Below are positions 1 to 64,000 of a stretch of 64,000 bases of DNA, piece after piece. The notes beneath the pieces were generated by a model, which was not told where the DNA came from, did no database searches, and saw only the letters and a list, made by a program, of their open reading frames with translations. Each line of letters opens with the position of its first letter. The stretch's first letter is position 1. The stretch is from Novipirellula aureliae (GTDB lineage Bacteria; Planctomycetota; Planctomycetia; Pirellulales; Pirellulaceae). A program made the position numbers and the translations under genes. The DNA lies in the NCBI RefSeq assembly GCF_007860185.1, contig NZ_SJPY01000003.1:682001-746000 (forward strand), given 5' to 3'.

Positions 1-878
1 GCGGCATCGCCGACGGCATAGATATCAGGATCAGCGGTTTGCATGTAGTCGTTCGTCAAAATACCTCCCGTCGCTCCAAGTTCTAAGCCTGCGTCGACAG
101 CTAACGACACGTTCGGTCGAACACCGATCCCCAGAACCACCAAGTCGGTTTCGATTTGCGTCCCATCGCCAAGAATCACCGCGGTTGCTCGGTTGTCATC
201 GTCCGTAATGATTTCGGTAATCCCGCGACCGAGAAACAGTGACACTCCTTTACTCAACGCTTCGCTTGCGATCGGTGCAGCCATCTCAGCATCAAGCAAT
301 GGCAAAACCTGCGGTTGCAATTCAACAAGCGATGTTTCGATGCTCCGATGAATCAATTGTTCGACCATTTCAAGGCCGATGTAACCAGCACCGACGACGA
401 CTGCTTTCCTAGTCGCTTGGGCATCGACGATCGCCTTGATGCGGTCCATATCGTCCAGATTCCGCAGCGTTAAGACATTCGATGCATCGGCACCAGTGAT
501 GGGTGGATGAATAGGCGAGGCACCTGGAGCCAGGATCAACTTATCATAATCGATCCAAATCCTTTCCCCGGAATCACGGCGGAGCACTTCAACACGCTTC
601 TTTTGACGATCGATCGAGACCGCTTCATGACGTGTGCGAACATCGATCCGAAATCGTTTGGCCAGAAATTCGGCGGATGCGACCACAAGTTCGGAGCGAT
701 CTTCGATCTCGCCACCGATATGATAGGGCAGGCCACAATTGGCAAACGAAACATCGCTGTCTTTTTCCAAAAGAATGATATCAGCGTGCTCGTTCATTCG
801 CCGTGCTCGCGTTGCCGCAGAGGCTCCGCCTGCAACGCCACCAACGATCACAATTTTGCAGCCATCGTTCTTTGTCAT
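1..878 (-). CDS. FAD/NAD(P)-dependent disulfide oxidoreductase, CoA-disulfide-reductase-like (C-terminus beyond window)
   Basis: Reading the minus strand from the ATG at 876-878 gives 292 codons without a stop up to the window edge. The N-terminus has a Rossmann FAD-binding motif (IVGGVAGGASAATRARR, about residues 11-27), then FANCGLPYHIGG with Cys48 at the place of the redox-active cysteine of CoA-disulfide reductase and NADH oxidase/peroxidase enzymes. A second Rossmann motif (VVGAGYIGLEM) would bind NAD(P)H, and the visible end (YAVGDAA) is the second FAD-contact motif. In this family a single cysteine reduces CoA disulfide, persulfide or peroxide with NAD(P)H. Some members carry a C-terminal rhodanese domain, which would lie outside the window. 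Family assignment is firm; the substrate is inferred. Confidence 0.88.
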   Translation of the reverse strand, partial: MTKNDGCKIVIVGGVAGGASAATRARRMNEHADIILLEKDSDVSFANCGLPYHIGGEIEDRSELVVASAEFLAKRFRIDVRTRHEAVSIDRQKKRVEVLRRDSGERIWIDYDKLILAPGASPIHPPITGADASNVLTLRNLDDMDRIKAIVDAQATRKAVVVGAGYIGLEMVEQLIHRSIETSLVELQPQVLPLLDAEMAAPIASEALSKGVSLFLGRGITEIITDDDNRATAVILGDGTQIETDLVVLGIGVRPNVSLAVDAGLELGATGGILTNDYMQTADPDIYAVGDA

Positions 879-1319
879 CTGAATGTTCCCTATTCTTCTT
901 TTAAGTTTTTCGTAATCGCGATTGTCGCTCGGCTCTCCGTGCGGAAAGCGGCGTCGCCTGGGGAGCGAAAATTGGACCGGAAACCACCGGTAAACGCCGC
1001 CAGCCCACCGAGCCGAACGACATTGTGGCGTTCGCCGCCTTGCGAATCACCGATTGGGTTTTCCCAAGAGATCGCATCGCTGTCAATATATCGTCACCTG
1101 GTGACATGTTGATATAATTGTTTTTTGTTTTTTTGTTCCGCCACATGAACCAATAAAGTTCGGAGAGGCCGCGTCATGCGTCTCGTCACTAGGCTGGCGT
1201 CTTGCCATGGAATGCTGGCAGGCAACCGCCTTTTCACGCTGCAAGAGACGGGGGGGCAAGCTCTCTTCCAAGCGGACGATCAGCTAGCCGTTTTTCATTT
1301 GGGCCGCTAAATTGGAAGG
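879..1319. promoter_or_regulatory. Divergent intergenic region with a short palindrome
   Basis: This 441-bp stretch separates the leftward flavoprotein gene from rightward folK and must hold both promoters. A perfect inverted repeat GTCACC-T-GGTGAC lies at 1093-1105, just before an AT-rich run (about 1110-1138), and could be a regulator site. Open frames here do not resemble any family I know. Confidence 0.35.
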
Positions 1320-2246
1320 ATGGACGTCCCCTCCCATACATGCCGATCAGAAAGACCGACGGAAAGACCGGTAGCCCAGTGCTTGGTTAGCTTTGGCAGC
1401 AACCTGGGTCACCGGAAAACCGTCATCGCCGAAGCAGCCCGTCAGATCGCCGATTCACCATTTGCACAGTCCTTTGCGGCGAGTCGGTTGTTTGAAACGC
1501 CACCCATCGGTGGCCCCGATGGGCAGGAGCCGTTTCTGAATGCGGCAGCCGCTTTTGAAACGACCGCCAGTGCTCGAGAAATATTGACGCTGCTACAATC
1601 GGTGGAAGAGCAACTAGGTCGCCAGAGGCTCCAGCGGTGGAGTGCTCGATCGATCGACCTCGACGTGATTTTACATGGACAATTGATCGGCTTTCAATCG
1701 GCTTTGATTGTTCCGCACCCTCGCTACACCGCTCGCCAATTTGTTTTGCAACCCGCCTGCGATGTGGCAGAGCATTACTGCGATCCTCGGTTTGGTTGGA
1801 CCATCGGCCAACTGGCGCGGCACTTGTCGGCAGGTCACCCTTCCATTTCGCTCGTCGGATCCGACCACGCAACGCGTCGACTGTTGTGCAAACGACTTGC
1901 CGTGGAGCACGGGATTCCCACATTCGGAGTTTCCGACAAAATCGACGGACCTAGAACCCCCCCAAGTGGGTCGTGGGTCAGCGAGAGCCCTCCCCCGCTA
2001 CCCGAAAACCGAACGATCGAGTCCACATCGGACGGCAGCTTACCGCGTCTGATTGCTCGGGTGAGCCGGACAACCGCCAAAACCCGCTGGCCCGCCCCCC
2101 ATTTGATTTGGCCATCCACCACTCGCTGGCCAGAATACCGGTTGGAGATTGATGACCTCGACTGGGCCGTGAAGGAGCTTTCGTCGGCAATTGATTCAAT
2201 GCGTTGTCCGGTCCGCCCGGTCTCGTCCGACGGGCTCTGGTATTAA
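1320..2246 (+). CDS. folK: 2-amino-4-hydroxy-6-hydroxymethyldihydropteridine pyrophosphokinase with C-terminal extension
   Basis: FolK transfers pyrophosphate from ATP to hydroxymethyldihydropterin in folate synthesis, in the cytoplasm. Residues about 22-165 show the family pattern: SFGSNLGHR near the start, FETPPIGGPDGQEPFLNAA, and the signature R106-W107-S-A-R-S-I-D113-L-D115, whose two aspartates bind magnesium. HPPK proteins are usually 150-180 residues; this one has 308. The extra 120-140 residues are of uncertain nature: they begin with a stretch (SLVGSDHATRRLLCKRLA) faintly like a nucleotide-binding loop and end in a Pro/Ser-rich tail. The ATG at 1320 is the first good start; no clear ribosome site precedes it. 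FolK identity is secure, the tail's role unknown. Confidence 0.85.
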   Translation: MDVPSHTCRSERPTERPVAQCLVSFGSNLGHRKTVIAEAARQIADSPFAQSFAASRLFETPPIGGPDGQEPFLNAAAAFETTASAREILTLLQSVEEQLGRQRLQRWSARSIDLDVILHGQLIGFQSALIVPHPRYTARQFVLQPACDVAEHYCDPRFGWTIGQLARHLSAGHPSISLVGSDHATRRLLCKRLAVEHGIPTFGVSDKIDGPRTPPSGSWVSESPPPLPENRTIESTSDGSLPRLIARVSRTTAKTRWPAPHLIWPSTTRWPEYRLEIDDLDWAVKELSSAIDSMRCPVRPVSSDGLWY

Positions 2247-2310
2247 GTAGCGTAAGCTTCCAGCTTGCGATTTGCGGTTAGGGAACGCAAGCTGGAAGTT
2301 TACGCCACGA
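2247..2310. repeat. Paired triloop hairpins after folK
   Basis: Two hairpins face each other. CGTAAGCT-TCC-AGCTTGCG (2251-2269) folds with 8 pairs (one G-T wobble) around a TCC triloop; the second (2286-2304, arms around GGA) is an imperfect inverted copy of the first. Together they could also form a larger stem acting as a transcription terminator for folK. The core matches the hairpins in the long repeat arrays elsewhere in the window. Confidence 0.6.
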
Positions 2311-2312
2311 AC

Positions 2313-2379
2313 CCCTCCTCCCCAGTGATATGCGACAGAATGTCCCCCTCCTCCCCAACGACATGCGACAGAATGTCGC
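2313..2379. repeat. Two tandem copies of a ~32-bp unit
   Basis: The block CTCCTCCCCA followed by R-Y-GA-Y-ATGCGACAGAATGTC occurs twice in direct succession, differing at only a few positions, about 170 bp before actA. Function unknown; it may be leader sequence of the respiratory operon or a small repeat remnant. The rest of 2380-2551 shows nothing recognisable. Confidence 0.55.
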
Positions 2380-2551
2380 ACTTCACTTTTCAAGGCTGGC
2401 AATTGTGCTCCATACCGCACAATGATATCCTGGGCCAAAAATGGTGCCTGCCTGCGACAATTTTATCCAGTCTGGTTGCAACAGAGACCGTTTTTCGGTG
2501 AAATTCTTGTCCGGTTTCTGCTCGACGTGCTTACAAACGTGGCTTTCATAG

Positions 2552-3244
2552 ATGATGCAACGGTTCCTCTTCCCACGCTGGGTCAATCGCTTTCTTCTCG
2601 TCCTGCTTGCTGCTGCCGTCGGTGGTGGTTTATTCGCTGGTGCGATGGGCGGTTTGGCGACTGATCCCGAAACCCTGAACATTGGTTACAAACCGACTCA
2701 GCCGGTGCCGTTTAGCCATGCGATGCACGCGGGCCAGTTAAAGATGGATTGTCGCTATTGCCACAACACGGTTTTCGAGGCCGCTCATGCCGCCGTGCCG
2801 CCAACGGCAACCTGTATCAATTGTCACAGTCCTGCGGACATCCAAGGCGTTACCGCGTTGTCAGCGGTGCGTGCCGACAGCGAAAAGCTCGACCCGATTC
2901 ACGAGAGCTGGGAAACGGGCAAAAGCGTTGCTTGGAAACGGATCCACAACCTGCCTGAGTTCGTCTATTTCAACCATGCCGCCCATGTTAACTCGGGTGT
3001 CAGTTGCAAGAGTTGTCACGGACGCGTCGATCAAATGGAAGTGGTGTACCAGCACGAGCCATTGTCGATGGCATGGTGCATTGAATGTCACCGCAACCCC
3101 GATCCTCATTTGCGTCCGATCGAGGAGGTTACCAACCTCGGTTGGCAACCGCCGGAGGGTTGGGATCAAGAAGCGTTTGCGAAAGAACAGCGGGAAACGT
3201 TGAATATCAACCCGCAAGTCCATTGTGCTGTTTGTCATCGTTAG
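2552..3244 (+). CDS. actA: Alternative complex III, pentaheme cytochrome c subunit ActA
   Basis: First gene of the respiratory operon. The 230-residue protein begins with a membrane anchor or signal segment (residues about 12-34) and carries five CxxCH haem-c motifs: CRYCH (67-71), CINCH, CKSCH, CIECH and a final CAVCH four residues from the end. Five haems and this gene order match ActA of alternative complex III, the quinol:cytochrome c oxidoreductase that replaces cytochrome bc1 in many Planctomycetes and Bacteroidetes. ActA passes electrons on the periplasmic side towards the monohaem subunit. Two ATGs (2552 and 2555) are adjacent and either may be used. Confidence 0.93.
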   Translation: MMQRFLFPRWVNRFLLVLLAAAVGGGLFAGAMGGLATDPETLNIGYKPTQPVPFSHAMHAGQLKMDCRYCHNTVFEAAHAAVPPTATCINCHSPADIQGVTALSAVRADSEKLDPIHESWETGKSVAWKRIHNLPEFVYFNHAAHVNSGVSCKSCHGRVDQMEVVYQHEPLSMAWCIECHRNPDPHLRPIEEVTNLGWQPPEGWDQEAFAKEQRETLNINPQVHCAVCHR

Positions 3245-3288
3245 AAAACAAAGCTAGTCCGTCACCGCCTCCACACGTATTCTTCTTA

Positions 3289-6200
3289 ATGAATTTATAT
3301 TCGATATCAGGCCTCAAGAAATCTGGCTCTAACAAGGACCTGGTCTCTGGCCCCGCCGTTTCAGCATCCGCGGTCTCCGATTCCTCGAGCGAATCGTCCG
3401 CAGTCGCCAGGGCATCTGAGAAAGTGGTTGCTCCTAAGTCTCGCTATTGGCGAAGCTTGTCGGAATTACAGGACCGCGAGGATTTTCAGCAATATATCGA
3501 CCGAGAGTTTCCTGTTGCTGCCTCGGAGTTCCCCGAGGGTGTTTCGCGTCGCCGATGGATGCAGCTCATGGGCGCTTCGCTGGCGGTCGCCGGTGCAACC
3601 GGTTGTCGCTACCCCGAAGAAACAATCGCTCCTTTTGTGATTCGTCCCGACGGTCGCGTGCCCGGAGAGTCCTATAGCCGAGCAACCAACTTCGAATTGG
3701 CTGGTCGCGTCTACAACTTGCTAATCAGTTGTGTGGATGGTCGTCCGGTCAAGGTCGAGCCCAACACCGAGCATCCGACGGGCAGCGGCACCGATACTTA
3801 CGCCCAAGCATGCATGCTTGGCTTGTACGATCCCGATCGCGCTCGTGGCGACGAGGGTTTCCTGATTCGCATGGGCGAGAAACGTCGCGAACAAGCGACC
3901 TGGGACGACTTCATCCCTTATGGCAAGGCATTGATTCGCACCGCTGCGCAATCGGACGAAGGTTCGAAATTAGCGGTTTTAATGACACCGACGGCATCGC
4001 CATCCGTGGTTCGGATGTTGGCGGCATTGAAAGAGAAATGTCCTTCGGCAACGATCGCCGCGTTCGACGGCGTGCATGGCGATGCGATGCGGGCGGCAAC
4101 GAAACAAGTGTTCGGCAAACCAGCGACCCAAGTACTCGACCTGGCCAAGGCGAAAGTGATCTTGACGCTACAGTCCGATATTCTCGGCAGTGATCCCGGA
4201 ATGCTGAACAACTCGCGTACATTCGCCGAGGCACGCAACCCGCTCGATGAAGAGAAGGGGATGAGTCGTTTGTATGTCGTCGAGGGCGGCTACACGACGA
4301 CCGGAACGATGGCCGATTCGCGATTGGCCCTACGTCCAAGCCAAATGCCTGCTTTCCTAAGCGAACTCGCTCGGCGAATCGACAAGCTGGCCGCCGAAAA
4401 CGCGAACGAAGAAGAATCGGTTGCCGAAGAACGTGTTTCGTTTGACGAACTGAAAACGCATACCGAGCGGATGGAGCGGTACCTTGAGGTCTTGGCCAAA
4501 GATATCGCTGCGGCTGGTTCGGATGCCGTCGTGGTCGTCGGTGAGCACCTTGGCGCCGAAGCGATTGCTGCTGGGATCGCGTTGAATAAGAAGCTTGGTT
4601 CCTACGGCACGCTCCAAAACTTCACGCCGACCGTTGATGGCGACCTTGGTGATTACGCCACGCTTGAGGAACTTGTTGAAAAGATCGACAACGGCGAAGT
4701 CGATTCGTTGATTGTGCTTGGCGGCAATCCGGTGGCAACCGCACCGGGCAATGTTGATATCGCTTCGGCGATCGGCAAGCTCGATCATTCGATCTACCTG
4801 GGCGAATACGATGATGAAACCGGATACATTTGCGATTGGTCGCTGCCGTTAGCTCACCCACTTGAATCATGGGGTGACGTGGTCAACGACCATGGTACCT
4901 ACGGTGTTTGCCAACCGCAAATCTTGCCATTGCTTGGTGGCCGGCCCGTTATTGAAGTCTTGGCGACGATTTTGGGTGAAAAGGAAACCGAGGGCAGTGC
5001 AATCGTTCGACGAACCGCGGAGGCGATTGGTGGTGCATCGCTGAGCGAGCGGCAATGGCGAAAACTTCTGCACGATGGTTATTCCGACGAGATAGCGTTC
5101 GGTGGCGATGAGTTGACTCCCAATGTCGAGTTCAAACCGTTGACGGACGAGACGCCGGTTGCTGTCGAGGTGGATGCGATCGACAAGAACGATTTCGAGG
5201 TCCTCTTTGTCCCAGCCGATGGGATTTATGATGGTCGCTTCGCCAACAACGGTTGGCTGCAAGAACTGCCGCAAACATTGACAAAACTGACATGGGACAA
5301 CGCGGCTCTACTGAGTCCGTCGTCCGCTAAGTTGCTCGGCGTTCGCCATGGGCAAATGATTGCACTTCGTCAAGACGGGGATCCACTTGAATTGCCAGTG
5401 TACGAATTGCCTGGCTGTGCGCCCGGCGTTGTAACGATCGCCATTGGCTACGGGCGAGAACGCGCCGGAATGGTTGGCGGCTATACCGAAGAAGATGTGC
5501 CGGTCGCCGGGACGGATATCAATCCACTCCGCAATAGCCGTTCCATGCTATTGATGACCGAGGTCGAAGCTCGCCCGCGATTCCGCGATTATGAATTGGC
5601 GACGACTCAGAACCATTGGGCGATCGACGAACGTGGCCGCGATGAAACCGAGAAGCGTAGTTTTTCACTCGTTCGCGAAGGCACCGTAGCGTTGCTGAAG
5701 AAAGTGCCGCAGTTCGCGGAGGTCAAAGGCCCGCACGTTCCTGCCGTCGGACGCAACGATTCCGGTTCACTGTGGCGTGAACCGATCAATGAAATCGAAG
5801 AAGAACATCCCAAAGTGCCTCAGTGGGGCATGTCGATCGACCTGACCAAATGCACTGGGTGTAATGCGTGCGTGGTCGCTTGCCAAAGTGAAAACAACAT
5901 ACCGATCGTTGGCAAAGAGCAAATTCTCAACAGCCGCGAAATGCATTGGATCCGGATTGACCGCTATTTCCAAGGCGACGAAGAAAACGCAGATGTGGTG
6001 CAGCAACCGGTTGCCTGTATGCACTGTGAAACCGCGCCATGCGAGCAGGTTTGCCCCGTCGCGGCAACGGTGCACACCGACGACGGCATCAACGCGATGA
6101 CGTACAACCGTTGTATTGGAACTCGCTATTGTGCCAACAACTGTCCCTTCAAGGTGCGGCGGTTTAACTACTTCGACTACAACAAAGACGTCGGCGTTGG

Positions 6201-6720
6201 CTACGGGATCGACGCCTACCCGAGTTCGATCGAAGCAGCCAATCGCCATCTGCAGGCGTTGGTAATGAACCCCGAAGTGACGGTTCGTGGTCGTGGGGTC
6301 ATGGAAAAATGCACGTACTGTATCCAACGGGTTGAGAAGGCCAAAATCCAAGCGCGCAAAGATGGCGGACGTCCGATTGCCGATGGTGACATCGTGACCG
6401 CTTGCCAAGCATCGTGCCCAACCACGGCGATCGAGTTTGGCAATGTAGCCGATCCCAACTCGAAGGTTTCAAAACTTCATGCCGACCCACGCAATTACGG
6501 TCTGCTGTCGCAGTTGAACCTCAAGCCGAGAACCCAGTATTTGGCTCGAGTCCGCAATCCGCATCCCTCGCTTATGACGCGTGCTCAGATCGAAGATTTG
6601 GCACAGATCCAAGAGCCGCATACTGAGCATGAGCATTCGGGGCATGAGCATACTGAGCATGAGCACAAAGATGACCTCGAAGCGGGTGAGCACATCACGG
6701 ATACGGAAACGGAAAGCTAA
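3289..6720 (+). CDS. actB: Alternative complex III, molybdopterin-oxidoreductase-like iron-sulfur subunit ActB
   Basis: The ATG at 3289 lies 44 bp after actA stops; an open frame reaching back to 3085 overlaps actA and is not used. The 1,143-residue product has a twin-arginine signal ([21 protein letters not shown], about residues 85-105) ending in a lipobox-like GATGC, a molybdopterin-oxidoreductase-like middle, and a ferredoxin-like part from about residue 850. There the cluster ligands appear in order: [39 protein letters not shown] and CTYC...CQASCP, the pattern for three [4Fe-4S] and one [3Fe-4S] clusters. The ActB family lacks molybdenum. The last 35 residues are an unusual His/Glu-rich tail (EHEH units). 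Confidence 0.93.
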
Positions 6721-6779
6721 CCGCTAAGCTGGCAGAATCATTTTTTCAAATTTCCTCCTTCAAACTTCAAACTTCAAAT

Positions 6780-8183
6780 ATGTCCCTAGCCATCCCAAAC
6801 GGATTGGACAATACCAAGGAACGTCCTGGCCAACGTGCTCCGTTGGTCCTTGGCGATACGACTTATCACGATATAACCGAAACGGTATGTCGTGTGGCCG
6901 AGCGTCCACCGGGTGCAAATTGGTTCGCCGGTTTCTTGGTCGCATTCGCACTGATGAATTTGCTCGGCGTTTGCATCGCTTATCTGATTTACACCGGGGT
7001 GGGTGTTTGGGGTAATGCGGCCCCCGTTTTCTGGGGTTGGCCGATTGTCAACTTCGTTTTCTGGGTTGGTATTGGTCACGCGGGCACGTTGATTAGTGCG
7101 ATTTTGTTCCTGTTCCGCCAAGAGTGGCGAACGAGTATCAATCGGGCGGCGGAGGCGATGACGATTTTTGCCGTCGCTTGTGCGGGAACGTTTCCGGGCA
7201 TCCACGTTGGTCGAGCGTGGTTGGCTTTCTGGTTGGCCCCCTATCCCAGTTTGAATCTTTGGATGTGGCCACAATTCCGCAGCCCGCTTCTGTGGGACGT
7301 GTTTGCGGTCAGTACGTATGGGACGGTCTCGCTGCTGTTTTGGTACATGGGAATGGTGCCCGACTTGGCAACGTTCCGCGATCGATCAAAGAACAAATGG
7401 CGACGAATGGCATATGGTATTCTGGCGCTTGGTTGGAGCGGTTCGTCACGGCATTGGATGCGTTACGAGAAGGCGTATGCATTGTTAGCAGCATTCGCGG
7501 CTCCGCTGGTTTTGTCCGTTCACACGATCGTTTCCTTTGACTTTGCGGTTTCGCAGGTCCCCGGTTGGCACACGACGATCTTCCCACCTTACTTCGTTGC
7601 CGGAGCGATCTTTAGCGGCTTTGCGATGGTGTTGACTTTGATGGTTCCCGCTCGATCGATGCTGGGGCTAGAGAAATTGATCACGATTCGTCACCTCGAG
7701 AACATGTGCAAGATCATCTTGGCGACGGGTTCGATCGTCGGCTTGGCGTACGGAACCGAGTTCTTTATCGCCTGGTATGGACAAGTTCCTGAAGAGCAAT
7801 TCGCGTTTTTGAACCGAGCACTTGGGCCTTATTGGTGGGCCTATTTGACGATGGTCTCTTGTAATGTTTTAAGTCCACAATTGTTCTGGTTCAAGAAATT
7901 CCGCACCACACCTGTTTTGATTGTGATCGTTTGTATTTTTGTCAACATCGGCATGTGGTTCGAACGATTCGTGATTGTGGTCACTAGTTTGTCGCGTGAT
8001 TATCTTCCGAGTGCTTGGTCCTACTTCTCGCCGACCTGGGTCGACTGGGCGATGTTGATCGGTTCCTTTGGGTTGTTTTTCACGCTCTTCCTGTTGTTCT
8101 GCAAGTTGATGCCAGTGATCAACATGGCAGAAACGAAAGCGACATTGGCGAAACAATATCACATGGCACATGAGCAAGAATAA
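6780..8183 (+). CDS. actC: Alternative complex III, NrfD/PsrC-type membrane subunit ActC
   Basis: A 467-residue polytopic membrane protein of the NrfD/PsrC family with about ten predicted helices, following actB after a 59-bp gap that contains a short tandem repeat (TTCAAAC, three times) directly before the ATG. In alternative complex III, ActC is the quinol-binding integral subunit that docks ActB. Motifs typical of the family are visible ([21 protein letters not shown], with the glycine/histidine pair near residue 100; [22 protein letters not shown] near residue 250). The start lacks a recognisable ribosome site. The last codons overlap the next gene by 14 bp, suggesting translational coupling. 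Confidence 0.92.
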
Positions 8184-9624
8184 CGAAAATAGTATGTCTG
8201 ACGATAACAACACGAAGAAAGTCCACGGGACCGTTGCCGAGTACACTTCGGTCGACACGCTGCTCGATGCGTGCCGGCGGATCCGTGATGCTGGCTATAC
8301 GAAAACGGATGCGTTCACGCCATTTCCTGTGCATGGGATTGATGCGGCACTCGGTATCAAACCGACCAAGTTACCTTGGATCGCTCTTGCTGGGGGACTA
8401 ACCGGATTGACGATCGCCCTGATGATGCAGATCTGGATGAATGGGATCAACTACCCGTACATCATCTCGGGTAAACCCTACATTTCACTTCCCGCATTCA
8501 TGCCGGTTGCGTTTGAGTTAACGATCTTGCTAGCGTCCTTTGGAACGTTCTTCGGCATGTGGGCTCTCAACGGCTTGCCGAAATTCAGCAACCCGATTTT
8601 CACCGATCCGCGATTTGATCGTGCGACCGACGATCGTTTCTTCTTGTACATCGATGCAAAAGATCAAAGCTACGATCAAGCGGGCGCCGAAAAATTGCTG
8701 GCTGATACGGGTACCGAATACATCAACACAGTCGTCGAAGATGATTCACCGACCCAGATCCCCAAGTTTTTAATCACGACGTTGATCACGGTCATCGCAT
8801 TGTCATTCATCCCGGCATTGATTTTGGCCCGGATGCGAGTAACGACCAGCAGCAAGCCACGTTTCCACATTTTCCCAGACATGGACTTTTCGCCGGCCCG
8901 TGATGCCCAGCAAACGACGACACTGTTTGCCGACAATCGCGCGATGCGACCGGATGTTCCTGGAACGATTGCCCGAGGCGACATGGAAGACGATCTTGAT
9001 TTCCTAACCGGAATCAAGATGGAATCATTGGCGTTGCAGCAAATCAACAAGGAACGTCAACTTGTCGCCTTGTATCCGCAAGGGGAGGATGAAGAGAAAC
9101 CGAGTGAAGCTGCAGCAGAGCAGGGGGATGGACCGGAGAAAAGTGTGATGGACACAACGCCCTGGGTCGAGACGAATCCAGTCGAGCTAACTTCACAATT
9201 TGTCCGACAGGGCCAGGCGCAGTTCAATATCTACTGTTCGACCTGTCATGGCAGAGACGGTCGTGGTAATGGGTTGGTTCATCAACGAGCTCAACAAATC
9301 ATGGCGTCGTCATGGATCCCGCCTGCATCGATGCACCAAGACACATTGTATTCGGATCAGTATCCCGATGGGAAGTTGTTCAATACGATCAGTAACGGCA
9401 TTCGAAAGATGCCTGGTTATGCCGGGCAGATTAAGGTTCGAGATCGCTGGGCGATCGTGGCTTATGTGCGAGCACTTCAACAAAGCCAAAACGCATCGCT
9501 TGATTTCGTTCCCGATTCGCAGCAAGAGACGATCAAGACTCGCAAGGCGGAGGTAGAAAAGATGCTCAAGGAGCAGGCCGAAGCCGAGAAGAAGAAGGAA
9601 CAAGAGCGAGCAACGAAAGCATAG
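8170..9624 (+). CDS. actDE: Alternative complex III, ActD (DUF3341) fused to ActE monohaem cytochrome c
   Basis: One 484-residue frame carries two subunits that are separate in many organisms. Residues 1-190 match ActD (DUF3341): a soluble start ([20 protein letters not shown]) and two membrane helices (about 70-95 and 110-135). A third helix near 200-215 leads to a cytochrome c domain with C356-S-T-C359-H360 and a likely axial Met in RKMPGYAG; this is ActE. The C-terminus is a Lys/Glu-rich coiled coil. Two starts are possible: ATG 8170, overlapping actC, or ATG 8194 (MSDDNN). No frame break lies between the halves, so it looks like a true fusion. Confidence 0.92.
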
Positions 9625-9811
9625 TAGCCCAGGCTTCCAGCCTGGGACACAACCCGTAGCCCAGGCTTCCAGCCTGGGACACAACCCCGTAGCCCAGGCT
9701 TCCAGCCTGGGACACAACCCGTAGCCCAGGCTTCCAGCCTGGGACACAACCGTAGCCCAGGCTTCCAGCCTGGGAAGAAAACCAAACCCAGGCTAGAAGC
9801 CTAGGCTACGA
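9625..9811. repeat. Five tandem hairpin repeats plus one inverted copy inside the operon
   Basis: Directly after the actDE stop, a 31-33-bp unit repeats five times, each containing CCCAGGCTTCCAGCCTGGG, a perfect 8-bp stem around TCC, joined by GACACAACC spacers. A sixth, diverged copy (CCCAGGCT-AGA-AGCCT) follows in the opposite sense at about 9786-9811. The array sits between two subunit genes of one complex, so it would be transcribed in the middle of the mRNA. Confidence 0.9.
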
Positions 9812-9849
9812 TTAACTGAAATTTTCACCTTATAAAACTGTTCATCGAG

Positions 9850-11118
9850 ATGTCCAAGCACGCACCGGCCATCAAACCTGCTGACGACCCTGCATTTCAA
9901 TTGCCCGCAAAATTGTCGGCACTCAGCGTCCCGCTGTGTGCTGGTGGATTGTTGGTGCTGATTGGCGGATGGGCTCTAGGTACGTTTGGCGTTAGCAATG
10001 AATTCGGCATGAGCGCCTATTTGACGGCATTCATCTATTGCCTCACGATCGCTTTGGGGGCGACCTTCTTTGTTTTGATCCAGCATCTGTGTCGGGCCGG
10101 GTGGAGCGTGGTGGTTCGCCGTGTTGCTGAATTGATAATGATCATGTTGGTTCCCTTGGCGTTCTTGTTCATTCCCATCTTGGCAACGCTTTGGATCGGT
10201 GAAGGAACGATCTATAAGTGGGACGATCCCGGATTTGCTGAGCACCATCATCTCAGTCCCGAGACGTGGGACAATAAGCTGATGTACCTGAACCCCGAAT
10301 TTTTCACCGTTAGGTCGGCTGTCTATTTGTTGATTTGGGTTGGACTCGCGGTTTACTTTTTTCGATCCAGTGTTCGCCAGGATGAGACGGGTGAAATCAA
10401 GGCCACCGAACGGATGCAAAAATGGAGCGCTCCTGCGCTGATGTTGTTGTCGTTATCGATGTCGTTTGCGATGTTCGACTGGGTGATGACATTGGCTCCG
10501 ATGTGGTTTTCGACCATGTTTGGTGTCTACATGTTCGCCGGTGGCATCTTAGCTGCACATTGTGCGATCGCCGCCGGGACCTTTGTGCTTCAAAAGACAG
10601 GCGCTTTGCGGGACGAGGTGACCGTGGAACATTATCATGACCTGGGCAAATACATCTTCGGCTTCGTCTTCTTTTGGGCCTACATCGGGTTTAGCCAATA
10701 CTTGCTGATTTGGTACGCCAACATTCCTGAAGAAACGGTTTGGCTTTTCGATCGCCAAATTGGGGTTTGGGCCTGGGTGTCGTTGGCCTTAGTGTTCTTT
10801 CATTGGATTTTACCGTTTATCAGCACCATGAGCCGACACGTTCGCAGACGGCCGCCGTTGGTGTTTGGATGGGCCGTATACATTTTGATTTTGCACTACG
10901 TAGACATTTACTGGTGTGTGATGCCGGAATTATTCACCGGCGCGGATGGTGCCATGCAAGCGGTTGGCGGAGCAATAGGGATTTTTGCCAGCATATTAAT
11001 GGCTGTCGGCATGGCGACATTGATGTTGGGCATGATGCTGAGAGTGGCTGGCCAGACTCGAGTGGCTGCGTCACGCGACCCACGTTTCCGAGAATCCTTG
11101 GCATTCGAAAATATCTAA
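9850..11118 (+). CDS. actF: Alternative complex III, second NrfD-type membrane subunit ActF
   Basis: A 422-residue membrane protein with about ten helices, the second NrfD-like subunit of alternative complex III and a paralogue of ActC in function. Segments such as MSFAMFDWVMTLAPMWFSTMFG and IGFSQYLLIWYANIPEETVWL are characteristic of this subunit in planctomycete operons. It follows actDE across the hairpin array, and the ATG at 9850 is the only reasonable start. With it the set ActA-F is complete. A TM-rich protein of this size and position has no credible alternative identity. Confidence 0.92.
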   Translation: MSKHAPAIKPADDPAFQLPAKLSALSVPLCAGGLLVLIGGWALGTFGVSNEFGMSAYLTAFIYCLTIALGATFFVLIQHLCRAGWSVVVRRVAELIMIMLVPLAFLFIPILATLWIGEGTIYKWDDPGFAEHHHLSPETWDNKLMYLNPEFFTVRSAVYLLIWVGLAVYFFRSSVRQDETGEIKATERMQKWSAPALMLLSLSMSFAMFDWVMTLAPMWFSTMFGVYMFAGGILAAHCAIAAGTFVLQKTGALRDEVTVEHYHDLGKYIFGFVFFWAYIGFSQYLLIWYANIPEETVWLFDRQIGVWAWVSLALVFFHWILPFISTMSRHVRRRPPLVFGWAVYILILHYVDIYWCVMPELFTGADGAMQAVGGAIGIFASILMAVGMATLMLGMMLRVAGQTRVAASRDPRFRESLAFENI

Positions 11119-11202
11119 ATCAAGCAAACAAATCACATTTGTTCCTTGTTTCTATTCCTGTTTGACTACAATTCCAAATAACTAGCCTCCCAATCATTCG
11201 CT

Positions 11203-11562
11203 ATGGCTCATTACGACGACCTCAACACGAAACGCATTTTCGCCATCGGCGCGATTTCGGTTCTCGTTACAGTGATGACCGCGCTCGCGGTTCAAGTACT
11301 GTACTTCGCCATGGCCAAGTGGCAGATTGAATCGATGAGCGACAATCAGTACCGACGCCAAAACCAATTCAACGCGGAGCAAGAAGCGCAAATCACCGCG
11401 TATGGCGTCGATGAAATGAACGGTAACATCACGATCCCGATTGATAAAGCGATCGAGTTGGTGGTCCAAAATAGTACATCAGACGATAAGGCAGAAGACA
11501 ATGCTGCTAACAAAAATGCTGTGGAAGAAAACACCAATGACAAGAGCGAAGATGAAGCGTAA
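11203..11562 (+). CDS. Small single-helix membrane protein of the ACIII-oxidase operon
   Basis: A 119-residue protein: a short polar start, one membrane helix (about residues 12-38), a soluble part ending in GVDEMNGNITIPIDKAIELVV, then a low-complexity Asn/Asp/Glu tail. Its gene sits between actF and sco and overlaps sco by 11 bp, so it belongs to the operon. It could be an assembly factor or a small accessory subunit, comparable in position and build to the single-helix subunit called ActG in Flavobacterium, but I see no sequence motif that proves this. Confidence 0.75.
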   Translation: MAHYDDLNTKRIFAIGAISVLVTVMTALAVQVLYFAMAKWQIESMSDNQYRRQNQFNAEQEAQITAYGVDEMNGNITIPIDKAIELVVQNSTSDDKAEDNAANKNAVEENTNDKSEDEA

Positions 11563-12454
11563 CTTCGGCTCGGATCACTTTTCGCTCCCCATGCCGATCG
11601 TGGTTTGCATCATCGTGGGCTTGTCGTTTTCAGGGTTAAATAGGGCATCCGCCCAAACTCAACTGCAAGACGGAGCAGACGTACAGCTAAACAATTCGTT
11701 GCCACCCGAAGCGGTGGGCATCACGGTTGACCAGAACCTTGGGAATCGCATACCGCTCGACTTAGCATTGACGGATTCATTGGGGCGGCAGGTCACCACG
11801 GGCGATTTTTTCGATGGTAAAAAACCGACAATCGTCACGCTGAATTACAGCAGTTGTCCGATGCTTTGCAGTGTTCAGCTCAACGCGCTCACGACGTCGC
11901 TTAATGAACTGAAGCTAAAACTCGGTGAAGACTTTCGCATTTTGACGGTTAGCATTGATCCGGCCGAGACCCCGGAAATTGGAAAAAAGACAAAGAACAA
12001 GTATATCGAGCAATTGTCAGCTCAACCCGGGGCCGACGAAGGCTGGGAGTTTTGTACGGCGACGCAGCCAGTGATCACCCGTTTGGCAGACATCTTGGGT
12101 TTTCGATATCGCTATGATGAAAAAACGGGCGAGTACAACCACCCGGCGATGTTGGCGTTCGTTTCGCCTGAAGGAGTGATTTCTCGGTATTCCCTGAGTA
12201 TTGATTTCCCGCCAGATCAATTGAAGTTGGCCTTGGTCGAAGCAGGCGAGGGGAGTGTGGGATCGCCAGTCGATCAGTTCATTTTATGGTGCTACAGCTA
12301 CGATTCGAGCAGCAATAGTTATACGCCACAAGCTTGGCGAATGATGCGGGCCGGCGGAGCGCTCACCATCGTTGTCATGCTGGTTTGCTTGACCCCTTAC
12401 TGGTTTGGGCGACTACGGGCACCGAAACAGGCGCGGACTGAACACTTGGCATGA
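11552..12454 (+). CDS. SCO1/SenC/PrrC-family copper chaperone with C-terminal helix
   Basis: A 300-residue thioredoxin-fold protein with a signal or anchor segment (VVCIIVGLSFSGL, about residues 15-30). The copper ligands of the SCO family are visible: CPMLC within NYSSCPMLCSVQLNAL, and the distal histidine in YNHPAMLAFVSP. SCO proteins deliver copper to the CuA site of cytochrome oxidase subunit II, encoded by the next gene. A C-terminal helix (GGALTIVVMLVCLTPYW) gives a second membrane anchor. The ATG at 11552 overlaps the preceding stop; an ATG at 11537 is an alternative. The frame stays open to 11441, but that part duplicates coding sequence of the upstream gene. Confidence 0.9.
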   Translation: MKRNFGSDHFSLPMPIVVCIIVGLSFSGLNRASAQTQLQDGADVQLNNSLPPEAVGITVDQNLGNRIPLDLALTDSLGRQVTTGDFFDGKKPTIVTLNYSSCPMLCSVQLNALTTSLNELKLKLGEDFRILTVSIDPAETPEIGKKTKNKYIEQLSAQPGADEGWEFCTATQPVITRLADILGFRYRYDEKTGEYNHPAMLAFVSPEGVISRYSLSIDFPPDQLKLALVEAGEGSVGSPVDQFILWCYSYDSSSNSYTPQAWRMMRAGGALTIVVMLVCLTPYWFGRLRAPKQARTEHLA

Positions 12455-12538
12455 AGTCCCGCGCCGAGCTTCGAGATTGTCAATCCTAGAATCCATTCCA
12501 TTCCATTCAAATATCTTTCGAACGACTGAACATTGACT

Positions 12539-13627
12539 ATGTTACCTGCCGCCTTTTCACTCTTAGCCGATTACACCGAGGACTATGCTTGGTTCCCTGA
12601 TTCAGCATCGACGTTTTCCGAAGGAGTGGATTCGTTGTATTACTGGATCACAGGGATTGCGTTTTTCTTTTTCGTGATTGTGATCGTTGCGCTCTTTTTC
12701 TTTGCGTTGAAGTACCGCAAGGCAAAAGGGGAAAAGGCAACGAGTCAGGTATCGCATAACACGCCACTTGAATTGGCATGGTCGGTGATCCCTTCGATCT
12801 TCTTGGTCGGAATGTTCATTTTTGGTGCGAAGGTATATTTGGATATGCGGACGATTCCCGACGGATCGTACGAAGTCGGGGTCCAAGCTTTCAAATGGGG
12901 CTGGACGATGGATTATGGCAAGGGAACCTATCACCCTGAATTGCATCTTTTAGTGAACGAACCAACGAAGTTGACGATGCGCAGCAGCGACGTCATCCAT
13001 AGTTTGTATGTTCCTGCCTTCCGAGCAAAGAAGGACGTGGTTCCTGGTCGCTACAATTACATGTGGTTCGAGCCGACCTTGGTAACGCCCAAGGTGAGTG
13101 ATGAAGAGTTGGCCGAAGCAACGAAAGAAGTGGAAGAGAGTGGAGGCACGTGGGATTATGACAAATACCAATTCACACCCGATGGCTACAAGTTTTACGA
13201 TTTGTACTGTGCCGAGTACTGCGGTGAAAACCATTCCGAAATGCAGACCGTGGTGGTGGTTCACGAAACCCGCGAAGACCTTGAGGCTTGGGTGAAGAAA
13301 TACAGCAGTCGGGGCGATAACGTTTCCCTCGAAGCTTACGGTGAACAACTTTACGAGCGTCGCGGTTGCTCAAGCTGCCACAGTATCGATGGTTCCCAGC
13401 GAGTTGGCCCTTCCTATCAAGATGCTTTTGGATCGACGCGAGCGTTTGCGAGCGGCCCTTCGGCTATGATTGACGAAAACTACCTGCGAGAATCGATCTT
13501 GTATCCGAAAGAGAAAGTTGTAGCTGGCTACGCGCCCGTCATGCCGAGTTACAAAGGACAACTGAGTGATGACGATATCGATTCGTTGATCGCTTACATT
13601 AAATCTCTTTCGTCGGCGGGCCAGTAA
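12539..13627 (+). CDS. coxB: Cytochrome c oxidase subunit II with fused cytochrome c (caa3 type)
   Basis: Subunit II, 362 residues. Two N-terminal helices (about 33-58 and 77-98) precede the cupredoxin domain. CuA ligands are clear: a histidine in [11 protein letters not shown], then C224-AEY-C228-GEN-H232-SE-M235. The C-terminal domain is a cytochrome c with C277-SS-C280-H281 and a likely axial Met in PVMPSYKG, which makes the enzyme caa3-type and able to take electrons directly from ActE. A roughly 25-residue acidic stretch ([14 protein letters not shown]...) interrupts the cupredoxin domain. The ATG at 12539 is preferred to the TTG at 12533. Confidence 0.95.
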
Positions 13628-13722
13628 CGGTCGCGGCGAAGGCAGCAGCAGAGAAGAATTATTTACCAGCACAATCGTGGATCATTGACGCCGCCACCGC
13701 GTTAACTAAAGAGGTATTGAAT

Positions 13723-15459
13723 ATGTCAGCAGGAACAACGTTGCCAGCAGGAATCGTTCGCGATCCCGGCTTTCCGACTCAGAGTGAAAACTATCTAACA
13801 AACTCCAAGGGAGTGCTTTCTTGGATCTTTACGCTCGATCACAAGCGGATCGGTGTGATGTATCTAATCGGTGTATCACTCTCTTTCCTACTCGGTGGCT
13901 TGTTGGCACTTGCGCTGCGTTGGCATTTGGTTGATCCCGATGGCGCCTTGTTTAGTAACGCCATTTACAACCAAGTGTTCACGCTTCACGGCGCGATCAT
14001 GGTCTTTTTGTTCATCATCCCGAGTATCCCTGCTGCACTCGGTAACTTTTTGGTGCCGGTCATGCTCGGTGCGAAAGATGTTGCCTTCCCAAGGTTGAAC
14101 CTAAGCAGTTTTTACTTGTGGATTTTTGGTGCAATCTTCTTCGTTTTGGCTCTTTGCGGTAGCGGGCTTGATACGGGATGGACGTTCTACACGCCTTACA
14201 GTACGACCACCGATACATCGGTCATCCTGGCCACGCTCGGTGCTTTCATTCTCGGCTTTAGCTCCATCTTCACAGGGCTGAACTTTATCGTCACGATCAA
14301 TACAATGCGTCCACCAGGAATGACGTGGTTCCGCATGCCGCTGTTCTTGTGGGCAACCTATGCGACCAGCATTATCCAGGTACTGGCGACTCCGGTACTC
14401 GGTATCACGCTACTATTGTTGATCGCGGAACGGACGATGCAGATTGGGATTTTCAATCCCGAGTTTAATGGCGACCCGGTCACCTACCAGCACTTTTTCT
14501 GGTTCTATAGCCACCCGGCTGTTTACATCATGATCTTGCCAGCATTTGGAATCATCAGCGAAATCATCAGCGTTCACAGCCACAAGCATATCTTCGGCTA
14601 TCGCTTTATCGCATACTCTTCCATCGCGATTGCATTGCTCGGATTCTTGGTTTGGGGACACCACATGTTCACCGCCGGAATGAGCGACATGACAACCATC
14701 ATCTTCAGTGCTTTGACGTTCACGGTTTCGATTCCGTCCGCGATCAAGGTGTTCAATTGGTTGGCGACGATGTACAAGGGATCGATCAGCTTGACGACGC
14801 CGATGTGTTACGCGATCTCGTTCATTTTCTTGTTCACGATCGGTGGTTTGACAGGACTGCACTTGGGCACATTGGCAACAGATCAACACCTTCACGACAC
14901 CTACTTTGTCGTCGCTCACTTTCACTATGTGATGGTGGGAGGAACACTGGTGGCGTTTCTTGGCGGGTTGTTTCATTGGTGGCCGAAAATGTTTGGTCGG
15001 ATGTATAACGAAACTGGCGGACGCATTTCCGCTTTGTTGGTATTCCTCGGTTTCAACTTGACATTCTTGCCACAATTTGTACTCGGTAGCCGTGGGATGC
15101 CACGCCGCTATGCAACCTACGATCCCGAGTTTGCATTCTTGCACACGATGAGTACGCATGGTGCGACGCTGCTCGGCTTCGGACTTCTTGTGGCGCTTAT
15201 CGTCTTGTTGAGGTCGCTTTTCAGTGGTCGCCGAGCGGTAGCAAACCCATGGGGCGGAGCGACGTTGGAGTGGAATTGCACAAGTCCACCACCGTTCTAT
15301 AATTTCGAGCGTGCTCCAATTGTCGGCGACCCATACGATTTCCACGATATCGAATGGGATGCAGAAAACGAACGTTATGTTACGATTGAGCCCGAGCGAA
15401 AATTGGCACCGGAGACAATACCGGACGAGGCTCCTGCTCATGCAGGCGGTCAAAACTAA
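13723..15459 (+). CDS. coxA: Cytochrome c oxidase subunit I (haem-copper oxidase, A2 type)
   Basis: The 578-residue catalytic subunit reduces oxygen to water and pumps protons. Twelve helices can be traced. The haem and CuB ligands lie in [24 protein letters not shown] (CuB His with the cross-linked Tyr of HPxVY), WGHHMFTAG and [13 protein letters not shown]. The motif YSHPAVY, in place of GHPEVY, marks the A2 subfamily, where Tyr-Ser substitutes for the D-channel glutamate. AGAGG at 13710-13714 stands 8 bp before the ATG at 13723 and supports that start over the TTG at 13717. Confidence 0.97.
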
Positions 15460-15516
15460 CGCTGCCTCGATCTCCTCTCAATTTACCATTTATTCATCTA
15501 AGCTGTTTCCAAACTC

Positions 15517-16731
15517 ATGTCGACTATTGAAGCCAAACCTGCTGGGAATGATCCTGAGTCCGTCAATCACGGAAGCGATGCTCACGGGGACCATGACCAC
15601 GATCATCCGTCTTTTTTGGCGCACCATTTCGAGACGCCGGAGCAGCAGTATGACAGTGGTAAGTTGGGGATTTGGATTTTCCTAGTAACGGAAGTCCTGT
15701 TCTTCAGCGGTATGTTTTGTGCCTACGCAATGTTCCGTATGCTTAGTCCTGAAGTCTTCGAAGGATGTAGCCAATTCTTGAATACAAAACTCGGTGCAAT
15801 CAATACAGGCGTGTTGTTGTTCAGTTCACTTACGATGGCTTGGGCCGTTCGTTGTTCGCAAACCGAGGAGTACAAGAAGCTAACCGGAATGCTGGCCGCG
15901 ACATTGTCATGTGCGATGGTCTTCTTGGGTGTCAAAGCCATTGAGTATTCCCATAAGTTCAATATGGGTATATTGCCAGCGGGCTTTTTCCAATACGACC
16001 CAGCCCATCCTCACATCGAAGACGGACCGAACTACTTGATGTGGCTTTGTCTACCATTCGCTTTGTTTCTAGTCGGAATTGTGGTTTGGTTAGCGGTCGC
16101 ATTTTTCCAGGGCGATAAGTTCAAGGTTGCGGTACTCAAGCCGCTTACGGTCGTAGCACTTTGCTTCTTCGTCGGCGTTGGTTTAGGGATGTTCCTCGAA
16201 GACGGTTCAGGCGAAAGCCACGCAGCCTTGCATGATGAGATCGGCGAACATGCAGTGGATGATCACCTTTTGGACGAACCGATCGACGTGTTAGCATCCT
16301 CAGACCATCTGTCAGAGGAAGTGACCCTGGGCCAAACCGAGTATGGTGTCGTTGAACGTTTGGCTGGCGATACCACCAACAGTGGCTTGCTGGGCGAACT
16401 CAATGCTCGTGCCGCACAGGCCGAAATGGCCACCGGCTCTGTGATACTGAACAAAGATGGCGGGGTCGATGCAACGATTCACGCCACACCTCGCGACTTC
16501 CTGACCCCCAGTCGTGCGGGTGTGTTCTTCAGCATCTACTACTGCATGACGGGCGTTCACGCCATCCACATTTTGGCTGGTATCGGTGTCTTGATTTGGT
16601 TGTTGGTTCGCTCGGTTCGCAATGATTTCAATCGCCAGTACTTTGGTCCAGTTGACTATGTCGGTTTGTATTGGCACTTGGTCGACTTGATCTGGATTTA
16701 CTTGTTCCCGCTTCTGTACTTGATCCGTTAG
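15517..16731 (+). CDS. coxC: Cytochrome c oxidase subunit III with a large loop insertion
   Basis: Subunit III, 404 residues against the usual 200-300. A His/Asp-rich start (GDHDHDHPS) leads into the familiar GKLGIWIFLVTEVLFFSGMF helix, then further helices to residue about 225. About 98 residues (228-325), acidic and soluble in character, separate these from the last two helices (AGVFFSIYYCMTGVHAIHILAG and VDYVGLYWHLVDLIWIYLFP). The conserved ends are intact, so the insertion is a loop, not a frameshift. Whether the loop is common in related planctomycetes cannot be judged here. Confidence 0.93.
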   Translation: MSTIEAKPAGNDPESVNHGSDAHGDHDHDHPSFLAHHFETPEQQYDSGKLGIWIFLVTEVLFFSGMFCAYAMFRMLSPEVFEGCSQFLNTKLGAINTGVLLFSSLTMAWAVRCSQTEEYKKLTGMLAATLSCAMVFLGVKAIEYSHKFNMGILPAGFFQYDPAHPHIEDGPNYLMWLCLPFALFLVGIVVWLAVAFFQGDKFKVAVLKPLTVVALCFFVGVGLGMFLEDGSGESHAALHDEIGEHAVDDHLLDEPIDVLASSDHLSEEVTLGQTEYGVVERLAGDTTNSGLLGELNARAAQAEMATGSVILNKDGGVDATIHATPRDFLTPSRAGVFFSIYYCMTGVHAIHILAGIGVLIWLLVRSVRNDFNRQYFGPVDYVGLYWHLVDLIWIYLFPLLYLIR

Positions 16732-16807
16732 TCGTGCGTTTGGCATAGCGAACCAAACAGAGCCCGACATTGACAAACTTTTTCAATCACCACGCAATCC
16801 TTTTTAG

Positions 16808-17191
16808 ATGCAAACCATGTCTGACCACGATCACTCTTCGACTGACGATCATCGCGAAGGTTACAACTTTGCACATCCGATGCCCGTTCCGATGCTTTTG
16901 ACTGTCTTTTGCATTTTAGTCTTTTTGACAATCGTTACCGTTGCACAGGCCAGTTTCGATTTTGGCAGTATTGATGTTGCGATTGTGATGGGAATTGCGA
17001 CGATCAAGGCGATCATCGTGGCCTTGTTCTTCATGCACTTGCTGTATGACAAACCGTTCAACTTAGCCATCTTCCTATCGGCATTTGTGTTCGTTGGTTT
17101 GTTCGTAAGCTTGACGCTAAGTGACAGTTGGCTGACGTCGAAAGATTTCATCCCCGTCGATGATGCTGTAATAACATCGACCGTCGAATAG
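16808..17191 (+). CDS. coxD: Cytochrome c oxidase subunit IV (prokaryotic type)
   Basis: A 127-residue protein with three predicted helices after a His/Asp-rich start (SDHDHSSTDDHREG). MGIATIKAIIVALFFMHLLYDKP is the characteristic second helix of bacterial oxidase subunit IV (COX4_pro). It closes the operon: only 10 bp separate its stop from that of the convergent acyltransferase gene. ATG 16808 or ATG 16817 may be the start. Confidence 0.88.
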   Translation: MQTMSDHDHSSTDDHREGYNFAHPMPVPMLLTVFCILVFLTIVTVAQASFDFGSIDVAIVMGIATIKAIIVALFFMHLLYDKPFNLAIFLSAFVFVGLFVSLTLSDSWLTSKDFIPVDDAVITSTVE

Positions 17192-17201
17192 GCGACGCCG
17201 C

Positions 17202-18314
17202 CTACATCATGCGAATAAAGTAGTTGCCACTTCGACTGCGAACGCCGTAGAACCATTTACAAAGTGGCAACATGATGCAAAGCAAGACGGCGGTTGCCAA
17301 CAACGTTTCAAGGATACCACCATCACGATAGTGGAAATCAAAGCGTTTGATGAACACCCCTAAAAACGCCAAATGCACCGCATAGAAAAAAAGTGGCACT
17401 TTGCCTGGGATGCTAAACACCGATAAAACTTGCGGTGCGATCCGGCCCATTGCAATGAATAGGGTCACCATTGATACGACAGCTGCGAAAAACCATAGGC
17501 TCATAAACAAACTTGGCGGGTACTTCTGGTCCATAAAAAAGGTCCACGACCCCACTTCGCAATAGGGCAAAATGTTTCCGTAACCTTGCATCAGCCGAAT
17601 CAGAATCGCAAGTAGGAAAGTGGAGACGGCAACCACCAAACTTTTGCGGATTCTTTCGGAGTCCGTCGTCCATCGCTGTAGCCAGCATGTCGCCATCACC
17701 GATCCCAGAATCGCCATCGCAAACCAAGGTAGCAACGGATACTTGTTGAACGTTCCTGAATCAATGAATGTCTGCATCAAGACACGTTCTAACGTTGATT
17801 CATGGTCATACGGGATTTTCAATAGAAACGGATGAACGGCGAGGATGAATGCTGCCAACAAAAGCCGATAGTACCACCGCCAATGGATAATCAGTGTGAG
17901 GCAGATCATGGAGAGCCCAATACACGAGATCACTCCAAGATGCCACGGCTTGAATACTCGGAATCCACCCCACGAAGAGTTGACCCACGTCATTTGAACG
18001 ACGATTAGAAAAAGGCCTCGTTCGATGAGACTCACACCTGCCTGCCATCGGGATGTTCCCTTTGCAATCCGACGGTCATAAGACCACCAAACCATTGCCC
18101 CGTTCATCATCAAGAATCCAGGTGCGCAGAGATAACCGATATAGCGAAGTAGGCATTGGGCTTGAGAGTCGAAATGAGGGGCCAGAGGATCGAGATCAAT
18201 CCAGACGGAATTGAAGTAGTAGGAACAATGTCCCAGCAGCATCAGCGTGCCGATAAAACCTCGAAATTGATCGATGAACTCAAAACGTTGCTTTTTGACC
18301 GGTTTATCGTTCAT
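17202..18314 (-). CDS. Multi-pass membrane acyltransferase-like protein (DUF1624/HGSNAT type)
   Basis: A 370-residue membrane protein with about ten helices. The opening FIDQFRGFIGTLMLLGH resembles the R-G-x5-M-x2-GH start of heparan-alpha-glucosaminide N-acetyltransferase/DUF1624 proteins, and YPLLPWFAMAILGSVMA matches their conserved central L-P-W-x-x-x-x-x-x-G region. Such proteins move acyl groups across the membrane onto sugars; the acceptor here is unknown. The ATG at 18314 directly precedes the family start; the frame stays open back to 18362. It runs convergent to the oxidase operon. Confidence 0.72.
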   Translation of the reverse strand: MNDKPVKKQRFEFIDQFRGFIGTLMLLGHCSYYFNSVWIDLDPLAPHFDSQAQCLLRYIGYLCAPGFLMMNGAMVWWSYDRRIAKGTSRWQAGVSLIERGLFLIVVQMTWVNSSWGGFRVFKPWHLGVISCIGLSMICLTLIIHWRWYYRLLLAAFILAVHPFLLKIPYDHESTLERVLMQTFIDSGTFNKYPLLPWFAMAILGSVMATCWLQRWTTDSERIRKSLVVAVSTFLLAILIRLMQGYGNILPYCEVGSWTFFMDQKYPPSLFMSLWFFAAVVSMVTLFIAMGRIAPQVLSVFSIPGKVPLFFYAVHLAFLGVFIKRFDFHYRDGGILETLLATAVLLCIMLPLCKWFYGVRSRSGNYFIRMM

Positions 18315-18547
18315 CAGCTTTCTCTGCGGAGAAGTGCGTGTCAGAGCTTGGAAAAGTCTCACTACTCTCGCTGAAAATCGGAAATGGCGATAGTGGACCT
18401 GACGACGTCTGGTGACCCATCGATTGGGCTAACATCCGCCACCGATTCTCGTATTCGTCAAATCGATGGGACACCTTCGACGTCCTTGATTTCGACACCC
18501 TTGTTCATTGGAAATCGGTTACAATTCGGGTGGAGGACTTGTTGGAC

Positions 18548-19006
18548 ATGAGTACCAAAGACTTGCTCACTGGTTTGCAAAACCGCTATCTTCAATGGCG
18601 ATTCGGTGCGATCGATGACGATGGGCCAATTGGTAAACGTGGCGAACAGGCGGCAGCTCGTTATCTGCGTCAAAATGGATTGCTGGTATTGGCCGAGAGC
18701 GAATCGGATCGAGCAGGTGAGATTGATATCATTGCGGTTGAACCGAAGAAGCGACTCCTCGTCTTTGTTGAAGTCAAGACACTTGCGACAACGAAACCGG
18801 GACATCCGGCAGACCGTGTCGATGAAATGAAACAGGGACGGATTACTCGCGCGGCACTACGTTATTTGAAACGCAAAAACTTAGTCGGCAGCGCATGCCG
18901 ATTTGATGTCATCGCCATTTGGTGGCCCAACGAATGGGAAGGCCCTCGGAAGATCGAACATTACGAATCGGCCTTCGAAGCAGTCGGCGACTTTCAGATG
19001 TATTGA
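18548..19006 (+). CDS. yraN: YraN/UPF0102 family nuclease-like protein
   Basis: A 152-residue protein with the UPF0102 pattern: GKRGEQAAARYLRQNG (residues about 28-43), then GEIDIIA and LLVFVEVKT, the D-x(n)-ExK endonuclease-fold core found in Holliday-junction resolvase-like proteins, and DEMKQGRITRAALRYL. The cellular role of YraN is not settled. GGAGG at 18532-18536 precedes the ATG at 18548 by 11 bp; a GTG at 18530 overlaps this motif and is less likely. The N-terminus is about 20 residues longer than in typical members. Confidence 0.88.
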   Translation: MSTKDLLTGLQNRYLQWRFGAIDDDGPIGKRGEQAAARYLRQNGLLVLAESESDRAGEIDIIAVEPKKRLLVFVEVKTLATTKPGHPADRVDEMKQGRITRAALRYLKRKNLVGSACRFDVIAIWWPNEWEGPRKIEHYESAFEAVGDFQMY

Positions 19007-19139
19007 GCCGTTAGCTTTGCCGTTTCGCGAGTCCGGCCTTGAGCATTGTGGCGGTTTGCAGATCGCCAATTCTTTCGAAACACGCGATACCATATTGGTC
19101 GATTGGGATGCAGTAGTGGGGATTGGTAATTTCCGCATT

Positions 19140-19156
19140 CTATGCAATTAGCATAG
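19140..19156. terminator. Small perfect hairpin downstream of yraN
   Basis: CTATGC-AATTA-GCATAG forms a 6-bp stem with a 5-base loop 130 bp after yraN. No T-run follows, so it may not be a factor-independent terminator. The surrounding 19007-19242 holds no gene I can support. Confidence 0.25.
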
Positions 19157-19242
19157 CGGGTCGATAGCATCGTCTAAGACTGTCTGCTGTAGGCGTCACT
19201 CCTATCTCCGAGCGGAATAAATTATTGGAATTATTTTGACCT

Positions 19243-19961
19243 CGTTCCGTCGCCTGCTCATACGTGGGCGTCGATGGAAACCAATCATCACAGGCTAGAT
19301 GCCTATGCTACGTTCCGTCGCCTGCTCATACGCGGGCGTGGATTGAAACCAACCATCACAGGCTAGAAGCCTATGCCACGTTTCGTCGCCTGCTCATACG
19401 CGGGCGTGGATTGAAACCAACCATCACAGGCTAGAAGCCTATGCCACGTTTCGTCGCCTGCTCATACGTGGGCGTGGATGGAAACCAATCATCACAGGCT
19501 AGAAGCCTATGCCACGTTTCGTCGCCTGCTCATGCGCGGGCGTCGATGGAAACCAATCATCACAGGCTAGAAGCCTATGCTACGTTCCGTCGCCTGCTCA
19601 TACGTGGGCGTCGATGGAAACCAATCATCACAGGCTAGATGCCTATGCCACGTTCCGTCGCCTGCTCATGCGCGGGCGTGGATGGAAACCAACCATCACA
19701 GGCTAGATGCCTATGCCACGTTCAGTCGCCTGCTCATACGTGGGCGTCGATGGAAACCAATCATCACAGGCTAGATGCCTATGCTACGTTCCGTCGCCCG
19801 CTCATACGTGGGCGTCGATGGAAACCAATCATCACAGGCTAGAAGCCTATGCCACGTTTCGTCGCCTGCTGATGCGCGGGCGTCGATGGAAACCAACCAT
19901 CACAGGCTAGAAGCCTATGCCACGTTTCGTCGCCTGCTCATGCGCGGGCGTCGATGGAAAC
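19243..19961. repeat. 68-bp tandem repeat array, ten full copies and a partial one
   Basis: Units begin at 19243 and every 68 bp to 19923, where a 39-bp partial copy ends the array. Each has CGTTYCGTCGCC, a variable CATACGTGGGCG/CATGCGCGGGCG segment, GGAAACCAAYCATCACAGGCT and AGGCT-AGA-AGCCT or AGGCT-AGA-TGCCT. Copies differ at few positions and there are no unique spacers. The AGGCT-AGA-AGCCT part folds into the same triloop hairpin as other arrays in the window. Confidence 0.95.
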
Positions 19962-20080
19962 GGATAGCTGGCATGAACCTTTTTTATGCCACCAAGACGC
20001 GGCGGGTTGCAAAGTAGCATGGGTGGTAAACCGGCAGTATACTGACGGTTTACCGCCCTTTGCCTTATGGACCGATTGAG

Positions 20081-20494
20081 ATGAGTTTCGGATCAACTCC
20101 CCCACATTCCTATCCTTACAGACCGCTGAATCAAGACGTTGGCAATCCAGGTTATGGCACCTATTCGGAAAGGTTGAAGCACTCGGGGCTTGGGATCGTT
20201 TCTTTCTTGACCGCGATTTGTATGGGCTTTGCATTGTTCGCATTGATCGCGGTCGCAGCGATCATCGAAGGCTCGAATCCAGGCGGGATGGACGAGGAAT
20301 CTGCATCAGCGATCATCGTCGGGTTGTGCGTCTTTGCGATCATCGGGCTAACCTTTTTAGGGCTGGCACTCGGATTTGTGGGCATCTTCGCCGCGAATCG
20401 AAACCGGATATTCCCGATTCTCGGCGTCATGTTCAATGGACTTTTACTGTTGGCAATCACCGCATTGTTTCTTATCGGCATTGCGACTGGATAG
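20081..20494 (+). CDS. Small membrane protein, DUF4190-like
   Basis: The 137-residue protein has a Pro/Tyr-rich soluble start (STPPHSYPYRPLNQD) and three predicted helices. KHSGLGIVSFLTAICMGF resembles the opening of DUF4190-type proteins (SGLAIASLVLGIL), which have a cytoplasmic Pro-rich tail followed by a helical hairpin. The role of this family is unknown. The ATG at 20081 fits the homologous start; a TTG at 20060 is in frame. It stands alone after the repeat array. Confidence 0.6.
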   Translation: MSFGSTPPHSYPYRPLNQDVGNPGYGTYSERLKHSGLGIVSFLTAICMGFALFALIAVAAIIEGSNPGGMDEESASAIIVGLCVFAIIGLTFLGLALGFVGIFAANRNRIFPILGVMFNGLLLLAITALFLIGIATG

Positions 20495-20753
20495 CTTTCA
20501 GAATCTCGGCGAAGCCGACTCGAGTCTTCGGTTCCAATTCGATAGAATCAAGACGATGATGGATGCATTCAACGGATCACCGGGACCGCTGGGGATGAAT
20601 CGACTGCGTTTGCGATCCTTACCGGATTCGGTCGCGACGGCGGAACGGGCGATGCGGATGGCGGTTGTGGGTGAAAGCGGCGGAACGCGGCCCGATCGGC
20701 ACGCAGTCTAACGAAAGGAAGCGACGCAACTCCCAACTCCCAACTCCCAACTC
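20495..20753. other. Intergenic stretch with no supported gene
   Basis: Contains a short open frame of about 50 codons (20556-20711) without recognisable features and a triplet CCAACTCCCAACTCCCAACTCC at the end (20727-20755), next to the stop of the TPR gene. Confidence 0.4.
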
Positions 20754-21557
20754 CTACCTGCGAATAAATCCGCTATTGTAGCCAACGGACGGTTGGGTCG
20801 CGATTTGACTGGAGTTATCTAGCCCGTTTGGCAGCGATGGATCTGCCATCGGTTGGGCGTTCAGGGTTTGATTGATCGCGGCGATACGAGCGGCAGCGGC
20901 TGGCTGCATATTATTGATCGCCAGCGAATGCTGATAATTTTGTAATGCTTGACGCAGATCGCCCGATTGCTCTCGCATTCGGCCGAGGGCTAACCATGCT
21001 CGCGAGTTGTTGGCATCGATTTGCACGGAATCTTCTAAGTATTTTAGTGCCGTCGTCATGTCACCCGATTCTTCGTACAAGCGAGCCAATTCGACTCGTG
21101 GTTCGGCATAATTCGGGTTTTGGCTGGCCCAATTCTTCATCAGAGCAAATGCTCGATCGGTTCGGCCCGTATCCATCAACAAAACAGCCAATCCACGGTG
21201 ACATTCGACGTGGTTCGGATCGTGGTCCAAACATTGGTTGTAAAGGGCTTCGGATTGCTCCAAGAGTTCGGCTTGCCCGCGCTGATTGCCCAATCGGTGC
21301 GTCGTGGCAGCCAAATTGTAGTAGCCGTCTGCATTTTGGGGGTCGGTTTCGATCACTTTCTGGAACTGCTGAAGGGCTCCGGTGTACTGTCCTTGCTCGT
21401 AAAGGCGGGCTCCTTGAGCGTTTTGGCCGCTCGCCGCCCATTGGCAACCCGAAAAAACGACAACAGGTAGACAGAAACACAGCATCACAGCCGGTCGGAA
21501 AATGCGGTGTGTGTTCGTTTGATAACGGCATTTTTGTCTAGTCATCTGACATGTCAT
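20754..21557 (-). CDS. TPR-repeat lipoprotein
   Basis: A 267-residue protein with a lipoprotein signal: a basic start, hydrophobic core VMLCFCLPVVV and lipobox FSGC (Cys at about residue 38). Five or six tetratricopeptide units follow, for example ARLYEQGQYTGALQQFQKVI, GYYNLAATTHRLGNQRGQAE, PRVELARLYEESGDMTTAL and WLALGRMREQSGDLRQAL. TPRs mediate protein contacts; the partner is unknown. The C-terminus is Asn/Pro/Ser-rich and ends in Arg-Arg. Monocistronic, with several possible Met starts within the first five residues. Confidence 0.85.
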   Translation of the reverse strand: MTCQMTRQKCRYQTNTHRIFRPAVMLCFCLPVVVFSGCQWAASGQNAQGARLYEQGQYTGALQQFQKVIETDPQNADGYYNLAATTHRLGNQRGQAELLEQSEALYNQCLDHDPNHVECHRGLAVLLMDTGRTDRAFALMKNWASQNPNYAEPRVELARLYEESGDMTTALKYLEDSVQIDANNSRAWLALGRMREQSGDLRQALQNYQHSLAINNMQPAAAARIAAINQTLNAQPMADPSLPNGLDNSSQIATQPSVGYNSGFIRR

Positions 21558-22041
21558 CCTGACGCGAGAGGCATTTCGGCGCGAAACCGGGAAAATAGCT
21601 GGAGTAAACCGAACACACCATTCGGGTGGTTCCTTCCAAGCGACTTTGAGGTTGCTTTATAGAGGACGATAGCAAGGTAGCGATTCAGCACGCAATAGCG
21701 GAACTTTTGACTGTATCGATTCGTCAAAGGGGGCCGAGAGCAGGGGGAAACCGACTTTACGCATAAAAGTGACTGCAAAATCGATAAAGTCTCTACTACA
21801 GACGATTTTCGTTGCTTGCTGACAATCCACAATTAGAATCCGAAGCAGGCTCTGCCTACAAAACACCCAAAAGTCTTTTTTTACCCAAAGCACTTAGATT
21901 AACGCTCCGGGTAGTTTTAGTCGATTTCAGCTTCCATGCAGGAATCGCGTGAAAGCTTGCGAGAAGGTAATTGAAGTCGAGTTTGCAGAATCCCACGTCC
22001 CAACTTAGCCAGTCAATTGGCACTGAACACGAGGCTGTTTG
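21558..22041. promoter_or_regulatory. Divergent intergenic region before the giant gene
   Basis: 484 bp between the leftward TPR gene and the rightward 16.6-kb gene. It must carry both promoters, but I cannot point to a convincing -35/-10 pair. A short AGGC-TCT-GCCT hairpin at about 21847-21857 has the same TCT triloop as other repeats of the window. No supported gene. Confidence 0.4.
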
Positions 22042-25000
22042 ATGACAAACCGTAAATCGAGCGTTCGAGACGGTATCCAGAAGAGCATTCGAAATATGAC
22101 GGGTCGCTTGCGCGCCAAGCGTCGTCGCAGCGAACGCCGTTTGCTAACGGAAACCCTAGAATCGCGTCAATTATTGGCCGGTCCCGAGCTTATCGGGATT
22201 CAAAGTGACGTCGCGACGACCGAGGGGAGTCTTTTCAATGATTTTGAGACACTGCGTACCGATTCGTTGCCGTTGGGCAATGTGGTTTTATCTCAATCAC
22301 CCAACGAATTAACCTTTCGGTTTGATGACAATGCCAACATCGACCCTGAATCGCTCGCTGGCATCACAATCACTCGCGCGGGTGCGGACGGTTATTTCGA
22401 AGCCGCCAGCGCTGTAAATGATTTGGGTACCGGTACGGAATTGCTTGAATACCGAGCGACTTCGAGCGGGTTGTCAGGAAACGGAACGACGATTTTGTAT
22501 CGCCAGCAAAATCGCGGGAATACGGGCACCCCCGTCACGGCGACCGTCGATACGTCGGGCGCTGCTCCGATCATTACGCTCAGCCTCAACAGTGCCTCGG
22601 GACGGCCTGCGACGTTGGGGGATGTGGTTGGTTTCATCAACAACACCGCATCGGTGAATCGTTACATCACCGTCCAGCAGCTATCGCCTGCTTCGGCAAC
22701 GGCAGTGGGAACGACGGTGGATACAACCCGGTCGGTCGTTTTGCAGGGTGCGAATGCGTCACAAGCGGTGACCGATTTAGGGACGGGTGGATCGGTCAGT
22801 GTTCGTTTGGTGGCCGCACAAACGGGTGCCACAGGAACCGGAACCACAGTCGTTGTCACACCGCAAGACTTTAACGGTCCGGGCTTACCGCGAGTCTTGG
22901 TCTCGGGCAAAACCGTCAGCATCACGGTCAACTCCAACGCGACCTTTGCAACCACGGTCGATCAGTTTATCGCTGCGATCAACTCGAACTCGCTGGCGAG
23001 TGAACTTGTAACCGCATCTCTCCAGATCGGTTCAGGTTCCACTTTGATGGGCAATCGAACCGTATTCTACTCGCCACTGGTCCTCTCCGGCGCCAGTGAC
23101 GAAGTGCTGACACCGGGTTATGTCGGGTTGGGTGAATCGAACCGTGAAATCGTTTTCCGTTTTGCCGAAGCGCTTCCCGATGATACCTATCGGATCGACA
23201 TCAGTGCATCGGGCACACTTGGGCTTCGCAACGAAGACGGCGAGTACTTTAACGACGGAACCAGTGTCACGGGACAATTCGTGGTTGATGGTGGCCCGAA
23301 GATTTTAGCGGTTGTCCCGCAACCAGTGACGCGAAATACGGATGGCACGCTCGCCGTCGCATCCAACGTTGTGGAAGTTCATGTCGACGGTGGTGATATC
23401 GATCAAGCGACCTTGACGAATCGGAATTACTATCGCTTGATCTACACGCGTGACACGTTGACCACTCGGGATGATTATGAATTGCTTCCCAGCGCGGTCA
23501 CCTACAATCCAATCACCAAGATCGTTCGCCTCGAATTCGCAAATGCGCTTTCGCGTGTCGCTGATCCATTGAATCCTGGTCAATTTATCGACGGAGCGGC
23601 AAGGCTGAGGATCGGGTCGAGTGAACCGATCAACATTGCTCCTAAAGAGCTCAGTTTCCAAACCGATGCACCGGATAGTTTTTCGGACGCGTTCAATTTG
23701 AATAGCCAATGGGCGATCAGTTCAAATCCCAACGCGGGCATCCAATTGGCACAGATTTCGGGTGAGATCAGCAACACCTCCGCCTACGAATTGGAATTGC
23801 CCGGTGGGTCCGATGTACCGGGCATTCGCGACATCCGTCCTGATGATCCGTCACGATTAGAGCGAACGATTCCACTCGACGTATTGCGTCTCGGTGCGGA
23901 CAACGAAGCGGGAATCACCGAATTCCAATACGATTTCGTCGACAATTGGCAGGGTGACGACCCGAACAAGCCGGGGATTGATGAATCCAAAACCTATTTC
24001 AATCTGATCACCGAACAACAGAAAGCTCGGGTTCGCGAAGTACTCTCACTGTTTAGCGAATACCTGGGCGTCCAGTTCATCGAAACCAGCGGTGGTTTGA
24101 CCAGCCAGGCGTCGTTCTCGATCGCCGTGGGTGAATTGTATGGCGCCGATGCTAGCGTCAATAGTGCCGCCGCCCTTCGTGACGCCGACGGCAACGCGAT
24201 TCTCAATACTCCCGAAGCCATTGTCCTAGCGACCCGCGACCGCAACCTTGATGGCGTCGACGATTTAGCAGTACTCGATTTCCAGGACTTCGATCCATCG
24301 ACGATTGATCAAATCGGCGGGGAGTTTTTCCGCGGTGCTTTCCTGGCCGTTGGACAGTTGCTCGGATATGGCTACGCGGACAGTTTGCCACAACCCGTTA
24401 CCCAAAGCACAGCTTCGGTATTGAATCCCGGGACCGACAATGAACCGGCCTTCCCGAGCGTGGCGGATATTGTCAACGGACAATACATGTACCGTCCCGA
24501 GAGCAATGACATCGACCTCTATTCGTTCACGCTCGATCAGCAGGGTACGATTAGCATTGAAACGTTGGCAGAGCGATTGCCGACGTCCAGCCTGCTCAAC
24601 ACCGCCCTGCGTTTGTATGCGGTCGATGGCGATGGCTATGTGGAGATCGCCGCGAACGACGATTACTTCAGCAACGATTCACTGATCGAACTCGAACTTG
24701 AAGCGGGCACCTATGCCATCGGCGTTAGCGCATCGGGCAACACCACCTACGATCCAACGACAGCGGGTAGTGGCTACGGCGGCTTAAGCGAAGGCACGTA
24801 CCAATTGAACTTGGGATTTCGAGCCTCTGCTGCCGACGCGATTCGCGACACCGCCGGCAATGCGATTGACGGTGACCTTGATGGAACACCGGGCGGACTA
24901 TTCAATTTCTGGTTCGTCCCCAATGATCCCAACACGACTCTCTATGTTGACAAAGCGGCGACGAATCCCGATTTAAACCGAGCGACCTCCAACCCGTATT

Positions 25001-28000
25001 TGAACATCGATGACGCCATCCGTGATGCCCGCCCTGGGGATACGATTCGTATCGTTGGAAACGGTGGTACCGATGGTGACCTGAGTACCGTGGCAGACAA
25101 CTTGGCTTATGAAATCGGCCTTGACAACCGCGGTATCGCGCTCGCTGACGGTGAATCGTTGGTCGCGCCACAAGGCGTCAACATCGTTGTCGATGCTGGT
25201 GCGGTTTTCAAAATGCGTCGTAGCCGTGTGGGCATCGGCAGCACCTCACCGCAGGTCGACTTGAGTAACTCGTCTCTACAAATCCTCGGCACCCCGACGA
25301 TCATCGATTCGTTCGGTCGTCCTGCGTTGGATGACGATGGAAACGAGATCCCCGGTAGCGTCATCTTTACGAGTTACAACGATGACTTGGATCCCGATCA
25401 ACCCGACAGCGCCCGCGAAGGGGATTGGGGCGGTATCGACTTCCGAGGCGACATCGATTCAGCGGATGAATCGCGAGTGAACCTGGAAGACCAAGGGATT
25501 TTCCTGAACCATATTCAGTTCGCGGATCTTCGCTATGGTGGTGGACAAGTCTCGATCAACGGCCCGCAAGTCGCCATCAGCCCGATCGATATGGCAGTGA
25601 CACGGCCCACGATCATTAACAGCAGCATTCGCTTGTCAGCGAATTCTGCGATGTCGGCGACTCCTGATACGTTCGCGGAATCGCGATTTACCCAAGAGCA
25701 ATTGTCGGGTGTCGATTTCACCCCTGATATCAGCCGCGTGGGGCCGCACATCCGCGGTAATACGATTGCCGACAACTCGATCAACGGGTTGTTTATTCGT
25801 GTCGCCACGCGAACCGGAAGTGTCCTGCAACCGCTAACCGAAACCGCACGATTCGACGATACCGATATCGTCCATGTCTTGACCGAAAACCTTGTCATTC
25901 AAGGAACGGCTGGCGGTCCGATCCAGAGCATCGATGCTCCTTCGAGTCTGCTGATCCGCGTGAGTGATTCCGACACCGCAGGCATCCCGCTTGAAGGTGA
26001 AGTGTTGTCGGGTAGCTATCAGTATCGGGTTACGTTTGTTGACTCGTCAGGCCGCGAATCGGACCCAAGTTTGGCGACCGCCACGTTTGATCTTGAGGAA
26101 GACGGTGCGATGCGGCTGACGGGACTACCAACGGTTCCTGCAGGTTCGCTGTTCAGCGCTCGTCGACTCTATCGAGCCACGGTCGCTGCCGACGGAACCG
26201 TAGGCGAATTTCGACTCGTGGGATCATTGAACGCCAGTCAGACGAGTTACATCGACGCAGCCGTCGCGGGAACGGACTCACTTCCCGAAGCGGCGCAGAA
26301 CATCACCGCACGTTTGAATCCAGGCTTGACGATCGATCCAGGCACGGTGTTGAAGATGAATCGGGCACGCATCGATGTGACGCTCGGTGCACACTTCTAC
26401 GCCGAGGGAACCGAGCAACGGCCGGTCGTGATGACCAGTTTGTCGGATGATCGCTACGGTACCGGAGGAACGTTTGACAGCGACGACACAGCGAACTCGG
26501 AATTGACGGCCGGTGATTGGGCGGGGCTATATATCGGTTACGGGGCAACCGCCTCGATCGACCATGCCGTCATCGCGGGCGGAGGTGGAACCGCAACGAT
26601 TCAAGGTGGCTTCGCTAGTTTCAATGCCATCGAAGTTCATCAAGCGGACCTGCGTTTGGCCAACAGTCGGTTGGAACAGAATGCGGACGGTCGTGGCTTC
26701 TACAACACGAACCTTCCCGACCGCGCCGGACACGGCGATAACGAAAGCGGTACGGTCTTCGTCCTGGCGTCTCAACCCGTTATTGTCAATAACGATTTCA
26801 TCGACGGCCTAGGGCCAATGGCCTCGTTCGATGTCAATAGTTTCTCGTTCAATGAGGTCACCGACTACGGACGTTCGACCTACACGTCAATGAGTTACAG
26901 CGACAATGACGATTCGGACCCAATCAGCTCTGTCTCATCCATCGGTAACAGTGGTCCTTTGGTACAAGACAACCGGATCTCCGGTATCGTGGATGAATCG
27001 GATGACGATGATGACGACGATGATGAGGATGACGACGATGATATCGTCGCTGCCACGTTCGGGCTTAACGGGATGGAAGTCCGTGCTGGGCAAGTGACGA
27101 CCGAAGTGGTTTTTGACGATGTCGACATCGTCCACATCGTTCGCGGCTCGATCGAGGTTCCGAACCAATACATTTATGGCGGACTTCGTCTCGAATCCGA
27201 TGCACGCGGCAGTTTGGTAATGAAATTCGAAGGATCCGATGCCGGCATCGTCGCTGGGGGCACGTTGGCCACCGCTGAAGATCAGTTCGTCGACATCGCC
27301 GACCGCATCGGCGGCAGTCTGCAAATCGTCGGCCATCCCGACTTCCCCGTCGTCTTGACCGCATTGGTCGATGACACGATCGGCGCGGGCTTTACCCCCG
27401 AAGGACTGCCTGCTCTTGACACCAACAACGATGGGATTCGCACTTCGATTCTGACAAGCGAAACCGCTGGCGAAGCGACACCAGCCGGTCTTCCCGTTGG
27501 ACCTCAATATGATCGTACCGATATTGAAGTCGACAACGGAACCACCATCGATAATGACATCGATCAAAATGTGGTTGGATTCTTTGAAGCCACCGTTGAA
27601 AGCGGATCCGCAGTCACTGACATTTTGGTGACGGGTATCGATCAAGCAACCGCCACGCAACTCGATCAACAAAACTATGCTTTCTTGGCAACCACGATTG
27701 TGGACATCGATCTTGACTCTGGGTTCGCCAATCCCGCTCCGTTTACGTTGGCGGAAACGACCATCACTCGCCCAGCGACTTTGGTGAGTCCAGACCGAGT
27801 GGTCAGCGAGGGATTGTTTACCGACTTATCAGAAGAGGAGGATGGCGAACGACAATTCCAGTGGATCGCGTCGACGTTTATTCTTGACAATCGTTCGATG
27901 ATGTACACGACCATCGATATCATTTCCGTCGATGGACGCGATATTAATGCGGGTGCGGTCCGTAGCATTCAAGTGACTAGCTACTTCACTCACGGTGCAG

Positions 28001-31000
28001 GTGCAGGCGGTCAAGACACGCTGTATTCGGTCGGTGACCCAGGCGAATTCAATTTCCGCGCCTACACAATCGATGGTCAAGATCGCCTCGGTTTCTCGCA
28101 TGGCGGTATTTATGAAGACGACGGCTACAACCAACTCAATGCAACCTTTGATGGATGGGCCGCGGACAACGCAGACCAGTTGTTGACGACGATCAACGCC
28201 GAGAACAACACCCCCTCGGTCAGCGGGTCGATCGGTACCGGTTTGCCGGAAATCACAACCGATCCACTGTTCCCCAACGCCAATGCCGCTTACGGAGTCG
28301 ATGACATTGGAACGGCGTTCACGTGGTCGTTGGTCGCCAACGAAGATCGTGCTCGATTTACCAGTTTTATCGAATGGATTCCCAGCGATCCAGCCGATCC
28401 GTTTGTTCCTGAATTGCCGATCAATATAGACGGCAGCGGTTCATGGGACGGTGTGACCATCCGTGAAGCTGCCGACGACCGAAACGTCGCTAGTACAAGC
28501 GAAAATGAACCCAACAACGTCGGCTCGTCGGATACCAACCCCACGCCCGGCCGATCGCAATACCTCGGTGAATTAGCCCCCAACGAATCGTCCGGCGATG
28601 AAAACCGCCGGCTTGGTTTCATCGTCGATGGATCGATCAGCAGTACGGGCGATGTCGATGTTTATTCATTCATCGGCGAAGCCGGTACACTGGTTTGGCT
28701 TGATATCGACCGCACCGATTTGAAGCTCGACACGGTGATTGAGTTGATCGATGCGAATGGCAATACGTTGGTTTTATCGGACGACTCCTTAGCAGAATCC
28801 ATCGGCACCAAGAGCCGGCTGACATCGTCGGATGGACGGTTCGATGCAAATAATGCTGGCAGTTTGAACCGACTCGTCAACGATGATCCCAGTTTGACGA
28901 CTGCGGATCACCAAGATTTGTACTCGGTCAACCCCAAGGACGCCGGAATGCGGCTGGTGTTGCCTGGCGAAGCGGGACAACGCAACCTTTATCACATTCG
29001 CGTTCGCAGCAGCAGTGTCGCATCAGGTGCCAATGGTTCACTCGTTGTTTCCGGGCAAGTCCAAAGCGAGCAACTTAGTTCACTGCGCCGCGGATTGACC
29101 TCCGGCGGCTACCAATTGCAAGTCCGTCTGAGTGAGACCGATGAACACGCGGGAACTCAAGTTCGTTTCAGTGACATTCGCTATGCCGTTAACGGTGTCC
29201 AAATCATCGGCGGACCGTTGCACAGTCCGTTGGCTGGCGACGAGTACGAAGTCGAGGCTCCAAACGACACTCTCGGTAATGCGCAAATCATAGGACTCTA
29301 CTCGACCACCGTGGACAACGCAGGCACCGGAGTCGACACAGGAACCGATGACGAAGATATCGACGACGAAGACATCGACGACGAAGATATCGATGACGAA
29401 GATATCGACGACGAAGACATCGATGACGAAGATATCGATGACGAAGATATCGACGATGAAGACATCGACGATGAAGACATCGACGACGAAGACATCGACG
29501 ACGAAGACATCGATGACGAAGACATCGACGATGAAGATGCCGACGACGAAGATGCCGGGGACGATGCAGCCGCGGCGGGCGACACATTGACAGCCGCTGG
29601 ACCTTTACAAAGTGATCGACTTAGTAAATCAATTGGCGGTTCACTTAGCGGAATTGACGATGTCGACTGGTATCAGTTCGATGTGAATTACACGAACTTG
29701 ACGCGTGATAATGCCGCGTTGTATTTAGCGACCGCGTTCGACTTGGATTACTCTGACGGACTTGCTCGCGCCGATACCGGCATTTATGTGTTCAACGAAG
29801 CAGGCGAATTGATCTTGATTGGTTCGGACAGCAACATTGCCGACGATCAACCGATTGGCAGTGCGGACGCCTCTGATTTATCGCGAGGTTCGTTCGGTTC
29901 GGGCGACCCCTATATTGGAGCAAGCGAACTCGCTGAAGGAACGTACTTTATCGCTGTAGCGAACCAGCAACGTATACCGGCGCAGCTCGATCAATTCACC
30001 AACCGCGACACCACGAACCCGCTGCTTCGGCTTGAGCCCATCGACTCGGTCACTCGAATTGTCGAGCAGAATTTCGACAATTTCTATCCTGGAACCGCAA
30101 CGCTGCCGGACGTCGAAGTTCTATTCGACCAAGACTCGATCATCGATTATACGTTCGACGATGTGTTGCTCTATGTGAACACGGGAACGAGTTTGATCAT
30201 TGTCAATCCGTTTACCGGCGTTCAGTACGGAACGGTCGGCAACTTTGGTGACGAGATTCGCGACATCGCGTTCCAAGCCAACGGGGAATTGTTCGCTTAC
30301 ACGGGATTTGACGATCGTGCTCCCGCAGACGACGCTTGGTCGTACGTCCGCATCAACACGGAGGATGCGACGCTAAGTGATGCAATAAGCGTGGGTGCTG
30401 GGATTGTGACCTACCATGACCAAGCGGTTGAACAAGACGCAGGCGGCGATGCTGGACCGGTGATCTTGCAACAGATTCTCGATGTCGAAAGTAACGACGG
30501 GATCGAGGTTGAGGCGATTACGATTCGATCGCTGTTCGGCACCGAAACGGGCTTCTTTGTCGGCAACCGTCCGCAAGATCGCCAAGGTTTGGCCTACACA
30601 ACGAACATTCTTTATCAATTCAACGAGGACACCGGAGAAGCGGTTGGAACGACTTTCGACCTGTCTCTCGAAGACGCTGGTTCAGGAACGGCACCTCGTG
30701 AAATCGGGCAAATCAATACGGAAGCTCCTGTCGGTGCTCGCTCGACTCAGCTGGGCTTTACCGATGCGACAGAAATCAATGCGTTTGGCTTGAATGCTCC
30801 GAGCATTGTCGACGGCGATCGGTTCACGATTACCAATACCGTCGAAACGGTCACATTCGAGTTCGACCAAGGTTACACCGTTGTGGTCGGAGACGCAGGG
30901 AATGTATTGATTGGCGATCGAGTTTCGATCTCCATGCCGGGTGAATCGGCACAGACCTTCGAATTCGTCACCGACGCAGCCAATGTCACCGTTGGCAACA

Positions 31001-34000
31001 TCCCCGTCGTCATTGACGCTACCCTCGGAGCCGAAGCGTTGGCAGGACGTCTTGCCGATGCGATTCGCAGCGAAGGTATTTCGATTTCAGCCGAAGGCAC
31101 TCAAATGTCGCTGCCGGACGCTGAGAACGTCACCGTCCTGGCAGACATGACCTCGAGCCTTGTCCTGCAGGGGACACCGGGTGTTGAGGACGACAACTAT
31201 GCGATCACGCTGTATCCGACCGATACCTCCGCCACAATCGCAAACCGAATCGTTGCCGCGGTCGAGCAAGCAAACGCGTCTGGGGATTTGCCAGACATTC
31301 AGGCCATTGTGCCAACCGGTTCGGCCAATGCACGTTCGGTGCTCATCACCGGTGGTTTCTTAGGCGATATCGCCAATAGCCAAGCGAGCCAACCGACCGG
31401 CAACCTAACCGCTGGCGGCGTTCCAAATGGTGGGCTAATCACCGGGATCGAATTGGTTGACGGTAACCTTTACGCCGTGTCCAACACCGGTGGATTGTAT
31501 GTCGTTGGCAGCGGATTCCTTGGTGCCGGCACCGGCAACAATAACACGATTGCCAACTATGTGACCACCGCAACCGACTTGATCGGCATTAACTTTACCG
31601 GTCTGCGAGCAGGACCGGCCAGCGTGCAAGATGGCGAACTCAGCCAAACACTGTTCGGCATCACGGCAGACGGAACCATCTATGCATTCAACACACAGGG
31701 CGAACTGCAACCCGTGTTTGCGGGCGGACGATCGTCGATTCGCACCAACGTCAGCGGTTCATTAGGGCTTGACTTCAGCACGCTCGACTACAACCTGTGG
31801 CACGTTACGTCTACCGAACCGAGTACCACGGGTGAAGGACATGGCACCAATGCAATCCATAGCGGAACGCGTGATGATTACTCCGGCGGAAATTCATTGG
31901 CGTTTAACTACGAAAACGCTGCCTTCGCAGGCAACTACGCGCCCGGTGAGGTTCCGGTGCAATTGGGTGTCAACAGCAATCCGCGACAAGACGGCCAGGG
32001 TGTTGATGGAACCTACAATTTCCCCGGTGGTGCTAAAGGCGTTATTGAGAGCAATGCCATCGACCTGAGCGGCGTTTCAAGCAAGGACTTGCCGACGCTG
32101 TACTTTAGCTACTTCCTCGAAAACGACGGATTCGATGATGACGATACAACGGTAGGGTTGTTTGGCGATGACCGTGACTCGCTACGTGTCTACGTCATCG
32201 ATCAATACGGCGTCGAGCATCTTGTTGCGACGAACAACGAAGGACGGGGTGAATCGAGTTTTGATGACGAGTTCGACGACCCGGCCGAACTCGGCATCTA
32301 CGATGATGACATCGATACCGAGGTCCAACAGCTATTCGACAATGCTGACGGTAATTGGCGTCAAGCTCGTGTACCGCTCGGAGCGTTCGCTGGACAATCA
32401 GGACTTCGCCTACGCGTCGAGTTCGCCAGCGCCGGAACGACGCAAACAACAACCAACGTGCTCCAAGCGGTTTCCGCCGAACAGTTGGTCGAGAATGAGC
32501 AAATGGTGATCAATGGAGAAGTGTTCTCCATTGACTTCGCTCCCGCAGTAAGCACACCGTCGGGCCGAAATTTGGCGAAAGCATACGCAGCCGATAGTGC
32601 AGCGGTCGCCGTGATTACAGTCGATGGGCAAGACTATGTTCTCAACGATGGGCAAAGACCGGTCGCCGACGGGCAAATCAGCGTCGATCTGTTGGCATCA
32701 CAACCAGCCGGAACCACGCTTGATACTCTGAGTGCAGCAGCGATCGCTTCGCTCGTAGCCGACACAATTGACATGACTCGTTTGGTTCCGACCGGAATCG
32801 AGTTAGCCGTGCAATACTCCGATCCGGATGCATTGTATGTGATCGAATACTCCGGCCAAGAGTATGCTCTCAACGATGGCACTCGTGTCATCGGCATTGA
32901 ACAGGTTCCTGTCGATCTGACAACGTTCAACCAACCGATTTTCACATTGACGAAAACGCAAATTGCGGAATCGCTGAGAATCGCCGCGGGGGTTGCCGAA
33001 GCTCAGTTCAATGTCGCTGAAAACGTCAATTTCTCGGATGCATCCGATGCGGCAGGGGTCACCACGGGACGCAATGACGTGTTGTTCAGTGCGACGCAGT
33101 TGCCTTATTCGGGCGGCAATTCAACCATCTTTGGAAACGGACGTTTCGGCTCCTTCGATTCGGGAGGCAACCTCACGAATTTGAATGATGTGGACATGCT
33201 TCGCGCGGAAGTGACTGCGGGAACGACGATCACGGTCGACGTCGACTTGACTACCAACCCCTTAATCGGAGCGAACGTTCGATTTTTCGATTCAGCAGGC
33301 TATGAACTCGATTCGGTCACGGATGTCGTTAACGGCACCGTCCAAATCACAGCTACCAGCAATGATGCGGTGTATATTGGCTTGAGCGGTTTTGGAAACG
33401 AAACCTATGACCCTAACATCGCGGACAGTGGGACGGTTGGCCAAACCGATGCCTATACGGCAACGGTGAAATTCACCCTTCCGATCGGCGTCGTAACCGA
33501 CGGCAACCTGATCGAAATAGCTGGTGCATCGTCGATCGCAACATCATCCGACACCCTTCTACCAACGAGCGGTCAGGAAACACTCGACGGAAACTCGATT
33601 CGAATTAGCCGATCCGCTAACGCAGACGAAGTGGCGACGGCCATGGGAACGGCCATCGCAGATCGATTCACTGGCGGTGACCCGTCGATGGTGCCGGTCT
33701 CCGGATCAAGCATTCGTATCGCTGGATTGACGATCGATGACTTCGGTCCATTCTTCAATGCCAATGATCGCTATGGTGATTTGTTTGGTGCGGGCGGCAT
33801 CAGCGGCGGAATCGAAAATGATTTCCGTGGTGCATTCCTTGACGATTTCATCATCGGTTTCGCCGAGCGTGGCGAATTGGTCACCGACGCGAATCCAATC
33901 GGTGCGAACGAAGCCTTTGTCCCCAACGGGTCGGTCAACTTGACCTCGCCCGTCCAACCGACGCAGCCAACGGTAACAGGCTCCTATCAATTGGAAATTC

Positions 34001-37000
34001 GTGATGCAAGTGAGTACGTCGACAGCGCTGCCGCAGCGACATTCCGCACCTTTGCAACGAACGATCGATTGACGAGTGGATACACGTTGACGGCAATGCC
34101 TGGCAGTATGGTTGTCGACGGTGCGACCTTTACCGTATCGGGTCTTGGTTCACCGCTCACGTTCGAGTTCGATATTTTTGATGCGTTCGGCGTCAGCGAT
34201 GGACTCAATAGCGGGACTTCACAAACCGCGATTCGGATCAGCGAATCGGCAACGGCAAACGAAGTCGCCAACGCCGTCCTCAATGCTCTGCGCAGCAGTA
34301 CGGTCAGCCAAATTGTCGATATCTCAGCAACGGGAGCGAACGGCAACCTTGGTTTCCAACAATCGCAACCCGATACCATCGCCTTGATGGGAGATAGCCG
34401 CGTCAATGTCTATGGCGACGTCATCATCACCGCAAACGATGGAGCATTTGCGGAAGTCGAGCTATTCGACCTTCGCGGGGACGAAAACCGTGACCGTAGT
34501 GACCAGGGTGTTATCATTATCGAAAACAGCCGCTTCGTGTTTAACTCCGATGCTGGCATCGATTTGAATCGTAGTTCGGGAACGAGTGTGACTGGCGTCG
34601 ACGAAACCGATCTGAGCGCCTCGGCAATCGTTTATCCTCGAAACCTAGTCGTTCTGAACAGCGAAAACTTATTGCCAGGCGTCGTGGTACAAAGCAACGT
34701 GTTGGCCTTTAATGCCAATGCGGGTATCCGCATGACCGGACTTGGCGATGCCGGCGGAACACAGCGTGATCCAATCTGGTTCGATCGCATTGTGAACAAC
34801 ACCATCGTCGGAGGAAACGTGAACGAAGCAGCCGAGTCGTTCCCGGATGTGTACAACGATACGGTCTTTGATCACGGTGAAATCTCCTTCGCCGATTCGG
34901 TGATCAGCTTTACGGCTGGAGCCAATGTCACCCCAGGGTTTGATGATCCCACCCGAGCACTCGGTGTACCCGATGCAGGTGGCAGCGGGGTTGAACCGAC
35001 CGATGGTGAGTTCACCACGTCACTTGGGCGACGCGGGACAATTACCGTTGCATTTACCGACAACTATTTGACCGGTAGCGGCGACGCGCGGCCTGACTTG
35101 ATCGTGTTTGAAACCGGCTCGATTGAAGGAGTCATGGTCGAGGTCAGCCGCGACGGCAGCACCTTCATCAACGTGGGTATCATCGGCGGTATCGACTCGA
35201 CCATCGATTTGGACTCAGCTGGCTTCGGTGCTCATGACCGCTTCGGATTCGTTCGCTTGACGGACCTAGCCCAAGGCACACTGACGACCGGAGCCGTCGG
35301 TGCGGACATCGACGCCGTCGGCGCACTTTCAACCGTTGCTGCGGACATCTACATCCCCGGTAGCCAAGGTGTTGTGGTCCAAGATGGTGCGGCACCGACG
35401 ATTTTGAACAACGTCATTGCGAACACCCAAACCGGGCTAGCAGTTGATGACGCGAGTTCAAAAACGGTCATTGGTGGAACCAGCTATTATCGCAACGCAA
35501 CCAATGCCAGCAACAACCAAGTACAAGAGAACGGTTTTGATGCTCAATTGATTCCTTCGGCTCAAGAAGTCTTTATCGATCCAGTACAATTGGTGTTCAC
35601 ACCGCGTGCCAGCACGCCCGTCATTGACAGCTCGATCGACTCGCTTGAAGATCGCCAATCATTGATTTCCGTGAAGGGAGCGATTGGACTTTCGCCGAGC
35701 CCGATCATCGCACCTCGGTTTGATGTGAACGGTCAATTGCGAGTGGATGACCCCAGCGTCGATACGTCGACCGGTTCAGGCGAAAGCGTGTTCAAGGATC
35801 GTGGTGCCGAAGATCGTGCCGATCAAGTTGGACCACGTGCGGTTCTCGTGACGCCACGAGCCCCGGATATTGGAATCGATGGCGGACTTGCTGTTACCGC
35901 GATTGGTGACATCTACACCTCGTTCGATATTCAATTGATCGATGGTATCGCACCGGCCGACCCAACACCGGGCGTTGGAATCGATGATTCAAGCGTGACC
36001 GGGGACGCGATCCTGGTCACACGTGACGGCGAGACGCTCGTCGAAGGCGAAGACTATCGATTCGGTTACGATCCATCGAACAATGTCATTCGTTTGACAC
36101 CGCTCGCCGGTGTTTGGATGAGCGACTCGGTCTACGTGATCCGTCTACTCGATTCAAGCGATGCCGTCCTCCGCGTCAGCGAAGGATCGACCTATAGCGA
36201 TGGTGGTTTAACGACCGTGATCGGACTCGACAACTCGTTCACAACGCTTGAAACCGACACCGGAATCAGCATTGTTGTTTCTCCTGACTTGTTCGGCGAG
36301 GACATCGAAGGGCAGTCGATCGAGATTTTCGATGGTTCCCGAACGGTTACCTTCGAGTTGATTACCGAAGGTGAGGTGTTTGGCGACACCGTTGGTGTCT
36401 TGGTTCCTGAGACGTTTAACGTCGAGCAAATCACGACCGCGTTGTCCGATGCGATCAACAATGCCGGCCTAAACGTGACGGCGAACTCGCTTGACAATCG
36501 CATTCAGTTGCTCGGCTCATCGACATTGACAACAGCGGTGCCGCTAACCGATGCGTTCACCGTGACAGTCACCACTACCGACATCCTGATGTCCTCTGAC
36601 TTGGTTGGCTTGGCCGACGGCGAAACGGTCTTGATCAGTGACGGCGTCGATTCGGTGACTTTTGAATTCGATGACGATGGTGTTCAATTGATCGCCGATA
36701 GCACTTTGGTGCCTGTGTTGATTACCGATTCGACGCGTCAATTGGCTGAAGCCCTCAATACAGCGATCGCAACGACCACTTTGAATGTGACCGCGACGAC
36801 GACGGACAACCGAGTTACCTTGTTGGCCGATTCGCCGTTCGCGATCGCGACGGCCAGCAGCGAGGCCATTCGCATTGTCACCACCATCGACGGCCCGACA
36901 ATCGGCACGTCGGTTGGCTTCGGCATTCGCGTGCCTAACGACGGAGCGGCTCTTGATGCCTCGGTTGTCGATGGTCAAACCTTTACGATCCAAGCCGGTG

Positions 37001-38604
37001 CAGATCTCGTCAAAACGTTTGAACTCGATTTCGGCGGCGGTGTGGTTAACAGCGGAGCGACCCCTGTGGTCATTTCCGCCCGAACACTTGACGCTGTCGT
37101 CCTTGGGCTCAACAACGCAATCGGCGGTGCGGGTCTCGGACTCAATCCAGAAGACGCAGGTGATGGGCGAATCACGCTTGGCGGAAACGCAAACTACTCA
37201 CTCGACTTGAGTGGCTCGACGTTGATTCAAATCGCATCACCGGGGCAAAACAAAAACGTCCCGGTCGTCATACCGATCGATGCAACGACGGCTGAAGTCG
37301 CAGAACTTTACAAGGCCGCGATCGATTCAATCCCCCTCGCGGACACAACCGTCGAAATCGTCGGCGACCGTTTGGTCATCGACGGAATCGCCACCATCAC
37401 CGGAACCGGAGCATTGATTCAGCCGATCATCAGCGACGATGTCGGCAACCAAATGCAAAGCAATAATGACGGAGGAACCACCGAACTGGTTATCTTTGTC
37501 GGCGGTAGCTCTGACTATGCCGACGCGCCCGGCAGCAATTATCAATCGGACGCGACAGCACACAACATCATCGACAACTTGTATCTCGGTCGCGGCGTCA
37601 CACCCGATACCGAAGCCAAGCTATCCAACGCAGATCGCTTGGATGATGGCGTACGCTTCACCTCGGCCATCCAGCCTGGATTCTCGACCAACTTGTCGGT
37701 CGATATCAATTTACCTGCTGATTCCAGCGACAACGTTGGCATCGCAGCACCAGGGGTGTTCTACTTGGACGCCTGGTTCGATTGGAACCAAGACGGAATC
37801 TTTGCTGCGAACGAGGCTTATCAATTCGGTTCGAATGGCTCAGGACGACTTGAAGTCGGTGTGGGGGCCGGTAACTCGATCTCGATCGCGGTCCCAAATA
37901 CCGCTCTATCCGGAACCACCTACGCACGTTTCCGAATCAGCGAGGATGCGACAATCGACTCGACCGGGTTTGCAACCAGCGGTGAAGTCGAAGACTATTC
38001 GATCTACGTCGGGAACAACCCGTATCGCAATCCAACCAACCGTAACGATGTCAACAACAGCGGCGAAGTCACCCCGCTTGATGCTCTCCAGATCATCAAT
38101 GCACTCGGCCGAGCTGGCTCGGCAAGTATCAACTTGTCTCAAACACCGCTTCCAGCTGACCTGCCATTGTTCCCCGACACCAACGGCGACGGATTGATCA
38201 CGGCATCGGATGCACTCAATGTCATCAATTACTTGAATGACACTCGAAACACGTTCGAAGGCGAAATGGCTGGACAGGGTGAACAGATTGCACCGCAATC
38301 CACTGCCTCCTCGTCACGCTACGTCCCGATGGGTGAGGGTGTGTTTGCATCAGGTGCGACGGCTTATGGTGATTTGCTAATCGAAGAAGCCTCTAAATCG
38401 ACCAAGACAAACGCCGTCGAATCCTCCGAACCGATGGCCGAGTTGAGCCAAGGTCAAAACCCAAGCCAAAGTGTGTTCGATTCTTCGGCTGTCATGAGCG
38501 TCGATTCGGTGGTCGATTTGATCGCCGAAGACACCGCATCGACAAAGGAAGATGAAGACGCTGTATCGGTTCTCGACCGACTGTTCGCAGGGCTTGAGCA
38601 ATAA
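22042..38604 (+). CDS. Giant secreted or surface protein (5,520 residues) with dockerin, GEVED and pre-peptidase domains
   Basis: The N-terminus is very basic (RLRAKRRRSERRLL) and carries LESRQLLAG at residues 39-47, the planctomycete export signature. In order: repeated beta-rich segments (to about 640); a region resembling the start of a matrixin/serralysin M10 domain (about 650-785) in which the zinc motif reads LAVGQLLGYGYAD (768-780) and lacks all ligands; pre-peptidase C-terminal-like domains near 814-930, 2150-2260 and 2520-2650; parallel beta-helix-like stretches; two acidic tracts (1653-1668, 2435-2507); several copies of an adhesin-like module (about 4730-5060, e.g. DGVDSVTFEFDDDG); a GEVED motif (SGEVEDYSIYVG, about 5306); and a dockerin with two calcium loops (DVNNSGEVTPLDAL, DTNGDGLITASDAL, 5333-5402). 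Probably an adhesion or matrix protein. ATG 22042 is chosen over TTG 22039. Confidence 0.9.
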   Translation: MTNRKSSVRDGIQKSIRNMTGRLRAKRRRSERRLLTETLESRQLLAGPELIGIQSDVATTEGSLFNDFETLRTDSLPLGNVVLSQSPNELTFRFDDNANIDPESLAGITITRAGADGYFEAASAVNDLGTGTELLEYRATSSGLSGNGTTILYRQQNRGNTGTPVTATVDTSGAAPIITLSLNSASGRPATLGDVVGFINNTASVNRYITVQQLSPASATAVGTTVDTTRSVVLQGANASQAVTDLGTGGSVSVRLVAAQTGATGTGTTVVVTPQDFNGPGLPRVLVSGKTVSITVNSNATFATTVDQFIAAINSNSLASELVTASLQIGSGSTLMGNRTVFYSPLVLSGASDEVLTPGYVGLGESNREIVFRFAEALPDDTYRIDISASGTLGLRNEDGEYFNDGTSVTGQFVVDGGPKILAVVPQPVTRNTDGTLAVASNVVEVHVDGGDIDQATLTNRNYYRLIYTRDTLTTRDDYELLPSAVTYNPITKIVRLEFANALSRVADPLNPGQFIDGAARLRIGSSEPINIAPKELSFQTDAPDSFSDAFNLNSQWAISSNPNAGIQLAQISGEISNTSAYELELPGGSDVPGIRDIRPDDPSRLERTIPLDVLRLGADNEAGITEFQYDFVDNWQGDDPNKPGIDESKTYFNLITEQQKARVREVLSLFSEYLGVQFIETSGGLTSQASFSIAVGELYGADASVNSAAALRDADGNAILNTPEAIVLATRDRNLDGVDDLAVLDFQDFDPSTIDQIGGEFFRGAFLAVGQLLGYGYADSLPQPVTQSTASVLNPGTDNEPAFPSVADIVNGQYMYRPESNDIDLYSFTLDQQGTISIETLAERLPTSSLLNTALRLYAVDGDGYVEIAANDDYFSNDSLIELELEAGTYAIGVSASGNTTYDPTTAGSGYGGLSEGTYQLNLGFRASAADAIRDTAGNAIDGDLDGTPGGLFNFWFVPNDPNTTLYVDKAATNPDLNRATSNPYLNIDDAIRDARPGDTIRIVGNGGTDGDLSTVADNLAYEIGLDNRGIALADGESLVAPQGVNIVVDAGAVFKMRRSRVGIGSTSPQVDLSNSSLQILGTPTIIDSFGRPALDDDGNEIPGSVIFTSYNDDLDPDQPDSAREGDWGGIDFRGDIDSADESRVNLEDQGIFLNHIQFADLRYGGGQVSINGPQVAISPIDMAVTRPTIINSSIRLSANSAMSATPDTFAESRFTQEQLSGVDFTPDISRVGPHIRGNTIADNSINGLFIRVATRTGSVLQPLTETARFDDTDIVHVLTENLVIQGTAGGPIQSIDAPSSLLIRVSDSDTAGIPLEGEVLSGSYQYRVTFVDSSGRESDPSLATATFDLEEDGAMRLTGLPTVPAGSLFSARRLYRATVAADGTVGEFRLVGSLNASQTSYIDAAVAGTDSLPEAAQNITARLNPGLTIDPGTVLKMNRARIDVTLGAHFYAEGTEQRPVVMTSLSDDRYGTGGTFDSDDTANSELTAGDWAGLYIGYGATASIDHAVIAGGGGTATIQGGFASFNAIEVHQADLRLANSRLEQNADGRGFYNTNLPDRAGHGDNESGTVFVLASQPVIVNNDFIDGLGPMASFDVNSFSFNEVTDYGRSTYTSMSYSDNDDSDPISSVSSIGNSGPLVQDNRISGIVDESDDDDDDDDEDDDDDIVAATFGLNGMEVRAGQVTTEVVFDDVDIVHIVRGSIEVPNQYIYGGLRLESDARGSLVMKFEGSDAGIVAGGTLATAEDQFVDIADRIGGSLQIVGHPDFPVVLTALVDDTIGAGFTPEGLPALDTNNDGIRTSILTSETAGEATPAGLPVGPQYDRTDIEVDNGTTIDNDIDQNVVGFFEATVESGSAVTDILVTGIDQATATQLDQQNYAFLATTIVDIDLDSGFANPAPFTLAETTITRPATLVSPDRVVSEGLFTDLSEEEDGERQFQWIASTFILDNRSMMYTTIDIISVDGRDINAGAVRSIQVTSYFTHGAGAGGQDTLYSVGDPGEFNFRAYTIDGQDRLGFSHGGIYEDDGYNQLNATFDGWAADNADQLLTTINAENNTPSVSGSIGTGLPEITTDPLFPNANAAYGVDDIGTAFTWSLVANEDRARFTSFIEWIPSDPADPFVPELPINIDGSGSWDGVTIREAADDRNVASTSENEPNNVGSSDTNPTPGRSQYLGELAPNESSGDENRRLGFIVDGSISSTGDVDVYSFIGEAGTLVWLDIDRTDLKLDTVIELIDANGNTLVLSDDSLAESIGTKSRLTSSDGRFDANNAGSLNRLVNDDPSLTTADHQDLYSVNPKDAGMRLVLPGEAGQRNLYHIRVRSSSVASGANGSLVVSGQVQSEQLSSLRRGLTSGGYQLQVRLSETDEHAGTQVRFSDIRYAVNGVQIIGGPLHSPLAGDEYEVEAPNDTLGNAQIIGLYSTTVDNAGTGVDTGTDDEDIDDEDIDDEDIDDEDIDDEDIDDEDIDDEDIDDEDIDDEDIDDEDIDDEDIDDEDIDDEDADDEDAGDDAAAAGDTLTAAGPLQSDRLSKSIGGSLSGIDDVDWYQFDVNYTNLTRDNAALYLATAFDLDYSDGLARADTGIYVFNEAGELILIGSDSNIADDQPIGSADASDLSRGSFGSGDPYIGASELAEGTYFIAVANQQRIPAQLDQFTNRDTTNPLLRLEPIDSVTRIVEQNFDNFYPGTATLPDVEVLFDQDSIIDYTFDDVLLYVNTGTSLIIVNPFTGVQYGTVGNFGDEIRDIAFQANGELFAYTGFDDRAPADDAWSYVRINTEDATLSDAISVGAGIVTYHDQAVEQDAGGDAGPVILQQILDVESNDGIEVEAITIRSLFGTETGFFVGNRPQDRQGLAYTTNILYQFNEDTGEAVGTTFDLSLEDAGSGTAPREIGQINTEAPVGARSTQLGFTDATEINAFGLNAPSIVDGDRFTITNTVETVTFEFDQGYTVVVGDAGNVLIGDRVSISMPGESAQTFEFVTDAANVTVGNIPVVIDATLGAEALAGRLADAIRSEGISISAEGTQMSLPDAENVTVLADMTSSLVLQGTPGVEDDNYAITLYPTDTSATIANRIVAAVEQANASGDLPDIQAIVPTGSANARSVLITGGFLGDIANSQASQPTGNLTAGGVPNGGLITGIELVDGNLYAVSNTGGLYVVGSGFLGAGTGNNNTIANYVTTATDLIGINFTGLRAGPASVQDGELSQTLFGITADGTIYAFNTQGELQPVFAGGRSSIRTNVSGSLGLDFSTLDYNLWHVTSTEPSTTGEGHGTNAIHSGTRDDYSGGNSLAFNYENAAFAGNYAPGEVPVQLGVNSNPRQDGQGVDGTYNFPGGAKGVIESNAIDLSGVSSKDLPTLYFSYFLENDGFDDDDTTVGLFGDDRDSLRVYVIDQYGVEHLVATNNEGRGESSFDDEFDDPAELGIYDDDIDTEVQQLFDNADGNWRQARVPLGAFAGQSGLRLRVEFASAGTTQTTTNVLQAVSAEQLVENEQMVINGEVFSIDFAPAVSTPSGRNLAKAYAADSAAVAVITVDGQDYVLNDGQRPVADGQISVDLLASQPAGTTLDTLSAAAIASLVADTIDMTRLVPTGIELAVQYSDPDALYVIEYSGQEYALNDGTRVIGIEQVPVDLTTFNQPIFTLTKTQIAESLRIAAGVAEAQFNVAENVNFSDASDAAGVTTGRNDVLFSATQLPYSGGNSTIFGNGRFGSFDSGGNLTNLNDVDMLRAEVTAGTTITVDVDLTTNPLIGANVRFFDSAGYELDSVTDVVNGTVQITATSNDAVYIGLSGFGNETYDPNIADSGTVGQTDAYTATVKFTLPIGVVTDGNLIEIAGASSIATSSDTLLPTSGQETLDGNSIRISRSANADEVATAMGTAIADRFTGGDPSMVPVSGSSIRIAGLTIDDFGPFFNANDRYGDLFGAGGISGGIENDFRGAFLDDFIIGFAERGELVTDANPIGANEAFVPNGSVNLTSPVQPTQPTVTGSYQLEIRDASEYVDSAAAATFRTFATNDRLTSGYTLTAMPGSMVVDGATFTVSGLGSPLTFEFDIFDAFGVSDGLNSGTSQTAIRISESATANEVANAVLNALRSSTVSQIVDISATGANGNLGFQQSQPDTIALMGDSRVNVYGDVIITANDGAFAEVELFDLRGDENRDRSDQGVIIIENSRFVFNSDAGIDLNRSSGTSVTGVDETDLSASAIVYPRNLVVLNSENLLPGVVVQSNVLAFNANAGIRMTGLGDAGGTQRDPIWFDRIVNNTIVGGNVNEAAESFPDVYNDTVFDHGEISFADSVISFTAGANVTPGFDDPTRALGVPDAGGSGVEPTDGEFTTSLGRRGTITVAFTDNYLTGSGDARPDLIVFETGSIEGVMVEVSRDGSTFINVGIIGGIDSTIDLDSAGFGAHDRFGFVRLTDLAQGTLTTGAVGADIDAVGALSTVAADIYIPGSQGVVVQDGAAPTILNNVIANTQTGLAVDDASSKTVIGGTSYYRNATNASNNQVQENGFDAQLIPSAQEVFIDPVQLVFTPRASTPVIDSSIDSLEDRQSLISVKGAIGLSPSPIIAPRFDVNGQLRVDDPSVDTSTGSGESVFKDRGAEDRADQVGPRAVLVTPRAPDIGIDGGLAVTAIGDIYTSFDIQLIDGIAPADPTPGVGIDDSSVTGDAILVTRDGETLVEGEDYRFGYDPSNNVIRLTPLAGVWMSDSVYVIRLLDSSDAVLRVSEGSTYSDGGLTTVIGLDNSFTTLETDTGISIVVSPDLFGEDIEGQSIEIFDGSRTVTFELITEGEVFGDTVGVLVPETFNVEQITTALSDAINNAGLNVTANSLDNRIQLLGSSTLTTAVPLTDAFTVTVTTTDILMSSDLVGLADGETVLISDGVDSVTFEFDDDGVQLIADSTLVPVLITDSTRQLAEALNTAIATTTLNVTATTTDNRVTLLADSPFAIATASSEAIRIVTTIDGPTIGTSVGFGIRVPNDGAALDASVVDGQTFTIQAGADLVKTFELDFGGGVVNSGATPVVISARTLDAVVLGLNNAIGGAGLGLNPEDAGDGRITLGGNANYSLDLSGSTLIQIASPGQNKNVPVVIPIDATTAEVAELYKAAIDSIPLADTTVEIVGDRLVIDGIATITGTGALIQPIISDDVGNQMQSNNDGGTTELVIFVGGSSDYADAPGSNYQSDATAHNIIDNLYLGRGVTPDTEAKLSNADRLDDGVRFTSAIQPGFSTNLSVDINLPADSSDNVGIAAPGVFYLDAWFDWNQDGIFAANEAYQFGSNGSGRLEVGVGAGNSISIAVPNTALSGTTYARFRISEDATIDSTGFATSGEVEDYSIYVGNNPYRNPTNRNDVNNSGEVTPLDALQIINALGRAGSASINLSQTPLPADLPLFPDTNGDGLITASDALNVINYLNDTRNTFEGEMAGQGEQIAPQSTASSSRYVPMGEGVFASGATAYGDLLIEEASKSTKTNAVESSEPMAELSQGQNPSQSVFDSSAVMSVDSVVDLIAEDTASTKEDEDAVSVLDRLFAGLEQ
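29347..29560 (+). repeat. 15-bp coding repeat giving an (IDDED)n acidic tract
   Basis: Within the giant gene a 15-bp unit encoding D-D-E-D-I repeats about 13 times, ending in two D-D-E-D-A units. Synonymous GAT/GAC changes differ between copies while the protein stays constant. It sits between two pre-peptidase-like domains and may be an acidic, calcium-binding or spacer segment. Confidence 0.92.
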
Positions 38605-38686
38605 TCAGCAAATGTAGGCTCGGTCTCGTCGCCGCTCTCGGGCGACGACGACCCGGCAAGAAAACGGGACAACGATGATTGTCGCT

Positions 38687-39251
38687 TAGTGGATCTTGTT
38701 TTTGACGTGGCTGGGGCTTCCAGCCCCAGTTGAGAAGTACGCTGCGGCTGGAAGCCACAGCCACGAAACACGCAGCCTACGGCTTTTTGCAAAATGCTCT
38801 AGTGGATCTTGTTTTTGACGTGGCTGGGGCTTCCAGCCACGGTTCAGAAGTACGCTGCGGCTGGAAGCCACAGCCACGAATCACGCAGCCTACGGCTTGT
38901 TGCAAAATGCTCTAGTGGATCTTGTTTTTGACGTGGCTGGGGCTTCCAGCCCCGGTTCAGAAGAATGCTGCGGCTGGAAGCCACAGCCACGAATCACGCA
39001 GCCTACGGCTTGTTGAAAAATGCTCTAGTGGATCTTGTTTTTGACGTGGCTGGGGCTTCCAGCCCCAGTTCAGAAGTATGCTGCGGCTAGAAGCCACAGC
39101 CACGAAACACGCAGCCTACGGCTTGTTGAAAAATGCTCTAGTGGATCTTGTTTTTGACGTGGCTGGGGCTTCCAGCCCCAGTTCAGAAGTATGCTGCGGC
39201 TAGAAGCCACAGCCACGAAACACGCAGCCTACGGCTTGTTGAAAAATGCTC
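38687..39251. repeat. 113-bp tandem repeat array, five copies
   Basis: Copies begin at 38687, 38800, 38913, 39026 and 39139, all 113 bp. Each holds GTGGATCTTGTTTTTGACG, a perfect hairpin CTGGGGCT-TCC-AGCCCCAG (one copy is degenerate), a second hairpin GCGGCT-GGA-AGCCAC, and CACGCAGCCTACGGCTTGTTG. It lies between the end of the giant gene and an IS1380 end. Confidence 0.95.
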
Positions 39252-39528
39252 TAGCCCGGATTATTCACGAGACACCAAACAAAAAGGGCCTTTCTTGCGT
39301 CTAAGTGTTTAACAACAAAGCACTTTCGACAAACAAGGAAGACCCTTCATGAGTTTACAGTCTGCGCAGCAATTTGTCTTCGGCTTTTGGGACAATAAAC
39401 CGATCGAATTTGAGCAAGTCGAGGAGAATCTATCCTCCGATGGCGGACTGATCGCCTTCTATCAGCTCGATCAAAAACTCGGTGTAATAAACGAGCTGAA
39501 TCACGAGGATTCGCTCACTTGGTGTTAA
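39252..39528 (+). pseudogene. Truncated IS1380-family transposase with its left end
   Basis: A sequence like an IS1380 terminus (CCGGATTATTCACGAG, about 39256-39271) directly abuts the last 113-bp repeat. About 80 bp on, the ATG at 39349 opens a 59-codon frame ending at 39528. Its start (QFVFGFWDNKPIEFEQVEEN) and LSSDGGLIAFYQLDQKLGV match the N-terminus of IS1380 transposases, typically over 400 residues long. Everything past about residue 50 is missing; the IS110 element begins about here and may have interrupted it or arrived later. Confidence 0.7.
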
Positions 39529-39585
39529 TGGTCGTAACCAACAATTTGGACATCGTGGTTCGACAATACATGCGAAAGAAGCCTC

Positions 39586-40908
39586 ATGAATTCTACTGCA
39601 ATCTCAATGTCAAAATCAATTCTTTTAGATCAACAAAACCAAAATACATCTGATGCCGTCAGAATCGTTAACGTCGCCTTCGATGTTGGCAGTGATTCGC
39701 TGTTTTGGGCCATGGAATTCTCGGGGAAATCAATCAGTGGCGAGTGTGAGAACAACAGTTCCGAAATACGCACAACGCTCGAAGGTATCCGCAACGAAGT
39801 CCAACAACACGGTGACTGTCAACTTCGCGTCCTCTGTGAGTCAACGGGCATCTATCATCGACGACTCTTGCAGCTGGCCGATGAACTCGGCATGCGAACC
39901 GCGTTAGTCCATGGAGAAGCGGTCGCCAAGTACCGCACCATTCAATTCGCCGATCATGGCAAGACCGACCAACGAGATCCGAAAGCGGCTTTGACGGTTG
40001 CCAAATTTGGCAAACTGATCAAAGACCGTAAGCTTGGGAAACACTACGCGCAGCTGCGAGAACTTCATCGGTTGGTACTCCGCTGTGAAGCCCGCATCAA
40101 GGTTGCTAAATGCGAACTGCACGCCGACTTGAGAACTCTGTTTGCTGATCTTCGATTGGACAAGTCGGTGTTGTACGGACCGACCGGCCGTGCGCTGATT
40201 GAACAGTTCGCTGGCAACCCGCACGCGATTGTTGCGGTGGGCGAGGAAGTCTTCTACGCACGAATGAAGTCTTGCAGTAAGAACACCAAAACGGCGACTC
40301 TGAAAAAACTTTGGCAAGCCGCTAACGATACGGCAAGCAATCAAAAGGATCACTTGTCCGCCACACTTGCCGAAATCCGAGCCACCGCCGTTCGGCAACT
40401 TTATGCGGAAATCACGGCATTTTCGCAGCGGCAACGAAAAATCGAAGGTCAAATGCAGGAGCTTTACCTGACGCTTCAAACTTCCGATCCGCGGCTTCCA
40501 GGTCCACGCAAGGGAGTCGTCACGCTTCGGATGCTCTCGCGTTTGGTCGCCGAGACCGGACCGCCGGATGATTTCCGCAGGCTCTCGCAGTTGATGCGTT
40601 ATGCAGGGTTGAACTTGTGTGAACGTCAAAGTGGCAAATGGCGTGGGCGGACGACGATCAGCCGTCGCGGCCGCAGTGAACTACGTTACGTGTTGAACTT
40701 GATGGCGATTCCGCTGGTCGGTCGGCAGAAGCTTTTTGGCGACTACTACTGGAAGAAGAAGGACGCTGACAAAATGCCGGGGCAGAAGGCGAATGTTTGC
40801 GTGATGCGAAAGATCTTGAAAATGTTTTACGGTTGGTACAAGAGTGGCGAGCCATTCGATCCGGAGCGTGTCTTTGTGATGGCAAGCGAGCACGCTAAAG
40901 CGGCCTAG
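39586..40908 (+). CDS. IS110-family transposase (DEDD recombinase)
   Basis: A 440-residue recombinase. The N-terminal RuvC-like DEDD domain shows NVAFDVGSDSLFW (first Asp), CESTGIYHR (Glu) and ADHGKTDQRDPKAA (last two Asp). The C-terminal Transposase_20 region has the serine-type domain signature GLNLCERQSGKWRGRTTISR followed by GRSELRYVLNLMA. Such enzymes insert a circular element at a short target directed by an element-encoded RNA. The gene is intact. The N-terminus is longer than usual by about 30 residues, and ATG 39607 (MSKSILLD) is an alternative start. Confidence 0.93.
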   Translation: MNSTAISMSKSILLDQQNQNTSDAVRIVNVAFDVGSDSLFWAMEFSGKSISGECENNSSEIRTTLEGIRNEVQQHGDCQLRVLCESTGIYHRRLLQLADELGMRTALVHGEAVAKYRTIQFADHGKTDQRDPKAALTVAKFGKLIKDRKLGKHYAQLRELHRLVLRCEARIKVAKCELHADLRTLFADLRLDKSVLYGPTGRALIEQFAGNPHAIVAVGEEVFYARMKSCSKNTKTATLKKLWQAANDTASNQKDHLSATLAEIRATAVRQLYAEITAFSQRQRKIEGQMQELYLTLQTSDPRLPGPRKGVVTLRMLSRLVAETGPPDDFRRLSQLMRYAGLNLCERQSGKWRGRTTISRRGRSELRYVLNLMAIPLVGRQKLFGDYYWKKKDADKMPGQKANVCVMRKILKMFYGWYKSGEPFDPERVFVMASEHAKAA

Positions 40909-40939
40909 ACGAAACGACCAGCAGCAATCACTTTTAAGA

Positions 40940-41097
40940 AAACGAAAACCTAGGGAGGAACCTCTTCGACCCAAACACTGAACCTTGGCGACCGGTGATG
41001 ACCACCATGGCATTATCAGTTGGCATCTGCCCAACATGATCGGTGCACATTGACCAGGCGAGCGAGCCTGAGTCCCGTCACACCGGTCGCTTTTATC
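40940..41097 (+). ncRNA. Candidate IS110/IS1111 guide (bridge or seek) RNA
   Basis: Downstream of the transposase, GCGACCGGTG (40988-40997) pairs perfectly with CACCGGTCGC (41081-41090), enclosing 83 bases that hold further small stems: GTTGG-CATCTGC-CCAAC and CAGGC-GAGCGA-GCCTG. GAGG-AA-CCTC precedes it (about 40954-40963). TTTT follows the closing stem, as at an intrinsic terminator. Position and architecture fit the target-choosing RNA of IS1111-group elements; no expression evidence is available. Confidence 0.5.
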
Positions 41098-41100
41098 CTT

Positions 41101-41436
41101 CGACATGGCCAATGAGTAAGATCAAGTGATTGCTCCAAACGAGAGCCCAAACGCGAACTTTGCCAGTCTAGGATTTGGTTCAATGTGTGAGCCGAAGCAA
41201 CGAATCAGCGAAGTGCACACACTAAAAATCAACACAAAGTTGCGCGCAAAAAGGGGAGGAGTCAACTCCAAGTTCAAGCATGGTCCGGGCTTCAGCGGCT
41301 TAACGCGAGCTCGAAGTATCGGCTCGCTTGCCGCTAGGGCGCTTGACAAGCAAGCGTAAAGCGATCTTTTGGTTCTCTTTTCTTGGTTTGAAGCGAAAGT
41401 GTAAAGCGGTTTAGTAGGACACCGCCACTTAAGTAT
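41101..41436. other. Gene-poor stretch after the IS element
   Basis: No coding region I can support. Short frames on both strands lack family features. Confidence 0.4.
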
Positions 41437-41595
41437 CGGTGGCATCCTGCCGCCGGAATCCGGAACGTTAAACAATATGTCGGCGGAATCCGGAACGTTA
41501 AACAATATGCCGCCGGAATCCGGAACGTTAAACAATATGCCGCCGGAATTCGGAACGTTAAACAATATGTCGGCGGCAGGATGCCGCCGCTACGT
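41437..41595. repeat. 30-bp tandem repeat, four copies, between inverted flanks
   Basis: The unit CGGCGGAATCCGGAACGTTA plus AACAATATGC recurs four times (one copy has GAATTC). The array is bracketed by GGCATCCTGCCGCC on the left and its reverse complement GGCGGCAGGATGCC on the right, so the whole block could fold back as one large stem with the repeats in the loop. Confidence 0.85.
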
Positions 41596-41677
41596 GCTAA
41601 GTGGCGCTGTCGTATTAGACGACCTGAGCGGCATCTCGTTTCTAGGTCATCCGTGTCTGCTCCTTGGCAATGCTGGT

Positions 41678-41953
41678 TTACTTTGTGCGAAATCGGCTGA
41701 TCAAGCCACGAATTCCTAGCGTGACCAGCGCGGGGACACCCATAAGGATTGAAATTTTCAGGAAGGGTCCGATGAAGCGGATTGCTCCACGGGGACCATC
41801 GCCCTCGAAACCGCCACCGCCCGATTCCGAAATTCTCGCCCTCATCCCGGCGGCCCATTGAGTCTGATCAAGCGGAGCTATCAGAAAGATGACAAACGCC
41901 GAGGCGAGCATGATGATTAAAATCGGCCGAATCGACTCACGTAACGTTGGCAT
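41678..41953 (-). CDS. Small membrane protein coupled to the DUF4405 gene
   Basis: 91 residues with two helices (IRPILIIMLASAFVIFLIAPL and IGPFLKISILMGVPALVTLGI) separated by a Gly-rich loop (ESGGGGFEGDGPRG). Its ATG overlaps the upstream gene's TAA by one base (TAATG), so the two are translated together. It could be a partner of the cytochrome-like protein; I do not recognise a named family. Confidence 0.65.
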   Translation of the reverse strand: MPTLRESIRPILIIMLASAFVIFLIAPLDQTQWAAGMRARISESGGGGFEGDGPRGAIRFIGPFLKISILMGVPALVTLGIRGLISRFRTK

Positions 41954-42498
41954 TACAAGTCACTCCCTTGCACAACACTGGCTCGTGTGGGTCTGCGTAA
42001 AACGTACCTCCTAAAGTTCGTCACAATCCACTTCCAGTGCATTGCTAAATGAACGCCAATCACAAGCATCAGAAGATTGGCACTGATGTCATGGAGAGCT
42101 GACCAAAATGGGTCGATCGTGAGATGTATGCCCAGTGCGGGTAGTGCAGCTTCTGAAATGACCACACCTGTAAAGGTCGCTGTCACAAAGAGAAAAAACA
42201 AAAGCCAGTCCAGTAGATAGTTAAAGCGTACGTCACCCGGAATCCGCGTCAGAAAGCGTCGAGTAATGCTGACAATCCACTTCCAAGCGAAGATGAGATG
42301 CAGGAATAACGGAATGATAATCAGGAAGCTCGCCCATTCATGGATCGCAATGCCGGTCGCCTGCGGGGCGAGTACCAGCACCATGCCAATAAACATGCAG
42401 AGATCAAGCCAAACACGTAGCTGCGTGCCGCTTGCTTTTCTCTTGCGAGTCGTTTTGGGTCCCGTAGCGTTGATTCTGTTGTTCCTTACTTGTTGCAT
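41953..42498 (-). CDS. DUF4405 membrane protein, cytochrome-b-like
   Basis: 181 residues, four helices. Two similar halves each end in a His-containing helix followed by W-K-W-I-V: FLIIIPLFLHLIFAWKWIV and NLLMLVIGVHLAMHWKWIV. With IHEWASF and ALHDISAN these supply four histidines placed to hold haem b, as in DUF4405 and related cytochrome-b561-like electron carriers. Such proteins often act with flavinylated or iron-sulfur partners, none of which is encoded nearby. The upstream 42499-42577 shares sequence with the leader of the peroxiredoxin gene at 48.4 kb. Confidence 0.75.
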   Translation of the reverse strand: MQQVRNNRINATGPKTTRKRKASGTQLRVWLDLCMFIGMVLVLAPQATGIAIHEWASFLIIIPLFLHLIFAWKWIVSITRRFLTRIPGDVRFNYLLDWLLFFLFVTATFTGVVISEAALPALGIHLTIDPFWSALHDISANLLMLVIGVHLAMHWKWIVTNFRRYVLRRPTRASVVQGSDL

Positions 42499-42577
42499 CC
42501 GTTATGGTTCCACGAGGTATTTCCGCAAGGAGCTCGCAGGATGGTTTTCATCTTGTCTATTTCCTTTGCCAATCAGG

Positions 42578-44359
42578 TTAAAACAGTGGATGTTTGCTTA
42601 CGCTGTCCTTCAGTTTTACGGACTGAACGATGGTCCAGTGTTCGTCGATCTTTCCAGCGTCGTTGAAACGGAAGACGTGAACAACGATCTGGCGCGCGGG
42701 GAAGCCGTCGTCCGCCTTGATCTCCCTATGGGTTTGCAGATAGACGAGGTCGCCGTCGGCCGCCACGTTCTTGAATTCGACTGTTGATTTGGGACGGTTT
42801 TTCCACGGGGGATAGGTTTCCAATGCCTCGACCAGGGCATCAAAGCCATCACCGATCCGCGGATCATGCTGGATGTATTCGCCCGCAAATTTGCGGGCGG
42901 CTTCATAATCGCGGTCGCCCATCACGAGTTGGATGAAGTCCATCGCCGCCTTCTTGTTGGCCTCGCTTTTTTCGACGGCTTTCACAGGCATCTTTGCCTT
43001 GCTGGCGGGACCGGCTTCCGCACGCAACTCGCGGGCGACGGTGAGGTAGTAGTTTCTGGCGGTCGCGTTGACCATGTCGCTGGCGAGTTTGGTCAATGCG
43101 TCTGCTTTGATTTGCTTCGCGTCCTTGTCATCTTTGTTGATGGCAAGCAGGTGATCGGCGAGTTGTGCAGCCCATTGATTGTCGTCGGCGGCCAGCGCGT
43201 CGCGAGCGGATTCCAATAGCTTGTCGGTTCCCCCGGCCAGTTTCGCAACACGGTCCGCTTCAGCCTTGGGAGGTAACGGGAACAAGTTGGATGCGTTGCC
43301 GTCGAACCAGCCAAGGTAGTTGCTAAACGTCTGGCGGACGCCCCATTCAGGATGCCCGTAAAACGGCTGCAAGTAATCATTGCTCGCCAGGTGTTCGGGA
43401 AGCTGCACGTACTCAACCAATTCATCCGGTGTCAGACCTTTGTTGATGCCTTCGACCGTCTTGTCGTGCACGAACTGAACCGCGTCGCGATAGTCGTTCA
43501 GAACCCGTTTGACTTCATCGGCTCCCACGACCGGAAGGGTGTGTCCACCGACCAGGGCGTCGGCGTTATGGTCAGCCAACTTTGAAAGCGTTTGTGCCCA
43601 CCGTCGAGTGATGCGATTGGGTGTACCTCGAATGGCATACAAATTCGGAAAGGATCGGTAGAAGGTGTCTCCAGCGAACAGAACCTTGCCGTCCGGATAC
43701 CAGACGGACACTCCGTCGTTGGTTTCGCCGGGTGACGAGATGAGTTCCAGTTCCACGCCCGCAACGTTGATCGTCTGCCGGTCGACTTCAAGAAAGTGGG
43801 TCGGATTCGTTCCTTCACCGGATGAGAAAACGGCACCGCCGCGTTTCGGATAGCGAACGGGCGCGACACCGTTGTTGATTCGTAGCTCCGGCGGCAGCTT
43901 AAATCCCGCTTGTCTTGCACCTCGCACGTTTTGATAGGTCAGTCCGCCCGCTTTCCACGGTCTCGCTTCGCTACCAAAATTGATGTGTGCCCAAATCTGA
44001 GGCCGTTCGTCGCCGAGAAACGCCGGTGCTCCGCCAGTGTGGTCTCCGTGCGAGTGCGTGTAGATGATGGCCTTGACTGGTTTGTCGGTAATCTCGCGAA
44101 ACTTCGTCGCGATTTTTTCCGCCGCTTCACCCATCATCCCCGTATCAACAATGATCACCCCGTCATCGCCGACAATCATCGAAACGTTGGAAACACTGTA
44201 CCCGACCGCGACGTAGACATCATCAGCAACCTTGACGATCTGCTCAGTGAATTGTGCGTTTTGGTTTCTAAGTCGCTGCGTTGCGTCGTTCGCTTCCTGT
44301 GCTTGAATTGAACTCGCACCAAGTAACAAAAGGCAGAGCGTACGGATAAGTTTTTTCAC
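42578..44359 (-). CDS. Secreted metallo-beta-lactamase-fold hydrolase (alkylsulfatase-like) with C-terminal NTF2-like domain
   Basis: 593 residues with a signal peptide (KKLIRTLCLLLLGASSIQAQ). The MBL domain has MIVGDDGVIIVDTG, the zinc motif THSHGDHTGG, GDTFYRSFPN and a later GGHTLPV histidine. An alkylsulfatase-type dimerisation region follows (YLGWFDGNASNLFPLPP, then helices with LADHLLAINKDDKDAKQIKADAL), as in SdsA1-like enzymes that cleave alkyl sulfates. The last 115 residues look like a SnoaL/NTF2 domain (AMDFIQLVMGDRDYEAARKF ... EHWTIVQ), an uncommon addition. Substrate not determined. Two fragments of related genes lie at 47.5 and 48.5 kb. Confidence 0.86.
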   Translation of the reverse strand: MKKLIRTLCLLLLGASSIQAQEANDATQRLRNQNAQFTEQIVKVADDVYVAVGYSVSNVSMIVGDDGVIIVDTGMMGEAAEKIATKFREITDKPVKAIIYTHSHGDHTGGAPAFLGDERPQIWAHINFGSEARPWKAGGLTYQNVRGARQAGFKLPPELRINNGVAPVRYPKRGGAVFSSGEGTNPTHFLEVDRQTINVAGVELELISSPGETNDGVSVWYPDGKVLFAGDTFYRSFPNLYAIRGTPNRITRRWAQTLSKLADHNADALVGGHTLPVVGADEVKRVLNDYRDAVQFVHDKTVEGINKGLTPDELVEYVQLPEHLASNDYLQPFYGHPEWGVRQTFSNYLGWFDGNASNLFPLPPKAEADRVAKLAGGTDKLLESARDALAADDNQWAAQLADHLLAINKDDKDAKQIKADALTKLASDMVNATARNYYLTVARELRAEAGPASKAKMPVKAVEKSEANKKAAMDFIQLVMGDRDYEAARKFAGEYIQHDPRIGDGFDALVEALETYPPWKNRPKSTVEFKNVAADGDLVYLQTHREIKADDGFPARQIVVHVFRFNDAGKIDEHWTIVQSVKLKDSVSKHPLF

Positions 44360-44403
44360 GAGATTGGTCCTTCGAGAAAGTTCTAGCGGAACAACGCAAG
44401 CAA

Positions 44404-44503
44404 ATCGGTTTGACTCGACTGATTGTTTAACGCCAAGCCATAGGCGACCGCTTATGGAAAAGCTGACGCCTTCGGCTAAGCGTTAAACGATTCAATCGAC
44501 AGC
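44404..44503. repeat. 100-bp inverted-repeat element, copy A
   Basis: Runs from ATCGGTTTGACTCGACTG to CGATTCAATCGACAGCC with internal GTTTAACG ... CGTTAAAC arms. The reverse complement recurs at 59366-59466 with only a handful of differences. It lies in the gap between the MBL hydrolase start and the marR stop. Confidence 0.85.
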
Positions 44504-44527
44504 CCGCTTGCGCCCTTCCGCTACAGG

Positions 44528-44977
44528 TTATTTGATTCGTTCGTTTGTTAGGTTCTTCTGCATCTTTCGCAGAACGTTTTGCGTCGTTTCTAGTTCCGAC
44601 TTCGAGACGCCCTTGAGCGTGGTTTTTCGCAAGTCGTCCAACAGGGGCAGGACGGTTTGAAGTTTCTGCTCGCCTCGTCGAGTCAATCCGACCTTCACGA
44701 TACGAGCGTCTTCGCTCGATTCGCTCCGCTCAACGAACTTCTGCTCAACGAGTCGATCCAGCTGGCGTTTCACCGTCGTGGGATCACGAATCATCAACAA
44801 CGCCAACTCGCTCATGCTCAGCGGCTGGCCGGCATCTGACAGAGTGATAAGCGTTTGGGTTTCCTCCGGCGAAAACGGCCAACCCGCGTTCTTCAACACC
44901 GCCGCCATTCCCGCACGAATCTGATATGCAACTCGCCCGATCGCGAACCCTGGCGACGATTCAGCATCAAAGTGCAT
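44528..44977 (-). CDS. MarR-family transcriptional regulator
   Basis: 149 residues from the ATG at 44977, which overlaps the doxX-like stop by 11 bp; the frame extends further upstream inside that gene. The winged helix-turn-helix is clear: LTSDAGQPLSMSELALLM-type helix with DPTTVKRQLDRLVEQKFVERSE recognition helix and a wing DARIVKVGLTRRGEQKL. MarR proteins are usually repressors released by small aromatic or oxidising ligands. Likely targets are its own operon or the adjacent MBL gene (inference). Confidence 0.88.
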   Translation of the reverse strand: MHFDAESSPGFAIGRVAYQIRAGMAAVLKNAGWPFSPEETQTLITLSDAGQPLSMSELALLMIRDPTTVKRQLDRLVEQKFVERSESSEDARIVKVGLTRRGEQKLQTVLPLLDDLRKTTLKGVSKSELETTQNVLRKMQKNLTNERIK

Positions 44978-45428
44978 CTTCGCCTCCAGCCAACTCGGTG
45001 GTTGCGGTACTGGTTGGTCCGGCAAAGATTGGGCGATACCAGTCAAAGTAGCAGTAGAGCAGAAACACGCATGCTGCAAAGTCGGGAAGCCCGACGACGA
45101 CGTACTTGTGAGCGAAAAAGGTCACATACAGCAAGATATTGAACGCATAGGGCAGCGACATCAGGACCGCTAGCGGAGCAGTCCGCGGGAAGAACATCAG
45201 TCCGCCAGCGACCGTTTTAAACAAGCCTACCCAGAAAATCAGATAGCCTGTCTTCTCGATCGCAATCATGAATTGGCCAACCTCATCCGGTGTCTGACCC
45301 ACGGGATAGCCGCGCATGGCGAACCCCATCGTCATGATCCCTGTCCCGAACAGGAACAGTGCGAAGAGTATCCGTACGACGAAGGCGAGGCGTGGAAGTC
45401 GAACGCTGCGTGTTTCAGATGGAGCCAT
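44967..45428 (-). CDS. DoxX-like membrane protein
   Basis: 153 residues with four helices. LPRLAFVVRILFALFLFGTGIMTMGF and the following EKTGYLIFWVGLFKTVAGGLMFF segment resemble the DoxX family (helix, Gly-rich turn, helix with K-x-x-x-G). These proteins are poorly understood; some take part in thiol or sulfur stress. It is the first gene of an operon with marR. Confidence 0.75.
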   Translation of the reverse strand: MAPSETRSVRLPRLAFVVRILFALFLFGTGIMTMGFAMRGYPVGQTPDEVGQFMIAIEKTGYLIFWVGLFKTVAGGLMFFPRTAPLAVLMSLPYAFNILLYVTFFAHKYVVVGLPDFAACVFLLYCYFDWYRPIFAGPTSTATTELAGGEDAL

Positions 45429-45442
45429 ATCACTTGGTTGAT

Positions 45443-45478
45443 GTGAGTTAAAGTTGCACGTTTGTTTTTATCACTCAC
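45443..45478. promoter_or_regulatory. Possible operator before the DoxX-MarR operon
   Basis: GTGAGT (45443-45448) and its complement ACTCAC (45473-45478) flank an AT-rich stretch, 15 bp upstream of the operon start. A MarR dimer could bind here, but the 24-bp spacing is long and the match short. Confidence 0.25.
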
Positions 45479-45700
45479 GGGGATAGACCACGTAAGTCTA
45501 GTGCCTGTATTCTACAGCTAAATATCGACTAGTCAATGCTGGCGGAGAAAAAGTTGGGCGTGGCCTCACTCGTTCCAGTATTTCGGGTCGTCTAAGGCAC
45601 TAGAGCAACGGACGGTTTCTTGGCAATTCTCAATCGTGCCGGGCGTCCGTTCCGCCACCATCCACGCGACTGCGTTTTGAGGTGAGATCGGGTAGGTTGC

Positions 45701-45880
45701 TTGAAGACCTTGGACACAGGCGGGCTTGAACCCGAAGCGAGAATCCTGTCCTTTGAAACGCCGAAAGATCTCGGCCGGTGGTTCAAGGTGAATCACGCCA
45801 CCGAAAGTGAACGGTGGGTGAAGGTATTCAAGAAGAAGTCTGGGATTCCGAGGGTGACTTGGGACGCTCTTCCGTTTGAT
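45701..45880 (+). pseudogene. YdeI/OmdA-family fragment
   Basis: The plus strand reads ILSFETPKDLGRWFKVNHAT followed by ESERWVKVFKKKSGIPRVTW, the opening of YdeI-type proteins (F-x-T-P-x-x-F-x-x-W-L-x-x-N-H). After about 50 residues the match stops and the reading frame runs into the 3' end of the oppositely oriented lipoprotein gene. The remaining two thirds of the family are missing, so this is a truncated remnant. Confidence 0.7.
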
Positions 45881-46364
45881 GTAAAAATCCCACATCGTAG
45901 AGAATTTTCCAGGATCCGTCATTCTGCTTTTCCCAAATATGCAACGCTTTAAATCGGTCGGTCGTGAATATATCGTAGGCGATATTGCCCTCCACTCTTA
46001 TCTCAAGATACTCTCTGTCTTTCTTCCAGTCGTTATTGGCAACCGGCGTGAGATTCCCATCACTTTGAGCCGCTCTTTCCCGGCAAAATTCCGTAATATC
46101 CTCACGATCCCACACATACGGTTCCGTATGCAAGCGCTTGGCATTGTCAGCAAAGAAGCTATCAACTTTCAAGAAGTCACCCGCCGCCCAAGCCGTTTCA
46201 TAGCCTTCAATCGAAGTCATCAGCAAGTCCATCTCCGCATCAGCGTCCATCTCCGCATCAGGGGATGAATCATGGCAACCGCTATCCAATAGTGTGGTCA
46301 GTGCTAGGATCATTGATAACGCTGCCATCATTTTTTTTGTCTTCACTTTTTGTCTCCAATTCAA
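45828..46364 (-). CDS. Lipoprotein with DUF4440/SnoaL-like domain
   Basis: 178 residues from a TTG at 46364, or 167 from the ATG at 46331. The TTG start supplies the positively charged n-region (NWRQKVKTKK) before ALSMILALTTLLDSGC, a lipobox with Cys about residue 30. The domain starts LLMTSIEGYETAWAAGDFLKV and ends DGSWKILYDVGF, the usual frame of DUF4440/NTF2-like proteins. Function unknown. Its 3' end runs over the YdeI remnant on the other strand. Confidence 0.75.
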   Translation of the reverse strand: MNWRQKVKTKKMMAALSMILALTTLLDSGCHDSSPDAEMDADAEMDLLMTSIEGYETAWAAGDFLKVDSFFADNAKRLHTEPYVWDREDITEFCRERAAQSDGNLTPVANNDWKKDREYLEIRVEGNIAYDIFTTDRFKALHIWEKQNDGSWKILYDVGFLHQTEERPKSPSESQTSS

Positions 46365-46547
46365 TGACTTTCATACCCTTTCCATTCGGCCACCAAAACG
46401 CCGCAATTGCGAAATATACAAACATTATCCGTCTGGGGGCAGTGCCATTCGTCTCGCTACCCGCACGAGAATGACACACGTGGCAAGGGAGAAAGCGGAA
46501 TGGGGCGTCGGCTACCTCGCACAGCGGTCCATCGCGTATCGCTGGCG
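46365..46547. other. Intergenic, no supported gene
   Basis: Divergent region between the lipoprotein gene and the AlkD-like remnant. No feature recognised. Confidence 0.35.
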
Positions 46548-46920
46548 AATATCAAGAACGACGCGTCCGAGGAAATCCTCGAGCTTTCCGAGCGTCGGTT
46601 GGATGATGGGCACGACCTGATGAACGGCACGAATTGATGAACAAGGCAATCGGATGGATGCTTCGCGAAATCGGCAAGCGTGATCCGTCTCGATTGGAAA
46701 ATTTATTGGGTTCTTCAGAAGCATTTGTGGGTTAAAATGAAGTTGCGGAAGCCCGTTTTTGAAGAAACATGCCAAAACGATGCCGCGTTACTCAATTGAA
46801 AAGCTATCGAGGGAAAACCGAACGAAATGGATAAATCATTGCCCCGCCTACAATCCCTACACCATGGTTGAGCGTCGCGTCGAAGGAGTGCTCGGCACCT
46901 TGATGGAGGAATCGAAGTGA
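46548..46920 (+). pseudogene. AlkD-like DNA alkylation repair protein, frameshifted C-terminal remnant
   Basis: Three frames in turn match the end of the AlkD HEAT-repeat family: ILELSERRLDDGHDLM, then NKAIGWMLREIGKRDPSRLE (from 46637), then TMPRYSIEKLSRENRTKW, ending at 46920. The first break is a 17-bp insertion bounded by the direct repeat TGATGAAC (46618 and 46635). The N-terminal two thirds are absent. The old stop codon overlaps the csaA GTG start, so the two genes were probably once coupled. Confidence 0.75.
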
Positions 46921-47264
46921 ACGAGATGGGAATCATTACTTGGCAAGAGTTTGAAAACGTTGATCTGCGAGCCGGCACAGTCACGGCGGTCGAAGATTTT
47001 CCGCAGGCTCGCAAACCAGCCTACAAGGTCACGGTCGACTTTGGCCCTGAGATTGGCGTGAAACGCACGAGTGCGCAAATCACAGTGAACTACACCAAAG
47101 AGGAACTGGTCGGCCGGCAAGTGATTGGCGTCGTGAACTTTCCACGCAAGCAGATCGGTCCAATCATGTCCGAGTTCCTAATCGTCGGATTCTATCGCGA
47201 TGACGGATCGGTCATCCTAGCGGTCCCAGACAAGTCAATCTCCAACGGTGCAAAGTTGGCGTGA
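46917..47264 (+). CDS. csaA: CsaA-type tRNA-binding-domain chaperone
   Basis: 115 residues, close to the usual 110. An OB-fold tRNA-binding domain is evident: [20 protein letters not shown], then [40 protein letters not shown] and the closing [10 protein letters not shown]. CsaA assists protein export or refolding in bacteria. GGAGGA (46905-46910) is 6 bp before GTG 46917 but 15 bp before ATG 46926, so GTG is chosen. Confidence 0.9.
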
Positions 47265-47433
47265 ACGAAAAGCTGAGTGGTGCAGGCGATGGGCAAGCAA
47301 CCGGATCGTCTATGGCGAATTGGGCGAAGAGCACGCGATGGATTTAGTCGCCAATCGTGACGTTGGTTAGCGGCCGGGCGCAAGCCCTCCGGTTTTGAAA
47401 TGCTCTACCATGTGGGATTGGACGGCTAAGCGT
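47265..47433. other. Intergenic; short GNRA-type hairpin
   Basis: GGGC-GCAA-GCCC at about 47376-47387 could form a small hairpin. No gene supported. Confidence 0.3.
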
Positions 47434-47565
47434 ATCGACGATAATAACGCCGTCATCGCCAACAATCATCGACATATTGGCTCCGTGCAACCCAACGGCG
47501 GTGAAAATGTTGTCGGTAACTTTGCTTACTTTTTTCTCGAGCGGATGGTGCTGTGCATTGAGCAT
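47434..47565 (-). pseudogene. Metallo-beta-lactamase hydrolase fragment 1
   Basis: The minus strand reads VSKVTDNIFTAVGLHGANMS followed by MIVGDDGVIIVDT, aligning with VVKVADDVYVAVGYSVSNVS-type sequence near the N-terminus of the hydrolase at 42.6-44.4 kb. The similarity ends before the zinc motif, and no signal peptide precedes it. A decayed relative, more diverged than fragment 2. Confidence 0.75.
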
Positions 47566-47728
47566 TCGGAAGCGCCCTCTCGAGCTCCAGTTGCGTCTGC
47601 CTACCCGCGATTCAGGTGGTTAGCACCGTACGGACCAAAAGAACAATGGTTCTTCAACTTGTGTTCATTGCATTGTTCTTCTGTATGTCCGAATTTGAAT
47701 GTGTCGCGTCAAGGAAAGACCGGGCGGG

Positions 47729-48379
47729 TCATGCAAGATCACGCAAGGCGGTGACGATCTCATCGGGCTCGGCTCGTTTCCGATAGTCGACGTCAACGAA
47801 ACGCCATGTCACGACACCTTGCCGATTAATCACGAAGGTTGCGGGGATTGGCAAAACGCTTCCGTTTCCGCCGTTGATGTCGGCCAAGTCCAGCTTCCGA
47901 TCATTCCGCATGTGATTGAGAATCATGTCGGGGACTTTCCACGCAACTCCATACTCAGCCGCAACGCGAGCGTTCAAATCCGAAAGCACGGGGAACGCTA
48001 AAGCCTCTTGTTCGGCCTGCGAAAGCGATTCATCAGGCACCTGCGGACTGATCGCGACAAGCTCTGCTCCCAACGACTGAATGTCGGGTAATCGCTGCTG
48101 CATCGCTCGCAGTTGCAAGCTGCAATACGGGCACCAGCTACCTCGGTAAAATGTTACAACAACCGGCCCGTTGGCCAGCAACGTTGACAACGATACGGAT
48201 TCACCGCGAGGGCTCGGCAGTTCGAAGTCAGGAGCTTTTCTTCCGACCTCGATCGCGTTGTCACCCGCCTGAAACGCATCGGCAGATGACAACAGTTCGT
48301 CGACTCGTTTCGCAAACTCTGGATTGTTCTTCCGCGTGTTGGCGAACTTCTCTTCGGTTTGTTCTCGTAGAGTGGTCAT
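47729..48379 (-). CDS. Peroxiredoxin-like protein (AhpC/TSA family)
   Basis: 216 residues, thioredoxin fold. VGRKAPDFELPSPRGESVSL opens the domain and VVVTFYRGSWCPYCSLQLRA holds the catalytic pair C-P-Y-C. Middle and end segments (LGAELVAISPQVPDES, ATFVINRQGVVTWRFVDVDY) are typical of the planctomycete and proteobacterial peroxiredoxin-like group that reduces peroxides with thiols. An N-terminal helical extension of about 45 residues precedes the domain. The gene's leader is homologous to that of the DUF4405 gene. Confidence 0.88.
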   Translation of the reverse strand: MTTLREQTEEKFANTRKNNPEFAKRVDELLSSADAFQAGDNAIEVGRKAPDFELPSPRGESVSLSTLLANGPVVVTFYRGSWCPYCSLQLRAMQQRLPDIQSLGAELVAISPQVPDESLSQAEQEALAFPVLSDLNARVAAEYGVAWKVPDMILNHMRNDRKLDLADINGGNGSVLPIPATFVINRQGVVTWRFVDVDYRKRAEPDEIVTALRDLA

Positions 48380-48384
48380 TGGTA

Positions 48385-48560
48385 TTTCCTTGAGGGACTC
48401 TCAGGATGGTTTTCATCTTGTTTATCTCCTCTCCAATTGGTTTCGAGTCGTGGGTGTTTGCCAACGCTGTCTTTCTATGCCGCTGGGCTGCATCATTCGC
48501 TTCCTGGGCTTGGATTTGAACGCGCACCCAGTACTAAGAAGCTGAGAGTCGTGCTAGGTG
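48385..48560 (-). pseudogene. Metallo-beta-lactamase hydrolase remnant 2 with internal deletion
   Basis: On the minus strand IQAQEANDAAQRHR copies the mature start of the hydrolase at 44.3 kb (IQAQEANDATQRLR), and a few bases later the sequence jumps to the region around that gene's stop codon and trailer, including GATGAAAACCATCCTG and GGAAATACC. Nearly the entire coding region is deleted. What remains forms the leader of the peroxiredoxin gene. Confidence 0.75.
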
Positions 48561-48585
48561 GTCCCGTCACCTGAAGGCGATAACA

Positions 48586-48918
48586 TCAGGCCTTCTTGAC
48601 AAACTCGGATTTCAGCGACATCGCTCCGATACCGTCGATTTTACAGTCGATGTCGTGATCGCCGTCGACGATGCGGATGTTCTTCACTTTCGTGCCACCT
48701 TTCACGACGCCACCATTGAACTTCAGGTCTTTGATGACGATGACAGAGTCGCCGTTTTCAAGCACATTGCCGTTCGCATCGCGAGTCGCCTCCTCTTCCG
48801 CGGCAGCCGCTTCGTCGGCCGGCGACCATTCGTGGGCGCATGTTGGGCAGACAAGGAGTGGCCCATCTTCGTAGGTGTATTCGCCGTCACATTGCGGGCA
48901 GTTGGGTAGATCGCTCAT
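48586..48918 (-). CDS. yjdM: YjdM (PhnA-type) zinc-ribbon protein
   Basis: 110 residues, the normal length. An N-terminal zinc ribbon ([21 protein letters not shown], residues 7-27) and a C-terminal domain with [20 protein letters not shown] and [20 protein letters not shown]. Formerly named PhnA, but the family is not the phosphonoacetate hydrolase; its role is unclear. Confidence 0.93.
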
Positions 48919-49248
48919 TCGTTCGTTGCTGGAGGATGTTCAATGAAATGTTGCGATGATTATCCCTTTTCGCGGTCGTTTGACAAGGCGATTGAATCCG
49001 AGGCGAAGGCGTGAGCGTTTATCCGATTGGTTCAATCCAATGGATCGTGTTCTCAAGCATTTTCGTGTTCTCAAGCATTTTCGGGGCCGTTGTGGGACAA
49101 GCTTCTAGCTTGTTAGCGGTTTGATATCAGGCAAGGGTGCCTGTTCCACGCGGGGCGCACCAAAAATCGGACTGTTCAAAACGTTCTTTTCGGCAACAAT
49201 AGCTTGCCTACAAACAGAACTCCGCTCAATCCAGAGAGTCCTCCTGAA
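48919..49248. other. Divergent intergenic region with a triloop hairpin
   Basis: 330 bp without a gene. It contains a direct repeat (GTTCTCAAGCATTTTCG twice, about 49049-49083) and the perfect hairpin ACAAGCT-TCT-AGCTTGT at 49097-49113, the same design as the array hairpins, here as a single copy. CAGGCA-AGG-GTGCCTG follows at about 49131. Confidence 0.6.
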
Positions 49249-49647
49249 ATGATGAATAACCGTTTGCAACGTTTCCTCGCCGCAAAAACATATGCCGTCG
49301 CCGGCGCATCGAATCGGCAACACAAATACGGCAACCAAGTCTTCCGTGCCCTGATCGCCGCTGGCCGCGAGACCTACCCGCTCAATCCCGCCCAAGATGA
49401 AATCGAAGGGCACCGAGCGTATCCGTCGATCGCCGATCTGCCGCTTGTCCCCGAAGCGATCTCGATCATAACGCCGCCGGAGGTCACACGGCGAGTGATC
49501 GCCGACGCGATCGCCGCTGGCGTGCAACACATCTGGATGCAACCTGGAGCCGAAGACGAGCAGGCCAGCGAATCGGCACGCGCGGCCGGCATCAACGTCA
49601 TCGACGACGGCAGCTGCATTCTCGTGCTATTGGCTCGTCAATCATGA
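49249..49647 (+). CDS. CoA-binding domain protein (YccU-like)
   Basis: 132 residues. A Rossmann-type CoA_binding_2 domain: YAVAGASNRQHKYGNQVFRA, LNPAQDEIEGHRAYPSIADL, AISIITPPEVTRRVIADAIA and HIWMQPGAEDEQASESA. Members bind CoA but have no settled function. The ATG at 49249 matches the family start; the frame also stays open upstream to 49204. Confidence 0.9.
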   Translation: MMNNRLQRFLAAKTYAVAGASNRQHKYGNQVFRALIAAGRETYPLNPAQDEIEGHRAYPSIADLPLVPEAISIITPPEVTRRVIADAIAAGVQHIWMQPGAEDEQASESARAAGINVIDDGSCILVLLARQS

Positions 49648-50102
49648 CGGGCGACACTGTAACTCCTCTCTGCGACGATCGTTCTTGAAACCGGAGCCGT
49701 GCGTTGGCTGTCGACCGTCGGTTTTATCTGTTTGATGATTTCGCATTTTTGGCCGCGGACATTTGCCTCGGAAATTAGACGATGACCGCTTGGCACCCGC
49801 ACCCAAACGCCGGCGACGATTTAACCCACTGCGGTAGCGGGCAGCATGAGGTCGGGCATTGGTAGCAGCCGAAAGTTTGTCAAACCTTGTGTTTTAGGCG
49901 TCTGTGTGTGATATGCGGGCGTTGCGTGCCTGTTATTCAAGCAGTTGTTTAGCAGGACAATCCCTAGAATTGCTGCAAAGGGAAATCGCTTACCGTTGTC
50001 AAAGTGGCCCAGTATCTGCTTAAGGGAAGACGTGACAAAAATTACCTCATGCCTCGTTCGATGCATGGGAACCCTTCCTTCCAAACTGGAAAAACTCTAA
50101 AG
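49648..50102. other. Intergenic, no supported gene
   Basis: 455 bp. Open frames lack family features. It should contain the promoter of the DUF1559 gene; AAGGGAAG at about 50020 and possible starts GTG 50004 and ATG 50049 are in frame with that gene but would give an unusually long leader. Confidence 0.4.
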
Positions 50103-51419
50103 ATGTTTAGTATGTACTGCCCTGCGGCACTGGTACCCTCCCCCGCGACCATCGATCGGATACCGGGGCGGGAAGTCAAAGTCCGTCGCGGTTTTACCCT
50201 TGTTGAATTGCTTGTCGTGATTGCCATTATTGGCGTTCTGGTCGGCTTGCTGCTGCCAGCTGTGCAGGCTGCTCGTGAGGCGGCGAGACGCATGAGCTGC
50301 AGCAACAATGTGAAGCAACTTGGCTTAGCCGTTCACAACTACCATTCCACCTACAACCAGCTGCCTCGCCAGCTCGGTGGTACGAATGGCTATTTTGATA
50401 AGGGCAGCTCTGGGGGAAACAACCTCCGACGCTATGCTCCTGGAAACAACGGTGGCGAACTTTCGGCTTTGGTTGCATTGACTCCGTTCTTCGAGCAGCA
50501 AGCGTTATGGGAGCAAATTTCCAACCCATATCAGGTCAGCGAAGGAACGGGTGCTGGGAACGTTTACCAGCCGATGGGTCCTTGGCCCAACCGGACTCTC
50601 ATCGAATCGGTGAATGCTGCCAGTGGTCTTTACGATCCTTGGATTACCAATATCCCCACGTTGAGATGCCCGAGCGACCCAGGCATTGGTCTCCCTGGCC
50701 AAGGTCGTTCCAACTACGGCATTTGCATGGGCGATTCGATTGATCAGACGATCGGCAATCTCTACCACCCTTACAACGGTTCGTTCTACGCAAGTTCGAC
50801 GACGATCAGTAAGAATCAGGCATCGACTCGCGGTATGTGGCAGCCTGAAATTGACAACAAATTCAGGGACATGATGGATGGCTTGTCCAACACGATTGCC
50901 ATGGGTGAATTCGTGACGGACAATGGTGATAACGATAAACGAACCGCAGGTGTCAAAGGTGTTTCGGTCAAGTTGGCCGGTGGCGTACGAGGCTGCGAAT
51001 CTTACGTGGATGCGAATCGTCCTCGTTTTTGGGCGAATACGACATCGATTCTCAACAGTGGCAACGTCGAATGGAGACGGGGTTTGCGTTGGGCGTCTGG
51101 GTACGCAATCTTCTCCGGCATCTTCACGATTCTGCCACCAAACCGCGAGATTTGCTACGCAACGGGCTATGTTCAAGGCGATGGTATCCTGCCACCCAGT
51201 AGCAACCACCAAGGTGGCTGTCATGTCTTGATGGGCGATGGTGCCGTTCGTTTTATCACCGACTCGATCGACTCCGGCGATCAGAGTCGAGCGATGGTTG
51301 CTCTAAGCAGCGTCAATGGCGATGCAACTCTCTCTGTCCCCGGTGCTGCCAGCCCCTTTGGTGTCTGGGGTGCACTCGGAACTCGTTCTGCAAGAGAAGT
51401 TATCTCCACGGACTTTTAG
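50103..51419 (+). CDS. DUF1559 protein with prepilin-type N-terminus
   Basis: 438 residues from ATG 50103. The prepilin motif [19 protein letters not shown] (G-F cleavage with Glu at +5) is followed by [18 protein letters not shown], which is diagnostic for DUF1559, a family greatly expanded in Planctomycetes. The C-terminus bears the usual [20 protein letters not shown]. These are thought to be pseudopilin-like surface or secretion proteins. The leader before the cleavage site (30 residues) is longer than typical. Confidence 0.92.
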
Positions 51420-51564
51420 TCTCTGTGGTTCAGCTTCGCAGCGACTTGAAACAGGTCTTGTTTTCGCGAGCCGAAGTTTCTTGTCCCTTGTCTTTGTCCT
51501 CTCTTCAGGTGCCAGCCGATATGTGGCTGGCACCATTCCCTTTTCAATCGAAAGAATTGATCGT

Positions 51565-51732
51565 ATGAGATTTGTTATCGCATCCATAATGTTGATTGCG
51601 TCGGTCAGCGTGATGGGCTGCCAAGAAAAAAAGCCCGAGGTTTCTTATGATTCATCGGACGTCGAAAGGTATTTGGACGACCACCCTGAGTTGAAAGAGG
51701 AGCCAGCGAACTACGATCCTGCTAACAGTTAA
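51565..51732 (+). CDS. Small lipoprotein next to DUF1559 gene
   Basis: 55 residues: signal RFVIASIMLIASVSVMGC with the lipobox Cys at residue 19, then a short acidic mature part (YDSSDVERYLDDHPELKEE). Small lipoproteins of this build commonly follow DUF1559 genes. ATG 51565 is preceded by GAAAGAATTGATCGT. Function unknown. Confidence 0.75.
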   Translation: MRFVIASIMLIASVSVMGCQEKKPEVSYDSSDVERYLDDHPELKEEPANYDPANS

Positions 51733-51862
51733 CAGTCGCTTCACGGAAACAATCGGGGCTCGCGACGATGGGAACGACACCGATGCTACCCCTTTGGCGA
51801 ACTTGTCGAGTGCCTTGCCAACGCTTGACTTTCGTCTTGACAAGAGAGTGGCTGGGGCATCT

Positions 51863-52545
51863 TGCCCCAGTATGCTGCGGCTGGAAGCCACAGACACGAA
51901 AGATGCCTGTCCCAGTATGCTGCGGCTGGGAGCCACAGACACGAAAGATGCTTGCCCCAGTAAGCTGCGGCTGGAAGCCACAGACACGAAAGATGCTTGC
52001 CCCAGTATGCTGCGGCTGGAAGCCACAGATACGAAAGATGCTTTCCCTAGTATGCTGCGGCTGGAAGCCACAGACACGAAAGATGCTTGCCCCAGTAAGC
52101 TGCGGCTGGAAGCCACAGACACGAAAGATGCTTGCCCTAGTATGCTGCGGCTGGAAGCCACAGACACGAAAGATGCTTTCCCTAGTATGCTGCGGCTGGA
52201 AGCCACAGACACGAAAGATGCTTGCCCCAGTAAGCTGCGGCTGGAAGCCACAGACACGAAAGATGCTTGCCCCAGTAAGCTGCGGCTGGAAGCCACAGAC
52301 ACGAAAGATGCTTGCCCCAGTATGCTGCGGCTGGAAGCCACAGACACGAAAGATGCTTGCCCCAGTATGCTGCGGCTGGAAGCCACAGACACGAAAGATG
52401 CTTGCCCTAGTATGCTGCGGCTGGGAGCCACAGACACGAAAGATGCTTGCCCCAGTAAGCTGCGACTGGAAGCCACAGACACGAAAGATGCTTTCCCCAG
52501 TATGCTGCGGCTGGAAGCCACAGACACGAAAGATGCTTCGTTGTG
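51863..52545. repeat. 45-bp tandem repeat array, fifteen copies
   Basis: CTGCGGCTGGAAGCCACAGA, then CACGAAAGATGCTTGCCCCAGTA, begins at 51874 and recurs every 45 bp fifteen times. Variation is limited to TATG/TAAG, CCCC/CCCT and TTGC/TTTC positions. The hairpin is TGCGGCT-GGA-AGCCACA. Because 45 is divisible by three, several frames stay open across it; none is a real gene. It lies between two convergent genes. Confidence 0.96.
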
Positions 52546-52583
52546 ACAAGACGCTCGTTCGTTGGTCCGACACCAAGAGAACC

Positions 52584-52964
52584 TCATTCACGGTGGGGGG
52601 GCGACGCGCTACGCTTGATCGCAGCGTCGAGCTCCGCTGCACCAAAGGGTTTCACTAGATAGTCGATGATGAATTGGTTTGGCAGAGCGGATGGTCGATC
52701 AAGCGATGAAATCATGATGATGGGAACCGAGTATTGCTTGGCAATCTTTTCGACCGCTTGTATCCCGTCGAGTCTCGGCATCATAACATCGGTGATAATC
52801 AAGTCGGGTGGGTCTCGCTCGACAAGTTCAAGCAACTCGACTCCATCAGCCGCTTGACCGATTAGATGGTGCCCCAATCGTGGCAAGAGTCGTTCGAAGT
52901 ATTCACGGATGTCTTGCTCGTCATCAGCGATCAAGATTCTTAGTGAGCAAGTGGTTGGCAACAT
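52584..52964 (-). CDS. Receiver-only response regulator
   Basis: 126 residues from ATG 52964, overlapping the kinase gene by 41 bp; the frame stays open upstream within that gene. All receiver residues are present: Asp14-Asp15 (IADDEQD), phospho-acceptor Asp59 (IITDVMMPRLDG), Ser in MISS and the lysine of YLVKPFG. No output domain, so it must act through another protein, as CheY or Spo0F do. It is clearly paired with the kinase. Confidence 0.92.
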   Translation of the reverse strand: MLPTTCSLRILIADDEQDIREYFERLLPRLGHHLIGQAADGVELLELVERDPPDLIITDVMMPRLDGIQAVEKIAKQYSVPIIMISSLDRPSALPNQFIIDYLVKPFGAAELDAAIKRSASPPHRE

Positions 52965-54426
52965 GATGTTTGCGTGGCAGCGAAATGAGAAACTCAGCCC
53001 CCCCGCCCTCACCGTGTCCAACGGTGATACGCCCGCGGTGGGCTTTAAGAATACGTTGGGCAATCGCCATGCCTAAACCGGTACCCTTGGGTTTGGTCGT
53101 AAAAAAAGGCTCAAATATTCGGTTTTTTTGATCCACGGTCAGTCCAGGCCCATCGTCTTGGACACGGACGCACAATCCAGGCGCCCCATCGACGTCCCCA
53201 TCAGCACACTGGATCGTGATACAAACGGGATCGCAACAAGCGAAAAGCGTATTTTCAAACAGGTTGCGAAAGACTTGTTCCATTCGAAACGTGTCCAGCT
53301 CGCAGTTCAAGCTATCGCAGTGGATCTCCTCGACGATCGTTGCCTCTCGGCCCGATCGAAGTGGTTCCAAATTGGCCCATGCGTTTCGCCAGGTCTGTGC
53401 GATACTGCACACACACGGTTCGAGCGGTAGTGGCGCAGCGAAGCTGCGCAGTTCCTCGAACAGATGTTGTAAATCATTCTTGGCGCGGTCGATTCGATCG
53501 AGCTCCTTTGCACCTTCCGAACCAGCTTGGATCTCAAACCCCAGCATATCCACACCGACTTGGATACGTTGCAGTGCATTGCGACTCTCGTGAGCGATTG
53601 CGGAAACCATTTGCCCCATCGCCGCGAGTCGTTCGGTTTGCAACAGTTTTAGGCGTGCGTTGGATAGTTCCGAAATATCCTTCGTAATGGCTGAGGTCCC
53701 AATGACGTTTCCGTCAAGGTCGCGGATAGGAGATACGGTGAGTGAAATGGAGATGCGTCGCCCGTCCTTGGTTAAACGCTCCGTCTCGAAGTGATCGACT
53801 CTTTCTCCGCGGCAAACCCGATCAAGAATATCAGCAAATTCGTCAACATGGTCGGGTGGAATGACGATCGAAGCGGGTTGCCCAATGGCCTCTTCTTCGC
53901 TGAAACCGTAGATCCGTGTACTGCCTCGATTCCACGTTTCGATAATGCCGTCAATCGACGTTCGGATGACGCCATCCTCCGTCGAATCAACGATTTCGGC
54001 GAGTCGCTTAATGGATGCGACATCTTGAAAGCGTTCGATCGCAATGGCAGCTAAGTCAACGCAGTCGGACATAAACGCATGGTCACAGCTCGCTGTCGCT
54101 TGAGGATCACAGGCATACATCGCAAACGTGCCTAGAATCTGACCTTTGCTTGAAACGATCGGTGCAGACCAACTCGCACGCAGGCCAGCCGTTTGTGCAA
54201 GACGCGGATGGGCGACGCTTGAATTGACCAACTCGATTGAGGCGAGCATGTCTGGGGACAGCTCTTCCGCGAACTCGATCAGCGTGTCAAGGATCGTGTC
54301 TAGCGAGGCTCCGCCAGCGAGCTGTTTTAGCACCCGCGTATGACCCTGAAGTTGCTTCTGGGTCCGAAATGGCTCGACCGTTGGGGACCAGGTTTCCGAG
54401 GCATGCAGGTCATCGATTTGCGGCAT
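52924..54426 (-). CDS. GAF-PAS sensor histidine kinase
   Basis: 500 residues, no membrane segment, so cytoplasmic. A GAF domain (about 25-145) is shortened: ASIELVNSSV runs almost directly into LRASWSAPIVSSKGQILGTF, missing about 50 residues of the usual pocket. A PAS domain follows (STEDGVIRTSIDGIIETWNR ... SAITKDISE), then the phosphoacceptor AIAHESRNALQRI and the ATPase boxes NLFENTLFA, DDGPGL, FFTTKPKGTGLG. AGGGAGGT seven bases before ATG 54426 fixes the start. Confidence 0.93.
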   Translation of the reverse strand: MPQIDDLHASETWSPTVEPFRTQKQLQGHTRVLKQLAGGASLDTILDTLIEFAEELSPDMLASIELVNSSVAHPRLAQTAGLRASWSAPIVSSKGQILGTFAMYACDPQATASCDHAFMSDCVDLAAIAIERFQDVASIKRLAEIVDSTEDGVIRTSIDGIIETWNRGSTRIYGFSEEEAIGQPASIVIPPDHVDEFADILDRVCRGERVDHFETERLTKDGRRISISLTVSPIRDLDGNVIGTSAITKDISELSNARLKLLQTERLAAMGQMVSAIAHESRNALQRIQVGVDMLGFEIQAGSEGAKELDRIDRAKNDLQHLFEELRSFAAPLPLEPCVCSIAQTWRNAWANLEPLRSGREATIVEEIHCDSLNCELDTFRMEQVFRNLFENTLFACCDPVCITIQCADGDVDGAPGLCVRVQDDGPGLTVDQKNRIFEPFFTTKPKGTGLGMAIAQRILKAHRGRITVGHGEGGGAEFLISLPRKHHVANHLLTKNLDR

Positions 54427-54565
54427 CACGTATACCTCCCTAGAGTAACCACGAAAAGTAACCACGAATGAACGCATGTCGTTGAAAGCGTGATGAGCCC
54501 ATTGTTACATGGTGTGTGGATAATGCAAGGCCAACTCAGGGCCAGCGAACGAGGCGAGACGGTTC

Positions 54566-55282
54566 CTATGGGTCTGATTCTGCCAAAGGAAATTTGGATC
54601 GAAAGATTGCCGGTGGCAACCGTTCGACGCTTGCCGACGCGGCGGGGATCGCCGGGTCACGATTTTCGTTCCACAATGCATGCGTTCCATCAAAAATAAA
54701 CTGAACGGCGATGGCTGCCAATACCAAGCCCATCAATCGCGTCCCGATATTGATCCCCGTACGACCAAGTAAAAGTCCGATTGGATCGGCTAAGCGTAGC
54801 GATATCCAGACGCACAGTCCAAGCGCGACACAAACACCAATCATGGCTAAATGATCAAACATCGTATCATTGCGATGCGCAAAGATGATCACGGTACTGA
54901 TGGCACCAGGACCGGCGATGAGTGGGATCCCCAACGGTACAGCTCCAATGCAATCTTTGTCAGCCGCTTCAACCGTCTCTTCCTGCGTGTGCTTCATCGA
55001 GCTTTGCTGTGCCTTCAGCATCGAGACGGCGATCAACAAGATCATGATACCGCCACCAACTTGAAACGCGGGTATGCTGATTCCAAAGAAATTCAAAATG
55101 CGTTCACCCACAATAATGTTAACCGACAAGACGGCAGCAACCGTGACCGACGCCAGTAGAGCCGCGCGTCGTCGTTCATGAGACGTATACTCTTTGGTTA
55201 GAGAGAGAAACAACGGAATTGCGCCAACTGGATTGGAAATGACAAAGATGGCTGCGATGAATTTGACTATTTCGATTTGCAT
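54566..55282 (-). CDS. marC: MarC-family (UPF0056) integral membrane protein
   Basis: 238 residues, six helices. FISNPVGAIPLFLSLT-type opening (VISNPVGAIPLFLSL), FQVGGGIMILLIAVSML and the conserved VPLGIPLIAGPGAISTVII, repeated in form by GLVLAAIAVQFIFDG. MarC was once linked to multidrug resistance, which was not confirmed. GGAG seven bases before ATG 55282 supports this start. The last 30 residues are an unusual soluble tail. Confidence 0.92.
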   Translation of the reverse strand: MQIEIVKFIAAIFVISNPVGAIPLFLSLTKEYTSHERRRAALLASVTVAAVLSVNIIVGERILNFFGISIPAFQVGGGIMILLIAVSMLKAQQSSMKHTQEETVEAADKDCIGAVPLGIPLIAGPGAISTVIIFAHRNDTMFDHLAMIGVCVALGLCVWISLRLADPIGLLLGRTGINIGTRLMGLVLAAIAVQFIFDGTHALWNENRDPAIPAASASVERLPPAIFRSKFPLAESDP

Positions 55283-55889
55283 GATTTCTCCGTAGCACCG
55301 TGCTCCCTCTTTGACTGTGTTGCTGTCGCGGTCAAGGTCCACCGTGCAACGTTGCCAACAAGCGGTAGTCGATCGGCCAACTCGTTGCCGTTCCGTCGTC
55401 GTTGGTCCAGCGGCAGCGGCCAAGGAAACCCAAACCAAGGTGGGCGGATTTGGGCATTTAGCGCAAGGGACTGCGACATTATGCACACGGTCCATCTCGG
55501 TTCGTTCAAAGTCAGGTTCTCGTAAGCCCGTTGTCGCAACCGCCAAATGAACCCCGACATCGACCGAGCCGCAGACTCGATCAAAGAATACCACATCAAA
55601 ATCTCACCGATCAGAAACCTAGGGTGACACGGTGTGAGTCGACGGCCACCGAGCCCACGCGTTTCCGTAACCAAAGGGTATGCCACGTTGTCTCTCTTCG
55701 AATTGCTCGTTTTTTGTCGTTCCGTTGCCCACCGGTTATCCCTTGGAAGTCTCGTAAAATGCCAGGACCGAATGCGGGTGAGAACCGGTGCTGCGAATGT
55801 TGCAAACAATATGCCGACCGCGGTACGCAGCTTGCTGTGAATGAGATTCCGAAACAATTCTCTTCCCAACGACTTATGGAATACGCACG
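55283..55889. other. Gene-free divergent region
   Basis: 607 bp between marC and the coiled-coil gene. Open frames on both strands overlap one another and resemble nothing known. It presumably carries both promoters. Confidence 0.4.
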
Positions 55890-56303
55890 ATGACCACTAT
55901 CACATCAGCCATTGCCCAATCCCATGCCGATCATCGTTACTGGCAAAACGATTTAGACACATGGGCCGACGACGTTGCCAACTGGAAGTCGGAACAGTCC
56001 GACGCATTGAAAGAGTTGAAGAAGATCGCAGATGAGATTTACGAACACGGCGAGTCTCTGGACGAGCACAATGAAAAGATCGCGACGCTGGCAAGTGCGC
56101 TGCACGCACACGAGAAAGCGCTTGCCGAGTGTTTGAAATCAGGCATCGAAGGAGATATGGACGCGGATTTGAACGCTCACCATGAAAAACAAGCCGTCGA
56201 CCATGCTCATCAACGCGAGGCGCACGAGCGCATCAAAAAACATCACCACCAAGCGATGGCTCAAGTGGCGATCTTGAGAGCCGCCATGGAAGCGGCGATG
56301 TGA
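55890..56303 (+). CDS. His-rich coiled-coil protein of unknown function
   Basis: 137 residues, nearly all helical, with heptad-like spacing (WKSEQSDALKELKKIADEIY; HEKALAECLKSGIEGD) and many histidines (HHEKQAVDHAHQREAHERIK then KHHHQ). No signal peptide or membrane segment. It stands before the DHOD-like and Hsp20 genes on the same strand, suggesting a stress role, but no family is recognised. Confidence 0.65.
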   Translation: MTTITSAIAQSHADHRYWQNDLDTWADDVANWKSEQSDALKELKKIADEIYEHGESLDEHNEKIATLASALHAHEKALAECLKSGIEGDMDADLNAHHEKQAVDHAHQREAHERIKKHHHQAMAQVAILRAAMEAAM

Positions 56304-56394
56304 TGCGGAGACGGTAAAGACTCCGCCAATGAAAATCCTCGTTGTCCCTGGCTGTTCGAGCCGCGGTTTGCGTGGTTACGGTTGCGATGGTCTT

Positions 56395-56446
56395 TGTGAG
56401 CTGGTTGTGAGCTGGTTGTGAGCTGGTTGTGAGCTGGTTGCGAGCA
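56395..56446. repeat. Short tandem repeat GTGAGCTGGTT
   Basis: An 11-bp unit repeats four to five times (last copy with GCGAGC) between the coiled-coil gene and the DHOD-like gene. Possibly polymorphic by slippage. Confidence 0.85.
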
Positions 56447-56604
56447 CATCGCTGGTTTCCACGACCATCTGCCTTTCGTCGCATCGAAGAAAGCGTCAAC
56501 CGTATGCGGAGCACATGGCGGAGCGTATCGCGGGTATTTTCGATGTGGATGGGCTGATCGGTTCGGTTCCCTTCCTCTCAATGGAACAAGGTTTGGCAAA
56601 CATC

Positions 56605-57651
56605 ATGAATACGGGCTTGAACATCACCTTCCTTGGCATCGAGCTGACGTCACCTGTGATTGTCGGCTCCTGCCCGCTAACAATCGAACCGGAAGCGGTT
56701 CGCCAACTCGCCTGCGCTGGGGCCGGTGCGATCGTGTTGCCGTCGATCTTGCAGGAACAGATCGTCTACTCCGCCTTGAAGACAACGGCCCCGAATGGCG
56801 CGATGGACCATAGCGGCTATCAACCGCAGCAAGACGAATACAATGGCGGCATTGACAACTACCTCACCACGATTCGCACACTGAAGCGACAAGAGAAAAT
56901 CCCGATCCTCGGCAGCATCAATGGTTCGGATGTCGGCATTTGGATCGAGTTTGCCAAGGAAATCCAAGACAGTGGTGCGGATGCGCTGCAGTTGACCTGG
57001 CCACCGATCTTGTCGCCCCCCGACGTATCCGCTGACGCGGTGGAAGCGATCCTCGTTGATGCCGTCCGTCATTTACGAAAGAGCATTTCGATCCCGATCG
57101 CGGTCAAGCTGAATCAACGGTTTACCAACATCGCTTCGGTTGCGCACCAGCTGCATGATGCCGGTGCCGATGGACTAATACTTTTCACTCATGTCCCCGA
57201 ATGGGATGTCACCGTCAACCGAATGCACTGGACCGTTCGCTGGGAACTTTCCCCGATCCATTCCTTAGGCCAAACGCTTGAGGGAATCGTCCATGCACGG
57301 ATTGGTGGACTCCGTATTCCAATTGCCGCCAGTGGCGGAGTGCGGACCGGGGAAGACGCAATCAAGACAATGATCGCTGGTGCGGATGTGGTCATGGTGA
57401 CCTCCGAGATCTATCGGGAAGGTCCCGATGTGGTTTGCAAAATCAACCAAGGCATCCGACAGTTTCTAACGAATAGTCCGCACCATTCGCTTCGTGCGTT
57501 CCAGCAAGCACGCCCGAGCGTTGAACTTGGACCCATGCGTAAGATGCGGCTGGAATATGTTGAACCGCTTACGCGAACGACCCACTATTTCGACCCGACG
57601 CCGAATGCCACCACGAATACGGGAAACGGCTACGGGCATAAAGCTACGTAG
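56605..57651 (+). CDS. Dihydroorotate dehydrogenase-like protein
   Basis: 348 residues from ATG 56605, where family alignment begins (ITFLGIELTSPVIVGSCPLT). A TIM-barrel flavoprotein: GAGAIVLPSILQEQI, ILGSINGS, DALQLTWPPILSPPDV, IPIAVKLNQRFTNI, GADGLILF, IPIAASGGVRTGEDAI and AGADVVMVTS. The phosphate-binding and FMN-contacting parts are present, but the usual catalytic Cys/Ser loop N-x-S-C-P is replaced by LTWPP, so it is unlikely to be the pyrimidine enzyme PyrD. An upstream ATG at 56581 is possible. Adjacent to the Hsp20 genes. Confidence 0.82.
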   Translation: MNTGLNITFLGIELTSPVIVGSCPLTIEPEAVRQLACAGAGAIVLPSILQEQIVYSALKTTAPNGAMDHSGYQPQQDEYNGGIDNYLTTIRTLKRQEKIPILGSINGSDVGIWIEFAKEIQDSGADALQLTWPPILSPPDVSADAVEAILVDAVRHLRKSISIPIAVKLNQRFTNIASVAHQLHDAGADGLILFTHVPEWDVTVNRMHWTVRWELSPIHSLGQTLEGIVHARIGGLRIPIAASGGVRTGEDAIKTMIAGADVVMVTSEIYREGPDVVCKINQGIRQFLTNSPHHSLRAFQQARPSVELGPMRKMRLEYVEPLTRTTHYFDPTPNATTNTGNGYGHKAT

Positions 57652-57833
57652 CACGTTGTTCCTTCATATGCGTTTTTCGGCGAATCGAAGCAGGAAAAGG
57701 GAATGACAAGATTCTGCAAACCATTTCGCACCGTGGTGGATATTCGGTACAAAAATTGCATTTTACGAAATGATGTTTCGGAACATGTCCGTCCGAAAAA
57801 CATGTTACCTCTTTTAGATCGAAGGTAGAAAAG
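57652..57833. promoter_or_regulatory. Promoter region of the Hsp20 cluster
   Basis: 182 bp. Two AACATGT half-sites (GGAACATGTCC at about 57780 and AACATGTTACC at about 57800) lie 30-50 bp before the first hsp20. No CIRCE element is present. GAAGG (57821) serves as ribosome site. Confidence 0.3.
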
Positions 57834-58262
57834 ATGAGATTCAACATTCCATGGGCAAGTGAACTAAACCGCTTGCAAGAAGAGATGGAGCGAGTGTTTG
57901 GTGACGGAGCAAGAGAGAGTCTACTACGTCCTCGCGCCTATCCGCCCGTCAATATCTGGGAAGACGACGACAACCTGTATGTCGAGAGCGAGATCCCGGG
58001 CATGGAACTCGACGAATTTGAATTGTTATCCAGTGACGAGAATTCGCTGACCATCCAAGGTGAACGCAAGAAGCCCGCCAATGGATCAAGCTCCGCCCAT
58101 CGGCAAGAACGTAGCTTCGGGCGGTTCTCGCGAATCATACAGCTACCCGCCAGTGTTGATGCGGACAAGACCTCAGCGCAATACAAGGCCGGCGTTCTGA
58201 AAATCATGCTGGCAAAGAAAGAAGAAGCCAAACCACGGCACATCACCGTGACGGCTGGTTAA
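57834..58262 (+). CDS. Small heat-shock protein Hsp20, first of three
   Basis: 142 residues. The alpha-crystallin domain runs from VNIWEDDDNLYVESEIPGME to ITV; RSFGRFSRIIQLPASVDADK and AQYKAGVLKIMLAK (A-x-x-x-x-GVL) are its signatures. A short N-terminal arm (NRLQEEMERVFGD) resembles class A/MtHsp16-like proteins. Holds unfolding proteins in the cytoplasm. Confidence 0.94.
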   Translation: MRFNIPWASELNRLQEEMERVFGDGARESLLRPRAYPPVNIWEDDDNLYVESEIPGMELDEFELLSSDENSLTIQGERKKPANGSSSAHRQERSFGRFSRIIQLPASVDADKTSAQYKAGVLKIMLAKKEEAKPRHITVTAG

Positions 58263-58273
58263 CACACATTGTC

Positions 58274-58350
58274 GAACATGGCCGCTAGAAACATGGCCGC
58301 TAAAAACATGGCCGCTAAAAACATGGCCGCTAGAAACATGGCCTTACAAG
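58274..58350. repeat. 15-bp tandem repeat between hsp20 genes
   Basis: AACATGGCCGCTARA occurs five times (last copy broken: AACATGGCCTTACAAG). Each unit contains an ATG and would place repeated start codons in the spacer before the second hsp20. Confidence 0.92.
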
Positions 58351-58375
58351 TCCCTAAATCATTGGAGAATCAAAA

Positions 58376-58768
58376 ATGACAGACACAACACTTACCCCTC
58401 CCAAGCCAGCTCAAGTCGAGGCAGAGCGAACAAGTCAAACGCCAGTGTACCGACCTGGATTTGACATCCTTGAGTCAGAGAACGAGTTGACACTCTATGG
58501 CGATATGCCAGGCGTCGAGGACAAAGACCTCGACATCCGGTACGAAAACGAACGATTGACGATCCAGGGCAAGGTTCCAGCTCGGAATGAGTCGGAAACC
58601 ATGTTACGTCAGGAATACGGCATTGGCGATTATGAGCGCACGTTCATGATCGGCGAATCGATCGATGCCGAAAAGATCAGTGCCGAAATTCACAACGGTG
58701 TCTTGATTGTCCACTTGCCCAAGACGGAAGCCGTCAAACCGAAACGCATCGAAGTCAAGGCAACCTAG
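58376..58768 (+). CDS. Small heat-shock protein Hsp20, second of three
   Basis: 130 residues, the shortest N-terminal arm of the three (TPPKPAQVEAERTSQTP). The domain has RPGFDILESENELTLYGDMP, YGIGDYERTFMIGESIDAEK and AEIHNGVLIVHLPK. The lack of a helical arm suggests different oligomer properties from its neighbours. It follows the first gene by 113 bp and likely shares its transcript. Confidence 0.94.
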   Translation: MTDTTLTPPKPAQVEAERTSQTPVYRPGFDILESENELTLYGDMPGVEDKDLDIRYENERLTIQGKVPARNESETMLRQEYGIGDYERTFMIGESIDAEKISAEIHNGVLIVHLPKTEAVKPKRIEVKAT

Positions 58769-58850
58769 CGTGGTGCATGCTTACTGTGAATTTGCTTTTT
58801 CCCCTCACTCACGCTGGTCTCCAGCGTGTCAATCATAAGGAAACGTTACC

Positions 58851-59309
58851 ATGTTCAAAAGCTTAGTTCCGCAGCGAAAAACGGGAGAGACCGAACTCGC
58901 CAAAACTCGACCGACGAGCGAACTCGCCCGTTTCCGTACAACCTTCGACCGGATGCTCAGTGACTTTTGGAACTCCGACACCGACGACCTTTGGGATTCT
59001 CAATGGGGCTATGATGTCCAAGACAGCGAGAATGAGCTTGTCGTACGAGCTGAAGCCCCCGGTTTCGAACCAGAGGAAATCGATGTGCAGTTATCGGGCA
59101 ACCGTTTGGTGGTGCAAGCCTCTCACAGGTCAGAGAGCAAGAGCGACACGGGCACGTCTTCTTCGTACGGAAGAGTCTATCGTAGCATGACCGTGCCCGA
59201 TGGTATCGAAGCGGACAATATCCAGGCCACTTACAAGAACGGGGTGCTGGAAGTGCATTTGCCCAAAGGCGAGCAAGCCAAGGCAAAACGAATCGCTGTT
59301 CATTCGTAG
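58851..59309 (+). CDS. Small heat-shock protein Hsp20, third of three
   Basis: 152 residues with the longest arm (RFRTTFDRMLSDFWNSDTDD). Domain motifs: WGYDVQDSENELVVRAEAPG, YGRVYRSMTVPDGIEADNIQ and ATYKNGVLEVHLPKGE. AAGGAAA at about 58837 precedes the ATG. Three dissimilar paralogues in a row suggest hetero-oligomers or a graded stress response. Confidence 0.94.
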   Translation: MFKSLVPQRKTGETELAKTRPTSELARFRTTFDRMLSDFWNSDTDDLWDSQWGYDVQDSENELVVRAEAPGFEPEEIDVQLSGNRLVVQASHRSESKSDTGTSSSYGRVYRSMTVPDGIEADNIQATYKNGVLEVHLPKGEQAKAKRIAVHS

Positions 59310-59365
59310 TAGCGGTTTCACCGTTTCGGCGGCGACGTAAACGCGTTTGAGCCGGTGGCGTGTCG

Positions 59366-59466
59366 GGCTGTCGATTGAATCGTTTAACGCTTAGCCGAAG
59401 GCGTCAGCTTTTCCGTAAGCGGTCGCCTATAGCTTGTCGTTAAACAATCAGTCGAGTCAAACCGAT
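59366..59466. repeat. 100-bp inverted-repeat element, copy B
   Basis: Reverse complement of the 44404-44503 element, with about four or five substitutions. Outer bases CGATTGAATCGTTTAACG and CGTTAAACAATCAGTCGAG pair imperfectly, so it can fold into a long hairpin. The rest of 59310-59642 shows no gene. Confidence 0.85.
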
Positions 59467-59642
59467 TAAATCGACAGGCCGGTGTGCCACCGGCAAGGGC
59501 GTGTCGACCGGCTGGCGGTGATTTCTTAGCCGTCTGTTTGAAGCGTGCAAAGAGACAAAGCAACCATCCAATAGATCAGGCAACGCGTCGCCGGTTGCTA
59601 TTCGTTTGGTCCATTCTTGCCAACGGCTGTTCCCATTTCGTA

Positions 59643-60560
59643 TCAGCGGGGTGTCCCGGCGCGAAGCTTTTCCAGTTCGGTCACGATTTTTCCATTGGCA
59701 AAGATCGTCACGGTGCCCGTTGACTCGCTGACCGCAACTGCGACGGAATTGGTGACTGCAGTGACACCGGCTGCGGAGTGATGTCGCGCGCCAAGCCCGC
59801 GTGGTAGCGAGTATTCCTCCTCATCCCGGAGCGACGTCTTCAAATAGGCTCCACACGTTTCGATGATTCCGTCGCCCCGCAGGATAAACGCGCCGTCGAT
59901 GGTGGAAAGCTCTTTGACGGTCTCCTCGAGTGCTGGATCCAGTACGTTTCTCTCCTCTCCGGAGTATCCGCGAAACGGATTGATAATCAATTGTTTCGAC
60001 AATGAGACGACTCGCTCAGCGTCGCCAATCACAAACAATGCACCGACCGCCTTGCCCTCACGACCTTCACTGCCGAGTTCCGCTGCAATCGCGACAATCC
60101 GATCGATCACTTCAGCCGAAACGCCCTCCGGCAAGTATTCACTCGTTCCAATGGCTGCCATACTGTCAAACTCATCGCCAACTTTGGTAACGAAAAGCGT
60201 ATCAATCGAATGTTTCTCCGAAGAGCCTGTGAGGCACACGACCGTGTCATCCCGCTGGATCAAATTGCTAGAGAGAGCCAAGAACATCGCAATTTTGACC
60301 TGGCCAAAACGACTCAGATTCACGTCCGGAACACGGATATAGCGTTGTCGGTGATTCGATAATCGATGGTTATCCGCCGATGATTTTGTAATGTAGATCA
60401 ACCGACAGTCATGATCCGCATCGAGCTCAATCTGTTGGTTCTCTAACGCGTCGGAGTAGACGAAAATCGCATTGGCGTGACAGTCGCGTGCGACTGAAAC
60501 GGCATGGCGTAGCAACGATTGCGTGGTGTTGGTTTGCGATGTCGAATCGTCAGAAGTCAT
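59643..60560 (-). CDS. Diadenylate cyclase (DAC domain, DacZ-like)
   Basis: 305 residues from ATG 60560; the frame stays open to 60830 but that part lacks family features. The N-terminal half (LLRHAVSVARDCHANAIFVY ... KIAMFLALSSNLI) resembles a pyruvate-kinase C-terminal-like fold seen in DacZ proteins. The C-terminal DAC domain has DGAFILRGDGIIETCGAYL and GLGARHHSAAGVTAVTNSVA then VAVSESTG. These make cyclic di-AMP from two ATP. The canonical D-G-A is present; R-H-R reads R-H-H. Cyclic di-AMP governs osmotic and potassium balance. Confidence 0.85.
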   Translation of the reverse strand: MTSDDSTSQTNTTQSLLRHAVSVARDCHANAIFVYSDALENQQIELDADHDCRLIYITKSSADNHRLSNHRQRYIRVPDVNLSRFGQVKIAMFLALSSNLIQRDDTVVCLTGSSEKHSIDTLFVTKVGDEFDSMAAIGTSEYLPEGVSAEVIDRIVAIAAELGSEGREGKAVGALFVIGDAERVVSLSKQLIINPFRGYSGEERNVLDPALEETVKELSTIDGAFILRGDGIIETCGAYLKTSLRDEEEYSLPRGLGARHHSAAGVTAVTNSVAVAVSESTGTVTIFANGKIVTELEKLRAGTPR

Positions 60561-60879
60561 CGATTTCAATACTGTAGCTGATGGGAAAGCCGAGAGGTGT
60601 CCAGGGCATGTCTTTGGCAAAGCGAACGATCCGTGAACGATCCGTGAACTCACTGCAACGGTCGTGCCAGAGCCTACCTTGGTGGGGCAACTTCCAACCG
60701 AGACGCCGAGTCCCACCGCCGCAGACGCCGCTTTGGCATTCTTAGCCCGGCTAATGCGCAGACTGTTTTTCGACCAATGAACGTAAACGCTTTGCTGCAT
60801 GGGAGTTATCGAAACATTATGCGAACCCATGAATCATCCGGGTTAGTGCTTTGTCACCACGAAGAATACGGGTAAGCAT
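60561..60879. other. Upstream region of the diadenylate cyclase gene
   Basis: About 320 bp containing the cyclase promoter and an open extension of its frame without homologous features; CGTGAACGATC is duplicated at about 60630. No other gene supported. Confidence 0.35.
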
Positions 60880-61715
60880 CTTTCGTGTCTGTGGCTTCCA
60901 GCCGCAGCTTACAGGAGCAAAGATGGCCCAGCCACTCTTTGGTCAAGCCTAAAACCAAGATGTGGATTCGTGTCTGTGGCTTCCAGCCGCAGCATACTGG
61001 GGCAAAGATGCCCCAGCCACTCTTTGGCCTAGCCTAAAACCAAGATGTGGATTCGTGTCTGTGGCTTCCAGCCGCAGCTTACAGGAGCAAAGATGGCCCA
61101 GCCATTCTTTGGCCGAGCCTAAAACCAAGATGTGGATTCGTGGCTGTGGCTTCCAGCCGCAGCATACTGGGGCAATATGGCCCAGCCACTCTTTGGCCAA
61201 GCCTAAAACCAAGATGTGGATTCGTGTCTGTGGCTTCCAGCCGCAGCTTACGGGAGCAAAGATGGCCCAGCCACTCTTTGGCCAAGCCTAAAACCAAGAT
61301 GTGGATTCGTGTCTGTGGCTTCCAGCCGCAGCTTACGGGAGCAAAGATGGCCCAGCCACTCTTTGGCCGAGCCTAAAACCAAGATGTGGATTCGTGTCTG
61401 TGGCTTCCAGCCGCAGCTTACAGGAGCAAAGATGGCCCAGCCACTCTTTGGCCGAGCCTAAAACCAAGATGTGGATTCGTGGCTGTGGCTTCCAGCCGCA
61501 GCATACAGGAGCAAGATGGCCCAGCCACTCTTTGGCCTAGCCTAAAACCAAGATGTGGATTCGTGGCTGTGGCTTCCAGCCGCAGCTTACAGGAGCAAAG
61601 ATGGCCCAGCCACTCTTTGGCCGAGCCTAAAACCAAGATGTGGATTCGTGGCTGTGGCTTCCAGCCGCAGCATACTGGGGCAAGATGCCCCAGCCACTCT
61701 TTGGCCTAGCCTAGA
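60880..61715. repeat. 85-bp tandem repeat array, about ten copies
   Basis: Units start about every 84-85 bp from 60880 and contain CCAAGATGTGGATTCGTG, KCTGTGGCTTCCAGCCGCAG, then CTTACAGGAGCAAAGATGGC and CCAGCCACTCTTTGGCC. The hairpin TGTGGCT-TCC-AGCCGCA is the reverse complement of the one in the 45-bp array. The frames running through the array are not genes. Confidence 0.95.
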
Positions 61716-61781
61716 ACCAAGATGTGGAAAAAGACGAGGGACAGATTGGCACTCTCCGGTGGTAAGGGGGGGCCATTGCGA

Positions 61782-62615
61782 TCACCCCTGGCTCTGGAAT
61801 CGCTTTCCCAACCGTGGAAACTGATGCCGACTTAGCGGAGCAAATTGCTGGTCGTCATCGAAATACATTTGATGCGTGATGGTGATTAGATTGGCATCGA
61901 AGTCGATCACGTTAAAGGAGTTCTTTTCGCGTTCGGATCCACGTCCACGTCGTGAAGTCGTCGTACCACACTGGACGATCACAATCCCCCGATCGCGATG
62001 GTGACCAGGGTAGAAGTTGAGAGAGTTTCCGATATAGGCACGGTGCAAGTGTCCGCCTAGGATCATTTCGACACCTAGTTCGACGAATTGATTGATCGCA
62101 CGCTTTGCCTTGGGCATCGTTTGATCATGTAGGTAGTCAGGAGCCGGCGCAAAGTGGTGATGTGCGACGATCATCCTCGCGGCCTCAGGCGGCGTATCCG
62201 CAAAGACTTTTCGACAATGCTCTAGTTGTTTTATGCCAATGCGTCCATTTGAGATCGCCCGGTGAGGTGCCGTCGAGTCGATGCCGACCAGTACCGCCTG
62301 ACCGAGTCTTAGGACTGGATTCAGATCGGGCGAGATGATTTCTTTGTACAACCCGAGTGGATCGCACCACCGTTCTTTCACTCGGTAGAGCGGAATATCG
62401 TGATTGCCGGGAATCACCAGTGTCGGTCGGTCAGGAAGGCGGTCGAGAAAATCGCGAGCTCGTAGAAACTGTCCTCGCTTTGCACGCTGGGTCAGATCGC
62501 CGCTGACGACAATCACATCTGGCTGAAGCGTGGGAGCTAACTGCAGAAACGCCTCGCCGATTTCGGGCACGTAGGGCGGACCGAAGTGCAGATCGGATAG
62601 ATGTAGAATTCTCAT
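61782..62615 (-). CDS. Calcineurin-like metallophosphoesterase
   Basis: 277 residues with every metal-site motif of the family: DLHFG (Asp8, His10), GDLTQRAKR, GNHDIPLYR, AHHHFAPAP and GGHLHRAY. It resembles the Icc/CpdA group acting on cyclic nucleotides or other phosphodiesters; the substrate is not determined. The gene ends next to the 85-bp array. Confidence 0.92.
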   Translation of the reverse strand: MRILHLSDLHFGPPYVPEIGEAFLQLAPTLQPDVIVVSGDLTQRAKRGQFLRARDFLDRLPDRPTLVIPGNHDIPLYRVKERWCDPLGLYKEIISPDLNPVLRLGQAVLVGIDSTAPHRAISNGRIGIKQLEHCRKVFADTPPEAARMIVAHHHFAPAPDYLHDQTMPKAKRAINQFVELGVEMILGGHLHRAYIGNSLNFYPGHHRDRGIVIVQCGTTTSRRGRGSEREKNSFNVIDFDANLITITHQMYFDDDQQFAPLSRHQFPRLGKRFQSQG

Positions 62616-62715
62616 GTTTGCGTTGGCACGGGATTTTCACGTCGAGGGTAATCTTCTGTGATTGTTTAACAATCCACATACAAACCGCCTACAGCCCGCA
62701 CAAAGCGTACCAATC

Positions 62716-63594
62716 ATGAAAACTTACCTGCTCGCAAATTCAAAGTCTGGCGGGTGGGACCGCGTGAAAACCCAACTGGCAACGTTGGCCGATGCGACGG
62801 GAATCGAGATTATCCACATGGACCAAGGTGCTTTGGAGCACTCGTTGCCCGATTCCGGCCGATTGGTCGTCGCTGGCGGCGATGGGACGCTATCTCGTGT
62901 TGTCAACGCCGTTGCTGAAAAGCTTGACCGGTTTGAATTTGCACTTCTGCCGACCGGTACGGGAAACGACCTTGCTCGATCACTCGATTTGTATGGAGCA
63001 CCGATCGAGGACGATTGGCAGCGTGCCATTTCATCGCCGACGACCACGATTGACGTTATCCGTGTCACCAACGGTCGTTCGCTCTATCTGCTCAACGCCG
63101 CGACCGGCGGTTTCGGAGGGATGGTCAGCACCGATGTGACCACAGACGACAAACGGCGTTGGGGAGCCATGGCATACTGGCTTACCGCATTCTCCAAATT
63201 GACGTCACTGGAGGAATCGAGTATCCGATTGGAGTTGGATAGCGAAACCATTGAACTGAAAACGTTGGGTTTGGGGATCGCGAACGGATGCTATGTCGGG
63301 GGGGGATTCCCGGTCGCTCCCAAGGCGAAGTTGGATGACGGACTTTTGGATATCACAACGGTTCCGAATCTGCCGACGATCGAGTTGCTTGCGGCGGGAG
63401 TCGATTTCATGCTGGGGCGTGAGCATGACCCCAATCTCGTCCGCATGTTTCAATCCTCGCGAGTTCGAGTGATCGCTGACCCAACGATGCCCTACAGCCT
63501 TGATGGAGAAACGATGCAAGGGTTGGATGCGTTGTTCGAGGTCGTCAGCGGTGCCTTGCAGATCGTGGCAGGAGAGAATCCGGTGGCCTTGTAA
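62716..63594 (+). CDS. Diacylglycerol/lipid kinase family protein (YegS-like)
   Basis: 292 residues. The DAGK catalytic motifs are complete: ANSKSGG near the start, VAGGDGTLSRVVNAV, LPTGTGNDLARSL, then ATGGFGGMVS and GIANGCYVGGGFPVAP. Such kinases phosphorylate lipids such as diacylglycerol or sphingosine with ATP. ATG 62716 matches the family start; an in-frame ATG at 62662 is less likely. It diverges from the metallophosphoesterase. Confidence 0.92.
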   Translation: MKTYLLANSKSGGWDRVKTQLATLADATGIEIIHMDQGALEHSLPDSGRLVVAGGDGTLSRVVNAVAEKLDRFEFALLPTGTGNDLARSLDLYGAPIEDDWQRAISSPTTTIDVIRVTNGRSLYLLNAATGGFGGMVSTDVTTDDKRRWGAMAYWLTAFSKLTSLEESSIRLELDSETIELKTLGLGIANGCYVGGGFPVAPKAKLDDGLLDITTVPNLPTIELLAAGVDFMLGREHDPNLVRMFQSSRVRVIADPTMPYSLDGETMQGLDALFEVVSGALQIVAGENPVAL

Positions 63595-63683
63595 CCGACA
63601 CGATTGGCATTGGGCCTGCGATTGGCACGCGACTTGCGGAAAAGATCGATACCGCACGCAAATTCATCCAAGGAGACCGTCCC

Positions 63684-64000
63684 ATGACAAGACACGAATC
63701 GATCCAAAGACTGAAACGTCAACTGATCCAACGACGCCGCCAATTGCTGGATCTGATGTCTGGCGAACTGTCCCAGCACCATAACTCGGACGATCCGATC
63801 GGTGGCGATCTGGTCGACTTGGCGGTGGAAGCGGATTATGTGACAGTCAATTCCGCGTTGGCGGCGACCGAGTGTCAAGAGCTCGAGCAGATCCATGACG
63901 CACTACGCCGGTTCGACGATGGTACTTTTGGCTTCTGCTGTGACTGCGGCAAACCAATTTCCATCGCAAGACTCCGCGCGATCCCGTATGCCGTCAATTG
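63684..64000 (+). CDS. DksA/TraR-type zinc-finger protein (3' end beyond window)
   Basis: 105 codons to the window edge. A helical start (RHESIQRLKRQLIQRRRQLL), a DLVD segment and CCDCGKPISIARLRAIPYAV, the first half of the C4 zinc finger with IP-A typical of DksA/TraR; the second Cys pair would follow. AAGGAGA at 63670-63676 is 7 bp before the ATG. Such proteins adjust RNA polymerase during stringent response, though short members may differ. Confidence 0.88.
   Translation, partial: MTRHESIQRLKRQLIQRRRQLLDLMSGELSQHHNSDDPIGGDLVDLAVEADYVTVNSALAATECQELEQIHDALRRFDDGTFGFCCDCGKPISIARLRAIPYAVN

What the first reader, a model, noticed from the sequence alone, without database searches (positions are those of the whole stretch)
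2251..61700. One triloop hairpin core shared by unrelated repeat arrays across the window
At least seven intergenic loci (2.25, 9.62, 19.2, 38.7, 49.1, 51.9 and 60.9 kb) contain a short stem closing a TCC/GGA or TCT/AGA triloop. Arms differ but stay paired: CGTAAGCT/AGCTTGCG, CCCAGGCT/AGCCTGGG, AGGCT/AGCCT, CTGGGGCT/AGCCCCAG, ACAAGCT/AGCTTGT, TGTGGCT/AGCCGCA. The flanking units are unrelated in sequence and length (31, 45, 68, 85, 113 bp). Conserved loop with compensatory stem changes implies the fold, not the sequence, is kept. I infer a REP-like or RNA element family able to amplify in place.
Basis: partly seen in the sequence, partly recalled or inferred. Interest (0 to 1): 0.75.

Follow-up and report, generated by a model that had tools for sequence, protein, structure and literature searches.

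The report
REP hairpins with matching tyrosine transposases
The hairpins scattered through this window are copies of a mobile-DNA hairpin (a REP element) that occurs in hundreds of copies in this bacterium, sits beside its own single-strand transposase genes and has seeded local tandem repeats; it is a large, clean new example of a known kind of element, not a new kind.

Summary
RGCTTCYAGCY occurs 46 times in exactly the seven loci named, against 0.07 in shuffles; an eighth locus lies at 41.43-41.59 kb. The genome holds 737 matches against 1 in the reversed-pattern control. These are REP elements of the GTAG superfamily, often paired tag-outward as REPINs. Four RAYT (REP-associated tyrosine transposase) genes in this genome are each flanked by hairpins with their own stem. 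Over 19 RAYTs, stem distance tracks transposase distance (Mantel r 0.40, 0 of 10,000 permutations). The stem variants are therefore best read as transposase-matched subfamilies, not one RNA drifting. Two sister species carry 29 and 30 copies against 636 and have empty sites at the two loci compared. Tandem arrays are a second step: REPINs, or parts of them with flanking DNA, repeated in place, probably by replication slippage (inferred). Tandem REPINs beside matching RAYTs are published for Pseudomonas fluorescens SBW25. New here: scale, a shared triloop plan, a lineage burst.

The parts
2247..2308 (.). REPIN: REP + at 2247-2269 (GTAG.CGTAAGCT.TCC.AGCTTGCG), directly after a TAA stop, and a REP - at 2286-2308 with one mismatched pair
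9624..9809 (.). Five + REPs (GTAG.CCCAGGCT.TCC.AGCCTGGG, spacing 31-33 bp) and one - REP at 9787-9809; the first G of the first tag is also the last base of the cytochrome gene's TAG stop
19243..19961 (-). 68-bp x 10.6 array; - REP GTGG.CATAGGCT.TCT.AGCCTGTG in 6 of the units, altered core in the others
38687..39254 (.). 113-bp x 5 array; each unit is a REPIN (CTGGGG + REP, CTGTGG - REP; RAYT-A type) plus flanking DNA, array ends share TAG
41433..41593 (.). Eighth locus: REPs + 41433-41455 and - 41571-41593 (C.GGTGGCA/C.GGCGGCA stems, TCC loop; RAYT-C type) with a 30-bp x 4.3 array between them
49092..49114 (+). Single REP GTGG.GACAAGCT.TCT.AGCTTGTT
51848..52538 (.). REP + GTGG.CTGGGGCA.TCT.TGCCCCAG at 51848-51870, then a 45-bp x 15.1 array of - REPs (CTGTGG; RAYT-A type); the unit begins in the loop of the + REP
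60882..61728 (.). 85-bp x 10 array with a + REP (GTGT/GTGG.CTGTGGCT.TCC.AGCCGCAG; RAYT-A type) in each unit; last unit also has a - REP at 61675-61697

Best explanation
The hairpins are REP elements, often paired tag-outward as REPINs, of several sister subfamilies with one plan: GTRN tag, 8-bp stem, TCY triloop. Each subfamily is probably recognised as folded single-stranded DNA, on the tag strand only, by its own RAYT, a HUH/Tyr single-strand transposase encoded elsewhere in the genome, which nicks and rejoins near the tag and spreads the elements, mostly into intergenic DNA (catalytic steps inferred from the E. coli enzyme). After insertion the hairpins favour local tandem duplication of all or part of the REPIN with neighbouring DNA, most likely by replication slippage or template switching, so units differ in length and flank from locus to locus. 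Shown here: shared form, copy number, RAYT adjacency with matching stems, two empty sister sites, array anatomy. Inferred: mobilisation and the cause of tandem growth.
For: 737 copies against 1 in the control. 251 of 267 sites found by the 9-base core alone have at least 7 of 8 pairs, and 243 of the 256 with at least 6 pairs have a GTRN tag. Four RAYTs of one clade in this genome are flanked by their own stem type: A CTGGGG/CTGTGG, B CACAGG, C CGGTGGCA, D CGCGTCTC. Of 47 RAYT loci (5 in this genome, 42 in relatives), 14 have a tagged 8-3-8 hairpin with TCY loop within 500 bp against a shuffle mean of 0.08. RAYT and REP distances correlate, n 19. RAYTs keep HxH, Tyr and NP in 18 of 18 aligned, and the RAYT-A model's best PDB match is 4er8, a RAYT bound to a REP hairpin, E 3.9e-6. 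Sister species: 29 and 30 copies against 636; two orthologous 3' regions lack the hairpin in both. Stem wobbles read as G.T on the tag strand, 139 against 12 A.C. In 19 of 24 REP arrays the first REP is + and the last is -.
Against: No movement was observed. 33 of the 47 RAYT loci have no TCY hairpin within 500 bp in the 8-3-8 scan (24 have no tagged hairpin at all); RAYT-D needed a looser form, one base more between tag and stem. Of the 13 Y1_Tnp matches in this genome only two (A and C) have such hairpins within 1.5 kb. All four RAYTs score below NCBIfam's curated cut-off for RAYTs (54.7-72.5 against 80), and B and D below Pfam's. The stem types of the 9.6, 19.2, 2.25 and 49.1 kb loci were not found beside a RAYT here in exactly that form, apart from a hybrid CCCAGG/CCTGTG stem beside RAYT-B.
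Confidence: 0.85

Rival explanations
1. The RAYT itself builds the tandem arrays: it nicks at tags, makes circles or concatemers and rejoins them in place, so the arrays are a direct transposition product.
For: All four intact RAYTs of this clade in the genome have tandem REP arrays beside them, and some arrays begin exactly at a tag and end at a REP (L079 9933-10321; 9.6 kb).
Against: Other arrays end in unique flank or inside a hairpin (38.7, 51.9, 41.4, 60.9 kb, L101), at no constant distance from a tag.
Confidence: 0.25
2. They are structured RNA elements (mRNA 3' ends, terminators or processing sites) kept by selection at the RNA level.
For: Stems covary and keep G.T (G.U) pairs on one strand; two loci start at a stop codon; 21 of 26 loci are intergenic.
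Against: No Rfam match at gathering score; both orientations at one locus; absent from the two orthologous sites tested in two sister species; stem sequence follows the RAYT. An RNA side effect is not excluded.
Confidence: 0.08
3. Chance short hairpins in intergenic DNA.
For: At stems of 5 pairs the window's locus count (10) equals the highest of 200 shuffles.
Against: Core 46 against 0.07, stems of at least 8 pairs 12 against 0.07; genome 737 against 1.
Confidence: 0.005

Closest known systems
GTAG-tagged REP superfamily (Di Nocera, De Gregorio, Rocco 2013, PMC3733652; abstract, sections 5, 14, 16 and passages seen)
   Same: GTAG/GTGG tag, stems mostly 6-9 bp, loops often 2-3 nt, stem subfamilies with complementary changes and G.T pairs, repeat-specific REPtrons, tandem reiteration with flanking DNA of variable length; Rhodopirellula baltica is named as having several REP families.
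   Different: Here head-to-tail neighbours dominate (51 of 71 close pairs) where the paper calls them absent or rare in most genomes; one TCY triloop plan is shared over four RAYT pairs. Figure 1 of the paper, which shows the families, is not held, so I cannot say whether this exact family is in it.
REPINs of Pseudomonas fluorescens SBW25 (Bertels and Rainey 2011, PMC3116915; passages seen)
   Same: Paired REPs as the mobile unit, three REPIN groups each clustered beside its own RAYT, tandem REPINs including flanking sequence; the authors also infer a second mechanism for clusters.
   Different: There the largest cluster has four REPINs; here arrays reach 15 units, and units often hold one REP or part of a REPIN.
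E. coli TnpA-REP and related TnpA-REP/REP pairs (Corneloup et al. 2021, PMC8266576; abstract and passages seen)
   Same: HUH/Tyr fold; the published enzymes act on one strand of tag plus hairpin and co-evolve with their REPs; GTGG tags are also cut by one of them.
   Different: The planctomycete-type RAYTs here are longer (221-236 aa as called) and divergent (16% identity to 4er8); their activity is untested.

Membership tests
GTAG-tagged REP | Short (20-40 nt) palindrome in high copy | tested here: met
   23 nt, 737 copies against 1 control
GTAG-tagged REP | GTAG or degenerate (GTRG) tag at one end | tested here: met
   GTRN in 243 of 256 hairpins: GTGG 126, GTAG 56, GTGT 39, GTGA 19, GTAT 2, GTAA 1
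GTAG-tagged REP | Mainly extragenic | tested here: met
   21 of 26 loci outside crude ORFs that cover 81.7% of the sample
GTAG-tagged REP | Dimers or clusters | tested here: met
   Close neighbours: 51 head-to-tail, 16 tag-outward, 4 tag-inward
GTAG-tagged REP | REPs of matching stem flank a RAYT gene | tested here: met
   RAYT-A to D in this genome; 14 of 47 RAYT loci with TCY hairpins
GTAG-tagged REP | Mobilised by its RAYT | not testable with these tools
   Indirect only: two empty sister sites, copy burst
RAYT (TnpA-REP) | HxH motif and catalytic Tyr | tested here: met
   H144, H146, Y204, N208, P209 invariant in 18 of 18
RAYT (TnpA-REP) | Fold of the solved RAYT | tested here: met
   RAYT-A model pLDDT 90.6; best PDB match 4er8_A, E 3.9e-6, TM 0.42/0.58
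RAYT (TnpA-REP) | NCBIfam NF047646 curated cut-off (80 bits) | tested here: not met
   Best family for all four, but 72.5, 63.1, 71.0 and 54.7 bits; a naming threshold, not a biological feature
Described Rfam RNA family | Match above gathering score | tested here: not met
   0 matches in the window

The most novel reading that the evidence does not exclude
In this lineage RAYT-recognised hairpins are the main source of intergenic minisatellites, through a two-step cycle: transposition of a REPIN, then hairpin- or RAYT-driven growth in place. Of 17 sampled arrays 12 carry a REP type found beside a RAYT and 2 more another hairpin. One set of rules (tag, 8-bp stem, TCY loop) would let the stem sequence act as an address label that keeps four transposase/hairpin pairs apart in one cell.
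Probability: 0.3. Interest if true: 0.6.

Novelty: new member of a known kind. Interest (0 to 1): 0.4.

Why it matters
A genome with four RAYT/REP pairs that differ in stem sequence but share tag, stem length and loop is a natural test of how single-strand transposases tell their hairpins apart. The roughly 20-fold copy difference between species of one genus marks a recent burst, and the arrays give a place to ask whether REPs cause bacterial minisatellites. It also warns annotators: these arrays give a false tRNA call and long chance ORFs.

Tried and rejected
Orthology at 60.9 kb: nearest sister proteins are only 29-30% identical, so no empty-site test there. PDB by sequence for RAYT-C: two weak, unrelated hits; the fold search was used instead. 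Literature search for the core string: 20 papers, 18 titles listed, none of the titles about bacterial repeats. Rhodopirellula + tandem repeat + intergenic led to PMC6749651 (abstract and some passages), whose table gives 29 satellites for R. baltica; the passages shown do not connect them with REPs. Two searches joining REP terms with Planctomycetes each returned only PMC3733652 and PMC6006769 (passages of the latter seen). No covariance model was built: explicit tag/stem/loop scans served better for 23 nt. The RAYTs were not assigned to a published RAYT subclass. Dropped rows: of the RAYT loci fetched, L044 (duplicate of L075), L069-L073, L133 and L143-L145 (weak or partial matches) were left out of the 47; L088 and L091-L093 are longer copies of loci already in. 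The Mantel test used 19 of these loci: those with a repeated tagged hairpin, without the broken copy L081, with L080 added. The 24 arrays are not all independent (some adjoin), and REPs up to 22 bp outside an array end were counted.
Full report
What is there. The seven loci named hold 46 copies of RGCTTCYAGCY; 200 dinucleotide shuffles of the window give 0.07 on average. Around the core, copies have a GTRN tag, an 8-bp stem (T.G pairs allowed) and the loop TCC or TCT. A generic scan for GTR tag + fully paired 8-bp stem + any triloop returned 252 in 744 kb of the genome, 220 of them T-TCC-A or T-TCT-A and ten A-TCC-T or A-TCT-T; it found the eighth locus, 41433-41593. The whole genome has 737 matches to GTRNNNNNRGCTTCYAGCY against 1 for the reversed pattern, and 636 against 0 for the GTRG form.

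Is the fold kept? In the same 744 kb, 267 GCTTCYAGC sites were taken by the nine core bases alone; 251 have at least 7 of 8 pairs although the outer five pairs were not selected. In 34 REPs (33 distinct) from the window, RAYT flanks and relatives, 97.3% of 264 cells pair and 8 of 8 pairs have both-side changes; the covariation score is 1.07 against 0.23 for shuffles and at most 0.20 for slid partners. Caution: the rows from relatives and RAYT flanks came from scans that required pairing, so this count leans towards the structure; the unselected count above and the shuffled flanks are the fairer tests. Non-Watson-Crick pairs are mostly G.T when read on the tag strand (139 copies against 12 A.C and 26 other; unique stems 30, 8 and 24), which suggests that the tag strand is the one that folds. 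Deamination of single-stranded tag DNA could also contribute.

What may move it. The Y1_Tnp profile finds 13 matches in the genome; a RAYT-A query adds two more genes (B and D) and a broken copy. The four intact genes of this clade, A (L075 10099-10866, minus), B (L079 9206-9916, minus), C (L078 9231-9926, plus) and D (L080 8788-9453, plus), lie among hairpins whose stems are CTGGGG/CTGTGG, CACAGG, CGGTGGCA (and one CGGGGGCT) and CGCGTCTC respectively; D's REP has one more base between tag and stem and its 17-nt core occurs 231 times in the genome against 0 reversed. The 11 other Y1_Tnp matches have no such hairpin within 1.5 kb, apart from two weak ones at L032. The window's 38.7, 51.9 and 60.9 kb loci are type A and 41.4 kb is type C. 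The 9.6, 19.2, 2.25 and 49.1 kb loci resemble type B most, with a hybrid CCCAGG/CCTGTG stem beside RAYT-B as a link; that assignment is an inference.

Relatives. Among 60 genomes searched, 47 RAYT loci were examined: 23 have a tagged 8-3-8 hairpin within 500 bp (shuffles mean 2.8, max 7) and 14 one with a TCY loop (shuffle mean 0.08, max 1); four of the 23 (L049, L051, L054, L067) look like chance hits, and others carry GCC or TTC loops. RAYT and REP distances correlate (Mantel r 0.40, 0 of 10,000 permutations, n 19). Genomes with 20 or more copies all have a RAYT match (8 of 8, against 24 of the other 52; Fisher p 0.005), so a RAYT is common without this REP form. The AlphaFold2 model of RAYT-A (pLDDT 90.6) has as its best PDB match 4er8, a RAYT bound to a REP hairpin (E 3.9e-6, 16% identity).

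A lineage burst. Two species of the same genus have 29 and 30 copies against 636. Gene order around HPPK and the ActD/cytochrome c gene is kept (about 6.7 kb apart in G001, 6.9 kb here); the 420 nt after both stop codons lack the tagged hairpin in both sisters. G001 has one short AGGCT-TTCG-AGCCT stem at the second site. In a draw of 149 genomes of the phylum, this one included, 32 have any match and this one has the most.

The arrays. Among 17 arrays (period at least 20, at least 2.5 copies) in the window plus 16 grid stretches (384 kb), 10 hold at least two of these REPs; two more hold RAYT-D-type REPs (L103, L106) and two another hairpin, TGGATCTTGTTAAAGATC (L095, L109). In 19 of 24 REP arrays, many of them from stretches chosen at RAYTs or known arrays, the first REP is + and the last is -, as expected if an outward-tagged REPIN is the ancestor. 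Some arrays run from REP to REP; others end in unique flank or at a hairpin apex with short overlaps (3 nt at 38.7 and 51.9 kb); at 19.2 kb the extra segment is 39 nt of spacer. Slippage or unequal exchange at hairpins can explain all of these; a cut at a fixed distance from the tag cannot. That choice is inference.

Against the literature. Tag, stem and loop sizes, G.T pairs, repeat-specific REPtrons and tandem clusters with flanking DNA are all in Di Nocera et al. 2013, which includes R. baltica, and tandem REPINs beside matching RAYTs are in Bertels and Rainey 2011 (passages). So the kind is known. What I did not see in the passages read is the shared TCY triloop over four RAYT pairs in one genome, the dominance of head-to-tail neighbours (51 of 71 close pairs), and arrays of 10-15 units.

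Noticed in passing
window 9621-9704 (-): ARAGORN calls a tRNA-Ser (gga) inside the 9.6-kb REP array; it lies wholly in the REP units and is most likely an artefact.
   Followed up: partly
window 51652-52658 and 60962-61709: Open frames of 107-311 aa run through the 45- and 85-bp arrays, on both strands at 51.9 kb; probably chance ORFs of the repeats.
   Followed up: partly
window 39586-40908: An IS110-family transposase gene (PF02371, PF01548), single copy in the genome, lies between the 38.7-kb and 41.4-kb REP loci; the abstract listing of PMC8450116 says the IS ISPpu9 inserts into REPs.
   Followed up: partly
window 2312-2390; L150 and L151 after the HPPK gene: Another palindrome, TGCGACARAATGTCGC, stands after HPPK in this genome and in both sister species, unlike the REP there; its role is unknown.
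   Followed up: no
window 22039-38604: A 5521-aa open frame with a 15-bp x 13.8 repeat at 29346-29552; not examined.
   Followed up: no
L087 7910-9900; L086 8109-8985: Tandem arrays of 65 and 71 bp with other hairpins lie beside two further Y1-type transposase genes.
   Followed up: partly
L095 4567-5022; L109 19161-19278; L087 4392-4571; window 38687-39254: A further repeat containing TGGATCTTG forms arrays (GTAG before it in L087); TAGTGGATCTTG also opens each 113-bp unit at 38.7 kb.
   Followed up: partly
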